DNA of 64,000 nucleotides, taken from the NCBI GenBank assembly GCA_022984795.1, contig JALIHJ010000021.1:62001-126000 (forward strand), read 5' to 3'. The DNA is from Fabrea salina. Its lineage: Eukaryota > Ciliophora > Heterotrichea > Heterotrichida > Fabreidae. Below are positions 1-64,000 of the stretch, piece by piece; positions within the stretch are counted from its first letter, which is position 1; the number at the start of each line of letters is the position of its first letter. The translations under genes were made by a program, and so were the position numbers. The notes beneath the pieces are model-generated. The model had not been told where the DNA came from. It made no database searches and saw nothing but the letters and a program-made list of their open reading frames with translations.

Positions 1-363
1 AAGCACTCTAAGCTCAGTCAGTTTTTCGTAAGGACGCGGAACAGCGCCAACCGAAGCTCAGAGGCTTCTCCTTCCCGCGAACTGCACTTCGAAAGGGCTG
101 AAAGCCAAAAACGAAACCAAACTATTGTATACCCCCACCAACAAAAAGGAATCACTCTGTACAAATCTTCTGCAGAAAGGGGCTTGTGGGAACCCAAAAA
201 CATTTCCCACACCTATAGACTGCCTTCAAGAGGAAACCCTGGCCCTGGTAACTATTACTACGAACCCTCTTCTAACCGAAGTTCTTCTGTGCCCTTCAAC
301 TCCACTTCACCCAAACTCGACTTCAGACCTAAACAAGGACCAGGACCAGGTTACTACAACTAA
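1..363 (+). CDS. SHIPPO/sperm-tail PG-rich repeat protein, C-terminal part
   Basis: Frame 1 is open from the first base to TAA at 361-363, giving the last 120 residues of a protein that starts outside the window. It holds two Pro-Gly-Pro-Gly motifs, NPGPGNYY (about residue 78) and GPGPGYYN at the very end. These are typical of SHIPPO (ODF3/CIMAP-type) repeats found in proteins bound to ciliary microtubules. Other residues are Ser/Asn-rich with no membrane segment. The stop is doubled (TAATAA). Family assignment rests on the two PGPGxY motifs only; the role at the axoneme is inferred from the family. Confidence 0.75.
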   Translation, partial: KHSKLSQFFVRTRNSANRSSEASPSRELHFERAESQKRNQTIVYPHQQKGITLYKSSAERGLWEPKNISHTYRLPSRGNPGPGNYYYEPSSNRSSSVPFNSTSPKLDFRPKQGPGPGYYN

Positions 364-394
364 TAATCGAACTTTAATTACCAAAATAAATTAT

Positions 395-643
395 TCAAGC
401 AAAGGAAATGAAGTCGTAGACCTCACTTGCGTTTTTAGCAGCTGACCTGTTAGTTCTGGGTCTGGTGGCGGTTTTTTTGGACTTGTTGTTAGGTTTCTTT
501 TTAGAACTTTGGAGGTTACTACTTGAGTAAGCAACTCCAGAGGGCCCAGGCACTGCTTGGCTTCTGTTTTCAAAGGGGACCATGTTTACAGCTGGAATTT
601 CCACAAATATATTGCGCAAAGCATCGTGGGATCTTTCTTCCAT
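395..643 (-). CDS. small basic hypothetical protein
   Basis: An 82-residue reading frame whose ATG at 643-641 lies 12 bp from the ATG of the divergent gene at 656. An ATG further upstream (676) would overlap that gene and is less likely. The first 25 residues look ordered (starting MEERSHDALRN); the rest is Lys/Ser/Pro-rich, with KKKPNNKSKK in the middle, resembling a nuclear-localisation stretch. It ends in TGA, a rare stop here, with an in-frame TAA seven codons further on. It converges with the SHIPPO gene, 31 bp apart. No family recognised; it is kept because it fills its slot exactly. Confidence 0.5.
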   Translation of the reverse strand: MEERSHDALRNIFVEIPAVNMVPFENRSQAVPGPSGVAYSSSNLQSSKKKPNNKSKKTATRPRTNRSAAKNASEVYDFISFA

Positions 644-655
644 AATATTTAAAAA

Positions 656-1693
656 ATGGGCTGTGAACTTAGCCATTGCGATAATTCAAACGAGATGCAG
701 CTTACAGGCAGCTTAGGAGACTCCAATACTTTGGTGTCGAGTCTCAACAACTCTTACTACTCAACTAAGCCTTCGCTCAACACTGCTACTAAACAAAAAA
801 AACTCTTAGAGTTTTCTTCAGACCAGTTTTTCAAAGCTAAGTCTTATGTGCGCAAGTTCCTCAGGGACTCTGAGCATTTTTCACAACTTAACGAGATTCT
901 GGACATTTGGCAAGAAAGGGTTTACGAACCCCTCCAGAACACAGTCATGCTTCCTGCAGACCTGAACATAAAACTCACTACTTACAGTGAGTCTTCTTCA
1001 GTGACTTTGTATTTGGAAGTTGACGGAGTCCGCAAGTTCAGTTTCATCCAGGACTTTTGCGAAGAAGTTTCTAGACTTGACTCAAGGTTCAGACTGCTTC
1101 CTAAGTTCGAAATGAACTCAAGGTTTCTTTTGTCGTTGACTCCTTTGACTACTTGTTTTTACATTACTTTAGGAGAAGAAGTTGACTGTGGCATAGGCAT
1201 CAACAAACCCCTAGACAAAAGACAGTTGGCTGAGTTCCTGCACGAGTCCCAAGAGAGACCTAACATTTCTAAGTGGTGCTACTCAGTTAACTCGCCTATC
1301 CCGGTTAACTTTTTTTACTCGGTAGTTTCTACCTTGCAGTCAGTAACTTTTTACTTCTTCGAAGAAGAAAAACTCCAAAACTTCAACAAAGGCTTTTCAA
1401 TGTTTGAGTACTTCGGAGCACCTGTAAATGCCCAACTCCAACAGTTAATCAAAACAGCCAACTGCGAAGAAGTAAGGTGCTCCTTGAGTTTCAACCAAAA
1501 CTCCGTTAAGACAATGGTCATGCAAGTCAGAGACATTCCTTTGCAACGCTCTTTGCAAATTGGTGACAACTTAGACACTCCTTTCTACGCTCACAGGTGG
1601 ACGACTCAGTCTAAGTTACTTGGACAAAAAAGCGAAACGGGCCTTGTGCTGTCCAGTGCTGGATTTTCCATCCTTAAAATTGCTGTAATTTAA
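656..1693 (+). CDS. hypothetical protein with N-terminal MGC acylation signal
   Basis: Encodes 345 residues. It begins Met-Gly-Cys-Glu-Leu-Ser-His-Cys, a good candidate for N-myristoylation on Gly2 and palmitoylation on Cys3, so membrane anchoring is likely. The first 60 residues are Ser/Asn-rich. From about residue 70 on the sequence looks like a folded domain, rich in Phe, Leu and Tyr, with no transmembrane helix and no motif I recognise. The TAA is followed by only TA before the ATG of the next gene. Function unknown. Confidence 0.85.
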   Translation: MGCELSHCDNSNEMQLTGSLGDSNTLVSSLNNSYYSTKPSLNTATKQKKLLEFSSDQFFKAKSYVRKFLRDSEHFSQLNEILDIWQERVYEPLQNTVMLPADLNIKLTTYSESSSVTLYLEVDGVRKFSFIQDFCEEVSRLDSRFRLLPKFEMNSRFLLSLTPLTTCFYITLGEEVDCGIGINKPLDKRQLAEFLHESQERPNISKWCYSVNSPIPVNFFYSVVSTLQSVTFYFFEEEKLQNFNKGFSMFEYFGAPVNAQLQQLIKTANCEEVRCSLSFNQNSVKTMVMQVRDIPLQRSLQIGDNLDTPFYAHRWTTQSKLLGQKSETGLVLSSAGFSILKIAVI

Positions 1694-1695
1694 TA

Positions 1696-3063
1696 ATGAG
1701 TTTTGCGCCTAAAAAAGTAAGTAAGCCTCCGGTTAAAAAGCCTGACTCTAAGAAACTCCCTCCAAAAGCCCCTGAAGAACTGCTTGAACAAAGGATTTCA
1801 ATGATTGAACAAGTCGTCAGTAACATCCAGGCCCAAAAAAACCACTTCCAACCCTTAAAGAACTTAGAAACCAAAGTAGACGAGTTGAAAGCTTTGGACC
1901 AAGACTCCAAGATTTACTCACAGTCGTTTTTAGAAACAGAAAAGAAAATCAACCTTCAAAAAGAGCAAGTGGAAAGCTTGATTTCCCAAACTTTTGAACT
2001 CCCCAAAACAGTCACTAGTGAAAATTCTTTTGAAGAACTACTTTCTTCAGTAAGCTTTTTAGAGGACTCTTTAAGTGCTTTCAGCAAAACCAAAAAAACA
2101 ACCACCCAAAAAGAAGCATTGAGCTTAAAGGAAGAAATGGTCACTAAACTCCAAAGCATTGAAAAAGAACTGCTTTCTGAAAACCTTCAAGAAGAAGCCA
2201 AAACTTTATCCCAAAGTGTCCAGCAAGCTAAAGAACTAAACACCCAAACCAACCAAATAAACTCAAAGTCACAAGCCTGCACAAAAGGACTTGAAGAAAC
2301 TTTGGAAACTCTAGCTCTGAGTTCAAAAAGCGACCAGAACTGGCTGTACCAAGAACTCATGCAAACTGTAGAGGAGTCTATGGAAGAACTGGAAACTTCT
2401 TTTAACTCCAAAACGAGAGACCTCCACTTAGACTTTAAACTAGAACTATTTGCTTTAAGAACTGAACTTAGCCTGGCAAACTCAGGACTGGAGTCCCAGA
2501 GTCTAGAAAGCAACTTGCCTAGCGACAGCTTAGGAAAAGCTCCCATCCTAGAAAAGTCTTCCAAAAGCATCATTGAAAGAGTCAAAAGCATCACTGACCA
2601 CAACTTGCGGATTGCTTTTGACTTAGTAAAGAACTTTGAGTTTTCTTTTGAAGAAATCTCTAAAAAAGCAAATACACTCAAAACTAACGGAAACCAAGTT
2701 AACGTAGAGAGTCTTGAAAGTTCCATTCAAACTACACTTAACAAAGTGAACTCAACTAGAGAAGTTTTAGAAAGCTTAGGTGAAAACACTAACTTGGACA
2801 TAGAAAAACTAGAAGTGAACAACTCTATTATGAAAGACTTGTCCCGAAAAGGAATACATACCCAAACCTTAGAACAAGAAACTGAAGAAATCAAAACCCA
2901 GTTCAACAGGGCTTACGAAAGGTGCTTTGACCAACTCCAGGAAGTCTTCAACAAAGTACTTGGAGTTTGGAAAAGCGTTTCAGAAGTAGTTACTTTACAA
3001 ATCAACTTAGACAACCCAGAAGACCTCCAGGCATTCCACAACGCACAACCCTTTATACAATAG
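1696..3063 (+). CDS. long coiled-coil protein, unknown
   Basis: Encodes 455 residues. A basic, proline-rich N-terminus (about residues 1-30, Lys-Pro-Pro repeats) leads into almost continuous heptad-like sequence rich in Glu, Lys, Leu, Ser and Gln up to about residue 440. There is no head domain. Such proteins are usually structural parts of basal bodies, axonemes or cortical fibres, but nothing here decides which. The start lies 2 bp after the upstream stop (junction TAATAATG). The TAG stop directly touches the stop of the gene on the other strand. Confidence 0.85.
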   Translation: MSFAPKKVSKPPVKKPDSKKLPPKAPEELLEQRISMIEQVVSNIQAQKNHFQPLKNLETKVDELKALDQDSKIYSQSFLETEKKINLQKEQVESLISQTFELPKTVTSENSFEELLSSVSFLEDSLSAFSKTKKTTTQKEALSLKEEMVTKLQSIEKELLSENLQEEAKTLSQSVQQAKELNTQTNQINSKSQACTKGLEETLETLALSSKSDQNWLYQELMQTVEESMEELETSFNSKTRDLHLDFKLELFALRTELSLANSGLESQSLESNLPSDSLGKAPILEKSSKSIIERVKSITDHNLRIAFDLVKNFEFSFEEISKKANTLKTNGNQVNVESLESSIQTTLNKVNSTREVLESLGENTNLDIEKLEVNNSIMKDLSRKGIHTQTLEQETEEIKTQFNRAYERCFDQLQEVFNKVLGVWKSVSEVVTLQINLDNPEDLQAFHNAQPFIQ

Positions 3064-3450
3064 TTAATAAGGCTCGCTTAGTTTTTCAAGGACTTGAGTA
3101 CACATTTCTTTTAGCTGGTCTAAGTACTCCTGAGTTTCGTTTCCAAGTTCTTCGTCTAGCTTGTTTTTGACGTGAGTAATCAGTTCTGGAGAAAGGATTT
3201 CAGAGAGTTTTGGGTCTTGTTTGCGCAAACTAACAGGTTTTTCAGCCTGTGACTTCTGGGCGGACTCCGAAGTTATTCTTCTGTAGAACTCGTCAAAATT
3301 GAACCTGGCATTCAAAATAGGCGACCTGTGTTTTTTAGTGTAGCACCTCGCACTTTTCAAGCACTCTTCTTTGTGGCCAGAAGAACTGTGCAAAGTGCTC
3401 TTTTTAGCCTTTACTTTGTAGTAATCCCAAGCAAGACCAATGCTGCTCAT
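3064..3450 (-). CDS. hypothetical protein (128 aa)
   Basis: Encodes 128 residues. The N-terminal half is basic with several Cys and Lys residues. The second half is helical and acidic, with a Leu/Glu/Lys pattern up to the end (SEPY). No known family. Its ATG sits 11 bp from the divergent GID8 ATG. Its TAA begins at the very next base after the TAG of the convergent gene. Codon use resembles the neighbours, so it looks real. Confidence 0.72.
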   Translation of the reverse strand: MSSIGLAWDYYKVKAKKSTLHSSSGHKEECLKSARCYTKKHRSPILNARFNFDEFYRRITSESAQKSQAEKPVSLRKQDPKLSEILSPELITHVKNKLDEELGNETQEYLDQLKEMCTQVLEKLSEPY

Positions 3451-3461
3451 CTTTACAAAAA

Positions 3462-4133
3462 ATGTCCCGAAAAAAGACTATCACGTCAGAAGAATGGCAA
3501 AAGCGCCTCCAAAAGGTCAAAATCCCCAAAACTCAAATGAACAAACTCGTCATGAACTACTTAGTAACTGAAGGATACCAAAATGCAGCTGAAAAGTTCC
3601 AGCAAGAGTCGGGCGCAGAAGCTGGAGTGGATCTTAGCGTGCTGGAAAGCCGCATGGAGATCAGAAAAGCGATTATGAAGGGGCAAATAGACACAGCAAT
3701 AAGTTTAATAAACGACCTGGACCCTGAAATCCTAGACACCAACAAAAAACTGAATTTCCGGCTGCGTTTGCAGAAGTTAGTAGAGTTCATTAAAAACAAC
3801 AACGTGTCTGAAGCTTTGACCTTTGGACAAGAAGAATTAGCCCCTGCTGCGCAGCATGACTCTGAGCTGCTTGAAGAACTTGAAAAAGCTATGACTCTTC
3901 TAGCTTTTGAAGACTTAACAACCTCCCCTGTAAGTGAACTTGTCTCTCCTGCTTATAAACAAAAACTCGCAAGCGACGTCAACGCAGCTATTCTTAAAAA
4001 CCAAGGTTTGAACCAAAACTCCAGCTTGCAAGTCTTCATGAAAATGCTTATTTGGTCCCAAAAAAAGCTCCAAAATGCAGTTTCGTATCCTAAAATTAAG
4101 GACTTAGCTAATGCCAAATTTGAAGAACCCTAA
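3462..4133 (+). CDS. GID8: GID8/TWA1, CTLH ubiquitin-ligase complex subunit
   Basis: Encodes 223 residues, close to the 228 of human GID8. From the N-terminus it has a LisH motif (about 26-58, with MNKLVMNYLVTEGY, near-identical to animal GID8), a CTLH domain (about 63-120, with the IRKAIMKGQIDTAISLIN stretch) and a CRA domain to about 215. GID8 is the scaffold that joins the RING subunits to the substrate receptor in the GID/CTLH E3 ligase, which degrades metabolic enzymes and other targets. A RING subunit of the same complex (RMND5/GID2) lies at 34882-36021. Single exon; ends in TAA with a second TAA right behind. Confidence 0.95.
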   Translation: MSRKKTITSEEWQKRLQKVKIPKTQMNKLVMNYLVTEGYQNAAEKFQQESGAEAGVDLSVLESRMEIRKAIMKGQIDTAISLINDLDPEILDTNKKLNFRLRLQKLVEFIKNNNVSEALTFGQEELAPAAQHDSELLEELEKAMTLLAFEDLTTSPVSELVSPAYKQKLASDVNAAILKNQGLNQNSSLQVFMKMLIWSQKKLQNAVSYPKIKDLANAKFEEP

Positions 4134-4141
4134 TAAGTTAA

Positions 4142-4508
4142 ATGGGAAGCCAGGACTCTTTAAAGTCACTTACTGAGAAGAACTCTCAGCTCAAACAAGA
4201 AAAACTCTACTTAGTTAACTTAGTAACAGTTGCTGAGGACCAAGTAAGGACACTTCAGAGTCTAAGTCAAAAAAGCGGGAACTCAGAAGAGTTCAAAGAC
4301 TTTCGCCCACTTGCTCTTAGAAGACCACGAACAAGCTGTTAAACTCGACACACAGTTCATAGAAGCTGAGTCCCACCTTGTCCTTAATAAACCCCAGATT
4401 CCTTTAAGTAACTACATACAACTCCTGCAGCCTATTCTTGAAAAGAAAATAAACATCTACAAACAAGTCTTGCTTAAAGTCAGAGCTACCAAACTCACTG
4501 CTAATTAA
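4142..4508 (+). CDS. small coiled-coil protein with one internal frame change
   Basis: Two overlapping frames make one gene. Frame A runs from ATG 4142 to TAA at 4340-4342. Frame B is open from 4266 to TAA 4506-4508 and has no ATG of its own near its start. Moving from A to B needs one extra base (or a +1 shift) between 4266 and 4342, most naturally near 4300-4308. Read so, it gives about 121 residues, helical throughout with Leu/Glu/Gln/Lys heptads. The N-terminus (MGSQDS) could be myristoylated. No 16-nt intron with the local consensus fits. The cause may be a one-base assembly error, a real +1 frameshift or a damaged gene. Function unknown. Confidence 0.6.
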
Positions 4509-4529
4509 TACATCTTATATTAAAATACA

Positions 4530-6239
4530 CTATTCAGCTTTAGAGTTGATTTTTTGCGAAGCTTCAGAACCTGCTGTCTTAAGAGCAATTCGAGACCTAA
4601 GTCCACTAGTGTCTTTGGTGCTGGAAATTCCAGTGGACTGGTAGTCGTTGGTGGAGCTAGACTGTTTTTGAGTAGGAACGTTTACGCTGGGAGAAACTAC
4701 CTCTGAGTAATCTTCTGTGTACTTTTCTTGCTGTAAGTTCTTCAGTTTTTCTCTGAACTCCTGAGTGTCGAGTTTAGCTTTGTGGTCTTGGTTGTTTCTA
4801 GTAGAAACTTGAAGTTTGCTTTCTTGTTCTTTGGGGGCTTCAGCAGCTACGTCGAAACTAGCAGACTTAAGTCCCATGCTGTTGCCTAAACTCTCAACGT
4901 TCAGCAGGTCTTCGAGCCTCACGTGGTGAAGTTCTTCATGGTCAGATAAGCCTTCAAGCACGTCTTCTAGGTCGCCGTCTTGTTTTTGTCGGGAACTCAA
5001 AGGGTTTTCGTTGGACTGCACGGTCCTTGAAAAGTCTTGTTCTTCTGGGAACACGAAAGCACCCTTGGGGGAGGTTTTTTGGAGCTCTGAAGCTCCTTCT
5101 CCTAGACTGTTGATTTGGAGTCTTCTTTTCCAGTTGGTTCCACTGGTAGGAGTAGGAGGCTTGCCTGAAGTTTTTCTTTGCTGGCTTTTGCGGCTAGGTT
5201 TTTTGTTGATGTTAATAAGCTGAAGTATTAGGTTTAGGTTCCCGGAGCACTCAGGGTCTTTCATAGCTTCTGCTATTTTGACAAGGGGACTGTCGTCGTT
5301 TTGTCCAAGTAAGTTAGCTTTTTTGAGGACGTCCAAGGCTTTTTTGATTTCTTCAGGGTTGATGTGCATGCTGACACTTTCAGCTTCGCTTTCGTACTCG
5401 CTTTTCCAGCCCCCTATGGACTTTTCCATAGATATTCCGTTGGGGTTGATTTTTTCTTCAGCTTGGGATTCTATGTCTGCCATGAGTTTTTCGAACTCCA
5501 CAGAAACGTTTTCTTCGGAGATATAAGACACATCTCGTGAGTGGACGCTCATGGGGGGAAGTGGGGGGATGTTACGTTTCTTGGGTTTAGGCCGGGAAGA
5601 AATAGTGTGGTGTTCTTCAGTTACATGGGAAAAAGCACTTCGGTTAGAAACTACTTCGTCGTCAGAAACTTTTAAACTGCTGGAAGACCTAACTGAAGAA
5701 GGTTTGGCAGGAGTGGCTTGGATGTTGTTCAAGTCGAGGTTGGGTACGGGGGGTCTTTCTTCGAGGACCTCTTCCATTTCTTTTTCGATTTCTTCAATTT
5801 GTTTTAAGTATTCTTTTTCCATTCTGGCTTTGCCTTTGCGCTGCTTGTCAAGAGTAGTTTCCATTTGGGAAAGGTTGTTGCTCCACATGTTTTTTAGCTT
5901 CAGCAGAGTTTTGGTCCAGTGGCGGGTGGAGTGCTGTTGTTGTTCTTTCATGTCTGCTATTTTCTTAGCGAGTTGTTTTTGCTTTTTTTTCCTTGAAGCC
6001 CGGATTTGCATGAGTTCTCTGGACTTTTGTTTTTGGTTTTGGATAGAATTGATGAGGTCGGAACAGAACTTCTCCCAGTTAGAATTAAGTGCTTTGAACC
6101 TCGAAGCAATTGAGTCGGCTTGTGGAGCGTAGGCTAGTTGTTTTTTCAAGGTGCTTTGAAACTCGTGGGTTTGGAACCTCAGTTCTTCAAGGGCATCGAA
6201 ATCTGAAAGGTGGCGTGAGTGATCGCGATGTGTTTCCAT
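4530..6239 (-). CDS. coiled-coil protein, probably cytoskeletal
   Basis: Encodes 569 residues. A helical N-terminal third (about 10-175) contains very basic coiled coil (RASRKKKQKQLAKKI) followed by acidic coil. The rest is largely disordered, Ser/Pro/Thr/Gln-rich, with a short helical island around residues 285-340. No catalytic motif. It reads like a basal-body or centrosomal linker protein, but this is inference from composition. It stands 11 bp upstream of the RSPH10B start in the same direction. The stop is TAG. Confidence 0.8.
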   Translation of the reverse strand: METHRDHSRHLSDFDALEELRFQTHEFQSTLKKQLAYAPQADSIASRFKALNSNWEKFCSDLINSIQNQKQKSRELMQIRASRKKKQKQLAKKIADMKEQQQHSTRHWTKTLLKLKNMWSNNLSQMETTLDKQRKGKARMEKEYLKQIEEIEKEMEEVLEERPPVPNLDLNNIQATPAKPSSVRSSSSLKVSDDEVVSNRSAFSHVTEEHHTISSRPKPKKRNIPPLPPMSVHSRDVSYISEENVSVEFEKLMADIESQAEEKINPNGISMEKSIGGWKSEYESEAESVSMHINPEEIKKALDVLKKANLLGQNDDSPLVKIAEAMKDPECSGNLNLILQLININKKPSRKSQQRKTSGKPPTPTSGTNWKRRLQINSLGEGASELQKTSPKGAFVFPEEQDFSRTVQSNENPLSSRQKQDGDLEDVLEGLSDHEELHHVRLEDLLNVESLGNSMGLKSASFDVAAEAPKEQESKLQVSTRNNQDHKAKLDTQEFREKLKNLQQEKYTEDYSEVVSPSVNVPTQKQSSSTNDYQSTGISSTKDTSGLRSRIALKTAGSEASQKINSKAE

Positions 6240-6250
6240 ATTGTTAACCT

Positions 6251-8785
6251 TTAAATGTTATTGGATTCTTCAGGTTCACTAGGAATGTTGCAGTCGTTTT
6301 CTTGCATGGCTTTTTGTTCTTCAGCTATTTGGTCTAGTTCTTTTTGTCTTTCTTGTTTTTTTTGGTCTATTAAAAGTTGTTTCTGCGACGTGGGGCACTT
6401 GCGTTGGGGCTTTTTCAAAGTTCTTCTTGGCTTCTGGGCTTCTGAGTGGTGTGAGTCTTCGTTCGTTTGGGGCACTTCAGTGAGTTTTATGGAAATTGAG
6501 GTGTTTGAAAACAGTACTCGCTTAACGAACCTTTGGATTCCTTTGTCTACAGACTGGTCTTGTATAACTCGTAGAGCAATGTTGGTTAGGACTTCGTAAA
6601 ACTCAAACAGAACTAGTTCGCTGCCTAAGAGTTTCTGCAGTACTCTGTTTTTAACTGCTTCGTGTCTTTCATCTTTGCACAGCTTAGTGTAGGAGTACTC
6701 TGGGTCGTGATACCTTTCCACTTCTTCAAGTACTTCTTCAGTGCTTAGTAGTGTAGGCACTATTCCTTTGTCTGAACAGAGTTGCAAAAGTGCCCTTACT
6801 TCAATGGTGTCATCGCGTTTGCCGTTGCAGATACCTCTGTCTTTCTTCATGTAAACTGAAAAAACCTCTTCTACTCCGTTGGTTTGCATCAAGTGGAGTC
6901 CTGTCTCTACTTTGGACTCTTCTTCTTTGCAAGACTTGCCTATGTTTTTAACGATTCTTTCGTTAAGTAATTTGAAAAGCGCTATGCCTATCTGGCTTTT
7001 GGGCCTTTCTACTGTTATTTCTTTGTCGCCTTTTTTGACCACTTCGTTTTCAAGTCTGAGGAACCCTCCGTTGGAGTACTTCAGAAAAGCCACTCTGACA
7101 ACCGCCTCTACAAAGTGCCGCATCAGTATAGGGCGTTCTGTGTAGTGTATGTCTTCAAGTTCAAGTTCCTCAAGTCTTTCAGGTTCACTTAGTGTGTCTT
7201 CTAAGTCTTCTTGGTTGGGGATGTTTGAGATGTCTAGGTTGGGTGGAATTGCTTGGCCGAACTGAGAAGTGTCTTTAACAATTGACTGGTCAGTCTCAGT
7301 TTCGGGGTTCGTTGACGCAATAGAAAACTGGTTTTTGCTTCCTTGGAGGAAGAGTCGGTTTACGTTGGCAATAGGAACTTTGTAAGATATAACTCTGGTG
7401 TCTCTTAAGAACCTCCAAAACTGCCTTGCAGTCATGTTGAAGCCTTCTTCTTTTTCCTTAACTTCTATTTGGGAACTGTACATGTTGTACCAGGACTTTA
7501 AGTCGCTGTTGTGCTTCAGAAGTATTTTTTGGACTTCTTTTTCAGCTTTTTCAGGGTCACTTTCAATAGTAGTTAGATCTTTAATGTCTAATATGGTTTC
7601 GAAAGGGTTGGACTCTACGTTTCTTCTAGGTTTCTTAACAGGAACAGGGTTCACTTCAGCTGACTTTTTGGTTTGGGACTGTTGGCTTTGTGGAGGCTTG
7701 AGAATGGGCTTTCTGGAAGCAGCTGGAGTTTGCAGAGGCGACTCTTCAACTTTGACTTGGGAGTTCTTGTTAGGAATGTGGTCGTTCTCAAACACTCCTG
7801 AGTACACTGATCCGTCTTCAAAAGTCATAGTGCCTTCTCCGTGCTTGCAGTCGTTGACCCACATTCCTTCGTACTTGCTTCCGTCAGCATAGTAAAACAC
7901 TCCGTAGCCGTTCCTTTTGCCGTTAGCCCACTGGCCCACGTACCTGTTTCTCAGCTGTTTGTTTCCTTGAGGGTCCAGCCAAATGTGCACTCCGTACCCG
8001 CTCTGGAGTCCTTCCCGCCAGTCCCCAGTGTACTTCTCGTTCCGAGTCACCCAGTGCATAGTTCCTTTTCCGTGTCTTTTGTCTTCAAAAAAGTAACCTT
8101 CGTAGTAGTTCCCTGAAGGGTACTTGAAAACTCCGTAGCCTTGTTTCTTGCCTGCTGTCCAGTTGCCTTCGTAGTACTGCCCGTTGGCGTAAGTGAGTTT
8201 TCCAAAGCCTTCACGCAAGCCTTCCCGCCACTGTCCCGAGTAGCTTGTTCCGTTTTCAAAGTTCAAGTGGCCTTCTCCGTTCCTAAGGCCTCGTTTAACT
8301 TCGCCTTCGTAAATGCAGTTTTTCCACTCGTACCGGCCCTCTCCTTCTATTTCGCTGTTTCTGAAAGTCCCAACGTACTTAAATCCTTCGTCTTTGAGCG
8401 TTCCTCTGCCATGCATCAAGGAGTAAGACACTTCTCCAGTGTACTGCATTCCGTTTTTAAAGTCTGCTTTTCCTCTTCCAAAGTACATGTTGCTGTGGAG
8501 CACACTTGGGTTCTTTTCGACTTTTTCAAACCGAAAGTTCTGGGAGGACTCAGGTTTGCCCAGTAGTTCAATTTCGTCTTCGAACTTCATTGAGTCGTAG
8601 ATCTCGGCAGCATTGTCATATACTTCGTGTTCTTCGCCAGTCCAAGACTCAATTACAAACTTCTTCAGAAGTTCGTTGGGCAAAAAGCTACTGTGGAGTT
8701 TTTTAGGAATTGCAGGGTCTTGGTACTCTAACTCGTCTGTAACTAGGGGAAACTCCGCGCTTTTGGATGAGTCTGAAAATGCCAT
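6251..8785 (-). CDS. RSPH10B: radial spoke head protein RSPH10B-like (MORN repeats)
   Basis: Encodes 844 residues. About ten MORN repeats (YxGxWxxGxxxGxG pattern) span roughly residues 100-330. A Pro/Lys-rich linker follows, then a helical C-terminal region containing TARQFWRFLRDTRV at about residue 455, which matches the conserved block after the MORN repeats in RSPH10B. RSPH10B sits in the radial spoke head and helps pass signals from the central pair to dynein. The C-terminal 70 residues are Lys/Glu/Gln-rich. Another MORN protein at 47300-48439 lacks this C-terminal block and is probably not its paralog. Antisense frames over the repeats are shadows. Confidence 0.85.
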   Translation of the reverse strand: MAFSDSSKSAEFPLVTDELEYQDPAIPKKLHSSFLPNELLKKFVIESWTGEEHEVYDNAAEIYDSMKFEDEIELLGKPESSQNFRFEKVEKNPSVLHSNMYFGRGKADFKNGMQYTGEVSYSLMHGRGTLKDEGFKYVGTFRNSEIEGEGRYEWKNCIYEGEVKRGLRNGEGHLNFENGTSYSGQWREGLREGFGKLTYANGQYYEGNWTAGKKQGYGVFKYPSGNYYEGYFFEDKRHGKGTMHWVTRNEKYTGDWREGLQSGYGVHIWLDPQGNKQLRNRYVGQWANGKRNGYGVFYYADGSKYEGMWVNDCKHGEGTMTFEDGSVYSGVFENDHIPNKNSQVKVEESPLQTPAASRKPILKPPQSQQSQTKKSAEVNPVPVKKPRRNVESNPFETILDIKDLTTIESDPEKAEKEVQKILLKHNSDLKSWYNMYSSQIEVKEKEEGFNMTARQFWRFLRDTRVISYKVPIANVNRLFLQGSKNQFSIASTNPETETDQSIVKDTSQFGQAIPPNLDISNIPNQEDLEDTLSEPERLEELELEDIHYTERPILMRHFVEAVVRVAFLKYSNGGFLRLENEVVKKGDKEITVERPKSQIGIALFKLLNERIVKNIGKSCKEEESKVETGLHLMQTNGVEEVFSVYMKKDRGICNGKRDDTIEVRALLQLCSDKGIVPTLLSTEEVLEEVERYHDPEYSYTKLCKDERHEAVKNRVLQKLLGSELVLFEFYEVLTNIALRVIQDQSVDKGIQRFVKRVLFSNTSISIKLTEVPQTNEDSHHSEAQKPRRTLKKPQRKCPTSQKQLLIDQKKQERQKELDQIAEEQKAMQENDCNIPSEPEESNNI

Positions 8786-8812
8786 AACAGTTATATGAAC
8801 TTAATAACTTAG

Positions 8813-10132
8813 TTAAAGGTCTTCTCTATGGAGTTCTAAGTTTTGCTGCAAAAACTCTTTTAGGTGCTCTTCTGTGTGGTAGTCTGTAAAAGCAATAGTT
8901 TGGTCCTTGTACAGTCTGAAAGTAGGGTACCCTCTTATTTCTTCTGAAATTTCGTTGTTGTAAGCGTCTAGTTTTGCAAAGGTAACTGGGTAGTTCCTGA
9001 ACTCGTAAGCTAGTTTTTCAAAAACTGGCAAAAGTTTCTTTGAGTACTCGCACCAAGGAGCGTAAAACATCACAAACACAGTGCTCAAAGGACTGTATAG
9101 AACTTCTTTGTAGTTACGACCTACCAGTGTCCTTACGTAGTTTTCCCAAGGATTTTCTGGGGGTTCCTCTGAGAGTCTGTGTACAGAAACAAGTCCGTTT
9201 TGCACTTTGTTGTGGAACTTAAGAATGTTTTCTTGGGTGACTTTGTCTTGCATGCTGTACTGTGTGATGTTAAGTGTTCCACCTGGAGTTTCAACGTACC
9301 TAACCACTGGGAGTATTGAGTCAGGGATCTTCAGTAGTTTCTGGACTTGCTTTCCTAGGCTTGTGCTGGTGTCTGCTATGAGAAGATGCACACTGTGCTT
9401 TAAAGAGTGCCCTAAACTTTGGAGTTCCCAGTCCAGTCTTTGGTTCTTGGAGTCTCTAACAAGCACAATCGCTTTGCCGCCTTGATTAAACAACTTGCTC
9501 AAGTACTTAGGTTCCAAGCTTAAAAGAGCTGGGACTGACTCGTTTTCTAGGAAACTCAGTAAGTTTTCTAGGGTAACTTTCTGAGTAAACTCAACTACTT
9601 TTTCGTCGAAGTTCTTGTAAAGAGTGATTGAAGAGCCAACTCCTCTGACAATTTCAACCTGGTCAAACCTTTTAGCAACTTCTTTTAAAAGACTCTGGTC
9701 TACTCCTCTTGCTACTAAGCAAAACTCCTTGTCCAAATAGTAGTCTGTAACTCTAAGACTTGCCTTGTCACTAACTTCTTGTTTTATTTCTGGGTTTATG
9801 CGTCTTTGGACCCACTCAAAAATGCTTTGTGCAGTTCTTTCTCCTTCGTAGACTAAAGAGAACTCCTTAGAAAAGTACATTATCTGAGGAAAGGACTCTA
9901 CTCCATAAGCCTGACTTACAGAGTAGTGCGTGCTGCCTTCTATTTGGTAAACTGGAATACTTGTGTTAAAGGTGGCTTCTCGGAACTCAGGAAGTACTTG
10001 TTTTGAAAATCCACTAGGTAGGAGTTACCACCACTCAGCGTAGAACAAAACCACACTTTCGTTGTGGTTGGCCCACTCGTCAGTGGTTACTTCTAAGCTC
10101 TTCGCAAGTACTACTAAAAAAGGTAAAATCAT
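8813..10132 (-). CDS. protein disulfide isomerase-like protein, two CxxS thioredoxin domains
   Basis: Two exons joined across a 15-nt intron give 434 residues. There is a hydrophobic signal peptide (MILPFLVVLA). A first thioredoxin domain carries the active site WCGFS (Cys35-Ser38). A middle region without an active site follows. A second thioredoxin domain has APWCEYS (Cys356-Ser359) and the cis-Pro GYPTF. The C-terminus REDL resembles an ER-retention tail. Normal PDI has CGHC in both a and a' domains; here the second cysteine of each is Ser, so the protein probably isomerises or holds substrates rather than oxidising them. The start ATG is 10132, upstream of the intron; without splicing, a stop falls directly at the first active site. 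Confidence 0.9.
10014..10028 (-). other. 15-nt intron in the PDI-like gene
   Basis: On the coding strand it reads GTAACTCCTACCTAG. It interrupts the codon of the first active-site cysteine (TG|T); removal restores E-W-C-G-F-S-K, typical of a thioredoxin active site. It contains an in-frame TAA, so unspliced RNA would stop there. T9-A10 matches the other four introns. Confidence 0.93.
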
Positions 10133-10141
10133 TATTAACAG

Positions 10142-12265
10142 TTATCTTAGTTTTTCAGGTGAAGAGTTGACTTCGTTTTCTTTGTCAGGAGACGTAAAAG
10201 ACTCCAGCAGAACTTTGGGGTTGTCTTGTTTGAACAACTCAACAAAGTCTTCGTGGGAAATGTGTCCTTCTAGTTTGTTTTGGAGTTTCAGTAGTACTTG
10301 TTTGTAGACTCTGTAGGCCATTTCTTGTTTGATGTCGTCTACTCTTTTCATCATTAAGTTTTCGATTCTGTCTAGTTGTCTGCGGTTCATGTCTTTAAGA
10401 CCTAGTCCTTCTTCAAAGACGTCAATTCTGTTCTGCAAGTTGGTGTTTTCTTGACTGAGTTCTTCTAGTTCGCTTTCAAGCAACTTTTTTAGGTGAACTT
10501 CTTCAGTGAGGAGTTCTTTGTAGCTGCTGAGTTCTTTTTCAAGACTGTGGTTAGCTGAGGTTAGGCAGTTTTTGAGGTTTTGTTGTTCAGAAACAGTTTT
10601 GAGGGTTTTTTGTTTGTCTTGGTTGCTTTGGACAAGTAAGTCTATGACCCTTTTGAACTCTTCTTGGGACTCATGAGACTCCCAGTCTAGTTTTTCTGTT
10701 GTTGAAGAAAACAAGTCTCCTACTTCGGACTTCCACAACCCAGTTAGCTTTACTTGGGGTTGTACTTCTGATACTTCAGGTTTGTGTTTGGAAAAGAACT
10801 TTTTGCACATAGACAGAAGTTTGTTTTCGAGTTGTTGCTTCATGCTTATTGTTTCGAAGTGGAAAGCTTTGCCCTTTAAGTAAGTAGCTTCTACTTCTTT
10901 TTTGAGGTTAGCAATGTCTTGTTCGTAGGCAAGTAGTAGTTTTGTGTTGGTTTCAGTTCTAACGTTCGCACTGACCTTGTTTGTGATGCTGCGTGCACTG
11001 TACCCAAACCTTAAAGTGCTTAAGGTTTGCTCGAACTGGGACTTAGCAGCTGTGGCTGTGCAAATAATGCAGGTTCTTGCGTTGCCTCCTAAAGAGCTCC
11101 GGAGGATCTTAGTTAAGTTAGAGTTTCTGAAAGGAATGTGTGAGTCGTTTTTAATGAGGCCTAGTTTCTTTTCAGAGAGTTTGTTGATCACTTGGCACAG
11201 GTAAAACAAACTTGTGTTGATGTTTTTTCCTTCAGCCATTACTTTGTCTATGTCTGACTTCGTCGAAAGCACTGAAAAGTGCTGGTGCCTAACCCTTTCT
11301 ACTTCGTTGGACTGGCTACTAATGACTTTTTCGCTGCCAGCTAAGTCTACAAAGTTCACTACACTCTCAGTAGTGATGTTTTCGAAACTTTCTTCTTCTT
11401 CTGGATCTTGTTTGGGCACCATTTGCAGACTCCTCACGTTGAGTCTGAAGATAGTGTGGGAACGCGAAGAGTGGTGATTCAGGCTAGTTGAAGCGTAGTG
11501 ACGGTTTTCTTCGCCTTTCCAGAGTTTCTCTAAAACTTCGTCAATGGTCCCTACTACTTGTTCACTTAGGTTCCTAACTATGAACTCTTTGTCTGGTGCT
11601 TCAATGACACTCAGCACTTCAGAACTAAACTCTTCGGGGTCCTTCAGCAAATCATACACGTGCTCGTTGTAGATTTCCATATAAGAACAGGTGAAAAAAA
11701 ACCTTCTGTCCTTGCACATTTCAGCTGACGAAAAAATCTCTTCTAAAGCCATTACAATGACACCTTTGGACCTGAGTTCGAACCTAGGCTTTTCAGGTGT
11801 GCGTGGAGGCATTTTAATTGGGGTTGAAGGTTTGCTGGAACTTTTCCTCACAGGAGTGAACTTGATAGAACTAAGGTCTTCTTTGCGGGGTTTGCAAACA
11901 ATAGGTTGGGGGTTGTCGTAGTGTTCTTTGACTTCCCCAAGCATTGTGTAAGTCTTTCCAGAGCCAGTCTGGCCGTAGGCAAAAATAGTTGCGTTGTACC
12001 CGTCCAAAGCACTTACTACAAGGTCCTTTGCTACGTTTTGGAACACTTCTTGGTTTCTGGAGTCCCAGCTAAAAGTCTGGTCGAAGTGGAATATAGGGTT
12101 GTAACTGGATCCTACTCTTTTTTCTTTAGCGAGCTCTAAGTTCTTCTCAGGTACCAAAGAAGCTGAGGTTTTGTTGAGTTTCCAAATAACTTCTTCGTCT
12201 TCTTTCATTTCGCTTTCGCTGAGTGGGCGAAACCTTATATAAACTTTAATAGGTTCACTTGCCAT
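10142..12265 (-). CDS. kinesin with N-terminal motor
   Basis: Encodes 707 residues. The motor domain fills about residues 6-440: P-loop GQTGSGKT (98-105), switch I HHSSRSH, switch II VDLAGSEK, and the late motor motif TLSTLRFGYSARSITNKV. An insertion of about 55 residues after the P-loop region (about 112-165) is rich in Ser/Thr-Pro and Lys, which is unusual for a motor and a plausible phosphorylation site. The tail (about 450-700) is coiled coil. Plus-end-directed transport or mitotic/ciliary function is likely for an N-terminal motor, but I cannot place the subfamily. It lies 9 bp upstream of the PDI gene on the same strand. Confidence 0.93.
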   Translation of the reverse strand: MASEPIKVYIRFRPLSESEMKEDEEVIWKLNKTSASLVPEKNLELAKEKRVGSSYNPIFHFDQTFSWDSRNQEVFQNVAKDLVVSALDGYNATIFAYGQTGSGKTYTMLGEVKEHYDNPQPIVCKPRKEDLSSIKFTPVRKSSSKPSTPIKMPPRTPEKPRFELRSKGVIVMALEEIFSSAEMCKDRRFFFTCSYMEIYNEHVYDLLKDPEEFSSEVLSVIEAPDKEFIVRNLSEQVVGTIDEVLEKLWKGEENRHYASTSLNHHSSRSHTIFRLNVRSLQMVPKQDPEEEESFENITTESVVNFVDLAGSEKVISSQSNEVERVRHQHFSVLSTKSDIDKVMAEGKNINTSLFYLCQVINKLSEKKLGLIKNDSHIPFRNSNLTKILRSSLGGNARTCIICTATAAKSQFEQTLSTLRFGYSARSITNKVSANVRTETNTKLLLAYEQDIANLKKEVEATYLKGKAFHFETISMKQQLENKLLSMCKKFFSKHKPEVSEVQPQVKLTGLWKSEVGDLFSSTTEKLDWESHESQEEFKRVIDLLVQSNQDKQKTLKTVSEQQNLKNCLTSANHSLEKELSSYKELLTEEVHLKKLLESELEELSQENTNLQNRIDVFEEGLGLKDMNRRQLDRIENLMMKRVDDIKQEMAYRVYKQVLLKLQNKLEGHISHEDFVELFKQDNPKVLLESFTSPDKENEVNSSPEKLR

Positions 12266-12293
12266 TATAATTTTAACGATTATTTCAAATTCT

Positions 12294-15200
12294 TCAGTTA
12301 GATTTAAACTCTATTTGGTCAAGGTCAACAGACGAATCGCAGGAAACGCTATGAGACCTAAAGGTTCTTTTGGAGGGTCTGAACTCTAGGTCATCTGTTT
12401 GTGGGTGCTCTGCTGCTTCTAGTTTTAGTTCTGCTTCTTCTATATTTACTTCTAAGTTGAGTTTCTGCCACTTTAGTTTTTTTTCGAAATAAAGAAGTTC
12501 TTCGTCAAAGTTGGAGTTCAAAGTTTGTTCTAGTTCTGCGATTTTGAAAAGGTCAGCTTCAAACTCAGCTCCTTGCAGCTTAATTCTTACCTGGGTGTCT
12601 ATTTTCCACTCCAGTTCACTAAGTTCTGAGTTTTCCACTGGGTCGGCTATTAGAATTACTGTGTTTTGGGCTTTTCCTAGTTCTTGGAGTTCTTCATTTG
12701 AGTAACTGAAAACTGCTTTTGTGAGTGCTAGCTCTACTTGGTTGGACTCTAAAGTTACTTGATGGGAAATCTCGTCGTGGACTATATGCTTTTCTTTGAT
12801 AAGAGTTGGTTCCGGTTCTAATGCACTTGGCACATCATACTCTACAAAGTTCCTAGAAACGCTTAAGTGTGCTTCTTCTGCAGTTAAAATAACGCTTTTG
12901 GTTGCTGAGGAGTGTGCTGGAATTTCCACCTTTGTGTTTTGAGAGTTAACTATTACTTCAAAGGGTTGGCTTTTTTCACCTTTGCTAGGTCTTTTTAGGT
13001 TTTTGGCGAACTGAAGGAGTTCTTCAACTACACGGTTGATTAATATTAACTTTGGGTTGTCTAGGTGCGCCCTAACAGTCTTTGCTAAGGTGTTGACTGA
13101 GAAACTAACTGAATAGTCTGGTAACTCTAAGATGTTTTGGAAGCTAGTTTTAATAGGTATGAACTTCAGGTTTTGAATAAAACCATTGATGCAGTTTTTC
13201 CCAAAGGGGTGTGCAAGTGCTTTATGCTGGGGTCCTAAAAGGTTCCTAGTTTCTTTTTCAAGTACTCCTAAAAGACTTTCTGGTGCAAAGTTTCTGTGCA
13301 GAAGTAAGTTAACTAAAAAAATTCTTGCAATGGGACTTTTTTTGTGGTCAATGTACAAGTGCAGACTTTTGAGTTGAAGGAGTAGTTTAGAGTTGCTTTC
13401 TGGTTGTTCTTTTTGGTGTGTTATGTTAAGTTTTAAGTCGAAGAGTTCTTCTTTTGCTTTGCTTAACAACTTATCTATTTCTAGGTCTTCTAAAAGACAG
13501 TTTAAAGCAGTAATGTCTTTAGTTTCAAGTTTAAGTCCAACGGAGTTAGCTGTGATCTTTACTAAACTGCTTTCGTCAGAGTTAACTTGTACTAGCAAAG
13601 GGTACAAGCTGCTTTTAAGTGGTTTCAGACAACTAACTCTATTTTGGCAAGGTATTCCAAACAATAACTCTTCAGTGTTTTTGTTCACAAAGACCTTTGC
13701 AACTTGGAGTTTGAGTACTTCTTTCTTTTTGTCTTCGTTAAAGTAAAGTTGGTTTTTTTTGGCTATAAAGCTTCCTTCTTTTATAACTGAAAAAAACAAA
13801 GTGGTGTTTTCTATGTTTGCAGTGAACAAGTTAAAGTTGTTTAAGTTCATGCTTTGGATTGTAAGTTTTTGTTGGACTGAAAAGTCAGTTTTTGCCGAGT
13901 TAAAGTCAAAAACAGACGCCATCTTGAGTAATTCTATTTCTTTTAAGTTTACAGATAACACCCTTTCGTTCAAGTACACTTTAAACTTAACTGCTTCGAT
14001 ATAAAACTTCACACTAATTTGTTCTGAATTTAGCTTGCTGAGTTTTGACTTGGGCTTTTTAAGAGTTTTGCAAGATTCAATTATTTTCTGAACTAGTATT
14101 AAAGATTTAGTGAACTTTGAAAGTGAATTTGATAGTTTAAGTGCCAAACTCAAACAGCGCAAGTCCACAGTTAACTTGTTATTTTGTGGGGAGTTAGTTC
14201 CTGAGACACTGCTTGGAGGACTTATGAAAAGGTTGGTTCTTTTTTTGGGCATGCCCCATTCTGAGTGTTTGAAGATTTCAGTGTTTATTTCTTTTTTGAA
14301 GCCCAAAAACTTGTAGCAGCTGTTTGTTTCTTGAGTAGGGTCTATTTCTAGGTACTTTTTAAACAAGTTCTTTAAAAAGGGAGAAAAGTCTTTGTTAACT
14401 AGTGGAGTGACTGAGGAGTGTTTAGAACCTGCACTCAAACCAACACTTTCAGAATCGGAGTTAAAACCAGTAACTTCTCCAATGTACCCTTTTGCGGTTA
14501 AGACAAAAAACCTTTCTTCAAGTGTAACCATTCCATGCGACAGTTGTATTTTTCCTAAGTCTTGTTTGTTCTCTAGTTTAACACAGGCTCCTACTCCTTG
14601 TTGGATGTTTCCTAAACTCAAAGTTACAACTGAGTTGGTTTTTGAGTAAGCAAGCAAGCAGTGCCTGCACCTTTTGTTGGGTGTTTGTGTGTAGTAGTGG
14701 TCTCCAAAGTACTTGCTAACTAGAGAGTGGGCTTTTTTCTTTTCCAGTGAGTAAATACTTTCTAGGTAGTTCTGAGTGCCTTCCAAAGGCTCTTCAAATG
14801 GTTCCTTGCTATCGAAGTTGAGGCTTTCTAAAAAGCCCACCAAAATACAGATTTGGGGGTTCACTAAGCATTCTAGAGAAGGAATGTGCAAGTCAACTAG
14901 TGTTTTGGGGAAGATAGGGTGGTTTTCACAGATTGACTTGAAAGCTTTGAGGTTGAGTGAAGTTTTTAGCACAGGGTCTTCATTAACACTAAGTTCTATA
15001 AAAGACACCTTTACAAATAACTCTTCAAACAAAGAAGGGTCAATTTCAGTGTCTTCAAGACTGAACTTGGAGTCGTTTGCACTTTCGAAAGCACCACTAA
15101 GAGTTTTTGCTACAGCAATGTTTGAAAGACTTAGTTCAAGCAAAGGCAGACAAACATACTTGTTGTAGTTAGTAAAGTCCAGAAAGTAAGCATTGATTCT

Positions 15201-17759
15201 ACCAATCCTGCCTCTCAATGTAACTTTGTCTTTTTTAAGTTGTTTCCTTAAAAGCTTTGAGTAGTAATTTTTTTGGGACTTAGAAAAGTTCCTGAGCACC
15301 GAGTAAAGCTTCGACAGGTTCTTGGGCATGGCATTTAGAGTCTTAATAAAGCTTCCTTTGAAAAAGTGCTTTTTTAAAAGCAACTTAGGAGCAGGTGACT
15401 TAGCCCAAGCCAGCAAGTCACTTAAACACTTATCAGTGAGTAAAAAGCTCACAGAAGAAATGCCAAACTCCAAGTCAGCAGTGCCTTGCTGCTTGCTGAA
15501 GCACAAAGAAGCTTTTTCAGTTTGCTTGGAAACAGGCAAAGTGCCTGGAAAGAACCTAATACAGCTTCTAAAAAAGTAAGGAAACACTTCTTTGGTTATA
15601 AAGTTTTTCAGTTCTTCAGCAATTACATTCAAAGTATCTAACAAGTGGCTTTCTAGTTGAAGTTTTCTTTCTGAACTGATGTGGACTTTTTCTTCCTCTC
15701 CAAAAAAGTAGCTTTTCAACTCAGCAAGGTTTCCAAAAGACCTTTCTTTGCACATGCATATTTTTTTGGCCTTTTTGATCTCAAAAAAGTGAAGCAGAAA
15801 CTCAAGCTCGTGGAGCATGTTTATTTTAGCCATGAAAAGCCTCAAAGCGTGGTGAATAAGTAAGTCGTTTTCAGTTTCGCAAAATAATATAGAATACTGC
15901 TTTGTTTTAGAGCTGAATGCTTGGATCGAACTGTTTCTGAGCAACTCATTTTGTGAGTCACAAACTGCAGAGGAGTAAGGGTCATACAAGTTAATGGGTC
16001 CAATGTTTAAGTTTCCACAAAGGTTGCCAGCACTGCTTTCTAACTTACACTCTAAGTCTTCTACACAGACTACAAGTACAGTTTCTTCACTTAAGAACTT
16101 AGAGTCTAAGTCTTTTTTGTTGCCTTGGATAAAAGAAATAGTTTCAACGGTGTAAAAGTCTTCTCCGTACTCAGTGGCAGCTTCACGCATTTTAGACTGA
16201 GGAATCAGTGAGTTCCTAGGAGGCCCCATCTTTTTAAAGCTTAACTTTTCGGTTTTTTCGGACTTTTTCATGGCAGGAAGGGCTTCTATTATCTTTGAAA
16301 CAGTTCTTCTAAGCACTAACTTAAGTTTGCTTTTGCAACAAGCGTTGCATTTACACCCTTCATGAGTGTATTTGAACTTGGGAAGTTTGTTAGGAGTTGC
16401 TTTTTGTAAGAAAACTAAAACTTTAGGCACGTAAACACTAACACTGATTTGGGGGTCCTGAGTAGTTACTGTTGGTTCTGAGTGTTCATCGGTTACTATA
16501 TCTGAGTAGACATTTTGGAAGTAAGCAAAAACCTCTTTTTCTTGTTCGGACTCTAAAGGGTTTATTACTTGGAAGAACTTTTCGGAGGCATTTTTTCTGA
16601 GTTCTTCAATGCACTGGTTCCTGAAGTTTACTATTTCTTCTAAAGCAAGGATTTCTTCAAGTTCCCTTAAAGACTGTTCTTCTTTGGAGCTGAGTGGTTT
16701 GAGCCAAGGACAGTGAACTATCTTTTGTGACCTTTTGTACAAGTCTTTGTATTCCTTTTTGCGTTTTTTAGAGTTAAAAATGTCCAGTAAGTTAGCTCTT
16801 TTATCAAACTTGCCTGCGTTTATGATGTAAAGCCACCACTTCAAAGGCTCAGTTTCTATGCTTGAATGCGGCCTTAAAAAGTTGTATTTTTTATAGGAGT
16901 TTTTCATCGAAAGCAAGTTTGAAAGACCTACTACAAAGAATTTTTGGTTTTCGTTAATAGCAAGTGAAAGTTGGTCTTTAATTTCTAAGATTACTTTGTG
17001 AACAGCTTCTTCTAGGTTTAGTTCGACACTGACGTGTAAGTTAAGGGGTTTGAGTACGTAACTTTTTTCAGTTAGTTTGACTTCATTGTAGAAGTTTTCT
17101 ATGTTGGAGTCTCTTTGGATATTGTCACACATCATTGCTAAAGACACTCCAAAAACTTCAGTGTGCAGGTGGACTCCTTCACTAGAAGAACTGGTTTTTT
17201 TGATGTGAATCTCCTCTATGTGCAACCTAACTAAGCAAGGGTACCCTAGAATCTGGATGCTTTCGGTGTCTTTGTAGTAGACCACTACGTTTTTAATGCT
17301 TACTTGGAGTCTTTTAGCGAAGTTAGTCAGTACCCACTTAATCAAGGCTTTGTTGTTTGACTGGGAATTTAGAGAGTAAGTTTGGTTCTGTTCCCACTCT
17401 GTGAGTTTTTTAAATTTGAACTGCTGCATTCTTAAGTTGTCCCAGCCTTTGAGTTTAGAAGGATTCAGCACCAAGTTCAGGTGGGACACCTCCAACTTCA
17501 CTTTGGGAGACTTAGCAGAGTAAGTCATTTTCAAAGAAACCTGCTTGATCTTGGAAGAACTCGCTACTTCAATAGGCATCTGCAAAGCATCTAAAGCTGT
17601 AGTTTTAATTCTGACGTTGTCCAGTAGTAAACAGCACTTGTTAAAAGAGGTTGTGAAGTTAACTTCTCCGTCGTAAATAAAGTCCTTAAGTTTGAGTTTA
17701 ACCTCTTCGTAAACCCTTTTGAAAACAAGTTCCAAAGGCCATCCCATAAACTTCGACAT
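12294..17759 (-). CDS. VPS13/chorein-like bridge lipid-transfer protein
   Basis: Encodes 1821 residues from ATG 17759; the frame extends further upstream, but that would cross the divergent gene at 17764. The N-terminus (residues 1-90) resembles chorein, with the pattern L-L-L-D-N-V-R-I-K-T-T-A-L and a Pro-x-Glu-Val strand. Long beta-rich sequence follows throughout. Near residue 1600 a VPS13-like block (VNSQNTKVEIPAHSSATKSV) appears. Such proteins form a groove that moves lipids between membranes at contact sites. It is shorter than typical VPS13 (about 3000 residues), and I see no VAB or ATG_C domain. A short Cys cluster (CKCNACC) lies near residue 460. Ends in TGA; an in-frame TAA follows seven codons later. 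Confidence 0.72.
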   Translation of the reverse strand: MSKFMGWPLELVFKRVYEEVKLKLKDFIYDGEVNFTTSFNKCCLLLDNVRIKTTALDALQMPIEVASSSKIKQVSLKMTYSAKSPKVKLEVSHLNLVLNPSKLKGWDNLRMQQFKFKKLTEWEQNQTYSLNSQSNNKALIKWVLTNFAKRLQVSIKNVVVYYKDTESIQILGYPCLVRLHIEEIHIKKTSSSSEGVHLHTEVFGVSLAMMCDNIQRDSNIENFYNEVKLTEKSYVLKPLNLHVSVELNLEEAVHKVILEIKDQLSLAINENQKFFVVGLSNLLSMKNSYKKYNFLRPHSSIETEPLKWWLYIINAGKFDKRANLLDIFNSKKRKKEYKDLYKRSQKIVHCPWLKPLSSKEEQSLRELEEILALEEIVNFRNQCIEELRKNASEKFFQVINPLESEQEKEVFAYFQNVYSDIVTDEHSEPTVTTQDPQISVSVYVPKVLVFLQKATPNKLPKFKYTHEGCKCNACCKSKLKLVLRRTVSKIIEALPAMKKSEKTEKLSFKKMGPPRNSLIPQSKMREAATEYGEDFYTVETISFIQGNKKDLDSKFLSEETVLVVCVEDLECKLESSAGNLCGNLNIGPINLYDPYSSAVCDSQNELLRNSSIQAFSSKTKQYSILFCETENDLLIHHALRLFMAKINMLHELEFLLHFFEIKKAKKICMCKERSFGNLAELKSYFFGEEEKVHISSERKLQLESHLLDTLNVIAEELKNFITKEVFPYFFRSCIRFFPGTLPVSKQTEKASLCFSKQQGTADLEFGISSVSFLLTDKCLSDLLAWAKSPAPKLLLKKHFFKGSFIKTLNAMPKNLSKLYSVLRNFSKSQKNYYSKLLRKQLKKDKVTLRGRIGRINAYFLDFTNYNKYVCLPLLELSLSNIAVAKTLSGAFESANDSKFSLEDTEIDPSLFEELFVKVSFIELSVNEDPVLKTSLNLKAFKSICENHPIFPKTLVDLHIPSLECLVNPQICILVGFLESLNFDSKEPFEEPLEGTQNYLESIYSLEKKKAHSLVSKYFGDHYYTQTPNKRCRHCLLAYSKTNSVVTLSLGNIQQGVGACVKLENKQDLGKIQLSHGMVTLEERFFVLTAKGYIGEVTGFNSDSESVGLSAGSKHSSVTPLVNKDFSPFLKNLFKKYLEIDPTQETNSCYKFLGFKKEINTEIFKHSEWGMPKKRTNLFISPPSSVSGTNSPQNNKLTVDLRCLSLALKLSNSLSKFTKSLILVQKIIESCKTLKKPKSKLSKLNSEQISVKFYIEAVKFKVYLNERVLSVNLKEIELLKMASVFDFNSAKTDFSVQQKLTIQSMNLNNFNLFTANIENTTLFFSVIKEGSFIAKKNQLYFNEDKKKEVLKLQVAKVFVNKNTEELLFGIPCQNRVSCLKPLKSSLYPLLVQVNSDESSLVKITANSVGLKLETKDITALNCLLEDLEIDKLLSKAKEELFDLKLNITHQKEQPESNSKLLLQLKSLHLYIDHKKSPIARIFLVNLLLHRNFAPESLLGVLEKETRNLLGPQHKALAHPFGKNCINGFIQNLKFIPIKTSFQNILELPDYSVSFSVNTLAKTVRAHLDNPKLILINRVVEELLQFAKNLKRPSKGEKSQPFEVIVNSQNTKVEIPAHSSATKSVILTAEEAHLSVSRNFVEYDVPSALEPEPTLIKEKHIVHDEISHQVTLESNQVELALTKAVFSYSNEELQELGKAQNTVILIADPVENSELSELEWKIDTQVRIKLQGAEFEADLFKIAELEQTLNSNFDEELLYFEKKLKWQKLNLEVNIEEAELKLEAAEHPQTDDLEFRPSKRTFRSHSVSCDSSVDLDQIEFKSN

Positions 17760-17763
17760 AATA

Positions 17764-19266
17764 ATGGAAGACCTTGAGTTAAAAGGTTTACTAGAAAACG
17801 GAGAAATAGTAGTGTCCATAACTGAGGTAGGTTTTAGAGTTAACAGCTTATACCAATTCCCCAGTTCTGCTTCCACTAACTTCAAGCACTTGCACACCAA
17901 CTCAGAGTTTCAAATTTTAGAGTACCCCAACTGCAAAGTTGCTTTACAGAGTTTATTTTCCAACATATACTTGGTCTTTGTCTGCCCCACTGTACCTAAT
18001 GTTATACTAAAAGCTGCTTTTAGAAACAGCTACGACTATGTGAAACTCATTTACCCGGACGAAAAAACCTTTCCTTACGTCTTTGAAGAACCACTAACCT
18101 CTAAAAGCGAACGCAGCACTTCCCGGAGCGGCAGGTGCACTCAAAGAGAAGTCATGAGTCTGCGCCAAGAAACCTTTGAAAAACTCAAAAAGTCCCTTGA
18201 CCCGTTGTTTTTGTGTCTTTTTGGTCGACTTTACCCTCTTCTGATGTACGAAGCTGAAAGCTTTGAACAGTCACCCATTGTGCACCCCCAAATGGTGCTG
18301 CCTTTAGCCCTGGACTGCAACTACTTGTACTTCCCAGTTTCATACGAATCCGAGTATGCTATTTTGTCTTCAATGAACTCACTGTACTCAGACTTAGCAG
18401 TGGAAACACACGAAGTAGTTACCATAGACCCTCCTTCATCAGTCTTGCACTCAGCAGTGTTTATCTACAAAGGCTACACTTTGGCAGGGCACATGCCAGA
18501 CAACTGCTTGAAAGCAGTTTACAAAGAATACTTTGAAAACAAACTCCAACAAAGGTCCTGGTCTTCTTCGCAGTTTTGCGTTACTAAAAGACTCTACATA
18601 GATAACGAAGAAAAAGTAGTGTCGATTGTTGCTACGCGCAATGCAGTGCTAGGAATGGTGATTATCCCTTTGAACGAAAGCATTGAAGAGTACGACAACT
18701 GGTTCATTGAAAGAGGCTACGTTGTACTGAGGGACCTTGAAGAAAGTGAGTTGTTCAAAAGCCTAGACGAAGAAATTGGGTCAAGGTGGATCAAACCTGA
18801 AGTGCCTAGGCCTAAAGACTGGCAAGAAAGCTCCGAAAAAGCTCAGGACTCAGTTCGTAAGTGCAAGTCAGTAGGTGCTTCGCCCATAAGTTCTCCACTT
18901 AGACAAAGAGGTTCAGCTGCAGACATTAAAAAACATGTTCCTTCTTACCTGGACCAGCACGACCTGCATATTTACAACTACGTTTTAGTGAATACAGAAG
19001 ACAAAAAAGCTTTTACGCACCTTACATATGCATCGGAGGACTGGTTCATGAACATCATGAGGCCTTTGTACTGTCACTATGCACAACTAGCTGAAGTGAT
19101 TAGAGGCAAAGTCCAGAAACACTTTGAGATGAAAGCTGACTTTATTTATAACTTAGAAAACATGAAACTTGCAGTAGTTAAGTTTGCGCAGTTTGAGCTG
19201 TATGCTTTGTACCAAGGAGAGATCCAAAGACTTGAAAAACTAGCAATTGAACTAAGTTTAAATTAG
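17764..19266 (+). CDS. hypothetical protein, possibly longin-type (CCZ1/INTU-like)
   Basis: Encodes 500 residues from ATG 17764, four bases from the ATG of the divergent VPS13-like gene. The first 100 residues and the block around 210-330 look like alternating strands and helices; one patch (VFIYKGYTLAGHMPDN, then a strand ending VLGMVII) resembles longin domains of the CCZ1/INTU/HPS4 group, which act as Rab GEFs or in ciliogenesis. A charged linker with Ser-Pro sites (about 355-405) separates a last domain. I have no decisive motif, so treat the family as a hypothesis. It ends in TAG, 2 bp from the convergent stop. Confidence 0.8.
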   Translation: MEDLELKGLLENGEIVVSITEVGFRVNSLYQFPSSASTNFKHLHTNSEFQILEYPNCKVALQSLFSNIYLVFVCPTVPNVILKAAFRNSYDYVKLIYPDEKTFPYVFEEPLTSKSERSTSRSGRCTQREVMSLRQETFEKLKKSLDPLFLCLFGRLYPLLMYEAESFEQSPIVHPQMVLPLALDCNYLYFPVSYESEYAILSSMNSLYSDLAVETHEVVTIDPPSSVLHSAVFIYKGYTLAGHMPDNCLKAVYKEYFENKLQQRSWSSSQFCVTKRLYIDNEEKVVSIVATRNAVLGMVIIPLNESIEEYDNWFIERGYVVLRDLEESELFKSLDEEIGSRWIKPEVPRPKDWQESSEKAQDSVRKCKSVGASPISSPLRQRGSAADIKKHVPSYLDQHDLHIYNYVLVNTEDKKAFTHLTYASEDWFMNIMRPLYCHYAQLAEVIRGKVQKHFEMKADFIYNLENMKLAVVKFAQFELYALYQGEIQRLEKLAIELSLN

Positions 19267-19268
19267 AG

Positions 19269-19838
19269 TTATAATAGTCTATGTTTTTTAGAGTGGATTG
19301 TGTTTTCCAGGAGCCTTTCAATGTCGGATTTAGTGGTTTCTTTAGTGCGTGAAGAAAAGTTGGTGTTACTGCTGGATTTTGGCGTTACTGGCGACCTGGC
19401 TGATTCGAAGTTAATGTTTTTTAAAGCTGTGTTTACAACTAAACTCCTTACTCCTACACTGGACTTTTTGTTGCTTTTCAAGGCTCCTAAGTTGAACTTG
19501 ATGTTTTGATTTGGAGGAGTTTCTATAGAACTGCTTTTATATGAAAAGGGTTCCTTCGAAAACAGTTTGTAGTAAAGTTGGAAGCCTTTTTCAAAGTCTT
19601 TTCCTGTAGGAGATATACTGGAGCACCTTGACCTACTTAGTTTTTGACTACTTGTTAGAAAGGCTTCCTGTTGCCTAACTACTCGACTGGCCAGTGGGGA
19701 TAGTTTGCTTCTAAACGAGTAGGGCTTTGAAGGAGGAGGTGATAAGTTATCTGAAAGGCCGAAAGGGCTGTTAAAGTTCCTACGCTTTTTAAGTGTAGTA
19801 AGTGGTTTCCGCAAAATAGGTTTGTTTTTTCTTTGCAT
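19269..19838 (-). CDS. basic, disordered hypothetical protein
   Basis: Encodes 189 residues, strongly basic and Ser/Lys/Arg/Asn/Pro-rich, with several Ser-Pro sites. Only residues 80-105 (FEKGFQLYYKLFSKEPF) look ordered. The C-terminal segment SDIERLLENTIHSKKHRLL may form one helix. No family recognised. The start is clear: it lies 11 bp (GTATAAATATT) from the divergent AP-2 mu ATG, which leaves a shared AT-rich spacer containing TATAAA. Confidence 0.72.
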   Translation of the reverse strand: MQRKNKPILRKPLTTLKKRRNFNSPFGLSDNLSPPPSKPYSFRSKLSPLASRVVRQQEAFLTSSQKLSRSRCSSISPTGKDFEKGFQLYYKLFSKEPFSYKSSSIETPPNQNIKFNLGALKSNKKSSVGVRSLVVNTALKNINFESARSPVTPKSSSNTNFSSRTKETTKSDIERLLENTIHSKKHRLL

Positions 19839-19849
19839 GTATAAATATT

Positions 19850-21124
19850 ATGGCAAGTTCTATTTTGTTCTTGAATTCAAGAGGTGAAGTGTTAATATAC
19901 AGATCTTATAGAGACGATGTGAGCCGTGCTGAAGTTTCGCAGTTCTGCACTCAAGTAGTTGCTGCTAAAGAAGCTTCTGAAAGACCTATAGTCTTTTTGA
20001 ACGGAGTTCACTACATCCACACTACGCATAACCACATCACTTTAGTTGCCACTTCAACTTCCAATATCAACGCTGCCTTAGTACTTCAGTTCCTTTACAA
20101 AGTGGTGGAGGTCTTCAAAGCTTACTTCGGAGGCTCTTTTGACGAAAACTCAATTAGGAAGAACTTCGTTTTGATTTATGAGTTGCTGGACGAGATCATG
20201 GACTACGGATACCCGCAAATCTTAGAACCTGAAGTGCTTAAGCAGTACATCACTCAAGGAAGGTTCCGCAAAGAAGTCAAAGAAGAACAAATCAAAGGAG
20301 CCCTTATCCAAGCTACAGGTGCTATTAGTTGGCGCCAAGAAGGCATCCGCTACAAAAAGAACGAAGTCTACATTGACGTTATTGAAAGCGTCAATGTTAT
20401 CATGAGCACCAAAGGAACTGTGCTTAGAAGTGAGGTATCAGGACAAATTATGGTGAAGTCACTTTTGAGTTTCATGCCTGAGTGCAAGTTTGGAATGAAC
20501 GACAAACTAGCTATGGCAGAGAACAGCAGGCCCTCAGACAAAGGCATAGCTATAGACGACATTAAGTTCCATCAGTGCGTGAGGCTTGGTAGGTTTGACA
20601 GGGACAGAGCAATTACCTTCATACCCCCTGACGGAGTGTTTGAACTCATGACTTACCGAGTCACGGAGAACGTGAACCTTCCTTTTAAACTTATGCCGAT
20701 TATTCACGAGTACGGGAAAAGCAAAGTTGAGATTTCGCTAAAAGTCAAAGCAATGTTTGAAAAAAACGTCTTTGCTTCTAGTGTGGTAATTAAGATCCCC
20801 ACTCCTAAGAACTCAGGAAAAACCAACATCTACGTTGGCTCTGGAAAAGCTAAGTACGAACCAGAGCACAGCGCTATAGTGTGGAGAATTAGGCGTTTCC
20901 CTGGAGACACTGAGTACACATTAAGGGGGTCTGTAAACTTAGTGCCCACTACTTCTGAAAAAGCTTGGTCCCGACCTCCTTTGTCTATGGAGTTCCAAGT
21001 GCCCATGTTTACAGCTTCAGGACTCAGAGTTAGGTTTTTGAGAGTTATTGAGAAAAGCAACTACAAGCCCATCAAGTGGATTAGGTACATCACAAAGGGA
21101 GGAACTTACCAGCACAGGATTTAA
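19850..21124 (+). CDS. AP2M1: AP-2 complex mu subunit (clathrin adaptor)
   Basis: Encodes 424 residues, near the usual 435. It has an N-terminal longin domain (about 1-140; NFVLIYELLDEIMDYGYPQ matches all mu chains) and a C-terminal mu homology domain (about 165-424) with SFMPECKFGMNDK and KFHQCVRLGRFD blocks typical of AP-2 rather than AP-1. The mu chain binds Yxx-phi sorting signals and phosphoinositides during endocytosis at the plasma membrane. The end (YITKGGTYQHRI) matches the family. Single exon. Confidence 0.93.
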   Translation: MASSILFLNSRGEVLIYRSYRDDVSRAEVSQFCTQVVAAKEASERPIVFLNGVHYIHTTHNHITLVATSTSNINAALVLQFLYKVVEVFKAYFGGSFDENSIRKNFVLIYELLDEIMDYGYPQILEPEVLKQYITQGRFRKEVKEEQIKGALIQATGAISWRQEGIRYKKNEVYIDVIESVNVIMSTKGTVLRSEVSGQIMVKSLLSFMPECKFGMNDKLAMAENSRPSDKGIAIDDIKFHQCVRLGRFDRDRAITFIPPDGVFELMTYRVTENVNLPFKLMPIIHEYGKSKVEISLKVKAMFEKNVFASSVVIKIPTPKNSGKTNIYVGSGKAKYEPEHSAIVWRIRRFPGDTEYTLRGSVNLVPTTSEKAWSRPPLSMEFQVPMFTASGLRVRFLRVIEKSNYKPIKWIRYITKGGTYQHRI

Positions 21125-21163
21125 TTAAATTGAATTAGTAACTAGACATATTTCAAATAACTG

Positions 21164-24100
21164 ATGGACTCTTCAATAACTATCCAGCCGCAGTACATCT
21201 TTGGACTTAAAGCAGAAACTAAAGGAAGTGTCTTCCACATTGACGAGCAGCGTTTAGTTTACGCAGTTGGACACCACGTAGTGGTCTACAACAACGACGA
21301 CCGGCAAATGCAATGCTTCCCTGCCTTGGAAGGTTCTTCAGCCATCACAGCTATGACTTTGTGTCCCAAAAAGCGTTACTTGGCAGTTGCTGAAAAAGCT
21401 GAACGGGGGATAATCTTTGTGTACGACTTAGAAAAGAACAAGAAGAAAAAGCCCTTAGTTACTTCTGACTGTCTTTCCCAAGAGTACATTTCGCTGTGCT
21501 TTGCACCTAAACAAGAAAAAAAGTTTTTAGTTTCTTTGGGCGGAGCTCCTGACTGGAACTTAATATTTTGGCAGTGGGACCGGCAAAAAATACTTTACGT
21601 TCAACAAGTTTCCCAAGGAAATCCTTTAAGCCAGGTCAGCTTTAACAGTTATGACTACATGAACGGAATCATCGTTACTGGCCAGGGTGTTTTTTGCTGG
21701 CTCAAAATAGTCGACGGACAACTCAAAAAGCAAAACACAGGAATTTCTAAGAAAGAAGTTAATGTCAGCAACAACTACCTGTGCCATTCTTGGCTTAACG
21801 ACGGAAAACTAGTAGTGGGAACGGACTCAGGCGAAGTTTTGTTGTTTGATCAGAACTGCGACTACAGAGGGTACTTTTTGTGTGGCATGGAAAACTGGAA
21901 GTGCGTAACGATTGTTCCTTACAGCAACGGGTTCTTAGTGGGGGGGCAAGAGTCAAGAGTGGTGGTGTTTGAAAAGAACCCAGATGACCTTAGAATGCAC
22001 TATGCAAGGTCTCAGAAGTTTTTGGGAATAACTAAGGAGCCCGAAGCTATCATCATGGGAATCAGCATTTCGCCCACTAGTGAAGAAAGCATTGTAGTTA
22101 CAACTAGCACCAATCAAATTTACTCTTTGTCTTTCACTAACGAAAAAGAAGACCCCGAACCACTTTCGGACTCCTTCCACAGCAACACCATTACTGGCTT
22201 GGACATTTGTGTCAGGAAGCCCCTAGCAGTTACTTGTGGACTTGACAACACTGTGAGGGTTTGGAATTACGTTGAAAGGAGTCTTGAAGTAGTTAAGCAC
22301 TTTAACGAAGAACCTTACGCTGTGGCTTTTCACCCCAGTGGGTTCCACATTGTTGTGGGCTTTGCGGACAAACTCCGCATGATGAATGTGTTCCAAAAAA
22401 CCATGAAAACTTACAAAGAAATCCACATTAAAGCTTGCAGGGAGATCAGGTTTAGTCACGGAGGGCATTTGTTTGCTGCAACTAATGGACACATGATTCA
22501 GGTGTTTAACTTCTACACAGGGGAAAACCCTCCGTCTATGCAGTTTAAAGGCCACACTGGAAAGGTGTCTTCAATATACTGGAACGAAGACGACAGTTGC
22601 TTGTACTCAGCAGGCTGGGACGGGGCAGTATTTCAGTGGGACTTGTACCAGAAGTCCGAAAGAGACAAGACTCCTAACTACTCAAGGAAAGGAACTAAGT
22701 TTTCAAGCATAGTGGCAGCAAGGGAAGACAAGGCAGAAGGGCAGTTCTTGTACATTTCTGGAAACGACAAAGAAATCAAAGAAGTTTCTGAGGGCAAGTG
22801 CTTGAGGAACTTAGAAACAAGAACTATGGTAGGACCTATGGAACTTATGAACTCCAACAAGGTGTTGTTTGCAGGACTTGCTGAAGGAGAAAAGGCAGGT
22901 GCAGTCAGAGCTTACAACTTTGAGCCCTTTGACGGAGAGTACATAGAGTACCAAGCACACTCTTTGCCAATTGAAGCAATGCGAGTTTCTTTTGACGACT
23001 GTTACTTAATAACTGCAGGGCAAGACGGGTGCGTAATTATTTTTGAAATAAAAGACACTAAAAGTTTCAAGCGCGAAAAAGAAAGCTACGGGCTGCCGTT
23101 TGCAGAAGAGATACTAATAACCAACAGTGAAGTAGACGAACTCTACAAAGAAAACGAAGACTTACTAGCCACCATCAAAGAACTGGAAATGAACAACGAA
23201 ACCCAGTACGAAATGGCCCTTTCTGAGAAGCAGTCAGAAGTAGACAAACTGCAAGAACAAATAAAAGAAGCTGCTCAAAAAGAAAAAGAAAAGTACATGA
23301 GTCTGCTCAAGTCCAAAGAAGAAGCCGAGCAAAGCTACAACGACCGCATTATAGAAATCCACGAACACTTCGAACAAGAAAAACAAAAGATGAAAGTAGC
23401 TTTCCAACAAAAGTTCGACAAGGAAGTCCAGCGTTACCAAAAACTCAACAAAGAAAAAGAACTCAGTGCAAAAGAAGTTGCAGAAACTATCGAAAGGATG
23501 AAATCCGACCACACCAAACAAATGGCTGAAAACGAAAGCTACTACAACAAACAACTCCAACAAGTCAGGAAGCAGATAGAAGCTTTGCGGATAGAACACG
23601 AACACCACAAAAACGAATTCGACCAAAAAGAAAAGAAGTACGAAGAAACCAACGAAACAACTCTTTTCCAACTAAGAGAACAAAACATCAAAGAAATCCA
23701 GTCCATCGAGTTCGAGTGCAAAAAGGCCGAAGCTGAAGTAAACATCGCCATGAAAGAAAAAGAAAAACTCAAAAAACAAAAAGACGAAAAAGCCGAAGAA
23801 GTCAAGAAGATCGACAGTGACCTTGAAAAACAAAAAGACGTCATCAAACAACTAAACGACGAACTCAATACTTCATCTAAAGAAATCAAAGTCCGCAAAA
23901 AAACTATTGAAGAAAAAGACAAAAGAATCCACGAACTCAAAAAGAAAAGCCAAGAACTAGAAAAGTTCAGGTTCGTACTTGACTACAAAATCAGAGAACT
24001 CAAAAGAGACATCGACCCCAAAGAAGACGAAATCGCTCGCTTGAAAGAACAAACTCACGAAATGGAAAAAGAACTCAAACACTTAGACAGTGTAAACGAA

Positions 24101-24685
24101 AAACTAGGAATCCTTGTGGAAAACCTCAAACTCAGACAGTACGGCATGCAAAACGAAATCAACAACCAAAAGGACAAACTCAGCCAAAACCAAGCTAGAA
24201 TGCAAGCTATCAAAGACGCTATTTACGAAGGCGTTCAGTACATCAAGGAAGAGAAAAAACTCAAAGAAGCTGTGTTGTCTATGTACGAAAAGTTCGTTAG
24301 GAACGAAGCCCAAGCTAAAAGTGCCAACACTGAAAAGGAGTACGTCAGGCAGTGCAACCACCTTGAAAACACCATTTCTAAACTCAGAGAAAAACTTGAC
24401 AAAGCTAACTTAGTCCAACAGCAAGACCAAGTCAGAATCATGGGGCAGAACGTAGAACTCGTCAATGGAATTAACGGACTCAAAAAAGAAATCAAGCACC
24501 TCCAGTACTTAAAACGCCAGGTTAAAATCCTTGAAACCGAAAAAGCTTCTAAAAAGGCTAGCACAGAAGACCACTCCAAAAAAGAAATAGAAATGCAAAA
24601 AGAAGAGATCAAAACCCTCAAAAACCGACTTGCTGAACTAGAAAGACCTACTTCTCAAAGCATGCGGTCACAGGAAACTTACTAA
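21164..24685 (+). CDS. CFAP57: CFAP57 (WD-repeat axonemal protein)
   Basis: Encodes 1173 residues. The first 640 or so form WD40 repeats (two propellers; repeat ends such as LDNTVRVWNYV and WDGAVFQWDL). Residues about 655-1150 are an unbroken, highly charged coiled coil. Order and size match CFAP57/WDR65, a component of the inner-arm dynein g/d base and nexin-dynein regulatory region that helps place inner dynein arms. The opening (QPQYIFGLKAETKGSVFHID) matches CFAP57. The stop is doubled, TAATAA. The coiled-coil half gives long antisense frames that are not genes. Confidence 0.92.
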   Translation: MDSSITIQPQYIFGLKAETKGSVFHIDEQRLVYAVGHHVVVYNNDDRQMQCFPALEGSSAITAMTLCPKKRYLAVAEKAERGIIFVYDLEKNKKKKPLVTSDCLSQEYISLCFAPKQEKKFLVSLGGAPDWNLIFWQWDRQKILYVQQVSQGNPLSQVSFNSYDYMNGIIVTGQGVFCWLKIVDGQLKKQNTGISKKEVNVSNNYLCHSWLNDGKLVVGTDSGEVLLFDQNCDYRGYFLCGMENWKCVTIVPYSNGFLVGGQESRVVVFEKNPDDLRMHYARSQKFLGITKEPEAIIMGISISPTSEESIVVTTSTNQIYSLSFTNEKEDPEPLSDSFHSNTITGLDICVRKPLAVTCGLDNTVRVWNYVERSLEVVKHFNEEPYAVAFHPSGFHIVVGFADKLRMMNVFQKTMKTYKEIHIKACREIRFSHGGHLFAATNGHMIQVFNFYTGENPPSMQFKGHTGKVSSIYWNEDDSCLYSAGWDGAVFQWDLYQKSERDKTPNYSRKGTKFSSIVAAREDKAEGQFLYISGNDKEIKEVSEGKCLRNLETRTMVGPMELMNSNKVLFAGLAEGEKAGAVRAYNFEPFDGEYIEYQAHSLPIEAMRVSFDDCYLITAGQDGCVIIFEIKDTKSFKREKESYGLPFAEEILITNSEVDELYKENEDLLATIKELEMNNETQYEMALSEKQSEVDKLQEQIKEAAQKEKEKYMSLLKSKEEAEQSYNDRIIEIHEHFEQEKQKMKVAFQQKFDKEVQRYQKLNKEKELSAKEVAETIERMKSDHTKQMAENESYYNKQLQQVRKQIEALRIEHEHHKNEFDQKEKKYEETNETTLFQLREQNIKEIQSIEFECKKAEAEVNIAMKEKEKLKKQKDEKAEEVKKIDSDLEKQKDVIKQLNDELNTSSKEIKVRKKTIEEKDKRIHELKKKSQELEKFRFVLDYKIRELKRDIDPKEDEIARLKEQTHEMEKELKHLDSVNEKLGILVENLKLRQYGMQNEINNQKDKLSQNQARMQAIKDAIYEGVQYIKEEKKLKEAVLSMYEKFVRNEAQAKSANTEKEYVRQCNHLENTISKLREKLDKANLVQQQDQVRIMGQNVELVNGINGLKKEIKHLQYLKRQVKILETEKASKKASTEDHSKKEIEMQKEEIKTLKNRLAELERPTSQSMRSQETY

Positions 24686-24741
24686 TAACATACTAATTTT
24701 AAAGTCATTCATATTTTGGCTCGTTTAAATTTAACAATTTA

Positions 24742-26631
24742 ATGCCTGAACACTTAAAACTCGCACTTGTTTCTAACAATGTAGTTCTGCCAAGGTAACG
24801 CCTAAACAGCTTCTCAAGTACAGTTCCAGCAGCAATCCTTATTCAAGGCGAAGTCATTTCGTATATCTTTACGCTCGAAGATACACCTTTGTGTAAACTA
24901 AAAGAAGAGTTTTTCGACTACTACTGGGAAGACTTAGGTGATGCCTTCGTTTCCCCAGGAATTATAGACCTCAACGTAAACTTCAGCCACGGCATGCAAA
25001 TTGAAGGCGAAGATACTATTGAGTACGACCACACTGGAACTTCTGAGCACTCTTCCGCGCAAACTTCTAGCTTGCAGGATCAGTGGGAGGGTTACGAGTT
25101 TGGGTCTAAAGCTGCAGTCTCCGGAGGGGTCACAACGGTCGTTGAACACTCCGGACCTGCCTTGATCCACCCCAAAGAGTTCCAACTCAAGCTCCAAGCA
25201 ATACAGGAGTCGCCTATTCACTGTGACATAGGCTTTGTTGTGAACCTTGCGCCTTCTAACTTAGAAGACGTTAAAGAATTCTCAAGTTTAGGAGTCTTGG
25301 GGTTCAAAGCTTCTTTGCTGCCCAGCAACGAAGGCACTTTTGACTGCAAAAACCTTTCTAAGTTGTTTACAGAGGTTGCATCAGTGTACAAAACCTTGTT
25401 TGTGCACCCTGAAAAAACTAACGAAAGGTACTTGTACATGAGTTCGCCTTTCAGAAACGAAAGTTTCGAAGTAAGGCAGTACAAACCTGAGCCCTACATA
25501 AGTATATTTGCAGGGGCTTTTCCAGAAGACCTTGAACCTAGTTCTTCAGACCTCACTCCTGAGCACTCTCCTCAAAAGGGGACTCCTAACTCTACCAAAG
25601 AAACTGACCTTGAAAAAAGCATTAAGCAAAACCTAGAAAACCTAGGACCCTTAGTTAAGGTTGAAATGAACAGTTACTCTTCTTCAGGGTTCACTTTGTT
25701 CCGACCTCCTTCTCCTCTCTCTACAAAGATCCCTTCGATTCAGTCTCCGCAAAAGCCTGTTAAGTTAGAAACTAAACAAAAACTAGACCAGTTCCCCCTT
25801 CACAGTCCTGTGAAACCTACTATTCCTAGGCCTTCAGGCCTCAGAAGACCTCCTCCTATTGTTTGCGACAAGCCTCCTCTTCCTAAAGAAAACATTGACT
25901 ACAAACAGTTCCTAGCCAACTCACCTCCTCACTGGGAGTCCAACGGAGTCCAACTATTGATTAATGAACTCTCTAAAAATCCCATTTGCAAAGTGCACGT
26001 TTCAAATGTAAGTTCTGCAAATGCTATTTACTTAGTGAGGAAAGCCCGGAGAGACAACCCTGGTCTTCCAATCTCTTGTGAAACTGCTGGGTTTTACTTG
26101 AACTTTTACGATGAACTAATCAAAGACGGAGACACTCGGTTCAAGGCAAACCCACCTATAAGAGACTCTAAAAACCAAGAGTTGCTTATTGAAGTTCTAA
26201 AACTAGGCGGGATCGACTGCTTAACTTCTTATCACCGGCCTATTAAACCCTCACTAAAAAGTCTTGTGAAAGGCGACTTCAAAAGGGCTGTAAGTGGAAT
26301 CAGTAGCTTAGGCTTCACACTGCAATGCGCACTTAAAGCTTTTGGCGAAGAAGCCCAAAAAGTTGCTCCTAAACTTGCAAAGGTGCTAAGTGAAAGGCCA
26401 GCTGAGATCGTTGGACTTCCACATAAAGGAAGCATTCAAGTTGGGAAGCTTGCAGACTTAGTGGTTTGGGAAGCTAGAACTCTAAACAAAGTGGAAAATG
26501 CCTACACACGGCATCCTCAAGTTTGTCCCTTTGTAGGAGAAATGCTTCCAGGCAAAGTACTCAAGACTTACTTAAGAGGGAAGTTAGTATACAGTGGAGG
26601 TGAGTTCTACGCTAGAGGTACTACAATGTAA
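24742..26631 (+). CDS. allantoinase-like amidohydrolase with degraded metal site
   Basis: Two exons around a 15-nt intron give 624 residues. The fold is that of dihydropyrimidinase/allantoinase: SPGIIDLNVNF (about 66-76), WEGYEFGSKAAVSGGVTTV, GFKASLLP, LFVHPE, VHVSNVSSANA and SYHRP. In active enzymes these blocks carry the two-metal site. Here HxH is Asn73-x-Asn75, the CPHYL His is Phe, and the Asp of SDHSP is Tyr. The carboxylated Lys (GFK) and the His of FVHPE remain. A Ser/Pro-rich insertion (about 240-380) splits the barrel. It is most likely a non-catalytic protein, as the CRMP relatives of dihydropyrimidinase are. The upstream ATG is supported by the intron. Confidence 0.85.
24795..24809 (+). 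other. 15-nt intron in the allantoinase-like gene
   Basis: Reads GTAACGCCTAAACAG. It splits codon 18 (AG|C). Its first in-frame codon is TAA, so only the spliced form joins the ATG at 24742 to the long downstream frame. T9-A10 is conserved. Confidence 0.92.
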
Positions 26632-26657
26632 TATGGCCTATAAACTAAGTTTGTTAA

Positions 26658-28352
26658 ATGGGAGCTAAGTGCGGTAAGTACAAAGACCTTGAAATAAGAC
26701 ACCAAAGCGACAAAAGAGTCAAAAAACAAGGATTCAAAAGTTTTGAACAAGCCAGACAGTGGGTCAGGAGCGAGTTCCCTACACTAAGGGGATTCCCTGT
26801 AGAATTTAGAGACCAAAAAGGGTCGGAAATCTCGAATGACTCGCAGTATAAAGAGTGCCTTAAAAGCTCGAAGAAAAAAGTAGTTTTTCAGGTCTTCAAA
26901 ATGCAAAACCCCAAACTGGAACCTTTGTTTTTAAACGACTTAGCAAAAGGAGTGTTTAAATTGCGCAAAAAAGACAATGATGTTGAAGGCTTAGGGATAC
27001 TTGTGTCCAACAAGCACTTTATAACAACAACTCAGAGTTTAAAAACTATTGACCAACTTAAGCAATTCACAGCTTTGTTTGACGGGAAAGAAATCCACTT
27101 TAAAAGCGATGGACTGTTTTATAAGTTCTGTGGTGGCCACTTTGTAGTGGCAGAGTTAGACGGAACAACTGAATCTTTTATAAAGCTGAACACTCAGTTC
27201 AGAGGTGACCTGGATACAAGCGTATATTGCTTTTATTGCTTAAGACAAAACCCTCTCTTGTTAGTAGAAAACAGTAAAGTAATAGAATGGGGCAACGAAA
27301 CTGGAGTCTTTAAAGTTCCTTTGAAAAAAGCAGGACAAGGTTCACAGTGTGCACCAGTTTTCAATGCACAAGCAGAGCTTCTTGGCCTTGCCTTTGAGCT
27401 TTCAGAAGAAACTAAGTTCTTAGGAACTCACAAACTTGCATCTGAGTTGCTGTCTGCACTATCGAAAACTGATAAAGAGGATGTTAAGGAAATGGCTAAA
27501 CAGGTTTTGGGTTCTTCAGGCATTCTATACCCTGAAACCGACCAAGCAATGGACTCAGACGTTTCAAGCATGACAGAAGAATTCCAGTTTGCAGAGTCCA
27601 CTTGCCACTTAGACTTTGACAAGTACCAACTCAGAATTGTGTCTCCTAACGACTACGATATTTACACTGTGGAACTCTGGTCTGAGATACAAAAAGGAGC
27701 AGTTCCAGTAGTTACTTCCAAAGGAATCTTTATAACCGGAGGAGACAGTCCTAAAAGTGCTTACTTGTATAATGGAGACAAGTTCTTTGAACTGCCTAAC
27801 ATGCACAGAAAACACAAAGCCCACGTTGCATTGATCTACAAAGAAAGGCTTTGTGTGGTGTCTGGGTACAGTACTAAGTCTGTAGAACTCCTAAACAAGA
27901 ACACCTGGGAACTGCTTCCTCAACTAAACCACCCTTTAGCAAATGCCAGTGGAGTTGTGTACAAGGAAAGTATTTTTTTGTTTGGAGGAGAAAAGGGCAA
28001 AACTTTAGAAGTCAGCAGAGCTATTCTTATGCTGGAGGGAGACGACTGGAAAAAACTCCACTTGAAACTTCCAGAAAAATTAGTAGGGCTGGGAACTATA
28101 GTTCTCAGAAAAGACAAAGTGCTGATTTTCGGAGGAGATGCTCAAGAAGAAGACTTTAGAAGAGAAAACTTAAACTCGTGGGAGCTAGGGTTGGAGTCCC
28201 TGGACTTACAAGAAGGCCCTAAACTTGTTAAAGCTAACTGGTTTCAGAACCACGTTGCTTATGGAGACTCTGAAAAACTTTTATTTGCTAAGTCAGGCGA
28301 GATCCTACGCTACAGTAAAAACAAGCTGCAATACTTGAGTTTATGTGATTAA
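26658..28352 (+). CDS. PB1-like / pseudo-trypsin / kelch protein, N-acylated
   Basis: Encodes 564 residues. The N-terminus MGAKCGK suggests myristoylation plus palmitoylation. A PB1-like domain follows (about 10-80; FRDQKGSEISNDSQYKECL resembles the acidic OPCA loop). Then comes a chymotrypsin-fold region (about 95-260) and kelch-like repeats (about 335-560; ITGGDS, VSGYS, LFGGEK, IFGGDA). In the protease region the catalytic His site reads ITTTQS, the Asp site HFVVAEL and the Ser motif GSQCAP, so all three residues of the triad are gone. A paralog with the same order lies at 58582-60312. Probably a membrane-bound scaffold; substrate and partners unknown. Confidence 0.85.
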   Translation: MGAKCGKYKDLEIRHQSDKRVKKQGFKSFEQARQWVRSEFPTLRGFPVEFRDQKGSEISNDSQYKECLKSSKKKVVFQVFKMQNPKLEPLFLNDLAKGVFKLRKKDNDVEGLGILVSNKHFITTTQSLKTIDQLKQFTALFDGKEIHFKSDGLFYKFCGGHFVVAELDGTTESFIKLNTQFRGDLDTSVYCFYCLRQNPLLLVENSKVIEWGNETGVFKVPLKKAGQGSQCAPVFNAQAELLGLAFELSEETKFLGTHKLASELLSALSKTDKEDVKEMAKQVLGSSGILYPETDQAMDSDVSSMTEEFQFAESTCHLDFDKYQLRIVSPNDYDIYTVELWSEIQKGAVPVVTSKGIFITGGDSPKSAYLYNGDKFFELPNMHRKHKAHVALIYKERLCVVSGYSTKSVELLNKNTWELLPQLNHPLANASGVVYKESIFLFGGEKGKTLEVSRAILMLEGDDWKKLHLKLPEKLVGLGTIVLRKDKVLIFGGDAQEEDFRRENLNSWELGLESLDLQEGPKLVKANWFQNHVAYGDSEKLLFAKSGEILRYSKNKLQYLSLCD

Positions 28353-28365
28353 AAGTTATAAATAA

Positions 28366-29022
28366 ATGTCTTTCTTCGCAAAAACTAAACCTGAAAGAAT
28401 AGCAATAGTAGTTGACTGCAGCAAAGACCTTAAGTCTATAGAATGCAGAAACGAACCCTCCAAGTTTAGAGAAAAAACCAAGTTTGACCACGTTAAAAAC
28501 GCGGTTGCTATCATGGTGAAATCTAAAGCCCACATATCCAGCAGGCACCAATACTCACTTTTTACACTTGACGAAACTGCTAACTTACTAGTTCCTTTTA
28601 CAGAGTCTTCTGAACAAATCATAGAAACTCTACAGCAACTAGAAGCTTACTCAGAACACAGTTCTTGCAACCTAAACTCAATATTTGAAGCTCTAGGCAG
28701 CACGGCAGACTTGACAGACCAAGAATACCTAGTAAGGGTAATTGTAGTTTACGGAAGTAAGTCTGCTCTTCCAACAATAAGTGAAGAAATAAGAACTGGG
28801 GTGCTTGTAGACTATGTGTACTTGTATGACGAGTTTAACCAACCAAACAAAGAAGTTATTCTCAGTGAACTAAGCAAACTCAAACCAAGCAACAAAAAAA
28901 ACTACTCGTTTACCATAGGCATGGACATCCACGAACTCTACAAAGCTTTCAGTCTTTTAACTGCGCACCCCCAACAAAGAATTTCCCAGGAAGAAATCCA
29001 TAATTACTTTAACCAAAGTTAA
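28366..29022 (+). CDS. BABAM1: BABAM1/MERIT40-like vWA protein
   Basis: Encodes 218 residues with a von Willebrand A-like fold. It starts RIAIVVDCSKDLKS (MIDAS-like strand) and ends YSFTIGMDIHELYKAFSLLTAHPQQR, which matches the end of human MERIT40, including the LLAHPLQRP motif. MERIT40 stabilises the BRISC and BRCA1-A complexes, which cut Lys63-linked ubiquitin chains. Human MERIT40 has an added disordered N-terminus, absent here. No other subunit of these complexes is in the window. The TAA is followed by TA and the ATG of the next gene. Confidence 0.82.
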   Translation: MSFFAKTKPERIAIVVDCSKDLKSIECRNEPSKFREKTKFDHVKNAVAIMVKSKAHISSRHQYSLFTLDETANLLVPFTESSEQIIETLQQLEAYSEHSSCNLNSIFEALGSTADLTDQEYLVRVIVVYGSKSALPTISEEIRTGVLVDYVYLYDEFNQPNKEVILSELSKLKPSNKKNYSFTIGMDIHELYKAFSLLTAHPQQRISQEEIHNYFNQS

Positions 29023-29024
29023 TA

Positions 29025-29441
29025 ATGCTAAAGTTCGGAGTAGGCGCTATTTTGTGCTTAGGAGGAGTAGTTTACTCCCAGAAAGAACTTATATACCAAG
29101 AATGCAAAGCGTTCATAGTGCTGAAGGCCAAAGAAATACTTAGGCACGAACTGAACCAAGAGCATGTCATAGACATGTGCTCCACCAACCTCAACTCAGT
29201 CATTTTCAAACACGTTTTAGAAAGTCAGTCAGTAGTGAATGCAACCTCAAGGCTTTTCAGTGACTTACTTGAACAAGAAAGAATTAAAGTACTTGCTACT
29301 TACCTTATGGTGAAAGCCTTAAGACAAGAGTCTGTAAGAGACAAACTCCGAGAAGTAGTAGTTAAGCGCGCTAGGTCCTTTGTGACTGAACCTTTTACAA
29401 AACAACAACTCTACCAAATGCTGTTTGAGTCCCAGGATTAA
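29025..29441 (+). CDS. small protein with N-terminal hydrophobic segment
   Basis: Encodes 138 residues. Residues 2-19 (LKFGVGAILCLGGVVY) are hydrophobic and may be a membrane anchor or organelle-targeting sequence. The rest is helical and amphipathic, ending in a basic stretch (VVKRARSF) and FTKQQLYQMLFESQD. No family recognised; a mitochondrial inner-membrane accessory protein is one possibility, not supported further. It begins 2 bp after the BABAM1 stop, and its TAA abuts the stop of the convergent gene with no base between. Confidence 0.78.
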   Translation: MLKFGVGAILCLGGVVYSQKELIYQECKAFIVLKAKEILRHELNQEHVIDMCSTNLNSVIFKHVLESQSVVNATSRLFSDLLEQERIKVLATYLMVKALRQESVRDKLREVVVKRARSFVTEPFTKQQLYQMLFESQD

Positions 29442-29897
29442 TTATTCGCTTAAGGTTCTTGCCATCATGTTAAGTGCGTCGACTTTTTTGTATTTGTTGT
29501 CCATGATGACTTCTGCTTTAGCGTCGTTAGAAAAGTCTGTTTCCCAAATAACAAAGGCTTTGTTGTTGATGGTTTCTTTGAAGACTTTGAGAACTGCTTG
29601 GTAGGCTGTCATGTTGCTTGCAGGGTCTGCCATAACCAGCTCGTAAGCTAGGGTTCTTCGAATGTCACTCACTTCCAGGATTCTGTAGGTCCACTGTGCT
29701 CCTTCTTGGAAAGTTAACTTTACGCTAGAGCCTACCTTTCCGGGTTCTCCGTCTACCCAGGTAACCTCCCTCACCCACTCAGGGCACATCTGGTCTAACT
29801 GGAAGTTCCGAATCATGCCCCAGACCTTGTCGCTTGGGCAATTGATGTAGATTGACTCATACTGATGGGAAGCAACAGGAATATCAGAATGTTCCAT
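29442..29897 (-). CDS. SRPBCC/START-like lipid-binding protein
   Basis: Encodes 151 residues from ATG 29897; an ATG further upstream would run into the divergent gene. The layout is that of the SRPBCC (Bet v 1/polyketide cyclase) superfamily: YESIYINCPSDKVWGMIRNF at the start, a central WVDGEPGKVGSSVKLTF strand pair, WTYRILEV, and a long C-terminal helix. Members form a deep pocket for small hydrophobic ligands. Ligand unknown. Its stop codon touches that of the gene before it, forming TAATTA. Confidence 0.82.
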   Translation of the reverse strand: MEHSDIPVASHQYESIYINCPSDKVWGMIRNFQLDQMCPEWVREVTWVDGEPGKVGSSVKLTFQEGAQWTYRILEVSDIRRTLAYELVMADPASNMTAYQAVLKVFKETINNKAFVIWETDFSNDAKAEVIMDNKYKKVDALNMMARTLSE

Positions 29898-29909
29898 TAT
29901 TATTTTAAT

Positions 29910-30428
29910 ATGGGTAATTGCTGCGCTAAGCATAACTCATCTAAAAGGTGCAAGTTCTGCAATATCCTTAGCGACAAACTAAAAAACACAGAGTCTCAGA
30001 AGCTGCCTTCTAAAGGAGCTCTTAACTACAAAGACCAATCTGCAAGTAGTTCAATAACTGATACCCTTACTCCTAAGTTTACAGAGTTCCAGCTAAACTC
30101 TTTGCCTGTTCAAAAGATGAAAAGCAAACTACAGAAATTTGCAAACGAAGTATCTGAACAAGAAGGCAACTTCAAAGAAAGCTTTGAAATACTCCAGGCT
30201 ATACTTCAGAATCTAGTACTTAATTTTGAAAAGCCCAAGTACAAAGCTTTAAAAAAAGAAAACCCAACATTCTACAAGTACATTGGCCAGTATGTTGTAG
30301 GAAAAAAAATGATGGACTTTTTGGGATTTAAAGAGGAAAGTCAAGCCTTTCTGTACTCAAAAGACCAAAAATACGCCAAAAACAAACTTCGCGACTTGAA
30401 GCTTGTATACATAAGCATGATAAATTAA
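29910..30428 (+). CDS. N-acylated PUB-domain protein
   Basis: Encodes 172 residues. MGNCCAKH at the N-terminus is a strong myristoylation/palmitoylation signal. A Ser/Thr/Lys-rich linker with CxxC (CKFC) follows. Residues about 85-165 (ESFEILQAILQNLVLNF, KYKALKKENPTFYKYIGQ, KMMDFLGFKEESQAFLYS) match the PUB/PUG domain, which binds the C-terminal tail of p97/VCP in PNGase, UBXN and HOIP. It may tether p97 to a membrane; that role is inferred. The ATG lies 12 bp from the divergent SRPBCC ATG. Confidence 0.78.
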   Translation: MGNCCAKHNSSKRCKFCNILSDKLKNTESQKLPSKGALNYKDQSASSSITDTLTPKFTEFQLNSLPVQKMKSKLQKFANEVSEQEGNFKESFEILQAILQNLVLNFEKPKYKALKKENPTFYKYIGQYVVGKKMMDFLGFKEESQAFLYSKDQKYAKNKLRDLKLVYISMIN

Positions 30429-30469
30429 GTTACAATAGAGTGATTGTAAGTAGTAATCTAAGCTTGAGG

Positions 30470-30484
30470 AACTTAATTTAAGTT
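30470..30484. promoter_or_regulatory. 7-bp inverted repeat upstream of IQCH
   Basis: AACTTAA-T-TTAAGTT lies in the 76-bp spacer between the PUB gene and IQCH, 20 bp before the IQCH ATG. It is one of few spacers here long enough for a separate site. It could bind a dimeric factor or be chance in AT-rich DNA. Confidence 0.25.
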
Positions 30485-30504
30485 ATCTGAAAACTGCTGT
30501 AAAA

Positions 30505-33378
30505 ATGGACTATGAAGAAGGAGACACTGGGAAAATGCTTATTAACGTCCAGGAAAGACTTGCAGGGATCAAAGAAACTCTTTCAGGCTTAAACACTTCA
30601 GGAGTTCCTCAACTAGCTTTGATAGACAGTCATATTAGCCGGGTTGACGAGTCAATCAAGCAAGAAACCCAAAGTTTGCTTTCGAAAATAATGTCAGGAG
30701 AAACTGTTCAGGACCTGCGTCCCAGAGACCAAAAAAGCACTCTTAAAAAAGCAGGAGAACTAGCTTTGAGGCCTTCAAAGACCTACATAAACAAGTCGTC
30801 CCTAGAAAGAAAGACCAGGCATTCAAAAACAGGCAATTGGGCTAACGAAGACGAAATGCCCACAATTGCAGAGGAAGACATAACAAAAGGCATGCTTAAC
30901 TTAATCAACCGAGGAATCATTCCTAAAGACGTAGACCTCACTCCAGCCTTTGAAAGGGGTGCTCCTCCTCTTTCGTCCAAACCAGCCAGCATCTACTCCC
31001 AAGCTTTAAAGCCTTACAGTACAAGTGTGAGGCCTACTACTCAAGACATCCAAGCTGTGAAAGTGGACTTCCAAAACACCGAGAAAAACAGAAGTCACAA
31101 CTTCAAACCCCAGAAGTCAAGCTTTGTGGAAATGGACTTTATGATGGAACCCAAACCCATTAAAATGCCTGAAGAAAAGAATGAAGCTAGGAACTACGAT
31201 GAAATCATGGACACCTTTTCTCTGCACCACTTTATAATTCGCAAAGGAGTTACTCTGGACACGCCTGAGTTTGCTTCTTACAAAAGAACTTTTACTTCAA
31301 TGTGGCCTAAAATCTCCCAAACTATAGAGTACTTAGAAGCTTTTTTATACAGATTTGCTGTGCCCAAAGCTGTGGTAGACGGCAAGAAACTTAACGATGT
31401 ACTGAATAGCAAACCTAGCGAAGAAGAACTTTTAGACTGCATAGTTAACAAAGAAGAAGTAAGGCACCACATAAACATTCCAAGAATCCAGTTTAAAGGT
31501 CCCAACGGAAAAGAAAAAGCAGCTATGGCTATCCAAAGGTTCTGGAGGGGCTTCAAAACGGCTTTTGCTTACAAACAACTTAAGTTCTTGATGAGCAAAG
31601 CAAAAGTAATCCAAAAAGCTTTTAGGACTTTTTTAAGGGTGAAAAAAGCTAGAGAACAAATTGCCAACAAGTTTTCTGAAGACCTCCAAAAATGGAAACA
31701 ACTCCAAGAAAAGTTTAAGTCTGAGTGGACTTACTTGCAAGACAAAAAAAGAGTTGAAATCCACATTTCAAGTCTTTCCATTGAAGAGTCCCGCAGACTC
31801 ACTATGGACAAGTTCTTAGTAAAGCAAAACCTACAAATTTCCCGAATCTTCAGAGTGCAAGACCCCAACATTACTGTAGTTTACGTTTCTGCTTTTGAAA
31901 TGTCCCAAGAAGTAATTAACTACTACTTGAAGATCCTTGAAAAAGGAGGAGTGCAAGACCCTAGCTCAAGACTGAATTTTGTGTTTCCAGACCTTTCTAA
32001 CTTGCCTACTCACTTGACCACTACCAAAGGAGTGCTTTACTCTCCTTCCACTATTAAGAGACTCAAAAACTTAGTTAAGCATACTAAAGCCTACATAGTG
32101 CCTGGACCCATGACCAAAGAAGAAGTAGAACTTGCTGTAGCTTTAGGACTCCCTATTTACGCAGGGGACCCCCACAAGTCCCAGCTCTTTTCAACTAAAA
32201 GTGGAAGCAAAAGAGTTCTTTCAGAAGCTAGCATTCCTTTGCCTCCAGGAGCTTTTGACATCTACGACGAAAAAGAGTTCCTTGCTACCCTTACAAGACT
32301 GATATGCAACAACCCAGACATTGAAACCTGGATCTTTAAGATTGACAACGAGTTAGCAGGAAGGGGTCATGCCTTTTTGGATGTAGGTGCTTTGAAGCCT
32401 ATTAAGAACGTTAAAAAAGGCGACTTGCAAGTGAACGAAGAAAAACAAGCCAGGATTTACCAGTACCTTTTAAGAGTGCTGCCTTCAAAGGTCAAAATAG
32501 CCATGCCTAACTTGTACACTTCTTGGAAAGAGTACTTGAAAGAGTTTGTTAAAAGTGGAGGAGTAATAGAAGCCGGGGCTCCTTGTCCCCCTAACAAAAA
32601 GGGCTCTGTAAGTGTTGTGTTTTGTGTGAACCCAGACAAGTCTATAGACTTAATAGGTGCTTTTGATAAACTAGAGTCCAAAAAGTTCGTAACTACTGCC
32701 TACTCTTTTCCTCAAAAAGCACTTCCTAACATGAACTTTAAACTGTTTGCACTGACACTTGGCAGTACACTCTACGAAAAAGACATTCTTGGGTACGTGT
32801 GTGTAGACTTGGTGTCTTTTCCAGACGACAGAAGCAGTTCAGAGCACCCTTTGTTTTGGGCAGTGGATTTGAACTGTCATCTGAACGCAGCAGGGTCTGT
32901 AATGTACTTTTTTGACTTCTTAATGCAAGGAAACCTTGACGAAACTTTTGGGAACTACGACGTGAACTTTGTGGAAGAAACCAGAAAAACCCAGGAAAGG
33001 AACTTTTTACTGGTTCCGTTCATTAACTACCCAGGAATCAGCCGAGTTATTTACAAGAACTTCTTTTACATGGCTAAGCTCCAAGGCGTGAGTTTTGACT
33101 TCCAGAACAAAAAAGGCACTAATTTCTTATTAGCAGACTGCTTGCAGAGTTCAGTTTTGGGACTTATAAGCACAGGCAAGACCCAAGAAAACTGTGTCAA
33201 ACTTATGTTGGAAGCTTTGAGTTTCGTAGGTAGCCAAGGCAACCCTAAAAAAGGTCCTTCAGAGGTTGCTAGAGACGACTTTGTTTCTTTTCCTGAAATA
33301 GTTTCTGTTGTTAAACAGCTCCAGAAAAAACTAGAAAAGTCCAAAAAAAAGGTAAAAAAGAACCTTGTTTTTAACTAA
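30505..33378 (+). CDS. IQCH: IQCH-like protein (IQ motif, ATP-grasp-like C-terminus)
   Basis: Encodes 957 residues. A disordered N-terminal third leads to IQ motifs (about 338-375: AMAIQRFWRGFKTAF and AKVIQKAFRTFLRVKKAR), which bind calmodulin. The remainder (about 440-900) matches the conserved C-terminal region of IQ-domain protein H: ITVVYVSAFEMSQEVINYYLKI, AYIVPGPMTKEEVELAVALG and IETWIFKIDNELAGRGHAF, an ATP-grasp-like pattern. IQCH is needed for sperm and ciliary function in animals and is retained in ciliated organisms. A calmodulin-like gene lies 5 kb away. The C-terminus is very basic. Confidence 0.88.
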   Translation: MDYEEGDTGKMLINVQERLAGIKETLSGLNTSGVPQLALIDSHISRVDESIKQETQSLLSKIMSGETVQDLRPRDQKSTLKKAGELALRPSKTYINKSSLERKTRHSKTGNWANEDEMPTIAEEDITKGMLNLINRGIIPKDVDLTPAFERGAPPLSSKPASIYSQALKPYSTSVRPTTQDIQAVKVDFQNTEKNRSHNFKPQKSSFVEMDFMMEPKPIKMPEEKNEARNYDEIMDTFSLHHFIIRKGVTLDTPEFASYKRTFTSMWPKISQTIEYLEAFLYRFAVPKAVVDGKKLNDVLNSKPSEEELLDCIVNKEEVRHHINIPRIQFKGPNGKEKAAMAIQRFWRGFKTAFAYKQLKFLMSKAKVIQKAFRTFLRVKKAREQIANKFSEDLQKWKQLQEKFKSEWTYLQDKKRVEIHISSLSIEESRRLTMDKFLVKQNLQISRIFRVQDPNITVVYVSAFEMSQEVINYYLKILEKGGVQDPSSRLNFVFPDLSNLPTHLTTTKGVLYSPSTIKRLKNLVKHTKAYIVPGPMTKEEVELAVALGLPIYAGDPHKSQLFSTKSGSKRVLSEASIPLPPGAFDIYDEKEFLATLTRLICNNPDIETWIFKIDNELAGRGHAFLDVGALKPIKNVKKGDLQVNEEKQARIYQYLLRVLPSKVKIAMPNLYTSWKEYLKEFVKSGGVIEAGAPCPPNKKGSVSVVFCVNPDKSIDLIGAFDKLESKKFVTTAYSFPQKALPNMNFKLFALTLGSTLYEKDILGYVCVDLVSFPDDRSSSEHPLFWAVDLNCHLNAAGSVMYFFDFLMQGNLDETFGNYDVNFVEETRKTQERNFLLVPFINYPGISRVIYKNFFYMAKLQGVSFDFQNKKGTNFLLADCLQSSVLGLISTGKTQENCVKLMLEALSFVGSQGNPKKGPSEVARDDFVSFPEIVSVVKQLQKKLEKSKKKVKKNLVFN

Positions 33379-33387
33379 GTTATATTA

Positions 33388-34221
33388 TCACTCTTCTTCG
33401 AACTGCCGGTTGTAGTTATTTTTTTCAATTTGGTTTATGAACTCGTAAACAAGGTCAAGAGTGCTTCGGATCTCCCCTGCTAAGTCAGAGTCTTCGCCAA
33501 GTTGTTGATTTACAAAGTCAAGCACTTCGTTGAGTTCGTTAGCTGCTTGCTCGAGTTCCACGTTTTTAACTGAGTGCTTTTCTTTGGAGTCTGACTCTAA
33601 AAACTTCTTCCAAATCAAGCACATTTGTCTGTAGAAACTCAAAGCTTCGTCTTTTTTTTCTTGCTGAAGAAAAATGTTCCCCATTAAGTAGTAAGAACCT
33701 GAAAGTGAGTAGTGCTCAGGACTTTTGTCTAAACTTTCTAGGTAGATGTTTTCAGTTAAGCTTTTGCTTGCTTGGTCATACTGTTCGATCTCTGTGAACA
33801 AAGCCCCGAAGCTTTTTAAGAGTCGAGACCGGAACTTAGATATAGTGGCTTCTAACTGGGGGTTCTGGTGTTTTTCGTTTTCACTAGGTTGCATTTTAGT
33901 TAGAATCCAGTCTGCTGCAATTAAGTTTCCTTGGGCTTTTTTCTTTTTCCCAACTTTAAGGTTGGCGTCTGCGAGTTCAAATAGAAGTGGCATGAGTTCC
34001 ATAGAGTACTCTCCAAAGATCATTGAGGACTCTTGAAGGCACTGGAAAGCAATGACCACTGCTTCGTCTGCTTTGTTTTGGTTGATGCAGCGTCTAGCTT
34101 CTTCCGAGACTTCAGCAATGGCTTGTCTTTGTTCTTCTTGTCTGAGGAACTCTCTTCTGGCTCTTTCTGCTTCTGAAGCAATTAAGGGTTCTTTGTTGCT
34201 AGATAACTGCCTTGTTGACAT
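33388..34221 (-). CDS. ZMYND12-like TPR protein
   Basis: Encodes 277 residues from ATG 34221, which leaves 4 bp to the divergent gene. It is all helical with TPR-like repeats; the block ADEAVVIAFQCLQESSMIFG...SMELMPLLFELADANLKVGK matches the TPR part of ZMYND12, an axonemal protein linked to inner dynein arms. The animal MYND zinc finger is absent. It ends in an acidic tail and TGA, directly followed by TAA, so termination is secured twice. Orthology to ZMYND12 is probable, not certain. Confidence 0.75.
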   Translation of the reverse strand: MSTRQLSSNKEPLIASEAERARREFLRQEEQRQAIAEVSEEARRCINQNKADEAVVIAFQCLQESSMIFGEYSMELMPLLFELADANLKVGKKKKAQGNLIAADWILTKMQPSENEKHQNPQLEATISKFRSRLLKSFGALFTEIEQYDQASKSLTENIYLESLDKSPEHYSLSGSYYLMGNIFLQQEKKDEALSFYRQMCLIWKKFLESDSKEKHSVKNVELEQAANELNEVLDFVNQQLGEDSDLAGEIRSTLDLVYEFINQIEKNNYNRQFEEE

Positions 34222-34225
34222 TTTT

Positions 34226-34885
34226 ATGCAAGAAACTAAAGAAGGCATTTTGAACCTTGTTAAACTCCAGAACTCCCAGTTGCAACAAAGAACCCTAGTT
34301 TTGGAAAACAAGCTCAAAGAACTAGAAGTCAAACTTAAAAACACTTCTGAAAGCCTTCGAAAAGAAACTACTCAAAAACAAAACCTTGAAAAAGAACTAG
34401 AAAGTCAAGAAAATAACTTCAAAGAAGCTATTGTTTACTTGAAGCAACTAATTAACAATTTGGATGCTGAAAACTATAACTTAAATTCTCAACTTGAAGA
34501 GCGTAAAAAAGCTTCTACGCACTCTCAGAACAAAATCCACCAACTAGAACAGCAAGTCAACAACTTAAAAGAAAAAAAACAAATAGAAAAAGAAGCTACT
34601 CAAGACCACCTAGACCAGTTGCTTAAAGAAGTCAAAGCACTTAAAAGCGACAAAGAAGCACTTTTACTTAAGAATCAACAATTAAACTCCCAATTACAAT
34701 CATCTCAAGAAAAAATAAACTCTTTAAAAAAAGAAGTTTCAAAACTAAACGGGTTCCTCAACATCATCCAAGAAACATCTCTTAAAGACTGGCTGCAAAC
34801 AAGACATCAAAGAAGAAGCAAAATGCTTTCCAACCGACTATTCCAAATACCCAAAACTCTTAAAACAATCATTAAAAAATGTTAA
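34226..34885 (+). CDS. coiled-coil protein, unknown
   Basis: Encodes 219 residues from ATG 34226. It is nearly continuous coiled coil (about 5-180; Leu, Glu, Lys, Gln, Asn), then a basic C-terminus (TRHQRRSKMLSNRL). An earlier ATG in the frame (34052) lies wholly inside the antisense TPR gene and gives unlike sequence. The last four bases (TTAA) are shared with the stop of the convergent RMND5 gene. No family recognised. Confidence 0.8.
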   Translation: MQETKEGILNLVKLQNSQLQQRTLVLENKLKELEVKLKNTSESLRKETTQKQNLEKELESQENNFKEAIVYLKQLINNLDAENYNLNSQLEERKKASTHSQNKIHQLEQQVNNLKEKKQIEKEATQDHLDQLLKEVKALKSDKEALLLKNQQLNSQLQSSQEKINSLKKEVSKLNGFLNIIQETSLKDWLQTRHQRRSKMLSNRLFQIPKTLKTIIKKC

Positions 34886-36021
34886 ATGCTTAGCTGTTTA
34901 ACATCTCTTTCAACAGCTTCCACAGGACAAGTGGGGCACTTTACTTTGTTTCTAGCAGTGCTTTTTAAAAGCATCTCTACACTTTGTTTACAAATCATAT
35001 GTCCACAAGGCAAAAGCATAGGGGGGTTATCAGGAGTTGCAATTTCTTTGCTTACAGGACACACAAAAATCGAGTGGAAAATAAAGTTGTTGTCCATCTT
35101 CAACTCAGTTGGCAAAGGAGAGGTCCACACCTTAGTGCCTATGATGTTAGCTATTTGAATGATCTCAGGAATCACGTAGGTCCCTACTGAAACAGCTGTC
35201 ATCAAAGAAGAAGTAGGCGACAGTCCTAACAACTTGCACCACTCCTCCAGTAACTGAGAAGCTACTTTGTCGTCGTAAGCTGGGTCCAGCATTTCTTGGT
35301 AAGGCGTGTTTTGGGACTGCGAAAGAAACAAGCAAGCTCCCATTAAGTGCTGGAGTTCTGTTAAGTGGGAATCTCTGAAGCCTTGCATGGAGTTTTTGAT
35401 GTAGTCAAGTGCTTCCGTTGTTTGGCCTTCACGGAGAATGTGGATGTACTTGAGTTTGTGTATGTTGAACAGCAAAGTGTTAGCAACTCCTTCTAAGTCT
35501 TTGCAGTTGTCTTGAACCCACTGAAGTGCTGAACTGATGCTTCCTTCTTTGAGACTCTGAATCACGCTAAAGATCACCCTAAACTGTTCTTTGAGTTGTA
35601 TGATTTCAGCAGCGATTCCTTTGTGCTTTTCAAGGAGTTCTGCTTCTTGGAAGTGACCCTCTCTGACCAAGAACTCATGAATGATTTCGTCTATTAACTC
35701 AGCTTGAAGCGGCTCAACTTTGTGGGAGTTCATTTGTTCTGGGTTGCAAAGGAAGTTCTGGTCTATAGACTTTCCGAGTTTAGAAATGTATGCATAAGAC
35801 TCCTTATGCTGGCGGCAAACCTTACGCAGGGGCTCTAAGGCCTTAACTTCATTAAAAAGACTTGACACGGATTGGTTAAACTCACTTTCATCTGAAGGAA
35901 CTTCTCTGTCAAGGAACTGGTCTAACTTCAGTATGAGTTGGTCCAGGACCTCTTGGATATCTTTGCGAGTGTGCTTTTGTCTTTTTTTAATCCTTCCGAT
36001 GTCTGTCAGGATCTGTTCCAT
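34882..36021 (-). CDS. RMND5: RMND5/GID2, RING subunit of CTLH ubiquitin ligase
   Basis: Encodes 379 residues (human RMND5A 391). It has LisH (about 125-155, ELIDEIIHEFLVREGHFQEAELL), CTLH (about 165-220), a CRA-type region, and a C-terminal variant RING (FVCPVSKEIATPDNPPMLLPCGHMICKQSV...CPTCP). The degenerate RING lacks some usual zinc ligands, as in all Gid2 proteins, which pair with Gid9/MAEA to recruit the E2. Together with GID8 at 3462 this shows that the ciliate keeps the GID/CTLH ligase. The TAA overlaps the opposite gene's stop. Confidence 0.93.
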   Translation of the reverse strand: MEQILTDIGRIKKRQKHTRKDIQEVLDQLILKLDQFLDREVPSDESEFNQSVSSLFNEVKALEPLRKVCRQHKESYAYISKLGKSIDQNFLCNPEQMNSHKVEPLQAELIDEIIHEFLVREGHFQEAELLEKHKGIAAEIIQLKEQFRVIFSVIQSLKEGSISSALQWVQDNCKDLEGVANTLLFNIHKLKYIHILREGQTTEALDYIKNSMQGFRDSHLTELQHLMGACLFLSQSQNTPYQEMLDPAYDDKVASQLLEEWCKLLGLSPTSSLMTAVSVGTYVIPEIIQIANIIGTKVWTSPLPTELKMDNNFIFHSIFVCPVSKEIATPDNPPMLLPCGHMICKQSVEMLLKSTARNKVKCPTCPVEAVERDVKQLSI

Positions 36022-36068
36022 TTTATTGCACTCAAACTAAGTCAAAAACATTATTTGTAAAAATAACG

Positions 36069-37181
36069 ATGAAATCCAACTTATTAATAGACTCAAGGAA
36101 AAGAAGTTTCCAACCCTTAGGGTTTTCCAGGCCAAAACAAATCACAGGTTCCAAAACAGACAAAAACAAATTCCTCGGCAAAGAAGACGAAAGGGTTTAC
36201 GGAGACCGTTTTCCTTCAGGGTTCAGAAAATTAAAGCTCCTAGGCAAAGGAGGCTGTGCTTTAGTTTGGCTAGGAGAAAACGCCAGAACTGGACAAAAAG
36301 TAGCTGTCAAACAAGTCAGTAGGAGTAATGGCTCTAACGTCGTTGAAAGCTGCAAACGAGAAATATACTTTGGACAATTGTTAAGCGATGTTTCTCATCC
36401 TGCGGTGGAAAACATTGCTAAGTTTCTGGACTTTAAAAACGAAAGACACGACTTGTGGGCTATGTTCGAAGTTGGAGGCACCAGTTTGAGCAAAGCTTTG
36501 TTCACACTCAAAGGAGAATTCTTGAGAGGCGAAAGAGTTTACCAAATACACCACGGACCGCTTTACAATGAGTTCGTAGAAAATCCCCAAAGGTTCAAAG
36601 CTTTCATTAGGGAACTCTTAGCTATTTTGGACTTGCTTACTTCTTTGAACATAGTACACTCCGACTTGAAGCCTGACAACATCCTTGTAGAGGAAGAGAA
36701 CCAAAGCATGAAGCTAGTGGACTTCGGTTCGGCTTTTAGTTACTTAGGCTCTGGAGGCATCAGCACTGCTACACCTGAGTACATGCCTCCTGAAGCCTTG
36801 GTACTTGCACACGGTCCAGGCAACCACATTTCTAAACTCCAGGATTTGTCTCACCCTTGGAGCTTCGACATGTGGTCTACAGGCATGATTCTTTTAGAAA
36901 TAGCTACAGGTATCCCTTTGTGGATGAGTCTTAAGTCAAGAGTTTGCAAGCACGGAAAGATGGTGACTTGCAAAGGACTTTTGGGAGCAAGCGGCCGGGA
37001 CCCCAACACTATACTTAAGTTGCAACAAGAAATAGTGGGCAGAGTGGAAGAAACTCTACGCAAACACTCTGCTTTCCAAGTGCAAAACAACTTTGTGTAC
37101 TTATTACAAAGAATGCTAGCCTGGAAACCCTCTGAAAGAATATCGCCACGAGAAGCTTTGGAGCACCCTTTCCTAACCTAA
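36069..37181 (+). CDS. protein kinase, family unclear
   Basis: Encodes 370 residues, one kinase domain (about 52-370) after a short basic N-terminus. Motifs: glycine loop GKGGCALVWLG (59-69), VAVK (Lys81), catalytic loop HSDLKPDN (197-204) with Arg of HRD replaced by Ser, DFG (218-220) and the APE-like PEYMPPEA. The HRD Arg normally contacts a phosphorylated activation loop, so this kinase may not need loop phosphorylation. The insert between the N-lobe and catalytic loop (about 135-175) is long. Ser/Thr specificity is suggested by HSDLKPDN. I cannot place the family. Confidence 0.87.
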   Translation: MKSNLLIDSRKRSFQPLGFSRPKQITGSKTDKNKFLGKEDERVYGDRFPSGFRKLKLLGKGGCALVWLGENARTGQKVAVKQVSRSNGSNVVESCKREIYFGQLLSDVSHPAVENIAKFLDFKNERHDLWAMFEVGGTSLSKALFTLKGEFLRGERVYQIHHGPLYNEFVENPQRFKAFIRELLAILDLLTSLNIVHSDLKPDNILVEEENQSMKLVDFGSAFSYLGSGGISTATPEYMPPEALVLAHGPGNHISKLQDLSHPWSFDMWSTGMILLEIATGIPLWMSLKSRVCKHGKMVTCKGLLGASGRDPNTILKLQQEIVGRVEETLRKHSAFQVQNNFVYLLQRMLAWKPSERISPREALEHPFLT

Positions 37182-37204
37182 TTTCTTTGTATTATAACTC
37201 AGAT

Positions 37205-38846
37205 TTACAAAGGAGTTGGTCTTAGTTGTTTACTGAGACTTAGAAGAGTGTTGTTTTTTTTAGTTTGGTAAGTGTAAATGAATCCACAGAGTTGTTGCGA
37301 GTAACTTTGTTTTTTCTCTTTCATTTCTTCAACTTTAATTTTGGCTTCACTGAACAAGTTGTATTTCTGGAGGTACTGGTTTTGGAGTTCTTTTAACTCT
37401 TCGTCTATTTGGTGGAGTTTTTCTTTGCACTTCAAAATGTCTTCTTTTCTGATCAGTTCAAAAGACGGTTGGGCGTACTCGTACCTAAGGTCGATCTGCG
37501 GAAACTCTTCGGGCAAGCCAACCACTTTAAGCTTGTTTTTGACTCCTATAAGTCTGGTTAAGAAGTTTTTGCTTTTGGACCTTTTAAACTTGTTTTCCAT
37601 TGCTTTGAGGTTTTGTATGTAGATTGTTTTCTTTTCACACATAAGCTCAATTTCTTGTTCTACCCTAACTAGTTCCATGCTGGCTGTTAAGTAGTATTTG
37701 TTGAAACTTTCTAGTTCTTGGTTTAGTTTTTCTATTTTGTTTTGGAACTCCTTCACGTCTTTTTTAGTAGAAGGGTCGAACTTTTCAAACTCTGTTTTCA
37801 CCCACCTCAGCGCTTTGACTTCTTCTTCAGTGAAAGCATGCGTGTCTTCAACTGCTGCTAGTTTTAAGTGGGCTTGCTCTATGTAGTACTCTTCTTCTAT
37901 TTTTTTGAGTTCTTTTGAACTAGTGTGGACTTTATGTGCAGCTTTCAAAAGTCTTTTGAAGTCTGAGTGCTGGCTTCTTAAGTTGTTTCTTAAGTAGTTA
38001 GATAAGTCCTCCAAGTCCAGAGCTAGTATCTGGTGTCTGATTTCTTTGAGAATGCCCACTCCTACCTTTATCATGGTTTTCCACCCGTCTAGCAAAAAGC
38101 AGTCCCAAACTCTTAGCACTGTGTGGTAGGGCAAGTACACTGCAAAAAGAGTCATGAACCACCTAGAAATAAAAAACCCACTTGTTACTCCTATTCTCCG
38201 GAAGTGCGAGTAAAGGTCTGGAAGCATGTTGTGTATGTAGTAGTTTATTTGGTGTTCTCTCAAAGGCAAGTCAGGCACTCCTGGCATAAACAGATTCTCC
38301 ATGTCGAACTTCATAATCATGCTGAGCATCATCCAAAAGGCCACTTCTTCGTTCTTAACTACTTTTAACAAAACTCCGCCAATAAAGTTCATTCCTTGGC
38401 AGTAACTAATGTTGGGTTTAACATAAGCAATAGCCAAAAGGATTCTGTAAAGTTGGTTTTGGGCCTTGTAGTCGTTACTCACGAGGTAAGTCCTAGGAGT
38501 GTCTTTAGAAATGTCGTCTTTGACTCTGGCTATGTCAAGTCCAGTGTTTGTAAAGTCCTTTCTGGAGTTGATCTCTGAGTGAATGTAGTCGTAAACGTCC
38601 ACGTCTTGGGAAATGTGTAGGGTCTTCTTTACTTCTTCTTGGACTCCTATTGGTTTCTTACGAGTATAAAGGAGTTTGGTATATCCAAAAATTCGCCCTG
38701 TATTCACTTTTGAGGTCTCCTCTCCAAATGCTTTTCTTCAAGGCTTTGTTTTTCACTAAGGTTTCATAGTGGGCTTTATCAATTAAGTGGAGTTTGGCTA
38801 TTTCTTGCGTGTAAAGGAACTTAAGTATTTTTTCTTCTGCCAGCAT
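37205..38846 (-). CDS. TBC-domain Rab GTPase-activating protein, one internal frame change
   Basis: The 5' part (ATG 38846; residues 1-61, ending in the TBC opening KKSIWRGDLKSEYRANFW) is in one frame and the rest (DVDVYDYIHSEI, ISYCQGMNFIGGVLL, MTLFAVYLPYHTVLRVWDCFLLDG) in the next. The shift needs one extra base between 38661 and about 38684, just after the conserved Trp. Corrected, the product is about 546 residues: TBC about 35-250, then a coiled coil. The Arg-finger region is weak (ISKDTPRT); the Gln finger (YCQGMN) is present. The cause is undecided: assembly error, frameshift or decay. It starts 12 bp after the calmodulin-like gene. Confidence 0.82.
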
Positions 38847-38858
38847 ATTTATAAGTAC

Positions 38859-39317
38859 TTATATTTTAGTAAGCAACAACTTTACAAACTCATCATAATT
38901 CAGAAGCCCGTCTCCATTCAAGTCGCCTTCACTAATTAAGTCTACAGCTTCTTCCTCTGTGATGTGTTCCCCTAGGTTCTTCATAACCCTGACTAAGTCA
39001 TTAGGCCCCACTCCGCCCTTTCCGTTTTTATCGTAGATTTTAAACACTTCATACAACTCGTCTTCAACTTCCCTGCCACTCATTTTCTTCTGCATAAGCA
39101 TTAGGAACTCAGGGAACTCAATGCTTCCGTTCCCATCTTTGTCCACTTCTTCAATCATGTCTTTGAGTTCGGCTTCAGTAGGGTTTTGCCCAAGTGACCT
39201 CATTACAGTTCCGAGTTCCTTGACAGTTATAGTTCCGTCGCCGTCTTTATCGAAAAAAGAAAACGCCTCCTTGAACTCTTCAACTTGTTCTTCAGTGAGC
39301 TCTGCAATGTCCTCCAT
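38859..39317 (-). CDS. calmodulin-like EF-hand protein
   Basis: Encodes 152 residues with four EF hands, laid out like calmodulin ([20 protein letters not shown] opening). Loops 1 ([12 protein letters not shown]), 2 ([12 protein letters not shown]) and 4 ([12 protein letters not shown]) look competent. Loop 3 ([12 protein letters not shown]) has Lys at position 5 and Gly/Pro in the strand, so it probably binds calcium poorly. It is too divergent in the C-lobe to be the main calmodulin; centrin-like and TnC-like paralogs are alternatives. Possible partners nearby are the IQ proteins (30505 and 47300). The ATG is 10 bp from the divergent CFAP263 ATG. Confidence 0.9.
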
Positions 39318-39327
39318 AGTAATTCAA

Positions 39328-40395
39328 ATGGAAACAGTTTCCTACAGCGCCTACCAAAACATGGACGAAGAACAACTCAAGCAAATCCTTGAAAACCTTG
39401 AAAAAGACAACGACACCCTCAGCAGAGAAAACAAACTCTATGAAAGTTACATTGAAAGGAATAAAGACTCCGAACCCGACCTCAGACAACTCGAAGAAAC
39501 CGAAGTCAAAGAAGAAAAAAAAGGCAAACGAGGCAAAAAAGTCCAGCAACAAGTCAAGGAAAAAAAAACCTTAACTCTCCAGGAAAAGTATGACATCGCC
39601 ACCCAAGAACTCGAAGACCTCAAAAAAGAAATCCAAAAAGGCCAAAAAGACAGTGAAGAACTCTTAGACATGCTAAAAGCTATCTTAAACGAAATCGACA
39701 TGAACATAGCTGAAATCAAAAGAGAAGCCCACGAATTCAAACGCGATATTGTACTGGGCTCTGAAAACTCGCGCACAGGGAACATAGTGGCAGAAAAACT
39801 CATTAAGTACATCGAAGACAAACTCAAACAAAAAGACTCAGCCATTGCCAAGTACAAGTCCCAAAACGAACAACTAGAAAAAAAAATCAAAAAGGAAAGA
39901 CAAAAGATTGCAAAAAAAGAAAAGGCTTCTGATGACCTGCAGTTCATCGACTTCCACCAACTCCAAATAGAAAACAAAAAACTAGTCAGGGACATTGACG
40001 AACGCAACAAAGAACTAATCACCCTCAAACTAACTTCAGGAAGGTGCACTTTAAGACTCACCAACGTAAAAACTACTCTTCAAAAGGAAGAAAAAGAACT
40101 TGAACAACTCAAACACGAAATTGTGGAGTTCAAAAAGCAAATTGAAAAAAACGAAGAAGACATCAAGAAAGTCACAGACACCTCTAAAAGACTTGGAGGA
40201 GACCTTAGGAACTTAAGACTTCAGAAAAGCCAAGCAGACAACTTGCCAAGCGTTACTGACTACATTAACCTAAAAGACCAGGAAAGCACTTTTTCTAAAC
40301 AGGTTAAAACTCTTGAAAGAAAGATTGAAATTGCCCAGCCCAACTACTACAAAGCACTTAAACTCCTTAAAAGGCAAACTGTGGAACTAAGTTAA
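39328..40395 (+). CDS. CFAP263: CFAP263/CCDC113 axonemal coiled-coil protein
   Basis: Encodes 355 residues. Coiled coil runs through most of the length, with the CCDC113 hallmark IDFHQLQIENKKLVRDIDERNKELITLKLTSG (split here: IDFHQLQIENKK / DIDERNKELITLKL) and the earlier block AHEFKRDIV...KLIKYIED. CCDC113 with CCDC96 forms a complex between radial spoke 3 and the nexin-dynein regulatory complex. A Lys-rich patch (about 67-80) is local. A later Met (39361) could also be the start. The stop is doubled (TAATAA), 5 bp before the next ATG. Confidence 0.9.
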   Translation: METVSYSAYQNMDEEQLKQILENLEKDNDTLSRENKLYESYIERNKDSEPDLRQLEETEVKEEKKGKRGKKVQQQVKEKKTLTLQEKYDIATQELEDLKKEIQKGQKDSEELLDMLKAILNEIDMNIAEIKREAHEFKRDIVLGSENSRTGNIVAEKLIKYIEDKLKQKDSAIAKYKSQNEQLEKKIKKERQKIAKKEKASDDLQFIDFHQLQIENKKLVRDIDERNKELITLKLTSGRCTLRLTNVKTTLQKEEKELEQLKHEIVEFKKQIEKNEEDIKKVTDTSKRLGGDLRNLRLQKSQADNLPSVTDYINLKDQESTFSKQVKTLERKIEIAQPNYYKALKLLKRQTVELS

Positions 40396-40400
40396 TAAAT

Positions 40401-41273
40401 ATGAAGTGGCCCAAACATCTTACACAGAGTTACCTTAAAAACTACTCTTCTGAACTCAACTTTCCTTTGAAGTTCGGAACTTATGAAACACCTAGGAACT
40501 ACTATGTATTAAATAGGTAGCCCATTCTGCACAAGTTTATTCAAAACTACACTTTAAATGCTTCAGAAAAGTCAGAACTCAAAGAAACCTACCTAAAAGT
40601 GTTGTTTGCCATGAGCGAAGAAAACTTTCCTAAACTCAGCCAATTCATGACTGAAAGTTTGCTTAGTAAAGTCCAGGAGTCACTTATTAACCTTCGCAAC
40701 GAAGGGTACAGAATGCACCTTGTCAACAAATGGGAAAAAGTCCACGAAACAAAAGTCTTTGCTTACATTAGGTACGACGGCCTTTCTCCTTTTAAGTTCC
40801 AAAACCTTCCTCCAGAGGCTTATGAAGTAAGCCAAGTGAACTTTTTCCACTTTCCTTTAAGACTTGAATTCCAGTTAGTTGAGGGCTACATAGACTCTGT
40901 TGCTTCCACAGCTGTTGCAAAGCCCAGAGACAACCCTTTTTACATAAAAGACTTACCTCAGGACTCACTTTACCTTCAAGAAATGCTTAAGAAGTACCCT
41001 GTTTCGATCTACCACCTTGACATAGGGTTCCTTTCCCAGTTAAAGTTCCAAATACTAGACCTTTACTCTCAAGGAAAACTTGCTGAAGGGGAACCTGACA
41101 CTGAAGAGTACGAGTTCCACCTTTTAAGGTTCCAAAAACTAGGCCCTGCTGACCCTAAACGCTTCTTTAAAGACCCTAGTTACAAACGTTTTTTCGATGC
41201 TAACTTTTCTGAAAACTACTTTAGTTGGAAAGTGGCTGACTTAGACGGGTTTCTAGGCGAGTTTCCTTTATAA
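40401..41273 (+). CDS. hypothetical protein (285 aa), two exons
   Basis: Exon 1 (40401-40505, 35 codons) and exon 2 (40521-41273) join in phase 0 across a 15-nt intron to give 285 residues. The protein looks globular and soluble, Phe/Tyr/Leu-rich, starting MKWPKHLTQSYLKNY. A middle segment (residues 110-180, with NFFHFPLRLEFQL) looks like beta sheet. I do not recognise the family; a mitochondrial protein (basic, aromatic N-terminus) is a guess. It is packed between CFAP263 and p24, with 5 and 6 bp spacers. Confidence 0.82.
40506..40520 (+). other. 15-nt intron, gene at 40401
   Basis: Reads GTATTAAATAGGTAG and sits between codons 35 and 36 (TAT|CCC). The last in-frame codon is TAG, so retention would end the protein. 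It is the only one of the five with T rather than A at position 4; T9-A10 is kept. Confidence 0.9.
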
Positions 41274-41279
41274 GTAAAT

Positions 41280-41984
41280 ATGTTAGCTTACATGCTGCTA
41301 CTGTGGCTGAGTCTAGCTGAGGATACAGTTGAGTACAAACCTGAGAACTCAGCAAAAGCACAAAGACTCAACATTGACGAAGAAAGTGCAGAACTCATGA
41401 AAGAGTGGCAAGAGTACATGCAGGGTTTTGTGCCTGCTGACATGATTACTTTCGAACTGAACCCAAGAGCTACGGAGGAGTTCTTTGAAGAAGTAGACGT
41501 GCTTCCTTCTTTCATAAGAGGTGCATGGTTTGTTTCTTCAAGTGAAAGTCGGGACATTGACTTCAGCATCCTGGACCCCAGTAAGAACTCCATTGTGCAA
41601 CAAAAAGGCAAGAAAGAAGGTATCTTTTACTTCGACGCCAAAAGAAGAGGAGAGTACAGTTTTGTTTTCAAAAACACAAAAATGATCCAAAAACACTTAG
41701 TAACATTTGCTCTTCACTGTGGAAACTCTACTGAGGAACTGCTTAAGGAAGAACATCTGAGTCCTTTTGAACAGCAACTTTTAGAAGTCCAAAAAAGCGT
41801 CAAAGACTTTCAGCTTGACCAACAGTTTGCCCAGCTAAGAATGGAGTCCCACTATAAAACTGTTGCTGATGCTAACAGAAACGTGTTTTGGTTCAGCTTG
41901 CTTGAGTGTTTGGGAGTTGTGTTAGTTACTGCTTGGCAAATTTTCTACATCAAAAAACTATTAGATAACAGAAGAGTTCTTTAA
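41280..41984 (+). CDS. p24/TMED family cargo receptor (GOLD domain)
   Basis: Encodes 234 residues: signal peptide (MLAYMLLLWLSLA), a GOLD domain (about 50-155; IDFSILDPSKNSIV, EGIFYFDAKRRGEYSFVFKN), a luminal coiled coil (about 165-195), one membrane helix (about 205-225) and a short cytosolic tail with paired lysines (KKLLDNRRVL). p24 proteins cycle between ER and Golgi in COPI/COPII vesicles and sort secretory cargo. The tail lacks a perfect KKxx end. Single exon. Confidence 0.9.
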   Translation: MLAYMLLLWLSLAEDTVEYKPENSAKAQRLNIDEESAELMKEWQEYMQGFVPADMITFELNPRATEEFFEEVDVLPSFIRGAWFVSSSESRDIDFSILDPSKNSIVQQKGKKEGIFYFDAKRRGEYSFVFKNTKMIQKHLVTFALHCGNSTEELLKEEHLSPFEQQLLEVQKSVKDFQLDQQFAQLRMESHYKTVADANRNVFWFSLLECLGVVLVTAWQIFYIKKLLDNRRVL

Positions 41985-41990
41985 TAAATA

Positions 41991-42971
41991 ATGAAAAAGA
42001 ATCCCCAAAAAATTCCCCAAAGTCGCTTTTCGATGTACAGTGATAACCAACTTAAACTGGGTAAAAACCAGTCATGCCATCCTAGACTACAGTCTCTAAG
42101 AAAACAAGAAAGCGACATGAGTCAAGAAACTTCTGAGGAAGAGTACTACTGGACCCAAGTTCATTACTTTTCTTCCAAAAGAAACCTTAGAATGACTATC
42201 AGCCACACCGAAAAGCTCAAAGAACTCTACAGTCAAAAAGAAAAACAGAACAGTCTTGAAAACGTCCATGGATTCGAAGGCGATTACTACTTAGAAATGA
42301 ACCAAATCAAGCAAGCCATAAGGGCTTACAACACTTTGAAGAACTTAGCAGATCAAAACAAGTCTTACAAGAACAAAATGTACGCTTACAGGCAAATTGG
42401 TCACTGCTACAAGTTAATGAAGCAGTACCGACTTGCTCTTGTTAACTACAAGAAACTACTTCAACTGGCTTGGGACCAAAACAACGTGACATACGAACTC
42501 TTAGCTTACGACATGATAGGAATGCAGTACTTCTACCTAGGAGAACTTGAAAAGGCTAAGTACTACCACGACCGCATGTGGACTGGTATTACTGAAGATA
42601 AAAACTCTGCTGTGCGGGAACTTGCTTTGAGGAACTTAAAAGCAAAAAGAGAAAGGAAAAGCTTCAACATCTACCGGTCAAACATCTCAGCTTACCAAAG
42701 AGACATTTTCGGCGTGGGGGCTTACTTGTCAAGTGACGATGAAACTGAATTGCCTTCACCGCGTTCTTCGTCAGGAACAACAGACCAAAGGTTCCTTCCC
42801 CACTTCAGTTCCAAAGTTCACCAGCTCAAAAAGTCTAGGTCTGTTTCGAAGATAACCAGTTCTCGAATAAGCGAAGGCGCTAGGCCTTTTGTATTGCTTT
42901 CGCACCTTTCCACTACTGTCGACCTAAGGAACTTCGATATAATCGATCAAATGGATGTTTCATCAAGGTAA
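41991..42971 (+). CDS. TPR-like repeat protein
   Basis: Encodes 326 residues. Residues about 85-215 form tetratricopeptide-like helices (GFEGDYYLEMNQIKQAIRAY, KMYAYRQIGHCYKLMKQYRLAL, LLAYDMIGMQYFYLGELEKA). The N-terminal 60 and C-terminal 100 residues are charged and Ser-rich with Ser-Pro sites. TPR proteins of this size in ciliates are often ciliary or kinase-linked, but no specific family is clear. It starts 6 bp after p24 and ends 13 bp before the next gene. Confidence 0.82.
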   Translation: MKKNPQKIPQSRFSMYSDNQLKLGKNQSCHPRLQSLRKQESDMSQETSEEEYYWTQVHYFSSKRNLRMTISHTEKLKELYSQKEKQNSLENVHGFEGDYYLEMNQIKQAIRAYNTLKNLADQNKSYKNKMYAYRQIGHCYKLMKQYRLALVNYKKLLQLAWDQNNVTYELLAYDMIGMQYFYLGELEKAKYYHDRMWTGITEDKNSAVRELALRNLKAKRERKSFNIYRSNISAYQRDIFGVGAYLSSDDETELPSPRSSSGTTDQRFLPHFSSKVHQLKKSRSVSKITSSRISEGARPFVLLSHLSTTVDLRNFDIIDQMDVSSR

Positions 42972-42984
42972 GTGTAAGTTTAAA

Positions 42985-44313
42985 ATGGGGCACAGGATAA
43001 AGAGACTCCAAGGCGAAAACGCGCGGCTGCGCGAAGAAATTAAAAAACTGCAAGGAGCTCTTAAAGAAGTTCCAAAAGAACGCTCTAAGTCCCCAATTCC
43101 TAAGTCTAGAAGCCAGTCTCCTTTTGAATCACAAGAAAGAAGAGCCCACATACGCAAAGAAGTTTTAAACAGACTTCAAAGAAACAACTATGTCGAAGAC
43201 CTTCCTGTTTCAGCACGCAGTTTGCCTCAACACGGGGAATCCCACTACTTCACTAGTTTCGGACACAAAGAAGAACCCCCAAAAGACAGTGACAAAGAAA
43301 ACCCCACCACTTACAACCCCCAAACTTTAGACATCTTTGAAGACAACCCTCAAGTCTTGGACTTAGAAGTAGACAACGTAGCCTTCAAACCAAGACCCGG
43401 GAAAGAAGACATATACCCCAGAAACTCAACTGATACCCTTGAAGAAGCCCTTTACTCAGAAAGGTCCCAAGAGTCTAAAAGGTCTGCTGAAGAAGTAGAC
43501 TGGTACAAAGAAATCGACACTTTAAAAGCCGACTTGGCAGAAATGGAACAAAGTGCTTTAGAAGACGACTTGGCTTCTTCTAACAAGTTCCAAAACCCCC
43601 AAGAGTCTACCAAAAACTACTCGGAAAAGCAAAGTTTTAAGTTTTCTCAAGTTTCTCAGGGCGAAATTCTCCAAGAAAGTTCTTATGACTACCTTGGCTA
43701 CCCAGAGGAACCAGAAGAACCCCAGAAACCCCGTGAACCCCACGAACCCCTTCCAAAAGAACCACAAAACACACAGGACTCTGTTGACCACTTCGAAGAA
43801 ACCTTTAAACCTAAAGAAGAGCCACCTAAGCTGCCCCTTAAAGACTCTTTTGAGTCCTACTACAAGTCAGACACTTCAAGTTTTAGTTTTAACAAGTCAG
43901 TTACTGACCGTGAAAAGTCCCTTTTAAGTGAAATAGAAGCTTTGAGAGAAGAAAACAGAATACTCAGGCAACAACTCAAACCAAAAAGACAAAAAAAGAA
44001 GCTCCACAGAACAGTGGAAATGGAACCTAACCCTTTCAATCCCAAAAGAACTCTGCAAACAGCTAAGTCATTCACTACTCTCAGAAGAAAACAGTCCAAA
44101 ACAAGGTGCACTTCCAAACCTCTGACACCTAGGTTCACAGGTAAGTCTCTTGAAAGAACTAAAAGTGCAAGGTCACTTACTCCTTCAAGAACTAGAAGTT
44201 GCAAGATTTGTGATCACCTTTTGTCCAAAGGGTACTCTACATTTTATTGCTCGAAGCACGGATCTAAGTCCTTGAAGTCTAACCCTGGTACTAATAATGA
44301 TAACCAACCATAA
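42985..44313 (+). CDS. disordered coiled-coil protein with C-terminal Cys/His motif
   Basis: Encodes 442 residues from ATG 42985; an earlier Met overlaps the previous gene. A short coiled coil opens it (about 3-25), and another lies near 310-335 (REENRILRQQLKPKRQKKK). Between them is acidic, Pro/Glu/Ser-rich sequence with a run of Glu-Pro units (about 236-260). The last 40 residues hold CKICDHLLSKG...FYCSKHG, a CxxC...CxxH pattern that may bind one zinc. No family recognised. Confidence 0.8.
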   Translation: MGHRIKRLQGENARLREEIKKLQGALKEVPKERSKSPIPKSRSQSPFESQERRAHIRKEVLNRLQRNNYVEDLPVSARSLPQHGESHYFTSFGHKEEPPKDSDKENPTTYNPQTLDIFEDNPQVLDLEVDNVAFKPRPGKEDIYPRNSTDTLEEALYSERSQESKRSAEEVDWYKEIDTLKADLAEMEQSALEDDLASSNKFQNPQESTKNYSEKQSFKFSQVSQGEILQESSYDYLGYPEEPEEPQKPREPHEPLPKEPQNTQDSVDHFEETFKPKEEPPKLPLKDSFESYYKSDTSSFSFNKSVTDREKSLLSEIEALREENRILRQQLKPKRQKKKLHRTVEMEPNPFNPKRTLQTAKSFTTLRRKQSKTRCTSKPLTPRFTGKSLERTKSARSLTPSRTRSCKICDHLLSKGYSTFYCSKHGSKSLKSNPGTNNDNQP

Positions 44314-44318
44314 AATAA

Positions 44319-45917
44319 ATGGAAGCCATTTCTCGCCTCAAAGCCCATGCTTCAACTATCAAACAAACCCACCTGAGAGACCTCCTCAAAGACTTGAACA
44401 GGAATGCTTCGTGTTCTACCAAGTTCGAAAACATACTTTTGGACTACTCCCACAGCAAACTGAACTCTGAAACTTTGGATCTGCTAAGGGAACTTGCTAA
44501 GTCTTCGGGACTTTTCGAAAAAGTCCAAAGCATGTTTGCAGGCGAAAGAATCAACAAAACAGAAGACAGGTCCGTGCTCCATGTCCTTTTGAGAGCCCAG
44601 GAGTCCCAGTTACCTATCTTTAATGAAGTTCTGGACGTGAGGAACAGGGTAAAGGACTTTGCAGTCAAGGTAAGGAATCAGGAACTCAAAGGCGTAACTG
44701 GGAAGCCTTTAGTCAACGTGCTTTGCATTGGCATTGGAGGAAGCTACTTAGGACCTGAGTTCGTAGCTGAAGCGCTTAAAACCGAACCTAGGTGCTCAGA
44801 GCAAGCTTCAGGAAGAACTTTAAGGTTCCTTGCAAACGTGGACCCTGTGGATTTTATAAGGAACACCAAAGACCTGGACCCCTCAGAAACACTAGTAGTG
44901 GTTATTTCTAAAACTTTCACGACTGCAGAAACTATGATGAACGCAGCTAAAGTTAAAGAGTGGCTTGTAAACAGTCTAAGTTCCTACGGGCCAGAAGAAG
45001 TAGTAGCTAGCCACATGTGTGCAGTTTCCACTAACTTGCCTAAAACCCAGCAGTTTGGAATTAGGGACGAAAGAGTGTTTGGGTTTTGGGACTGGGTAGG
45101 CGGAAGGTTCTCAGTGACTTCAGCTGTAGGCTTAGTTCCTTTGTACCTGCAATACGGAGAAGCGATCGACGACTTTTTGCTCGGAGCCAACTCAATGGAC
45201 TTGCACTTCCTCAACAACGCTAACTCTGAAAACTGGACTAGTAACTTGCCTTTGCTACTAGGACTCGTAGGTTGGTGGAACACTGAGTGCTTAGAGTATA
45301 ACTCCCGAGCAGTTTTGCCTTACAGCCAAGCTTTGCTAAGGTTCGCTGCGCATATTCAGCAGCTAGACATGGAAAGCAACGGAAAGCAGTGCACCTTAGA
45401 AGGATCTTCTGTGCCCAACACAGGCCCAATTGTGTTTGGAGAGCCAGGAACTAATGGACAGCACTCTTTTTACCAGTTAATGCACCAAGGAAGAGTGGTG
45501 CCTGCAGAGTTCATAGGGTTTTGTAAGTCCCACAGTCCAGACACTGAGGCGCACAACGAACTAATGTCCAACTTCTTTGCCCAGCCAGATGCGTTAGCTA
45601 TAGGTAAAACTTCGGAGCAGTTGCTTAGTGAAAACTGCCCTGAGCACTTAGTAGAGCATAAAAGTTTCTCTGGTGACAGACCTAGTTTGAGTTTGCTGTT
45701 TGAAAACCTAACTGTGTACACTTGTGGGCAACTGCTGGCGTTGTACGAACACAGAGTTGCAGTAGAAGGGTTCTTGTGGGGAATTAACAGTTTTGACCAG
45801 TTTGGGGTGGAGCTTGGCAAAGGCTTAGCTAACCAGGTCAAAGAGGTTTTTAAGTCTGGAAACATCGAAAACCACCCTAGTCAAGAGCTAATTAGGCATT
45901 ATTTGAATCTTAAGTAA
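44319..45917 (+). CDS. GPI: glucose-6-phosphate isomerase
   Basis: Encodes 532 residues, close to the usual 550. It interconverts glucose-6-phosphate and fructose-6-phosphate in glycolysis. Signature stretches: VGGRFSVTSAVGL, GEPGTNGQHSFYQLMHQG (with the catalytic Glu of the family just ahead of GTNGQHSF) and FDQFGVELGKGLA near the C-terminus. The sugar-phosphate loop SKTFTTAETM is intact. No targeting sequence, so cytosolic. Single exon with TAA stop, 7 bp from the convergent UBTD gene. Confidence 0.96.
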   Translation: MEAISRLKAHASTIKQTHLRDLLKDLNRNASCSTKFENILLDYSHSKLNSETLDLLRELAKSSGLFEKVQSMFAGERINKTEDRSVLHVLLRAQESQLPIFNEVLDVRNRVKDFAVKVRNQELKGVTGKPLVNVLCIGIGGSYLGPEFVAEALKTEPRCSEQASGRTLRFLANVDPVDFIRNTKDLDPSETLVVVISKTFTTAETMMNAAKVKEWLVNSLSSYGPEEVVASHMCAVSTNLPKTQQFGIRDERVFGFWDWVGGRFSVTSAVGLVPLYLQYGEAIDDFLLGANSMDLHFLNNANSENWTSNLPLLLGLVGWWNTECLEYNSRAVLPYSQALLRFAAHIQQLDMESNGKQCTLEGSSVPNTGPIVFGEPGTNGQHSFYQLMHQGRVVPAEFIGFCKSHSPDTEAHNELMSNFFAQPDALAIGKTSEQLLSENCPEHLVEHKSFSGDRPSLSLLFENLTVYTCGQLLALYEHRVAVEGFLWGINSFDQFGVELGKGLANQVKEVFKSGNIENHPSQELIRHYLNLK

Positions 45918-45924
45918 TACATTA

Positions 45925-46578
45925 TTATAAGGAGAGAACTTGTATCACAACTTGGTTTTCAACTTTGTAGTGAGCTAGTTTGAACTCGTCCTTCATTTCC
46001 CTACCGCAATAAAAGAACCTTAGTTTCAAAGGGTCTAGTTGTTTGGACTCAGCGTAGTTCAGTTTTAGGTTTTTGATCAATTCTTCGTTACTTAAAGTCA
46101 CTTGGAAGTCTTGGAATCTAGCGCACCTGAGTATAATCGAAATTGTTTTCTTCTTGTGGTTTTCTGGAAGTCCAGGACTAGACTTTGCTACTCCGTACTT
46201 CACAGCTTGGTTCAGCACAAAGGGTGGAAGTTCGTATCTGTTACCTCTATCATCGTAGATAAGTGTCATTAGTCCATTCATTAACCGAAGTCCTGAAGCT
46301 TTCAGAAGTTGCTCAGCTTGGCTAGGACTTTGAGAAGCTGCAGCTCTTAGTACGTTCCACACACCTTCGTTTCCTTCTACTTGTGTATTCCAAAATTCAT
46401 CGCACTTTTTAGCCACTTCCTCCCGAGTTGCAGTGGTTTCCCAAGCTTGAGTTCTTTTGCAGCCTTGTCCTGAGTACCTATTTTCATGCACCATGTAAGT
46501 GAAGTTCCCCATTCTTTGGACCCTTATTCGTCTGCTTTCAGTAGGTGTAGAAGATTGACAAGTACAGCCCGCTCCCAT
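45925..46578 (-). CDS. ubiquitin domain-containing protein (UBTD family), N-acylated
   Basis: Encodes 217 residues from MGAGCTCQ (ATG 46578), a myristoylation/palmitoylation signal; the longer frame adds six unlikely residues. The N-terminal DC-UbP domain (about 25-135; WETTATREEVAKKCDEFWNTQVEGN) and a C-terminal ubiquitin-like fold (about 140-217) match UBTD1/UBTD2, which bind E2 enzymes. UBTD proteins in animals also begin with MGxC-type acylation signals. Located 28 bp downstream of NDUFS8 on the same strand. Confidence 0.88.
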   Translation of the reverse strand: MGAGCTCQSSTPTESRRIRVQRMGNFTYMVHENRYSGQGCKRTQAWETTATREEVAKKCDEFWNTQVEGNEGVWNVLRAAASQSPSQAEQLLKASGLRLMNGLMTLIYDDRGNRYELPPFVLNQAVKYGVAKSSPGLPENHKKKTISIILRCARFQDFQVTLSNEELIKNLKLNYAESKQLDPLKLRFFYCGREMKDEFKLAHYKVENQVVIQVLSL

Positions 46579-46606
46579 TATTGTTATATTTTCCATAAAA
46601 AATTAG

Positions 46607-47281
46607 TTATCTATGCTTGAAGACAGCTTCAAGGTTCCTGGCCAACTGAGCTTCCCACCTGTCTCCGTTGTCCATAAGTTTGGCCTTATTGTATATGAGT
46701 TCAAAGCGGTTAGCGGCAGCGAACTCGTAGTTTGAAGACATCACAATAGCGTCTACGGGGCAGGCCTCTTGGCAGTAACCGCAGTAAATGCACTTAGTCA
46801 TGTCAATGTCATACCTAGTGGTTTTTCTAGCGTTGTCAGGCCTAGGCTCAGTCTCAATTGTAATGGCGTAAGCAGGGCAAGCAATTTCGCACAACTTGCA
46901 GGCAATGCATCTTTCTTCACCAGTTGGGTACCTCCTTAAAGCGTGCTCGCCTCTGAAGATGGGGCTCAAAGGTCCTTTTTCCATAGGGTAGTCGATTGTT
47001 ACTTCAGTTTCGACTGAGTGCATTCCAATAGCGAATATGATTTTCAGCCAGTCGCCAGCCCAAATCTTTTTGTGCCACAAGTTGAAGATGGAATCCCAGT
47101 CTACGTCAGTGCGGGTTTCTACGGACATTATAGGGAGCTCGTCTTTGGTGGAATAATAATAGTCCATAAAAGGCATGTAATGAGGGTGGTTCTCGTCGAG
47201 TTTCTGGGATGAAAACGCGTATTCTTGCCCATCAGATCCTTTCTGCAATTGTGAGAATCGCCTCAAAGCTCTTTTTAGCAT
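46607..47281 (-). CDS. NDUFS8: NDUFS8, complex I 23-kDa iron-sulfur subunit
   Basis: Encodes 224 residues. A basic presequence ([15 protein letters not shown]) suggests mitochondrial import. Two 4Fe-4S motifs, [12 protein letters not shown] and [12 protein letters not shown], carry clusters N6a and N6b, which pass electrons towards ubiquinone in NADH dehydrogenase. [15 protein letters not shown] before the first cluster is family-typical. A nuclear copy with presequence shows the cell has aerobic mitochondria. The ATG lies 18 bp from the first possible start of the divergent MORN gene. Confidence 0.96.
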
Positions 47282-47291
47282 TACTGAAATT

Positions 47292-47357
47292 ATTATTTAA
47301 TGGGTAATTTCTGTTTGTGCTATCATTATTTAATGGGAAAAGTTTGTTCGTGCTTTA
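47292..47357 (+). repeat. 33-bp imperfect tandem duplication covering a start codon
   Basis: Copies 47292-47324 and 47325-47357 match at about 26 of 33 positions. Each contains ATTATTTAATGGG, giving two in-frame ATGs (47300 and 47333), each followed by Gly-x-x-Cys-x-Cys. Confidence 0.8.
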
Positions 47358-48439
47358 AAGAAGAACATGAAATCAGCTCAAACATGGACTTCGACCCTAC
47401 TGTAAAGTATGAAAATCTAGATCAACAACAAGTCCAGAAATTCCCTAGTGATCTAAGCGAACTAGATAAAAGTATCCAGATTGTAAATTTAGAAACTACT
47501 ATGACCAGTGCCTCTGAGAAATTGAAAAGAGCTGTAAAGGGGTACTTAGCCAGGAAGCAACTAACTCTTACTATTCTGCAACAAGAAACTCCTCCAAGGA
47601 TTCCTTTCGGGTACGAACCCTACCAAAGACCCATCGACAAAGCGGTGCCTAGAAGCGCTAAGAAAATAGTTTTAAGTTACTGGGAATACAGTTTTAAACA
47701 AGAAAAGATTCCCGGAGTTACTTTTCTACCTGAAATGCAAAGTACTGAGACTGGAGAAGTTTACAGGGGAGAGTGGGACCAAAAAGACAGGAAGCACGGA
47801 TTCGGAAGACTAGTGAAGACCGACGGAAGCATGTACTTAGGGTTCTTTAGCAAAAACCAGTTTGAAGGACAAGGCATGTTGGTCCAGGAAAACGGAGTTG
47901 TTTACATTGGAGAGTTCAAAAAAGGAAAAGCACACGGATTCGGAAAAATAACTTACTCTGACCAAAGTTACTACGAAGGAGAATTCTTCGAAGACCAAAA
48001 AAACGGGAAAGGCAAAGAAGTTTGGGCTGATGGAACTGTTTACGAAGGAGACTACAAAAGGAACTCCAAAGAAGGCAAAGGCAGAATCAGTTGGCAAAAT
48101 GGGTCTTTTTATGAAGGAGACTTTAAAGAAGACGAATTCGAAGGGAAAGGAAAGTACTGTTGGGAAAACACTAAAACTTACTACGGAGACTGGAAACAAG
48201 GACAAAAACAAGGAAAAGGCAAGCTGGACTGGCCAGACGGAAGAGTTTATGTTGGGGAGTTCCAAGAAGATAAAAGGCATGGATACGGAATTTATCGATG
48301 GGACAAAACTAAGGAGTACAAAGGTCCCTGGTGTGAGGGAAAGCAGCATGGAGAAGGGAATTACTCGTTCAGAGACTGTGAAGGGAACTTGGTCAGTAAG
48401 CGAGGTGTTTGGGTCATGGGAGAAATGATTAATGAGTAA
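47300..48439 (+). CDS. MORN-repeat protein with IQ-like motif, N-acylated
   Basis: Encodes 379 residues from 47300, or 368 from the second in-frame ATG at 47333. Either start gives MGxxCxC (MGNFCLC or MGKVCSC), a myristoylation/palmitoylation signal. An IQ-like motif (KRAVKGYLARKQLT, about 70-84) precedes nine MORN repeats (about 145-370), which bind phospholipids or form rods at membranes. Without kinase or PIP-kinase domains it resembles small MORN proteins of ciliate cortex and cilia. Antisense reading frames across the repeats are artefacts. Confidence 0.87.
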   Translation: MGNFCLCYHYLMGKVCSCFKEEHEISSNMDFDPTVKYENLDQQQVQKFPSDLSELDKSIQIVNLETTMTSASEKLKRAVKGYLARKQLTLTILQQETPPRIPFGYEPYQRPIDKAVPRSAKKIVLSYWEYSFKQEKIPGVTFLPEMQSTETGEVYRGEWDQKDRKHGFGRLVKTDGSMYLGFFSKNQFEGQGMLVQENGVVYIGEFKKGKAHGFGKITYSDQSYYEGEFFEDQKNGKGKEVWADGTVYEGDYKRNSKEGKGRISWQNGSFYEGDFKEDEFEGKGKYCWENTKTYYGDWKQGQKQGKGKLDWPDGRVYVGEFQEDKRHGYGIYRWDKTKEYKGPWCEGKQHGEGNYSFRDCEGNLVSKRGVWVMGEMINE

Positions 48440-48450
48440 TAGTAAAAAAG

Positions 48451-48807
48451 ATGAAACTAAGTTCAGTCTGCATTGCAGTGGGACTTGCCATGCTGCTACA
48501 CAGTGTCTACAGCACACTAGAGTACCAGCACTATGCACAGGACGTTCTGAATATAATGCACCCCCCTGTTCCCAAAGACGTAAGCTCTACTTAGATAGTG
48601 TTTCAAACTTTAGTAGGGGCTTTTATAGTGCTATTTGCGTATGCGCCAACTAAAGACCACCTTCAAAAAATAGAAGCCAAAGAAAAATTCCAGGAGTTCC
48701 CTTACAGCCAGCTGTCACAAAGACCTAACTTTAGGCCTTACTTCAACTCTAGAGGGTCTTTGGTTTCTAAAAGGGCCCTTTCAGCTATAGGTTCTCCTCC
48801 TAAGTAA
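48451..48807 (+). CDS. EMC5: EMC5/MMGT1, ER membrane protein complex subunit, two exons
   Basis: Exon 1 (48451-48579) and exon 2 (48595-48807) give 113 residues, near the 131 of human EMC5. Two membrane helices (about 3-18 and 45-60) and the C-terminal pattern FPYSQLSQRPNFRPYFNSRGSLV match EMC5/MMgT. EMC inserts tail-anchored and multipass proteins into the ER membrane. The helix-1/loop part is in exon 1 and helix 2 in exon 2. The gene begins 11 bp after the MORN gene. Confidence 0.87.
48580..48594 (+). other. 15-nt intron in EMC5
   Basis: Reads GTAAGCTCTACTTAG, phase 0 after codon 43 (GAC|ATA). It ends with in-frame TAG and has T9-A10. Removing it joins two frames that together make a complete EMC5. 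Confidence 0.92.
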
Positions 48808-48849
48808 GCACTTGTCTCTCTAACTATTTATGCAAAAGAAATTAACCAA

Positions 48850-48943
48850 CCACTCATTTAACAGCTTCCAAAGAGTCTCTGGGGCTCTGGAACACAGTGG
48901 GTAAGGCGCAAAGTGAATAAAGCCAGTGGAGGGAAATGAGTGG
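48850..48943 (+). other. structured element in the EMC5-RPL11 gap
   Basis: A perfect 10-bp inverted repeat, CCACTCATTT (48850-48859) and AAATGAGTGG (48934-48943), encloses 74 nt. Inside is a second hairpin: TTCC/GGAA (48866-48869/48889-48892) stacked on AGAG/CTCT with a 9-nt loop. It fills most of the largest gap of the window (48808-48951) and ends 8 nt before the RPL11 ATG. It may be an RNA gene (snoRNA-like) or a leader structure of RPL11. I found no tRNA, C/D-box or hammerhead signature. Confidence 0.45.
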
Positions 48944-48951
48944 ATAATAAA

Positions 48952-49482
48952 ATGGTAAAGGGAGAGAAAGCAGACAACCCTATGCGTAACATCAAAGTCG
49001 AGAAGCTAGTGCTCAACATCTGCGTCGGGGAAGCAGGAGACAGAGTGACTCGTGCAGGAAAGGTGCTGGCAGACTTGGCAGAACAAAAGCCTGTTTACTC
49101 CGAAGCTCGCTATACCATCCGCTCTTTTGGAATCAGAAGAAACGACAAAATCTCAGCCCACGTCACTTTGCGCGGAGAAAAGGCTGAACAGATATTAGAA
49201 AAAGGACTTAGAGTCAAAGAATACGAACTCAAGAGAAACAACTTCTCTAGCACCGGAAATTTCGGGTTCGGTATTCAAGAGCACATTGACTTAGGACTTA
49301 AGTACGACCCCAGCACAGGAATCTACGGAATGGACTTTTATGTGGTGCTCAGAAGGCCAGGCATGAGAGTCAGGAACAGGAAGCACGCTTCCAGGAAAGT
49401 AGGAAACGCCCAAAAAGTCACAAAGGAAGAAGCCATGCAGTGGTTTGTCCAGAAGTTTGACGGCATTATTCTTAATAAGTAG
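48952..49482 (+). CDS. RPL11: 60S ribosomal protein L11 (uL5)
   Basis: Encodes 176 residues, standard length. [36 protein letters not shown], and [15 protein letters not shown] with [16 protein letters not shown] are diagnostic. uL5 sits in the central protuberance and contacts 5S rRNA and P-site tRNA. The start is ATG 48952, not the upstream in-frame GTG. It is preceded by the longest gap in the window and by a 10-bp inverted repeat. Stop is TAG. Confidence 0.97.
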
Positions 49483-49513
49483 TTTCTTCCAAAATGTCAG
49501 ACTGTAATAAATT

Positions 49514-49723
49514 ATGGGAGCTATTTGTGGGAAGGACCACAGCACTAATCACAACGTAAGGAGTTCCATGGTTATTTGTAAAAAGGCAACGGAAGATGAC
49601 TTCTTCCGTAAATCTGGCCGTTCTGAACCAAATCGACACACAAAAAAGCCTAAAAAGCATAAGTTATTTGTAATTAGAGAAGAAAAGCCCCACCTAGAAG
49701 AAACCCCTGCACAACGATGCTAA
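49514..49723 (+). CDS. small N-acylated hypothetical protein
   Basis: Encodes 69 residues starting MGAICGKD, a myristoylation/palmitoylation signal close to that of the kelch protein at 26658 (MGAKCGK). The rest is basic and disordered (HTKKPKKHK), ending ETPAQRC. It has a proper slot: 31 bp after RPL11 and 33 bp before the next ATG, with AT-rich spacers on both sides. No family recognised; could be a membrane-tethered regulatory peptide. Confidence 0.65.
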   Translation: MGAICGKDHSTNHNVRSSMVICKKATEDDFFRKSGRSEPNRHTKKPKKHKLFVIREEKPHLEETPAQRC

Positions 49724-49756
49724 CTTGTAGTTGTTTTTTAACTAATATTAATTAAA

Positions 49757-50494
49757 ATGACTTCTGAAAAAAGAAGCTTCGAAAACTACTTGTAATGGTT
49801 ACTTAGGGAAATTCTAGAGGAACACTGCAAAACCTGTGAAAAAGAACTGAATTTCCAAGAAGCCGACGAAACCAAGAAGAAGATTGCAGACCTAAAAGAC
49901 AAGAAACTCAAAGAACACCTTGAGCAGTTAAGGCAAAAACACCAAAAAGAACTTTCAGAGATGGAAGAAGCCCACACCTTGGAGTTCAGAGAAATCAACA
50001 CTAAGTGGGAAAACGATATCCAAAACCATTTAACGTTCACTAAAGAGCAACTCAGTAACCTCAGAGAAAAGCACAACGCTGAAAAAACGCAAGTGCTGGA
50101 CAGGCTAGAAAAACAGTTGCCCAAGAAACCCAAGTACTCTGCTGTTTTGCTGAACATGATGAAAATCCAAGACAACTTAGCACGTGCCAAAGAATACGGA
50201 GAAGCAAACATGGTCAAGCAAAGAGTAATTGCCATGCAAAACGAAGAAGACGAAAAGTGGAGACAAGATAGACTGAAGAAAATCAACACTCAACTCTCTA
50301 TACTCCAAAAACGCCACGACAACGAAGAAAACTCTATGAGGATGAAGTACGAAGAAGTCGAAAACACCTTGAAAAAGTCCAAGTCTGTTGAACTTGAGAA
50401 ACTCGTTCAGAAGTACCAAAACATGAAGCAAGAACTACTTAACTACCAGCAACAAGAATTCAACAGAGCCCAAAAACCTCCTTTTAAGGCTTAA
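49757..50494 (+). CDS. coiled-coil protein, two exons
   Basis: Exon 1 is only 35 nt (49757-49791); joined to exon 2 (49807-50494) across a 15-nt intron it gives 240 residues. Helical throughout. The first half has a pattern of Cys, Phe and charged residues (HCKTCEKELNFQEADETKKK). The middle KPKYSAVLLNMMKIQDNLARAKEYGEA resembles a block seen in protist coiled-coil proteins of unknown function. The end is Gln-rich and basic. Likely cytoskeletal; not identified further. The TAA is 2 bp before the TTLL ATG (TAATAATG). Confidence 0.85.
49792..49806 (+). other. 15-nt intron, gene at 49757
   Basis: Reads GTAATGGTTACTTAG, splitting codon 12 (TT|G). In the unspliced frame TAA follows at once (TTG TAA). 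Removal connects ATG 49757 to the downstream frame. T9-A10 is kept. Confidence 0.92.
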
Positions 50495-50496
50495 TA

Positions 50497-52017
50497 ATGA
50501 ATTTAGGGGCTAAAGTTAAAGTAGTTGTTGCAAGTGTTGCTTTTTTGAACGTTTTAGCTTTGTGGTCGAATCTAAACAGGAGCCAGTCTAGCTTTTTGGA
50601 AGAAAAAACTTGGGAAAGCCAAGAACCCTACACTGAGTCTCCCCAATGGAACTCATACATTAGTTATGGTAAGTTTGTGCCTGAGTTCCAAAAGATAAAA
50701 GCTGACCCTGAATACTGCAAGCGTGTGGAAGACTACAGAAAGCTTCATCCTCCTAAACTAGACAAGAGAGGACTCCCTGTTAAGCAAGACAGAGTTATGT
50801 ACAGCAACTTTCCTTACTACTACTTCATCAAAAAGGTTATGGATGAAACTAACACCTTAGTTCTAGTTCCTTACCAAGACTCCTCCAACCTAAAAGTAAC
50901 TCCTACTTTTTTGCCACCTGAAATCCTTATGTTTTACCACATGAACCCTAAGTACCACAACAGACTCCAAATTGACAGGGACTTTGTTTGCCCTGGACAG
51001 CGTTACAACCACATTCCTGGGAATGTGTACCTTGACGCTAAGGACCAAAATGCTTTAGACATGAGGCAGTACTCCAAACATTACTTAGGCAGGGAAAAGT
51101 GTTTTGACCCCTGGCAAGTGATGCCTTATACTTTAGTGCTGGACGTACCTGAACACTGCCAAGAGTTTATTTCCTACCTTGAGTCCTCAGTGAACAGTAC
51201 TGAAATCAGTTGGATACACAAAAAAGCTAGAGAAAGCAACCAAGGCTACGGAGTTGCCATTGTCGATCAGACTATGGCTGAAAAATTCATCACAGACTAC
51301 AAAAGCACTCAAAAATGCGGAAAGCCAGGGTACATTGCACAACAATACATAAAAAACCCCTTTTTGCTTAACGGACACAAGTTTGACTTTAGAGTTTACT
51401 TGTTCATAGCAAGTATGGACCCTTTGATATTATTTTACCACGACGGGTTCTTGCGGATTTCTATTGAAAAGTACGATGTGAACTCTAGTGAGTCCTGGAG
51501 ACATATCACAAACACCGGACAGGCCAAAAAGTACTTTGAGTACAAGAAGATGACTGGCTCCCAGAAAAAAGAAGCTTTAAAAGACCAAGGCTGGCTGTTT
51601 GGCAAGTTCATGGACTACTTTGTAGCACAAGGCTACGGAAGTTATAAGTGGATGGAGGAGTACTTTAAGCCCACTGTTAAAAAGATGATGTTCCATCTTG
51701 TAAGGGTAAACCTAGACAGACTACTTAAACACCCCAGAGTGTTTGAAGTGTTTGGGCTAGACTTTATGCTTGACTCTAATCTGAACCTAAAGTTCATTGA
51801 ATTGAACTACGACCCTGGAATTACTTCTAATCAGGCTGACAAAGAAAAGCTAAACAGGAAGTTGCTAACTGACATAGTAGAAATTGAGTATGCTTTAGAA
51901 TACAACCCTTCTTTGTTGGACGAACTAGTTGAGCAAAGCAACTTCGAGTGGATCTACGATGGAAGGAAGACAGGAATCCACAGGTATAACAACTTAATTG
52001 AAGAAGACTGTCTCTAG
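50497..52017 (+). CDS. tubulin-tyrosine-ligase-like protein with N-terminal membrane anchor
   Basis: Encodes 506 residues. A hydrophobic segment at about 7-24 (VKVVVASVAFLNVLALW) predicts a signal anchor, unusual for a TTLL. The TTL domain (about 170-470) shows YIAQQYIKNPFLLNGHKFDFRVYLFIAS and FGLDFMLDSNLNLKFIELNYDPG, the ATP-grasp core that ligates Glu, Gly or Tyr to tubulin tails. The usual EVNxxPS metal motif is ELNYDPG, so the metal-binding Glu and Asn are present. Specificity not decidable. If the anchor is real, the domain may face a lumen, so the substrate may not be tubulin. Confidence 0.87.
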   Translation: MNLGAKVKVVVASVAFLNVLALWSNLNRSQSSFLEEKTWESQEPYTESPQWNSYISYGKFVPEFQKIKADPEYCKRVEDYRKLHPPKLDKRGLPVKQDRVMYSNFPYYYFIKKVMDETNTLVLVPYQDSSNLKVTPTFLPPEILMFYHMNPKYHNRLQIDRDFVCPGQRYNHIPGNVYLDAKDQNALDMRQYSKHYLGREKCFDPWQVMPYTLVLDVPEHCQEFISYLESSVNSTEISWIHKKARESNQGYGVAIVDQTMAEKFITDYKSTQKCGKPGYIAQQYIKNPFLLNGHKFDFRVYLFIASMDPLILFYHDGFLRISIEKYDVNSSESWRHITNTGQAKKYFEYKKMTGSQKKEALKDQGWLFGKFMDYFVAQGYGSYKWMEEYFKPTVKKMMFHLVRVNLDRLLKHPRVFEVFGLDFMLDSNLNLKFIELNYDPGITSNQADKEKLNRKLLTDIVEIEYALEYNPSLLDELVEQSNFEWIYDGRKTGIHRYNNLIEEDCL

Positions 52018-52141
52018 CACTCTATAATATCTATTAATTAGCTAGCTTGGAGTATTTGGCTGTTAGACACCATTTAAGAGTCCAAAATAATTTCAGTTAT
52101 TTACTTTTGTTGAGCTTGTGTAAGCAAACGTGGTAATTTAA

Positions 52142-53449
52142 ATGGCCTTAAGATCAACGTTAAGAAAGAAAAAGACTAACTCACGCCCAATTAGCCCTAG
52201 CTCCAGAGGCAACTCAAGAGTTCGCACTGAAAATATCTACTCAAAGCCTGTAAACCCAGTTGGTTCAAAAGGGCCTCTTCGGATTTCGCATAAGCCATCT
52301 CGCACTTACGGAGGAAAGCCGTCTTTAGAAGGACCCGGCGAAAGGGCCAATAAAATCCTAAAAGATGAGTTGTCAAAAACCAACCCATTTAGAACACCTC
52401 TGATAAGCAGCAAAAACAACACTCCCAGAAACAAAAAGACACCTGTTTTTCCTAGGTCAGCTAAACACCGCAGAGTTAACTCCAACAACGAAAGACCCCT
52501 TTCGACATACAACGGAAGTAAAACCTCAGAAAAGTCCCACAGCAGGCGCTTTTCTCTGGAGAAGATCCAACCTTCTTCTTTGATGCTTAAGTACGCCCAC
52601 GTTACAAGGTGCGGAATGATTCCAGGAAACCCAGGAAAAACCAATCAGGACAGTTACTTTGAATTCCTTAACTTCGGCGGAAACCCCGAGCACCATTTGT
52701 TTGGGGTCTTTGACGGTCATGGGTTTTACGGCAGAGAAGTTTCGACCTTCGTTAGAGAAAGGCTTCCTAAACTGCTAGTTTCTGACCCCTTTTTGAATAA
52801 AGACACCAAAAAAGCCATCCACAGGTCTGTGTTTAGAGTAGAACAAGAAGTTGTGGAAGAAGTTGACGTGAACTTTAGCGGCACTACTTTAATATTGATA
52901 TTTATTAAAGGGAAAACAATATACTGTGCCAACGTAGGAGACTCAAGGGCTTTGCTAGCAAGGCAAATCGAAGAACAAGACTCCTCAAACTGGATGGCAA
53001 TTGCTTTGTCGAGGGACCACAAGCCTGACCTTGAAGACGAGTCCGAAAGAATCTTGGCCAAAGGAGGCAGGATAGAAGCTTATCAAGACGAAGAAGGAAA
53101 CAGTCTAGGTCCTGCTAGAGTGTGGCTGCGTCACCAAGACTTGCCTGGACTTGCAATGTCTAGGTCTATAGGGGACGCTGTAGCTTCTTCTGTAGGAGTT
53201 ATTTGCACTCCAGAAATTTTGGAATTCGAAATCACGCCACAAGACAAATTCCTAGTTTTGGGCAGTGACGGCATTTTTGAATTCTTAAACAATGAAGACA
53301 TTGTGAGAATAGTAGTTCCTCACTGGAAGAAAAGCGACGTGCAAGGTGCTACTGAAAACTTGGGAGAGGAAGCCAAACTGAAATGGCAGCAAGAAGAAGA
53401 AGTCATTGACGATATCACTGCTATTTGTATTTTCATCAAATCAACTTAA
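52142..53449 (+). CDS. PP2C-type (PPM) protein phosphatase
   Basis: Encodes 435 residues. A basic, Ser/Asn-rich N-terminus (about 1-140) precedes a PP2C domain (about 150-435): metal-binding FGVFDGHG, SGTTLILIFI, ANVGDSRALLA, LSRDHKPD, GLAMSRSIGD and VLGSDGIFEF all present, so it should be an active Mg/Mn-dependent Ser/Thr phosphatase. A 124-bp gap (52018-52141) without coding potential lies upstream; I saw only AT-rich DNA and an AGCTAGCT palindrome in it. Confidence 0.94.
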   Translation: MALRSTLRKKKTNSRPISPSSRGNSRVRTENIYSKPVNPVGSKGPLRISHKPSRTYGGKPSLEGPGERANKILKDELSKTNPFRTPLISSKNNTPRNKKTPVFPRSAKHRRVNSNNERPLSTYNGSKTSEKSHSRRFSLEKIQPSSLMLKYAHVTRCGMIPGNPGKTNQDSYFEFLNFGGNPEHHLFGVFDGHGFYGREVSTFVRERLPKLLVSDPFLNKDTKKAIHRSVFRVEQEVVEEVDVNFSGTTLILIFIKGKTIYCANVGDSRALLARQIEEQDSSNWMAIALSRDHKPDLEDESERILAKGGRIEAYQDEEGNSLGPARVWLRHQDLPGLAMSRSIGDAVASSVGVICTPEILEFEITPQDKFLVLGSDGIFEFLNNEDIVRIVVPHWKKSDVQGATENLGEEAKLKWQQEEEVIDDITAICIFIKST

Positions 53450-53456
53450 GATAAAT

Positions 53457-54887
53457 ATGGTAGAAGAGGTAAAAGGAGACCCTCTGGCTCGTGTTGAAGA
53501 GTTGAAGCAGCTAGGCAACCAGAAGTTCAAGGAAAAGCACTTTGGGGAAGCTATAGCTTTTTACACACAAGCCATAGAACTAGACCCCTCTCTACCCGTT
53601 CTTTACTCAAACAGATCGCTTGCTAACCTTAAGGTCGAAAATTACGGGTTTGCTGAAAAAGACGCTTCGGAAGCTATAAGGCTAGACCCTAACTTCATTA
53701 AAGGGTACTACAGAAGGGGGTCTGCTAACTTTGCAATGTGCCGTTTCAAAGAAGCCATCAAGGACCTCAAAGCAGTTTGCAAAATTGTGCCAAACGACAA
53801 AGAAGCCAAAAACAAGTTGAGAAGTGCTCAAAAAGAATTTAGGGCCTTGAAGTTTGCTGAAGCACTTGAAATGGAAACACCTTCAAAGGCAATTGACATC
53901 CAAAACTTAGAAGTTCCTGACTCCTACACAGGTCCTAGACTCCCTGAAGTAGTTACACCTGAATGGGTCCAGGAACTCATGGAGTACTTTAAAAACCAAA
54001 AACAACTCCACAAAAAGTATGTTTTGGAAATGCTAATCAGAGTCAAAGAAGTGCTTTCCAACCTAAGATCTTTGGTTTATATAGGCATTCCTCAAGAAGA
54101 AGAATTCACAGTTTGCGGAGACGTGCACGGGCAGTTTTACGACTTACTCAACATTTTCGAACTAAACGGAGTGCCTTCGCCTTCCAACCCTTTCTTGTTC
54201 AATGGCGACTTTGTGGACAGAGGCTCTTTTTCAGTTGAGGTGATGCTGACTCTGTTTGCTTGGAAACTGTGCTACCCCGAACACTTCCACTTGCTAAGAG
54301 GCAATCACGAAACCAAAAACATGAACAAGGTTTACGGGTTCGAAGGAGAAGTGCATCACAAGTACGACACCAACACAATGGAGTTGTTTAGTGAAATCTT
54401 TTGTTACCTGCCTTTAGCTGCAGTTTTGAACAGCAAAGTTATGGTTACTCACGGAGGTTTGTTCTCGCAAGACGGAGTCAAACTATCCGACATCGAAAAC
54501 CTGGACAGAGTTAAAGAACCTCCTGACAGTGGAATCATGTGCGAGCTACTTTGGAGCGACCCCATTAAGTCGAATGGTAGACACCCTTCTAAAAGAGGAG
54601 TTGGTCTTAGTTTTGGTCCAGACGTAGCACACAGGTTCTTGGACGAAAACAACTTAGAACTACTAGTAAGGTCGCACGAAGTCAAAGAAGAAGGTTACGA
54701 AGTCGAAGCAGACGGACGCGTCATCACAATTTTCAGTGCACCTAACTACTGTGATCAGATGGGAAACAAAGGTGCTGTGCTAAAGTTTAAAGGCAGCGAC
54801 ATGAAACCCCAGTTCAAGACTTTTACAGCTGCTCCTCATCCCAACGTCCCCGCTATGGCTTACGCTAAGCCCTTTATGTTTATGTAA
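53457..54887 (+). CDS. PPP5C: protein phosphatase 5 (TPR + PPP catalytic domain)
   Basis: Encodes 476 residues from ATG 53457; a longer frame overlaps the PP2C gene. Three TPRs (about 12-115; QLGNQKFKEKHFGEAIAFYTQAIELDP) inhibit the enzyme and bind the Hsp90 C-terminus. A PPP phosphatase domain (about 175-470) carries GDVHGQ, GDFVDRG, RGNHE and THGGLF. Length and order equal PP5 (about 499 in animals). PP5 dephosphorylates Hsp90 clients and co-chaperones. It directly follows the PP2C gene, by 7 bp. Confidence 0.95.
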   Translation: MVEEVKGDPLARVEELKQLGNQKFKEKHFGEAIAFYTQAIELDPSLPVLYSNRSLANLKVENYGFAEKDASEAIRLDPNFIKGYYRRGSANFAMCRFKEAIKDLKAVCKIVPNDKEAKNKLRSAQKEFRALKFAEALEMETPSKAIDIQNLEVPDSYTGPRLPEVVTPEWVQELMEYFKNQKQLHKKYVLEMLIRVKEVLSNLRSLVYIGIPQEEEFTVCGDVHGQFYDLLNIFELNGVPSPSNPFLFNGDFVDRGSFSVEVMLTLFAWKLCYPEHFHLLRGNHETKNMNKVYGFEGEVHHKYDTNTMELFSEIFCYLPLAAVLNSKVMVTHGGLFSQDGVKLSDIENLDRVKEPPDSGIMCELLWSDPIKSNGRHPSKRGVGLSFGPDVAHRFLDENNLELLVRSHEVKEEGYEVEADGRVITIFSAPNYCDQMGNKGAVLKFKGSDMKPQFKTFTAAPHPNVPAMAYAKPFMFM

Positions 54888-54910
54888 TCCTAATAAATTA
54901 GCGGTCATAA

Positions 54911-55624
54911 ATGAAGTTCAACATATCTTTCCCAGAGACAGGCCAGCAAAAGCTCATCGAGATTGACGACGACATGAAAGTAAGGAATTTTTACGACAGA
55001 AGAATGGGCCAGGAGATCGAGGGCGAAGTTTTAGGAGAGGAGTTCAAAGGGTACGTTTTCCGAATTGCAGGAGGAAATGACAAGCAGGGATTCCCCATGA
55101 AACAAGGAGTCCTTGAAAACAGACGTGTGAGACTGCTCCTGGCCGATGGGCACTCTTGCTACCGTCCCCGCAGAAAGGGAGAACGCAAGCGCAAGTCCAT
55201 CAGGGGCTGCATTGTGAGTTATGACATTGCTGTTCTTCACTTAGTCATTGTGCAAAAAGGCGAGCAAGAATTGCCAGGCCTCACTGACGACCCTCGTCCC
55301 CGCAGACTTGGACCCAAAAGAGCCAATCACATCAGGAAGTTATTTGCCCTCAGCAAAGAGGATGACGTGAGGAAGTATGTTGTGAGGAGGAAGATCGAAA
55401 GAGAAGGCAAACCTGCTAAGTCCAAGGCCCCCAAAATTCAGAGACTCATCACAGAAGAAAGACTCAGAAGAAAAACCAAAGAAAAGAAAGACAAAAAGGA
55501 AGCTTGGGAAAGAGCAAAAACTGCAAAGAAGAACTACTTAAGGTTGGTCAACCAGGTTATGTACCGCAAGAACCACCCCGACAAGGCTTCTATCAACGAC
55601 GAAGTCAAACAAGCTACCGCTTAG
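54911..55624 (+). CDS. RPS6: 40S ribosomal protein S6 (eS6)
   Basis: Encodes 237 residues. [54 protein letters not shown] and [16 protein letters not shown] are eS6 hallmarks. The C-terminus has a Lys-rich helix but lacks the clustered RRxS sites that S6 kinase phosphorylates in animals (it ends NDEVKQATA). Acts in the small subunit near the mRNA channel entry. Stop TAG; one of two ribosomal protein genes in the window. Confidence 0.97.
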
Positions 55625-55668
55625 TATATAAATGGTTTGCTCAAATTAGTTTTTAAGGGGCAATTTTA

Positions 55669-56316
55669 ATGAACCTCACCAAAAGAGAAGTAGGCTTGAT
55701 GGGAGTCCTTAAAGGCGTCCACAAAACTGCTGAGAAGTTTGAACTCTCCCAGTCCTATGTCCGAGAAGCTGTTTTAAGTATTGAAGAAGATCCTTTTTTC
55801 CACAAACTCAGAGAGTACATTACCCAGTACATCCAGAAAACTTCTGTTGAGAAAGCAGCCAGAAAGTTCTTTTTGCCTAAAAACATTCTGCAGAAGCTTT
55901 TGGAACACGAAAAAGAATGCTCTAAAGAACAAGTGATCCAAGAAGCCTACAGAAGAATTAAAAGTACCTACTCTGTTCCCATAAATCCTCAGCCTAAACC
56001 TCCCAAAAAGACCCAAACCCCAGAACTGTTTTCTGCTGACTCTTTTATCAGAGCTATTCCACAAATCACCTCTAGAGAAGTATCCAGTTTAGACTCCAAC
56101 ACTAAACTTTTGATAGTTTCGGAACTGCAAAAAACTAAAGACCCAACTGTTTTAAGTGACGAATTTGGAGTGGTTAAAGATACTATGGAGTACTGGGCCA
56201 AGTCTTACCACCAAAAAGGAAAACTCCCTGAGTCCCAGCTGTTGCAAAAAGCTGCTTCTGAAGTTTTAGTCCAAGCTTATGAGGAACTTGTGAAGGAACT
56301 GGGAATTGCTAAGTAA
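55669..56316 (+). CDS. putative DNA-binding protein with repeated HTH-like units
   Basis: Encodes 215 residues. Three stretches look like helix-turn-helix units: about 17-35 (HKTAEKFELSQSYVREAV), 55-80 (SVEKAARKFFLPKNILQKL) and 162-190 (DPTVLSDEFGVVKDTMEYWAKS). A Pro/Lys-rich linker (about 103-117) separates the second from the third. Such short repeated HTHs occur in homeodomain-like regulators and transposase-derived proteins. No transposase core or repeats flank it, so it looks like a host gene. A role in transcription is inferred. The 44-bp spacer upstream contains a rejected 15-nt intron lookalike. Confidence 0.75.
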   Translation: MNLTKREVGLMGVLKGVHKTAEKFELSQSYVREAVLSIEEDPFFHKLREYITQYIQKTSVEKAARKFFLPKNILQKLLEHEKECSKEQVIQEAYRRIKSTYSVPINPQPKPPKKTQTPELFSADSFIRAIPQITSREVSSLDSNTKLLIVSELQKTKDPTVLSDEFGVVKDTMEYWAKSYHQKGKLPESQLLQKAASEVLVQAYEELVKELGIAK

Positions 56317-56331
56317 TGATTTATAATAATA

Positions 56332-56607
56332 ATGCCGCATTACCCATCTGAAATAGAGTACTCTGAAAAGTACTGCGACAGTGTGAATGAGTATAGACAC
56401 GTGCATCTTCCTAGACACCTTTTTAAGAAGATACCTAGAGGAAGACTACTTAGTGAGCAGGAGTGGAGAAGCTTAGGAGTTCAACAAAGCAGAGGCTGGG
56501 TTCACTATGAAATCCATAGACCCGAACCTCACATTTTACTTTTTAAGCGTCCTTTGGGCACTGACCCTTTAACTGGACTTGTTCCTATTGATTCCCGCCA
56601 TTATTAG
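56332..56607 (+). CDS. CKS1: CKS1, cyclin-dependent kinase regulatory subunit
   Basis: Encodes 91 residues, standard for CKS. It has [21 protein letters not shown], the anion-binding residues of [36 protein letters not shown] (quoted as [17 protein letters not shown] / [17 protein letters not shown]), and the HRPEPH hinge used for strand exchange. It docks phosphorylated sites on CDK substrates in cell-cycle control. Small single-exon gene, 15 bp after the HTH gene. Confidence 0.96.
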
Positions 56608-56619
56608 CATATACTTAAG

Positions 56620-58515
56620 TTATTTAATGCTTCCCCAAAGTAAGTCCTTGAACCTAGGTTTTTCTTTAGGAGTCCGATTCCTCAAAAAGTCACTGTGCTC
56701 AAGTTCTCCAGTTCTAGTGTATCCTGTTTTCAAGGTAACTTCTGACACTCCTCTGCTCTGGAAAATCTTTTCAAGAAGATACTGAATTTTTTCATAAGCA
56801 CCTCCTTTGACATTGGTGCTTTCGAGTGCACAAATTCCAATAGCCTGGACGAAGTTTTCAAAGTCTATAGAAACGAGTTCACCTTCTTGGAAGTTAACAT
56901 TGGGCAAACTAATTGCGGAAGAAATAGTGATTGACTTGCGGTGCATGCTTGACACTGTTGAAAAAATCCAAGTGAGACTTTTCCTGGGCAAAACGTCTGG
57001 GAATATTGAAAAGTCACTGCAAAAGTTCATAAAGTTAGCAAAGTTCATTTTTTGGTGCTTGTCAAAGTAGTGCTTTGAATAAGTCCTTAGTGAGTTACTA
57101 AGCGATTCCATAGAGTTATCTAAGTGCTTTTCTTTTAAGATCGACAACACAGCCCTTAAGTAGGACTCTGTGCCCTTAAAAAGTGCTTCTAGAGGCAAAA
57201 TGTGGTTTTCAACAAGGTTAATATATGCTTCCTCTTCCCCCATTCCAGTGTAGAGTTTACTTGATATAGTTTCTAGTGCATACAAGAACTGCCTGAAACT
57301 AAGCTTGCGGCAGTCGTTTTCTTTAGGAATTAAGTGGTGTTTTTCTTTAAAAGGCTGTTCAGTAGTTTTGGGTGCTTTGTAAGTTAAAGCTTTTAAAAAC
57401 ACTAAGTGGGCTTCTGCACTGCTGAAGCCTTGTTTGGAACTTTTGATGATTTTAGCGTCGCACAAGAGCTTTAAAAAGTTGTAACTGTTCATTTTCCTCA
57501 AGTTAGTTTTGTTGCCTAAGATACAGTAAGCATTAAAAACACTTTCAAGTTGTTCTAGGTGGATTTCTAAGTTCGTTCTGCTTTCAGTGACTTCGAACTT
57601 ATCCAGTGTTTTAAGGTTCTGTTCAAGGTTTTCTTTATGAGCAGTTTGCATAAGTTTCAGTACTCTTTTAGAAGTAAGTAAACTCAGGGTTCGAGTTCTG
57701 ATTTGCTGAGTACTGACTCCAGAAAAAGAAGACATTTCAAGTTTTTCTAGGAACACAACCAACTTCTCAGACGGAGAAAGCACTCTTTGAACGTACTTAC
57801 CTAAAAGTGAGCATCTCAAAAGACACATTAGGAACTTTTTAAAAGTGAAGTACTGGCCTTCTTCTTTAAAGTTAAAAAAGCACTCTAAGTTTTGAACGCA
57901 GTGGATTATGTCACACCAAAGCCTTTTTGCCAGTCCGTTAGAAATCAAATCTGGGGTAATTTTATAGTCACTAATCAAGGCCATAAAAGCTTCTTCGGAC
58001 TTTCTAGCAATCACACACTGGGGTTCAGAGCTGTAGAGCTCCCAAGCAAAGTTGCTTTTGTATATGTTCCACAGAGGTTCTTTGGCAGTTAGGATTATTT
58101 CAAGGGTGTCATCGTCGATTTGGCAGTCTGTTTCTTCAAAGTCTAGGATCTTTCCAGTCGACACTAAGTTGTAGTAGAGTTCCAAAATGTGCTCGTCAAA
58201 CAACTTAAACAAAGCTTCTGTTGTCGGAGTTTCTTGACTGCTTGGGAACTTAACTAAAGCTACTCTTCCTAAGATCTCGCAAAAAGTTTCGAAGTCTATG
58301 TTTTTGGTTCTTTTTTCAGAGTAAATAAGTAACTGGATGTCTTTGGGTGTTAGGGAGTGCGAATGAACTTCTGCGTCTTTAAACAGTTTAAGCAAATTTT
58401 GATTGCTGAGCAATTTACCGTTTGAGGTGACTCCTAAGCAAGCATAATAGTGGTAAATTTTTCTCAAGCAGCCTAGCATTTCCTCTGGGCCCATTTCGTA
58501 CCTGCTTTGGTTCAT
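56620..58515 (-). CDS. protein with repeated p25-alpha/EF-hand-like modules
   Basis: Encodes 631 residues. Three similar modules seem present: about 10-95 (LSNQNLLKLFKDAEV ... IDFETFCEILGRVAL), 310-430 (MNSYNFLKLLCDAKI ... LSFRQFLYALETIS) and 490-575 (MNFANFMNFCSDFSI ... IDFENFVQAIGICAL). The Phe-x-x-hydrophobic pattern resembles p25-alpha/TPPP domains, which bundle microtubules. No calcium loop is complete. The tail is basic with RNRTPKEKPRF. The assignment is from pattern alone. Converges with CKS1, 12 bp apart. Confidence 0.78.
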   Translation of the reverse strand: MNQSRYEMGPEEMLGCLRKIYHYYACLGVTSNGKLLSNQNLLKLFKDAEVHSHSLTPKDIQLLIYSEKRTKNIDFETFCEILGRVALVKFPSSQETPTTEALFKLFDEHILELYYNLVSTGKILDFEETDCQIDDDTLEIILTAKEPLWNIYKSNFAWELYSSEPQCVIARKSEEAFMALISDYKITPDLISNGLAKRLWCDIIHCVQNLECFFNFKEEGQYFTFKKFLMCLLRCSLLGKYVQRVLSPSEKLVVFLEKLEMSSFSGVSTQQIRTRTLSLLTSKRVLKLMQTAHKENLEQNLKTLDKFEVTESRTNLEIHLEQLESVFNAYCILGNKTNLRKMNSYNFLKLLCDAKIIKSSKQGFSSAEAHLVFLKALTYKAPKTTEQPFKEKHHLIPKENDCRKLSFRQFLYALETISSKLYTGMGEEEAYINLVENHILPLEALFKGTESYLRAVLSILKEKHLDNSMESLSNSLRTYSKHYFDKHQKMNFANFMNFCSDFSIFPDVLPRKSLTWIFSTVSSMHRKSITISSAISLPNVNFQEGELVSIDFENFVQAIGICALESTNVKGGAYEKIQYLLEKIFQSRGVSEVTLKTGYTRTGELEHSDFLRNRTPKEKPRFKDLLWGSIK

Positions 58516-58581
58516 CTTAAAAATTATTTAGAGTTAGTAAAGGTAACTTTTAGATTTAAGAACTCTGCTTTAGTGGAAGTG

Positions 58582-60312
58582 CTAGGAAGGTTCATGTGGT
58601 ACTGAGTAATTAAATCGGACTTCATAAAAGTTTTTTTCAGAGTAGTGGTACCTAAGCAACTGGCCACTGTTTGAGAAAATCACTGCTTCATGTTGGTTAT
58701 TAACGGGCTGGAAGCTCCCAAAACTAATATTGAGTTTGAGACCTTTTACTGAGTTAGTTTTGCCTGAGTTCAAATTTAGTTCCCAGGCGTGTTCGTTGTC
58801 TATTTGTTCGTCTTCTTGGTTAATAACTCCTCCAAATATAAGTAACTTGTGAGTTTCAACTAGTATTGCTCCTACATTACTTAGTTTAAAGGGCAAGTGG
58901 AAGCTGAGTTTGGTCCACTTAGAGTTTTCGAGTTTCCAAACACTATGAGTAACTCTAGTTTTTTCTTGTCCACCTAAAACAAAAATACTTCCAGAAACCA
59001 CTATTCCTGAAAAGTTAAACTTCTTCTTGGGAATAGAAGGCGCTTGTTTCCAAGTTTTTTCTATTAAATCAAAAGTCTCAACAGCAGTAGTTTTCTTCCC
59101 AGAAATTACATAAACTTTACCTTCTAAGTACACAGAGCAATGGAAACTGTGTTTTTCAGCCGTATTTTGGACCTTCACAAAAGCAACTCCGTCAAAAAGA
59201 GTAGCAGACTTTTGTGAACCGTGTTGTTCAGGCCCAGTAATCAGAATTCCTTTAGGCGTGCACACGGCTGAAGACCCTTTTTCAAATGGGGGCAGGTCTG
59301 GAACTATGGAAGCAGTACAAGTAGAAGCATTGAAAATTACCATGTTTCTGTTTTGGGTGTCTAAAAAGCAGGTGCTTTCTGGAAAGTTAAACTTTTGTTT
59401 GGACTCTAAACTAGAGCTTTTCCAAATTCTTTCAATAGCTAAGTGGCAGGGCTCTGTTTCTAAAGTTGACTCTTGGTGGTTGCTTAGTTTTTCAACTATG
59501 TACTCTACATTCAAAACTGAGCCTGGCATATCATCAGACTTATAAGAAGAAAACACTCCTATTAACTTTGCCTCTGAATTCAAAACAGGAGCCCCTGAAG
59601 ACCCTTCTTTCAAAGCTTCTTCAAAAGCGAAAAACTTGTGGTCAAACAGGTGGATTTCAGAAGTTTTGGCTTGAAGCACTGGAAAGTTTCTGGTGTAGTA
59701 AATGACAGTTGCTAGTGACTCGTTTTCTGCAAAAAGAGTTGACTGCAGAGGGATTGGAGTGAGGGAGTCCAAAAACTCAGTTTGCTGGGAGTCAGGAGCT
59801 AATTCTACTACTGCAAAGCGAATGCTTTCTTGGTCGGGAAAAGGAATGAAAACTTCAGAATTAAAGTTCACCTCTACTGAGTCTAGCTGGAAAAGGGCAG
59901 AGTACTGCTTAAGAGCTGAGACTCCAGAAAAGTTTTCTGTGGTAGTGATAGCTAGTCTTTGAGTAATCATAAACCCTGTTCCTGCAAGTTCGTGGCCTTT
60001 TTGTCTGAGTTTAAAAACTGAGTTGGACAAAGCTTGCCACTTAGGATCTGGAAACTCAAAAGGCCTGGCTTTTTCTGCTTGGAGTTTGAGAAAAGGTTTG
60101 AAGTGCATCAGGCTTTTTAGTTCAGTGTCACTTGAAACAACCTGGCTAGTATCTTCGCTGTTTCTGAAGTAAAATGCATGGTTCAATAAATCAGGAAAGC
60201 TTGTTTGAACGTAAGAGTGAAGAGAAGCCATGTCACACACAGTTTGGTGGACAGTTTTAGTTTGGCCTCTGTACTCCACTCGCAGTTTTGGTTTTGACCC
60301 AAAGCAACCCAT
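58582..60312 (-). CDS. PB1-like / pseudo-trypsin / kelch protein, N-acylated (paralog of 26658)
   Basis: Encodes 576 residues with the same plan as the gene at 26658. MGCFGSK suggests double acylation. A PB1-like domain (about 8-75) is followed by a chymotrypsin-like fold (about 88-265; GTGFMITQRLAITTT, RFAVVEL, EGSSGAPVLN) and kelch-like repeats (about 345-565; ITGPEQ, VISGKK, VLGGQE, IFGGVI). Unlike its paralog it keeps Ser in the GxSG motif, but the His and Asp positions are lost, so activity is unlikely. Its ATG is 7 bp from that of the divergent ankyrin gene. Stop TAG. Confidence 0.85.
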   Translation of the reverse strand: MGCFGSKPKLRVEYRGQTKTVHQTVCDMASLHSYVQTSFPDLLNHAFYFRNSEDTSQVVSSDTELKSLMHFKPFLKLQAEKARPFEFPDPKWQALSNSVFKLRQKGHELAGTGFMITQRLAITTTENFSGVSALKQYSALFQLDSVEVNFNSEVFIPFPDQESIRFAVVELAPDSQQTEFLDSLTPIPLQSTLFAENESLATVIYYTRNFPVLQAKTSEIHLFDHKFFAFEEALKEGSSGAPVLNSEAKLIGVFSSYKSDDMPGSVLNVEYIVEKLSNHQESTLETEPCHLAIERIWKSSSLESKQKFNFPESTCFLDTQNRNMVIFNASTCTASIVPDLPPFEKGSSAVCTPKGILITGPEQHGSQKSATLFDGVAFVKVQNTAEKHSFHCSVYLEGKVYVISGKKTTAVETFDLIEKTWKQAPSIPKKKFNFSGIVVSGSIFVLGGQEKTRVTHSVWKLENSKWTKLSFHLPFKLSNVGAILVETHKLLIFGGVINQEDEQIDNEHAWELNLNSGKTNSVKGLKLNISFGSFQPVNNQHEAVIFSNSGQLLRYHYSEKNFYEVRFNYSVPHEPS

Positions 60313-60319
60313 TTCTAAT

Positions 60320-60781
60320 ATGGGTTGTGCAAGTACAAGGCAAGAAGAAAAGACTTCTCTCGAACTCTGCAGAGATCTTCAGTTCGAAGTATACGCTAAA
60401 GTAGTTTCAAAAGCAGACTTCAATGAAGTGTTTAGGTACCTTGAAAAAGGCTTTCAAATAAACTACCCAATGCCTGCTTTTCAAAAAAGAACCCTTTTGC
60501 ATGCAGCTGCAGAGTCCGGAAACGAACAAGTCTGTGAAGGCCTAATTAGCCAAGGAGCAGATGTAGATTCAAAGGACCAAAACGGAATTACTCCTATCTT
60601 CCTTGCTTTCCAAAACGAACACTGGACTGCTTTCCACCAACTTGTTAAAGCTGGAGCAGACTTAAGTGTTCAGACCAAACTAGGTTTGTTCCTGCATGAC
60701 TACTTGCCTGGGAAGTCTTCTAGCAAATCCACAGCTGAAAAAAGACTTAACGAAATAAACTACTCTTATTACAAAAAGTAA
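60320..60781 (+). CDS. small ankyrin-repeat protein, N-acylated
   Basis: Encodes 153 residues from ATG 60320 (the frame extends upstream but would cross the divergent gene). MGCASTRQ is a strong myristoylation/palmitoylation signal. Three ankyrin repeats follow (about 40-135; KRTLLHAAAESGNEQVCEGL, NGITPIFLAFQNEHWTAFHQL). A short Lys/Ser tail ends it. It may recruit a partner to a membrane. It shares a 7-bp spacer (TTCTAAT) with the kelch protein on the other strand, which also begins MGC, so the two may be co-expressed. Confidence 0.85.
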   Translation: MGCASTRQEEKTSLELCRDLQFEVYAKVVSKADFNEVFRYLEKGFQINYPMPAFQKRTLLHAAAESGNEQVCEGLISQGADVDSKDQNGITPIFLAFQNEHWTAFHQLVKAGADLSVQTKLGLFLHDYLPGKSSSKSTAEKRLNEINYSYYKK

Positions 60782-60782
60782 A

Positions 60783-62705
60783 TTATTGGTTTTTAGAAGA
60801 AGACCTGGACTTGAGTTTGGAAACCAGTGCACCTAGTGCTTGTCCTGCTTTTCTGGGTTTAAACAAAGCGTTGTAGTTTGAGATTTTAGCATCCATCGAT
60901 AAGTTCCTAACTTTCTGTTCTGTAGTCTTGGACAAAAAGCTATAACCTAATCTAGCTGTTTGCTTTGAGTAGACTTTTTGCGTAGAAAGAGGAGAAGGCC
61001 CCCTTGACAAGTTGGGAGACTGGTTAGCTGTGCGTGGGTTAATTCTTTCTTTGAGTTCTTTGATTTCTTGTTCGCGTTGGTTGATTATGGAATTCAGGTT
61101 TTTGATAGTTTGTTCTTTTTCAGAGTGTTCTAGAGAAGTTTCTTCTTTTTCAGTGGAGTTTTGTGAGGAAAAGTACTTAGGTTCCTTTGGTTGGAATGCA
61201 GGTTCTAACCCTAGAATTAACTCTGTCAGTTGTTCGAAGAATATTTTAGGCGTTGACTCTTCTTCTTGAATGGTGTCTTTGTAAGAAAACCTAGGTTTGC
61301 AGTCATCGAAAGAGTCAGATATCGAAGTGGGTTTTGCAGAGATTCCTCTTTTGGTTCGAGACCTTGTTTCTATTTCTTTTTTAAGGGCTTCTCTGAAAGA
61401 GCTTGAGTTCTTTATAAGGGGAAAACTCTTTATGACTGAAAACAGTCCTTTGATTGAAGCGTACTGCCACTTTACACACTTAACAATGGAGTTGAGTGTT
61501 TCTTCTTCCAGTCTAACAGTTTGGCTTTCTGTCCATTTTCCAATGATTTCGATGATTTCGTCTTCGGTGTTTACACTTAAGAACTTGTAGTTGAGTAGGA
61601 TTGTGAGTTTTTCAAAGCTTAGTTCTTTTAAATTGTAGTCTTCTAGTAATTGCTGGGGAGTTTTAGCAATCTGCATGAAAATTGAAGAATACAAGTTTTC
61701 TACTTTAGCGAAAAACTTAATACTGAGCTTGTTTGCTTTTTTAAAGCCCTGCAAACTTCTCAGCAGAGCCAGTGACTGCTTGCCTGCAGTAATAAACTCA
61801 GTTTTAGGTGCCAGCAGGTCTACCCTTTCGTCGTTGATTTGGCAAACAAAGGAAAAGCCCACTAAAGAGTTTTTGGGGAAATTCTTGCTTGAAGAGTCTA
61901 AAAGTTTTAATGATATTTCAAGTCGGCTTTCATGCTCGAAACTCCACACGCACAACTGCCAGTCAACTTCTCCCATTTCGAAACTTTCAGACTCAACGTA
62001 AAAGTTGCCTGAGTCCAGCTTATTAAGTGTCCATTCAAACTGAGGAGTGTTAAGGGTCCTTTTTAAACTTGAAAGTGCTCTTCTTTCCTCACTAACAAGC
62101 AGCTCTAAGTTAGTTCTTGAGTCAGTGACTTGTTTCATCCAACCCATCATAATCGAAGTGTCGAAGTTGGGAGACTTCGCTTGGAATTCAGCAGTGGCTC
62201 GAATGATTTCTTCAAGTGTTTGTGGGTTGAGTTTTTCTAAAGCAGAAGTGTACTTAGCAAAAATACTTTGGGCATTCTTAGCTATGATATGCAAGCAATG
62301 GAAGTAAAGTCTTTGCCAGTGTTCTGAGTGGGCAGTTGACTGCAGTTTAGTAGAAGCGTCGTGAACAAAAGCAAGAGCTGTATCTTTGGTAACTTGAGGA
62401 ACAATAAGTTGGTTGATAAGGCTTCCTTGCATTCCGTAATCCTTGAAGAAGTCCGCAATCCACAACAACTTCTCTGCGGTCAGAATGTCTGTTTCAGGGA
62501 GTTTCTTAGTTTCGAGGTACTTAAGGTACTGCTCAAATGGCCTCAATGTGACCCATTCTGGTGGAGTGATCCTGACTTCTTTGAAGCCTTGTGAGTTCTG
62601 AAGAACCTTTTTGAAGTAAGGGCTGTTCTCTGCTAGAAAAGCTTTGGAAGATCTCAGTTCCTTGCCTTCAACTATAAAGCACACGTCTCCAACTTTGTTT
62701 TGCAT
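60783..62705 (-). CDS. BTB/POZ-domain protein with BACK-like region
   Basis: Encodes 640 residues. A BTB domain opens it (about 5-105; VGDVCFIVEGKELRSSKAFLAENSPYFKKVL). A helical stretch follows, then a beta-rich region (about 220-350; WTLNKLDSGNFYVESESF) and a BACK-like helical block (about 355-440). The last 180 residues are basic and disordered with one coiled coil (about 540-570). BTB proteins often adapt substrates to Cullin-3 ligases; no kelch or MATH domain is clear. One base separates its stop from that of the ankyrin gene. Confidence 0.85.
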   Translation of the reverse strand: MQNKVGDVCFIVEGKELRSSKAFLAENSPYFKKVLQNSQGFKEVRITPPEWVTLRPFEQYLKYLETKKLPETDILTAEKLLWIADFFKDYGMQGSLINQLIVPQVTKDTALAFVHDASTKLQSTAHSEHWQRLYFHCLHIIAKNAQSIFAKYTSALEKLNPQTLEEIIRATAEFQAKSPNFDTSIMMGWMKQVTDSRTNLELLVSEERRALSSLKRTLNTPQFEWTLNKLDSGNFYVESESFEMGEVDWQLCVWSFEHESRLEISLKLLDSSSKNFPKNSLVGFSFVCQINDERVDLLAPKTEFITAGKQSLALLRSLQGFKKANKLSIKFFAKVENLYSSIFMQIAKTPQQLLEDYNLKELSFEKLTILLNYKFLSVNTEDEIIEIIGKWTESQTVRLEEETLNSIVKCVKWQYASIKGLFSVIKSFPLIKNSSSFREALKKEIETRSRTKRGISAKPTSISDSFDDCKPRFSYKDTIQEEESTPKIFFEQLTELILGLEPAFQPKEPKYFSSQNSTEKEETSLEHSEKEQTIKNLNSIINQREQEIKELKERINPRTANQSPNLSRGPSPLSTQKVYSKQTARLGYSFLSKTTEQKVRNLSMDAKISNYNALFKPRKAGQALGALVSKLKSRSSSKNQ

Positions 62706-62772
62706 TACCGTTTAAATTTATTTAATTAAGTTAGACTTTCCACTTAGATAATATTATTTGTTGGGTTAAGTA

Positions 62773-63675
62773 ATGGAAACTTGCTCTACAAACATTAAAA
62801 TACTTTCTGGTGACCCTCCGCAACCTGTTACTGGAAGAATTTCTTTTGACTTAGTTACTGGAACTGAAAACTTGAGTCAGGGAACCCAAAAACTCTCTAA
62901 ACGTATAGGCAAGACCCCTACTGAGCTGCATGCTTACATTGTGGTTGACTGTGTCTCGCCAGAATCAGCTCAGTTTGTCCAAAACTTGCTTTCTCAAATT
63001 TGGGAAAATACTCAAAGAACAGCTAGTCAGAGTGGACAGCAAGATCCTTTGTGTGAGCTTTTAGGGAGTTTTTTAGCTAGCTCTGGAGAAGTGTTAGTGG
63101 ATTGCCTAATTTCAAGCAGTAACACCGAAGTAGTGGTAGAAGTCTACCCATTGGAAAGCAAAAAAGAAACTTTTGAAGCAATGGTATCTACAGTGTGCTC
63201 AATGCTGCAACTCCAAACTGAACAGAAAATTAACGGCTCCTTTACTGTAGGAAAAAGAATGCTTGAAATACTTTCGTCTTCTAACACCCTGTTTGAGCTG
63301 CTTGACTCATTGCAGTTCGACTTAAACATTGAAGTTTCAGAAAGCTTTTTTGGACACTTAAGCCAAATTCTGCCTGAAGACTCAGAAAGCAAGTCTATTT
63401 TTGACACTTTAAACACTTACCAAGGAGGAAGCATTGACTTGGCTTTTAATAGAAGCAATGAACTCCCTTTGAAACTCAGACAAATAATTACAAACGAAGT
63501 GAACCAAAGGTCAATCGCTAAACTCAAAGAAAGCCTTAAGTCTAGCTTCGGAGCAACACTTAAAACACTTGCAGAACACTTAAAAGGAGGACCAGACATT
63601 TATGCCCTGACGAAGCAAATACAAGGTTCTCTTAGAATTAGACTTCCAGGACTTTCTGAGTTCTTTTTATCCTAA
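62773..63675 (+). CDS. hypothetical protein (300 aa)
   Basis: Encodes 300 residues, soluble, mixed helices and strands, Ser/Leu/Glu/Thr-rich with few basic residues and no membrane segment. There is no cysteine cluster or nucleotide-binding motif. It begins METCSTNIKILSGDPPQPVTG. I do not recognise the family. A 67-bp AT-rich spacer separates its ATG from that of the BTB gene; its TAA is 7 bp from the WDR7 stop. Confidence 0.82.
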   Translation: METCSTNIKILSGDPPQPVTGRISFDLVTGTENLSQGTQKLSKRIGKTPTELHAYIVVDCVSPESAQFVQNLLSQIWENTQRTASQSGQQDPLCELLGSFLASSGEVLVDCLISSSNTEVVVEVYPLESKKETFEAMVSTVCSMLQLQTEQKINGSFTVGKRMLEILSSSNTLFELLDSLQFDLNIEVSESFFGHLSQILPEDSESKSIFDTLNTYQGGSIDLAFNRSNELPLKLRQIITNEVNQRSIAKLKESLKSSFGATLKTLAEHLKGGPDIYALTKQIQGSLRIRLPGLSEFFLS

Positions 63676-63682
63676 TTAAGCA

Positions 63683-64000
63683 CTAGTCAATTATAAAGTT
63701 GTAGTCATTTCCGTCTTCTCTCACAAGCACTACTCCTCTGTTGTTTTCGCTCCAAATAATACTAATTACATCTAAGAAGTCACTGTACTTTGAGTTTTCA
63801 GGTTCAATTTCGGGAAGTTCAATGTTTTGGAGTTGAATTACTTCAAGAGTGCCCAGCAATCCTGAAAAAAACCCAGTTTCTGTCTTCCAAACTTTTAAAG
63901 TTAGGTCTTCTGAACTGTACGACGCAATGTAGTTTCCAGTTTCACTAAACTCTAAAGCAGACACTGGCCCTTGATGTGCTTCAAACTCTTTTAGCTTAGA
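63683..64000 (-). CDS. WDR7: WDR7/rabconnectin-3 beta-like protein, C-terminal part
   Basis: The frame is open from the window edge to TAG at 63685-63683, giving the last 105 residues. A WD repeat, FEAHQGPVSALEFSETGNYIASYS, is followed by LTLKVWKT. The tail DVISIIWSENNRGVVLVREDG aligns with the end of animal WDR7 (RLIWTSNRNVILMAHDG). WDR7 with DMXL (rabconnectin-3 alpha) assembles the V-ATPase on acidic organelles. The remainder lies beyond the window. Confidence 0.82.
   Translation of the reverse strand, partial: SKLKEFEAHQGPVSALEFSETGNYIASYSSEDLTLKVWKTETGFFSGLLGTLEVIQLQNIELPEIEPENSKYSDFLDVISIIWSENNRGVVLVREDGNDYNFIID

What the first reader, a model, noticed from the sequence alone, without database searches (positions are those of the whole stretch)
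26658..60312. Two paralogs with an unusual PB1-like / dead trypsin-fold / kelch architecture and acylated N-termini
Genes 26658-28352 and 58582-60312 share the same domain order and length (564 and 576 residues). I know no described family with this combination. Catalytic His and Asp positions are lost in both (ITTTQS / ITTTEN; HFVVAEL / RFAVVEL), and Ser is lost in one (GSQCAP) but kept in the other (GSSGAP). A membrane-tethered PB1 oligomer with a protease fold turned scaffold and a kelch propeller could be a new signalling or ubiquitin-adaptor family. This is the best candidate for an undescribed system in the window.
Basis: partly seen in the sequence, partly recalled or inferred. Interest (0 to 1): 0.75.

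Follow-up and report, generated by a model that had tools for sequence, protein, structure and literature searches.

The report
Dead-protease kelch paralogs in a ciliate
Two related genes in what looks like a ciliate encode proteins that join a lipid-anchor signal, a probable PB1-type assembly domain, a protease fold that has lost its cutting residues and a kelch propeller; each piece is known, the combination appears new, and the likely job is to hold partner proteins together at a membrane rather than to cut them.

Summary
Genes A (26658-28352, +, 564 aa) and B (58582-60312, -, 576 aa) are full-length paralogs (29% identity, E 1e-56). Kelch repeats pass a Pfam cut-off in both. The centre of B is a chymotrypsin fold by a sub-cut-off Pfam match, PDB sequence matches and structure search; A's centre is tied to it by 31% identity. 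The catalytic positions read Gln126/His161/Gln230 in A and Glu126/Arg165/Ser239 in B: both lack His and Asp, A also Ser. PB1 is probable, not proven: no Pfam PB1 hit, but a two-sequence profile ranks the PB1 domain of p62 first in the PDB (E 0.11), and A's model shows a fitting strand/helix order. MG..C starts are present but common here (6 of 38 gene models). The best 'works like' parallel is bacterial UmbA: dead trypsin, helical linker, beta-propeller, whose cleft is reported to hold a partner peptide without cutting it (PMC11062931, passages). I infer a membrane-tethered, non-enzymatic adaptor. No ubiquitin link was found. No relatives turned up in the viral, phage and prokaryote collections searched; ciliate genomes could not be searched.

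The parts
26658..28352 (+). Gene A, 564 aa
   Evidence: ORF; blastp with B E 1e-56
26658..26675 (+). A: N-terminal MGAKCG, putative N-myristoylation (Gly2) and palmitoylation (Cys5) signal
   Evidence: sequence; motif meaning recalled, modification not tested
26679..26903 (+). A: PB1-like domain, residues 8-82
   Evidence: AF2 block pLDDT 68-82 over residues 11-80 with strand-strand-helix-strand-helix-strand order; profile hit to p62 PB1 E 0.11; SW score reached by 0 of 2000 shuffles; no Pfam PB1 match
26940..27461 (+). A: dead trypsin-like domain, residues 95-268; catalytic positions Q126, H161, Q230
   Evidence: 31% identity to B's domain; joint profile to V8 protease E 3.5e-4; no match when A is used alone
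27462..27569 (+). A: linker, residues 269-304, partly helical
   Evidence: DSSP of a low-confidence part of the model
27570..28349 (+). A: kelch propeller, residues 305-564
   Evidence: Pfam Kelch_6 27.6 bits against cut-off 25.3; the 50 Foldseek rows listed (of 1007 at E up to 10) are kelch-type propellers or contain one
58582..60312 (-). Gene B, 576 aa
   Evidence: ORF; blastp
60295..60312 (-). B: N-terminal MGCFGS, putative myristoylation and palmitoylation signal
   Evidence: sequence; modification not tested
60079..60294 (-). B: PB1-like domain, residues 7-78
   Evidence: homology to A (E 1.7e-4); SW score to the p62 PB1 piece reached by 0.3% of 2000 shuffles; low AF2 confidence; no PDB match alone
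59473..60030 (-). B: dead trypsin-like domain, residues 95-280; catalytic positions E126, R165, S239
   Evidence: Trypsin_2 over 144 of 144 positions E 1.9e-4, 22.6 bits against cut-off 27.6; SplD E 3.5e-4; Foldseek, Esp protease TM 0.66
59401..59472 (-). B: linker, residues 281-304, partly helical
   Evidence: low-confidence part of the model
58585..59400 (-). B: kelch propeller, residues 305-576
   Evidence: Pfam PF24681 52.9 bits against cut-off 50, Kelch_6 35.2 against 25.3, Kelch_1 26.4 against 20.1

Best explanation
A and B are paralogous, intracellular, non-enzymatic adaptor proteins of a ciliate. Inferred steps: N-myristoylation plus palmitoylation holds them at a membrane; the PB1-like domain assembles them into heteromers or with another PB1 partner, A contributing the basic face (Arg14, Lys22, Lys23) and B the more acidic one (Glu53, Asp54, Asp62, Glu64); the trypsin fold, having lost catalysis, holds an extended peptide of a partner in its old substrate cleft; the kelch propeller captures a second ligand. 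Shown: paralogy, domain order, kelch, the protease fold of B, change of the catalytic residues. Probable: PB1. Not shown: acylation, oligomerisation, peptide binding, the ligands.
For: Paralogy and order. Kelch above Pfam cut-offs in both. Trypsin fold of B: Trypsin_2 E 1.9e-4 over the whole profile, V8 protease E 3.5e-4 with the two-sequence profile, Foldseek TM 0.66 to Esp, and 39 of the 50 rows listed (of 1207 at E up to 10) being trypsin-fold chains besides UmbA4. Triad loss. PB1: p62 PB1 first in the PDB with the two-sequence profile, 7 of the 11 matched sequences being p62 (one protein, so one independent match); the same p62 piece finds accepted PB1 domains of MAP2K5, NBR1, Cdc24 and p40phox only at E 0.016 to 0.34, so E 0.11 is in the range of real members; shuffle and tile controls; strand order in A. 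Precedents: UmbA trypsin domains are reported to bind but not cleave a partner's extended N-terminus and carry a propeller after a short helical linker (PMC11062931, passages); MamO is a trypsin-like pseudoprotease repurposed for metal binding (PMC4794232, passages). UmbA4 is the top Foldseek row of model B.
Against: Whole-protein models are poor (mean pLDDT 39.5 and 45.4, two sequences each; for B the other four models have 30.4-34.8). The UmbA4 row has rmsd 24.7, so it shows domain content at most, not a shared arrangement. No Pfam PB1 match even for the isolated N-termini, where the only listed family is an unrelated Arm DNA-binding domain for A at E 0.14; NCBIfam lists an unrelated 6PTHBS match at E 0.11 over residues 9-57 of B; no PDB match when A's or B's N-terminus is used alone. 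In phmmer with the p62 piece an unrelated frame outranks B. OPCA is incomplete in both, so oligomerisation may be lost. A's central domain alone matches nothing. B keeps Ser239. Partners and ligands are unknown.
Confidence: 0.5

Rival explanations
1. A and B are decayed, functionless or marginal copies of an active membrane-bound protease family in the same genome.
For: Catalytic residues differ between A and B, as under independent loss; B keeps Ser239 in a GSSGAP context. The preference for C over T in NAY codons is a little weaker than in the pooled gene models (A 64:19, B 57:24; pooled 1987:365 from the table).
Against: Both frames are full length and conserved over all domains, with 31% identity still held in the dead domain and 35% in the kelch region, and the codon preference is still clearly kept.
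Confidence: 0.15
2. B, or both, still have catalysis through another arrangement (for example Ser239 with Glu126, or His120 in A).
For: B keeps the Ser and the GSSGAP motif; A has His120 in a register that HMMER sets against the V8 His.
Against: His and Asp positions are Glu and Arg in B; A has Gln at the nucleophile position.
Confidence: 0.07
3. The N-terminus is a beta-grasp domain other than PB1 (ubiquitin-like or Ras-binding type), and the proteins resemble FAM111-type UBL plus Trypsin_2 proteins in plan.
For: PB1 and UBL share a fold (recalled); OPCA is incomplete; FAM111 has UBLs followed by Trypsin_2 (PMC9798293, passages and section 11).
Against: The profile ranks p62 PB1 first, and no ubiquitin-like protein is among its 11 listed matches; the FAM111 paper describes a catalytic triad and does not use the word kelch.
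Confidence: 0.2
4. They are substrate adaptors of a ubiquitin ligase.
For: Kelch propellers often serve so (recalled); a BTB-BACK gene without a kelch match lies at 60783-62705.
Against: No BTB, F-box or RING match in A or B; the BTB-BACK gene is separated from B by an ankyrin gene on the other strand, and genes are packed so tightly here that nearness means little.
Confidence: 0.08

Closest known systems
UmbA proteins of Streptomyces umbrella toxin particles (PMC11062931, passages)
   Same: Trypsin-like domain without a full triad, short helical linker, then lectin domains that are mostly beta-propellers; the cleft is reported to bind a partner peptide without cutting; UmbA4 is the top Foldseek row of model B
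   Different: Bacterial; propeller is lectin-type, not kelch; no PB1 or acylation site described; part of an antibacterial particle
FAM111A/B (PMC9798293)
   Same: Ubiquitin-like fold domain(s) before a Trypsin_2 domain, intracellular
   Different: Two UBLs and a catalytic triad; the word kelch does not occur in the paper
p62/SQSTM1 and NBR1
   Same: PB1 domain at the N-terminus; p62 is the best PDB match of the two-sequence profile
   Different: No protease fold or kelch (recalled); A and B show no ZZ or UBA match
V8/Spl/Esp glutamyl-endopeptidase group (S1B, subfamily recalled)
   Same: Closest trypsin-fold sequences and structures
   Different: Active, secreted single-domain proteases (recalled)
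KLHL (BTB-BACK-kelch) proteins
   Same: Kelch propeller at the C-terminus
   Different: No BTB or BACK match in A or B
MamO (PMC4794232, passages)
   Same: Trypsin-like pseudoprotease with a new binding role
   Different: Bacterial, HtrA-related, metal binding, with a transporter domain

Membership tests
Kelch-repeat propellers | Kelch motifs above curated cut-off | tested here: met
   (Kelch_6 in A and B; PF24681 and Kelch_1 in B)
Chymotrypsin-fold (PA clan) domain | Double beta-barrel fold | tested here: met
   B: (below Pfam cut-off). A: only through its 31% identity to B and the joint profile
S1 serine peptidases, active | His-Asp-Ser triad | tested here: not met
   Q/H/Q in A, E/R/S in B
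PB1 domain | Beta-grasp fold with strand-strand-helix-strand-(strand)-helix-strand order | tested here: inconclusive
   A: order seen at block pLDDT 68-82; B low confidence; no structure search was run on this domain alone
PB1 domain | Sequence match to the family | tested here: inconclusive
   Two-sequence profile to p62 E 0.11, control; no Pfam PB1 match; no PDB match of single N-termini
PB1 domain | Basic residue of the first strand and/or acidic OPCA motif | tested here: inconclusive
   A: R14, K22, K23 but FRDQKGSE--ISND; B: E13 at the basic position and FRNSEDTSQVVSSDTEL (alignment); correspondence of R14/K22/K23 to p62 residues is from recall
UmbA | Trypsin fold without triad followed by a beta-propeller | tested here: met
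   domain content only
UmbA | Short helical linker between them | tested here: inconclusive
   helices there only in low-confidence parts of the models
UmbA | Lectin-type propeller | tested here: not met
   the propeller families listed are kelch-related (plus a sub-cut-off NANM match), none of them a lectin family
UmbA | UmbB/UmbC partner genes, secretion signal | not tested
   no search for UmbB/UmbC or for signal peptides was run; the protein starts MG..C and sits in a eukaryote-like genome
FAM111 | Two UBLs plus Trypsin_2 with intact triad | tested here: not met
   one N-terminal domain of about 75 residues, triad lost
N-myristoylated proteins | Gly2 acylated | not testable with these tools
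   motif present; modification needs experiment
BTB-kelch cullin-3 adaptors | BTB domain | tested here: not met

The most novel reading that the evidence does not exclude
A ciliate family of membrane-anchored adaptors in which a PB1-type polymerising domain clusters dead trypsin domains that act as peptide clamps, each coupled to a kelch ligand sensor; the two paralogs pair as a basic-face and an acidic-face partner. This would be a eukaryotic counterpart, by convergence, of the UmbA dead-trypsin plus propeller design.
Probability: 0.15. Interest if true: 0.6.

Novelty: new variant of a known kind. Interest (0 to 1): 0.38.

Why it matters
It joins three well-studied domains in an order that neither family library searched here describes (Pfam, NCBIfam), and it gives a eukaryotic, probably membrane-anchored case of a protease fold kept for something other than cutting. 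Read against UmbA, it makes a specific and cheap prediction: the dead cleft should bind an extended peptide. If it fails, the pair is simply another lineage-specific domain shuffle of a ciliate.

Tried and rejected
Relatives: a single-sequence scan and a two-sequence scan of viral contigs (3 and 60 stretches matched a pattern, none confirmed), one scan of genome contigs (132 stretches, none confirmed) and tblastn of B against the phage records (no match). These collections hold viruses, bacteria and archaea, so this says nothing about ciliates. The window's own genome is not held.

In-frame tiny introns inside A or B: 15- and 16-base GT..AG words occur in both genes. I did not test each one; I read both genes as intronless because the frames are open throughout and align nearly end to end.

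Ubiquitin-adaptor reading: dropped for lack of any linking domain. Active-protease reading: dropped because of the residues.

Literature: PB1 domain + kelch + trypsin-like and PB1 domain + kelch + trypsin + ciliate returned 0 papers each. Pseudoprotease / trypsin-like / scaffold / kelch, at least 3 of 4, returned 35 papers, 10 listed; the one listed with all four terms is a mite transcriptome that I did not open. Kelch + myristoylation + ciliate returned 1 paper, on photoreceptor cilia (listing only). The library is open-licence only, so this is weak evidence that the combination is not in print. Searches for a compact heterotrich genome served only to place the organism; of their papers I saw passages of PMC9505925 alone.
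Full report
What was checked. The two genes are at the stated coordinates and are full-length paralogs: 29% identity over 579 columns, E 1e-56. By domain, blastp gives 18% identity over 60 columns for the N-termini (E 1.7e-4), 31% over 163 for the centre (E 4.8e-19) and 35% over 254 for the kelch region (E 7.6e-42). blastp against 135 stop-to-stop ORFs of at least 80 residues found no third copy in the window.

The organism. The window reads with the standard code: of 38 gene models that I listed by hand, 32 end in TAA, 5 in TAG and 1 in TGA. The gene just upstream of A (an amidohydrolase) becomes one open frame from an ATG at 24742 when a 15-base GT..AG intron at 24795 is removed. Stentor coeruleus introns are 15 bases (92.81%) or 16 bases long, with the branch-point A mostly at position 10 (PMC9505925, passages); the A at position 10 of this intron fits. 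A scan for further such introns gave 7 candidates including this one, some of which may be chance. I infer a heterotrich-like ciliate; the species is not known.

Kelch. Both C-terminal regions pass curated Pfam cut-offs. The 50 Foldseek rows listed for model A, of 1007 at E up to 10, are kelch-type propellers (designed ones included) or proteins that contain one. Whole A alone finds only weak PDB sequence matches (best E 0.02); whole B finds a kelch protein at 4.5e-10.

Trypsin fold. B's isolated domain matches Trypsin_2 over 144 of 144 positions at E 1.9e-4, still below Pfam's own cut-off (22.6 against 27.6 bits). In the PDB it matches SplD (E 3.5e-4). A profile of both domains moves V8 protease to first place at E 3.5e-4, against 0.077 with whole B and absence from the list at 0.01 with B's domain alone, so A's sequence adds to that signal although A alone matches nothing. 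NCBIfam gives B a MarP-family protease match at E 0.006 over residues 56-289, far below cut-off (15.7 against 250 bits). In the best model of B, residues 91-190 have block pLDDT 55-81; the other four models are worse overall (30.4-34.8 against 45.4). Of the 50 Foldseek rows listed for B, of 1207 at E up to 10, I count 39 trypsin-fold chains (by title; 4a5t is recognised from recall), 10 kelch or designed kelch-like propellers, and, first, UmbA4 of Streptomyces; the best TM-score by target length is 0.66, to Esp protease at rmsd 3.7.

Catalytic residues. Anchored on the shared ITTT block, on VVAEL/AVVEL and on GSQCAP/GSSGAP, the His, Asp and Ser positions are Gln126, His161, Gln230 in A and Glu126, Arg165, Ser239 in B. 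One HMMER register sets A's residue 120 (His) opposite V8's His. I prefer the ungapped register because the G-x-G...T-x-x-H spacing of SplD printed then puts its His opposite residue 126; HMMER itself placed a three-residue insertion there. In either register A lacks Asp and Ser, and B lacks His and Asp.

PB1. No Pfam PB1 match was listed, even for the isolated N-termini, where only an unrelated family (Arm-DNA-bind_4, E 0.14, for A) appeared. A PDB search with each N-terminus alone found nothing. The two-sequence profile found 11 PDB sequences up to E 10; 7 of these are p62 PB1, the best at E 0.11, and the other 4 are not PB1 proteins by name. The 7 are one protein, so this is one match. As control, a 56-residue p62 PB1 piece finds MAP2K5, NBR1, Cdc24 and p40phox PB1 domains at E 0.016 to 0.34, with one unrelated protein at 0.32. 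In Smith-Waterman tests against that piece, A's N-terminus scores 48, reached by 0 of 2000 shuffles; B's scores 39, reached by 0.3% of 2000. Among 562 tiles of 80 residues from the window ORFs, A's tile is the only one at 48 or more; 5 reach 39 (2 from A, 1 from B, 2 overlapping tiles of the gene at 4530-6239). phmmer with the p62 piece ranks A first of the 135 ORFs (E 0.067 for the whole protein, 0.32 for its best stretch) and B third (E 2.9) behind an unrelated frame (0.42). Model A has strand, strand, helix, strand, helix, strand at block pLDDT 68-82 over residues 11-80, which fits PB1 or another beta-grasp domain. The OPCA motif needs acidic residues that are only partly present (A: FRDQKGSE--ISND; B: FRNSEDTSQVVSSDTEL; the roles of the lysine and the OPCA residues are described in PMC8200828, passages). 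A's N-terminus is strongly basic (20 K+R against 10 D+E), B's much less so (11 against 8). I put PB1 at about 0.75.

Acylation. MGAKCG and MGCFGS fit dual acylation (recalled rule). But 6 of 38 hand-listed gene models begin MG with Cys within residues 3-6, including an ankyrin gene and a PUB-domain gene, so this does not mark the pair.

How it most likely works. UmbA proteins have a trypsin domain without the full triad, a short helical linker and lectin domains that are mostly beta-propellers; [quoted passage not shown] A and B have the same series of domain kinds, with kelch as the propeller. MamO is a second case of a repurposed trypsin fold (PMC4794232, passages). I therefore read A and B as membrane-held clamps: PB1 for assembly, cleft for an extended partner peptide, kelch for a second ligand. 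The domain series and triad loss are shown; the rest is inference. Likeness to UmbA is of working plan, not membership: the propeller is kelch, not lectin; partner genes and secretion signals were not tested.

Novelty. No Pfam or NCBIfam family was found that describes the whole order, and two literature searches for the combination returned nothing. Because no ciliate genome or proteome could be searched, spread and age of the family are unknown; it may well be listed in ciliate annotations as a kelch-motif protein. I score it as a new variant of a known kind.

Noticed in passing
60312 and 60320: Gene B and the ankyrin gene MGCASTR... start head to head with 7 bases between their ATGs, both encoding MGC; a second head-to-head pair has its likely ATGs at 29897 and 29910, 12 bases apart. 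Their promoters are probably minimal or lie inside the opposite coding region (inference).
   Followed up: partly
whole window: Gaps between many neighbouring genes are 0 to 30 bases in a eukaryote; 32 of 38 listed gene models end in TAA.
   Followed up: partly
656, 26658, 29910, 47300, 60312(-), 60320: Six of 38 listed gene models start MG with Cys within residues 3-6, more than I would expect from recalled proteome-wide rates of a few percent.
   Followed up: partly
24795, also 40506 and 10014: 15-base intron at 24795, and similar 15-base candidates at the other two places.
   Followed up: partly
29910-30428: MGNCC-starting protein with a PUB domain (PF09409, E 1.1e-12), a domain usually linked to p97 (recalled), here possibly membrane-anchored.
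   Followed up: no
60783-62705: BTB plus BACK protein without a kelch match, two genes from kelch gene B, which has no BTB match.
   Followed up: no
28366-29022: VWA_2 protein (E 1.3e-7) 13 bases downstream of gene A.
   Followed up: no
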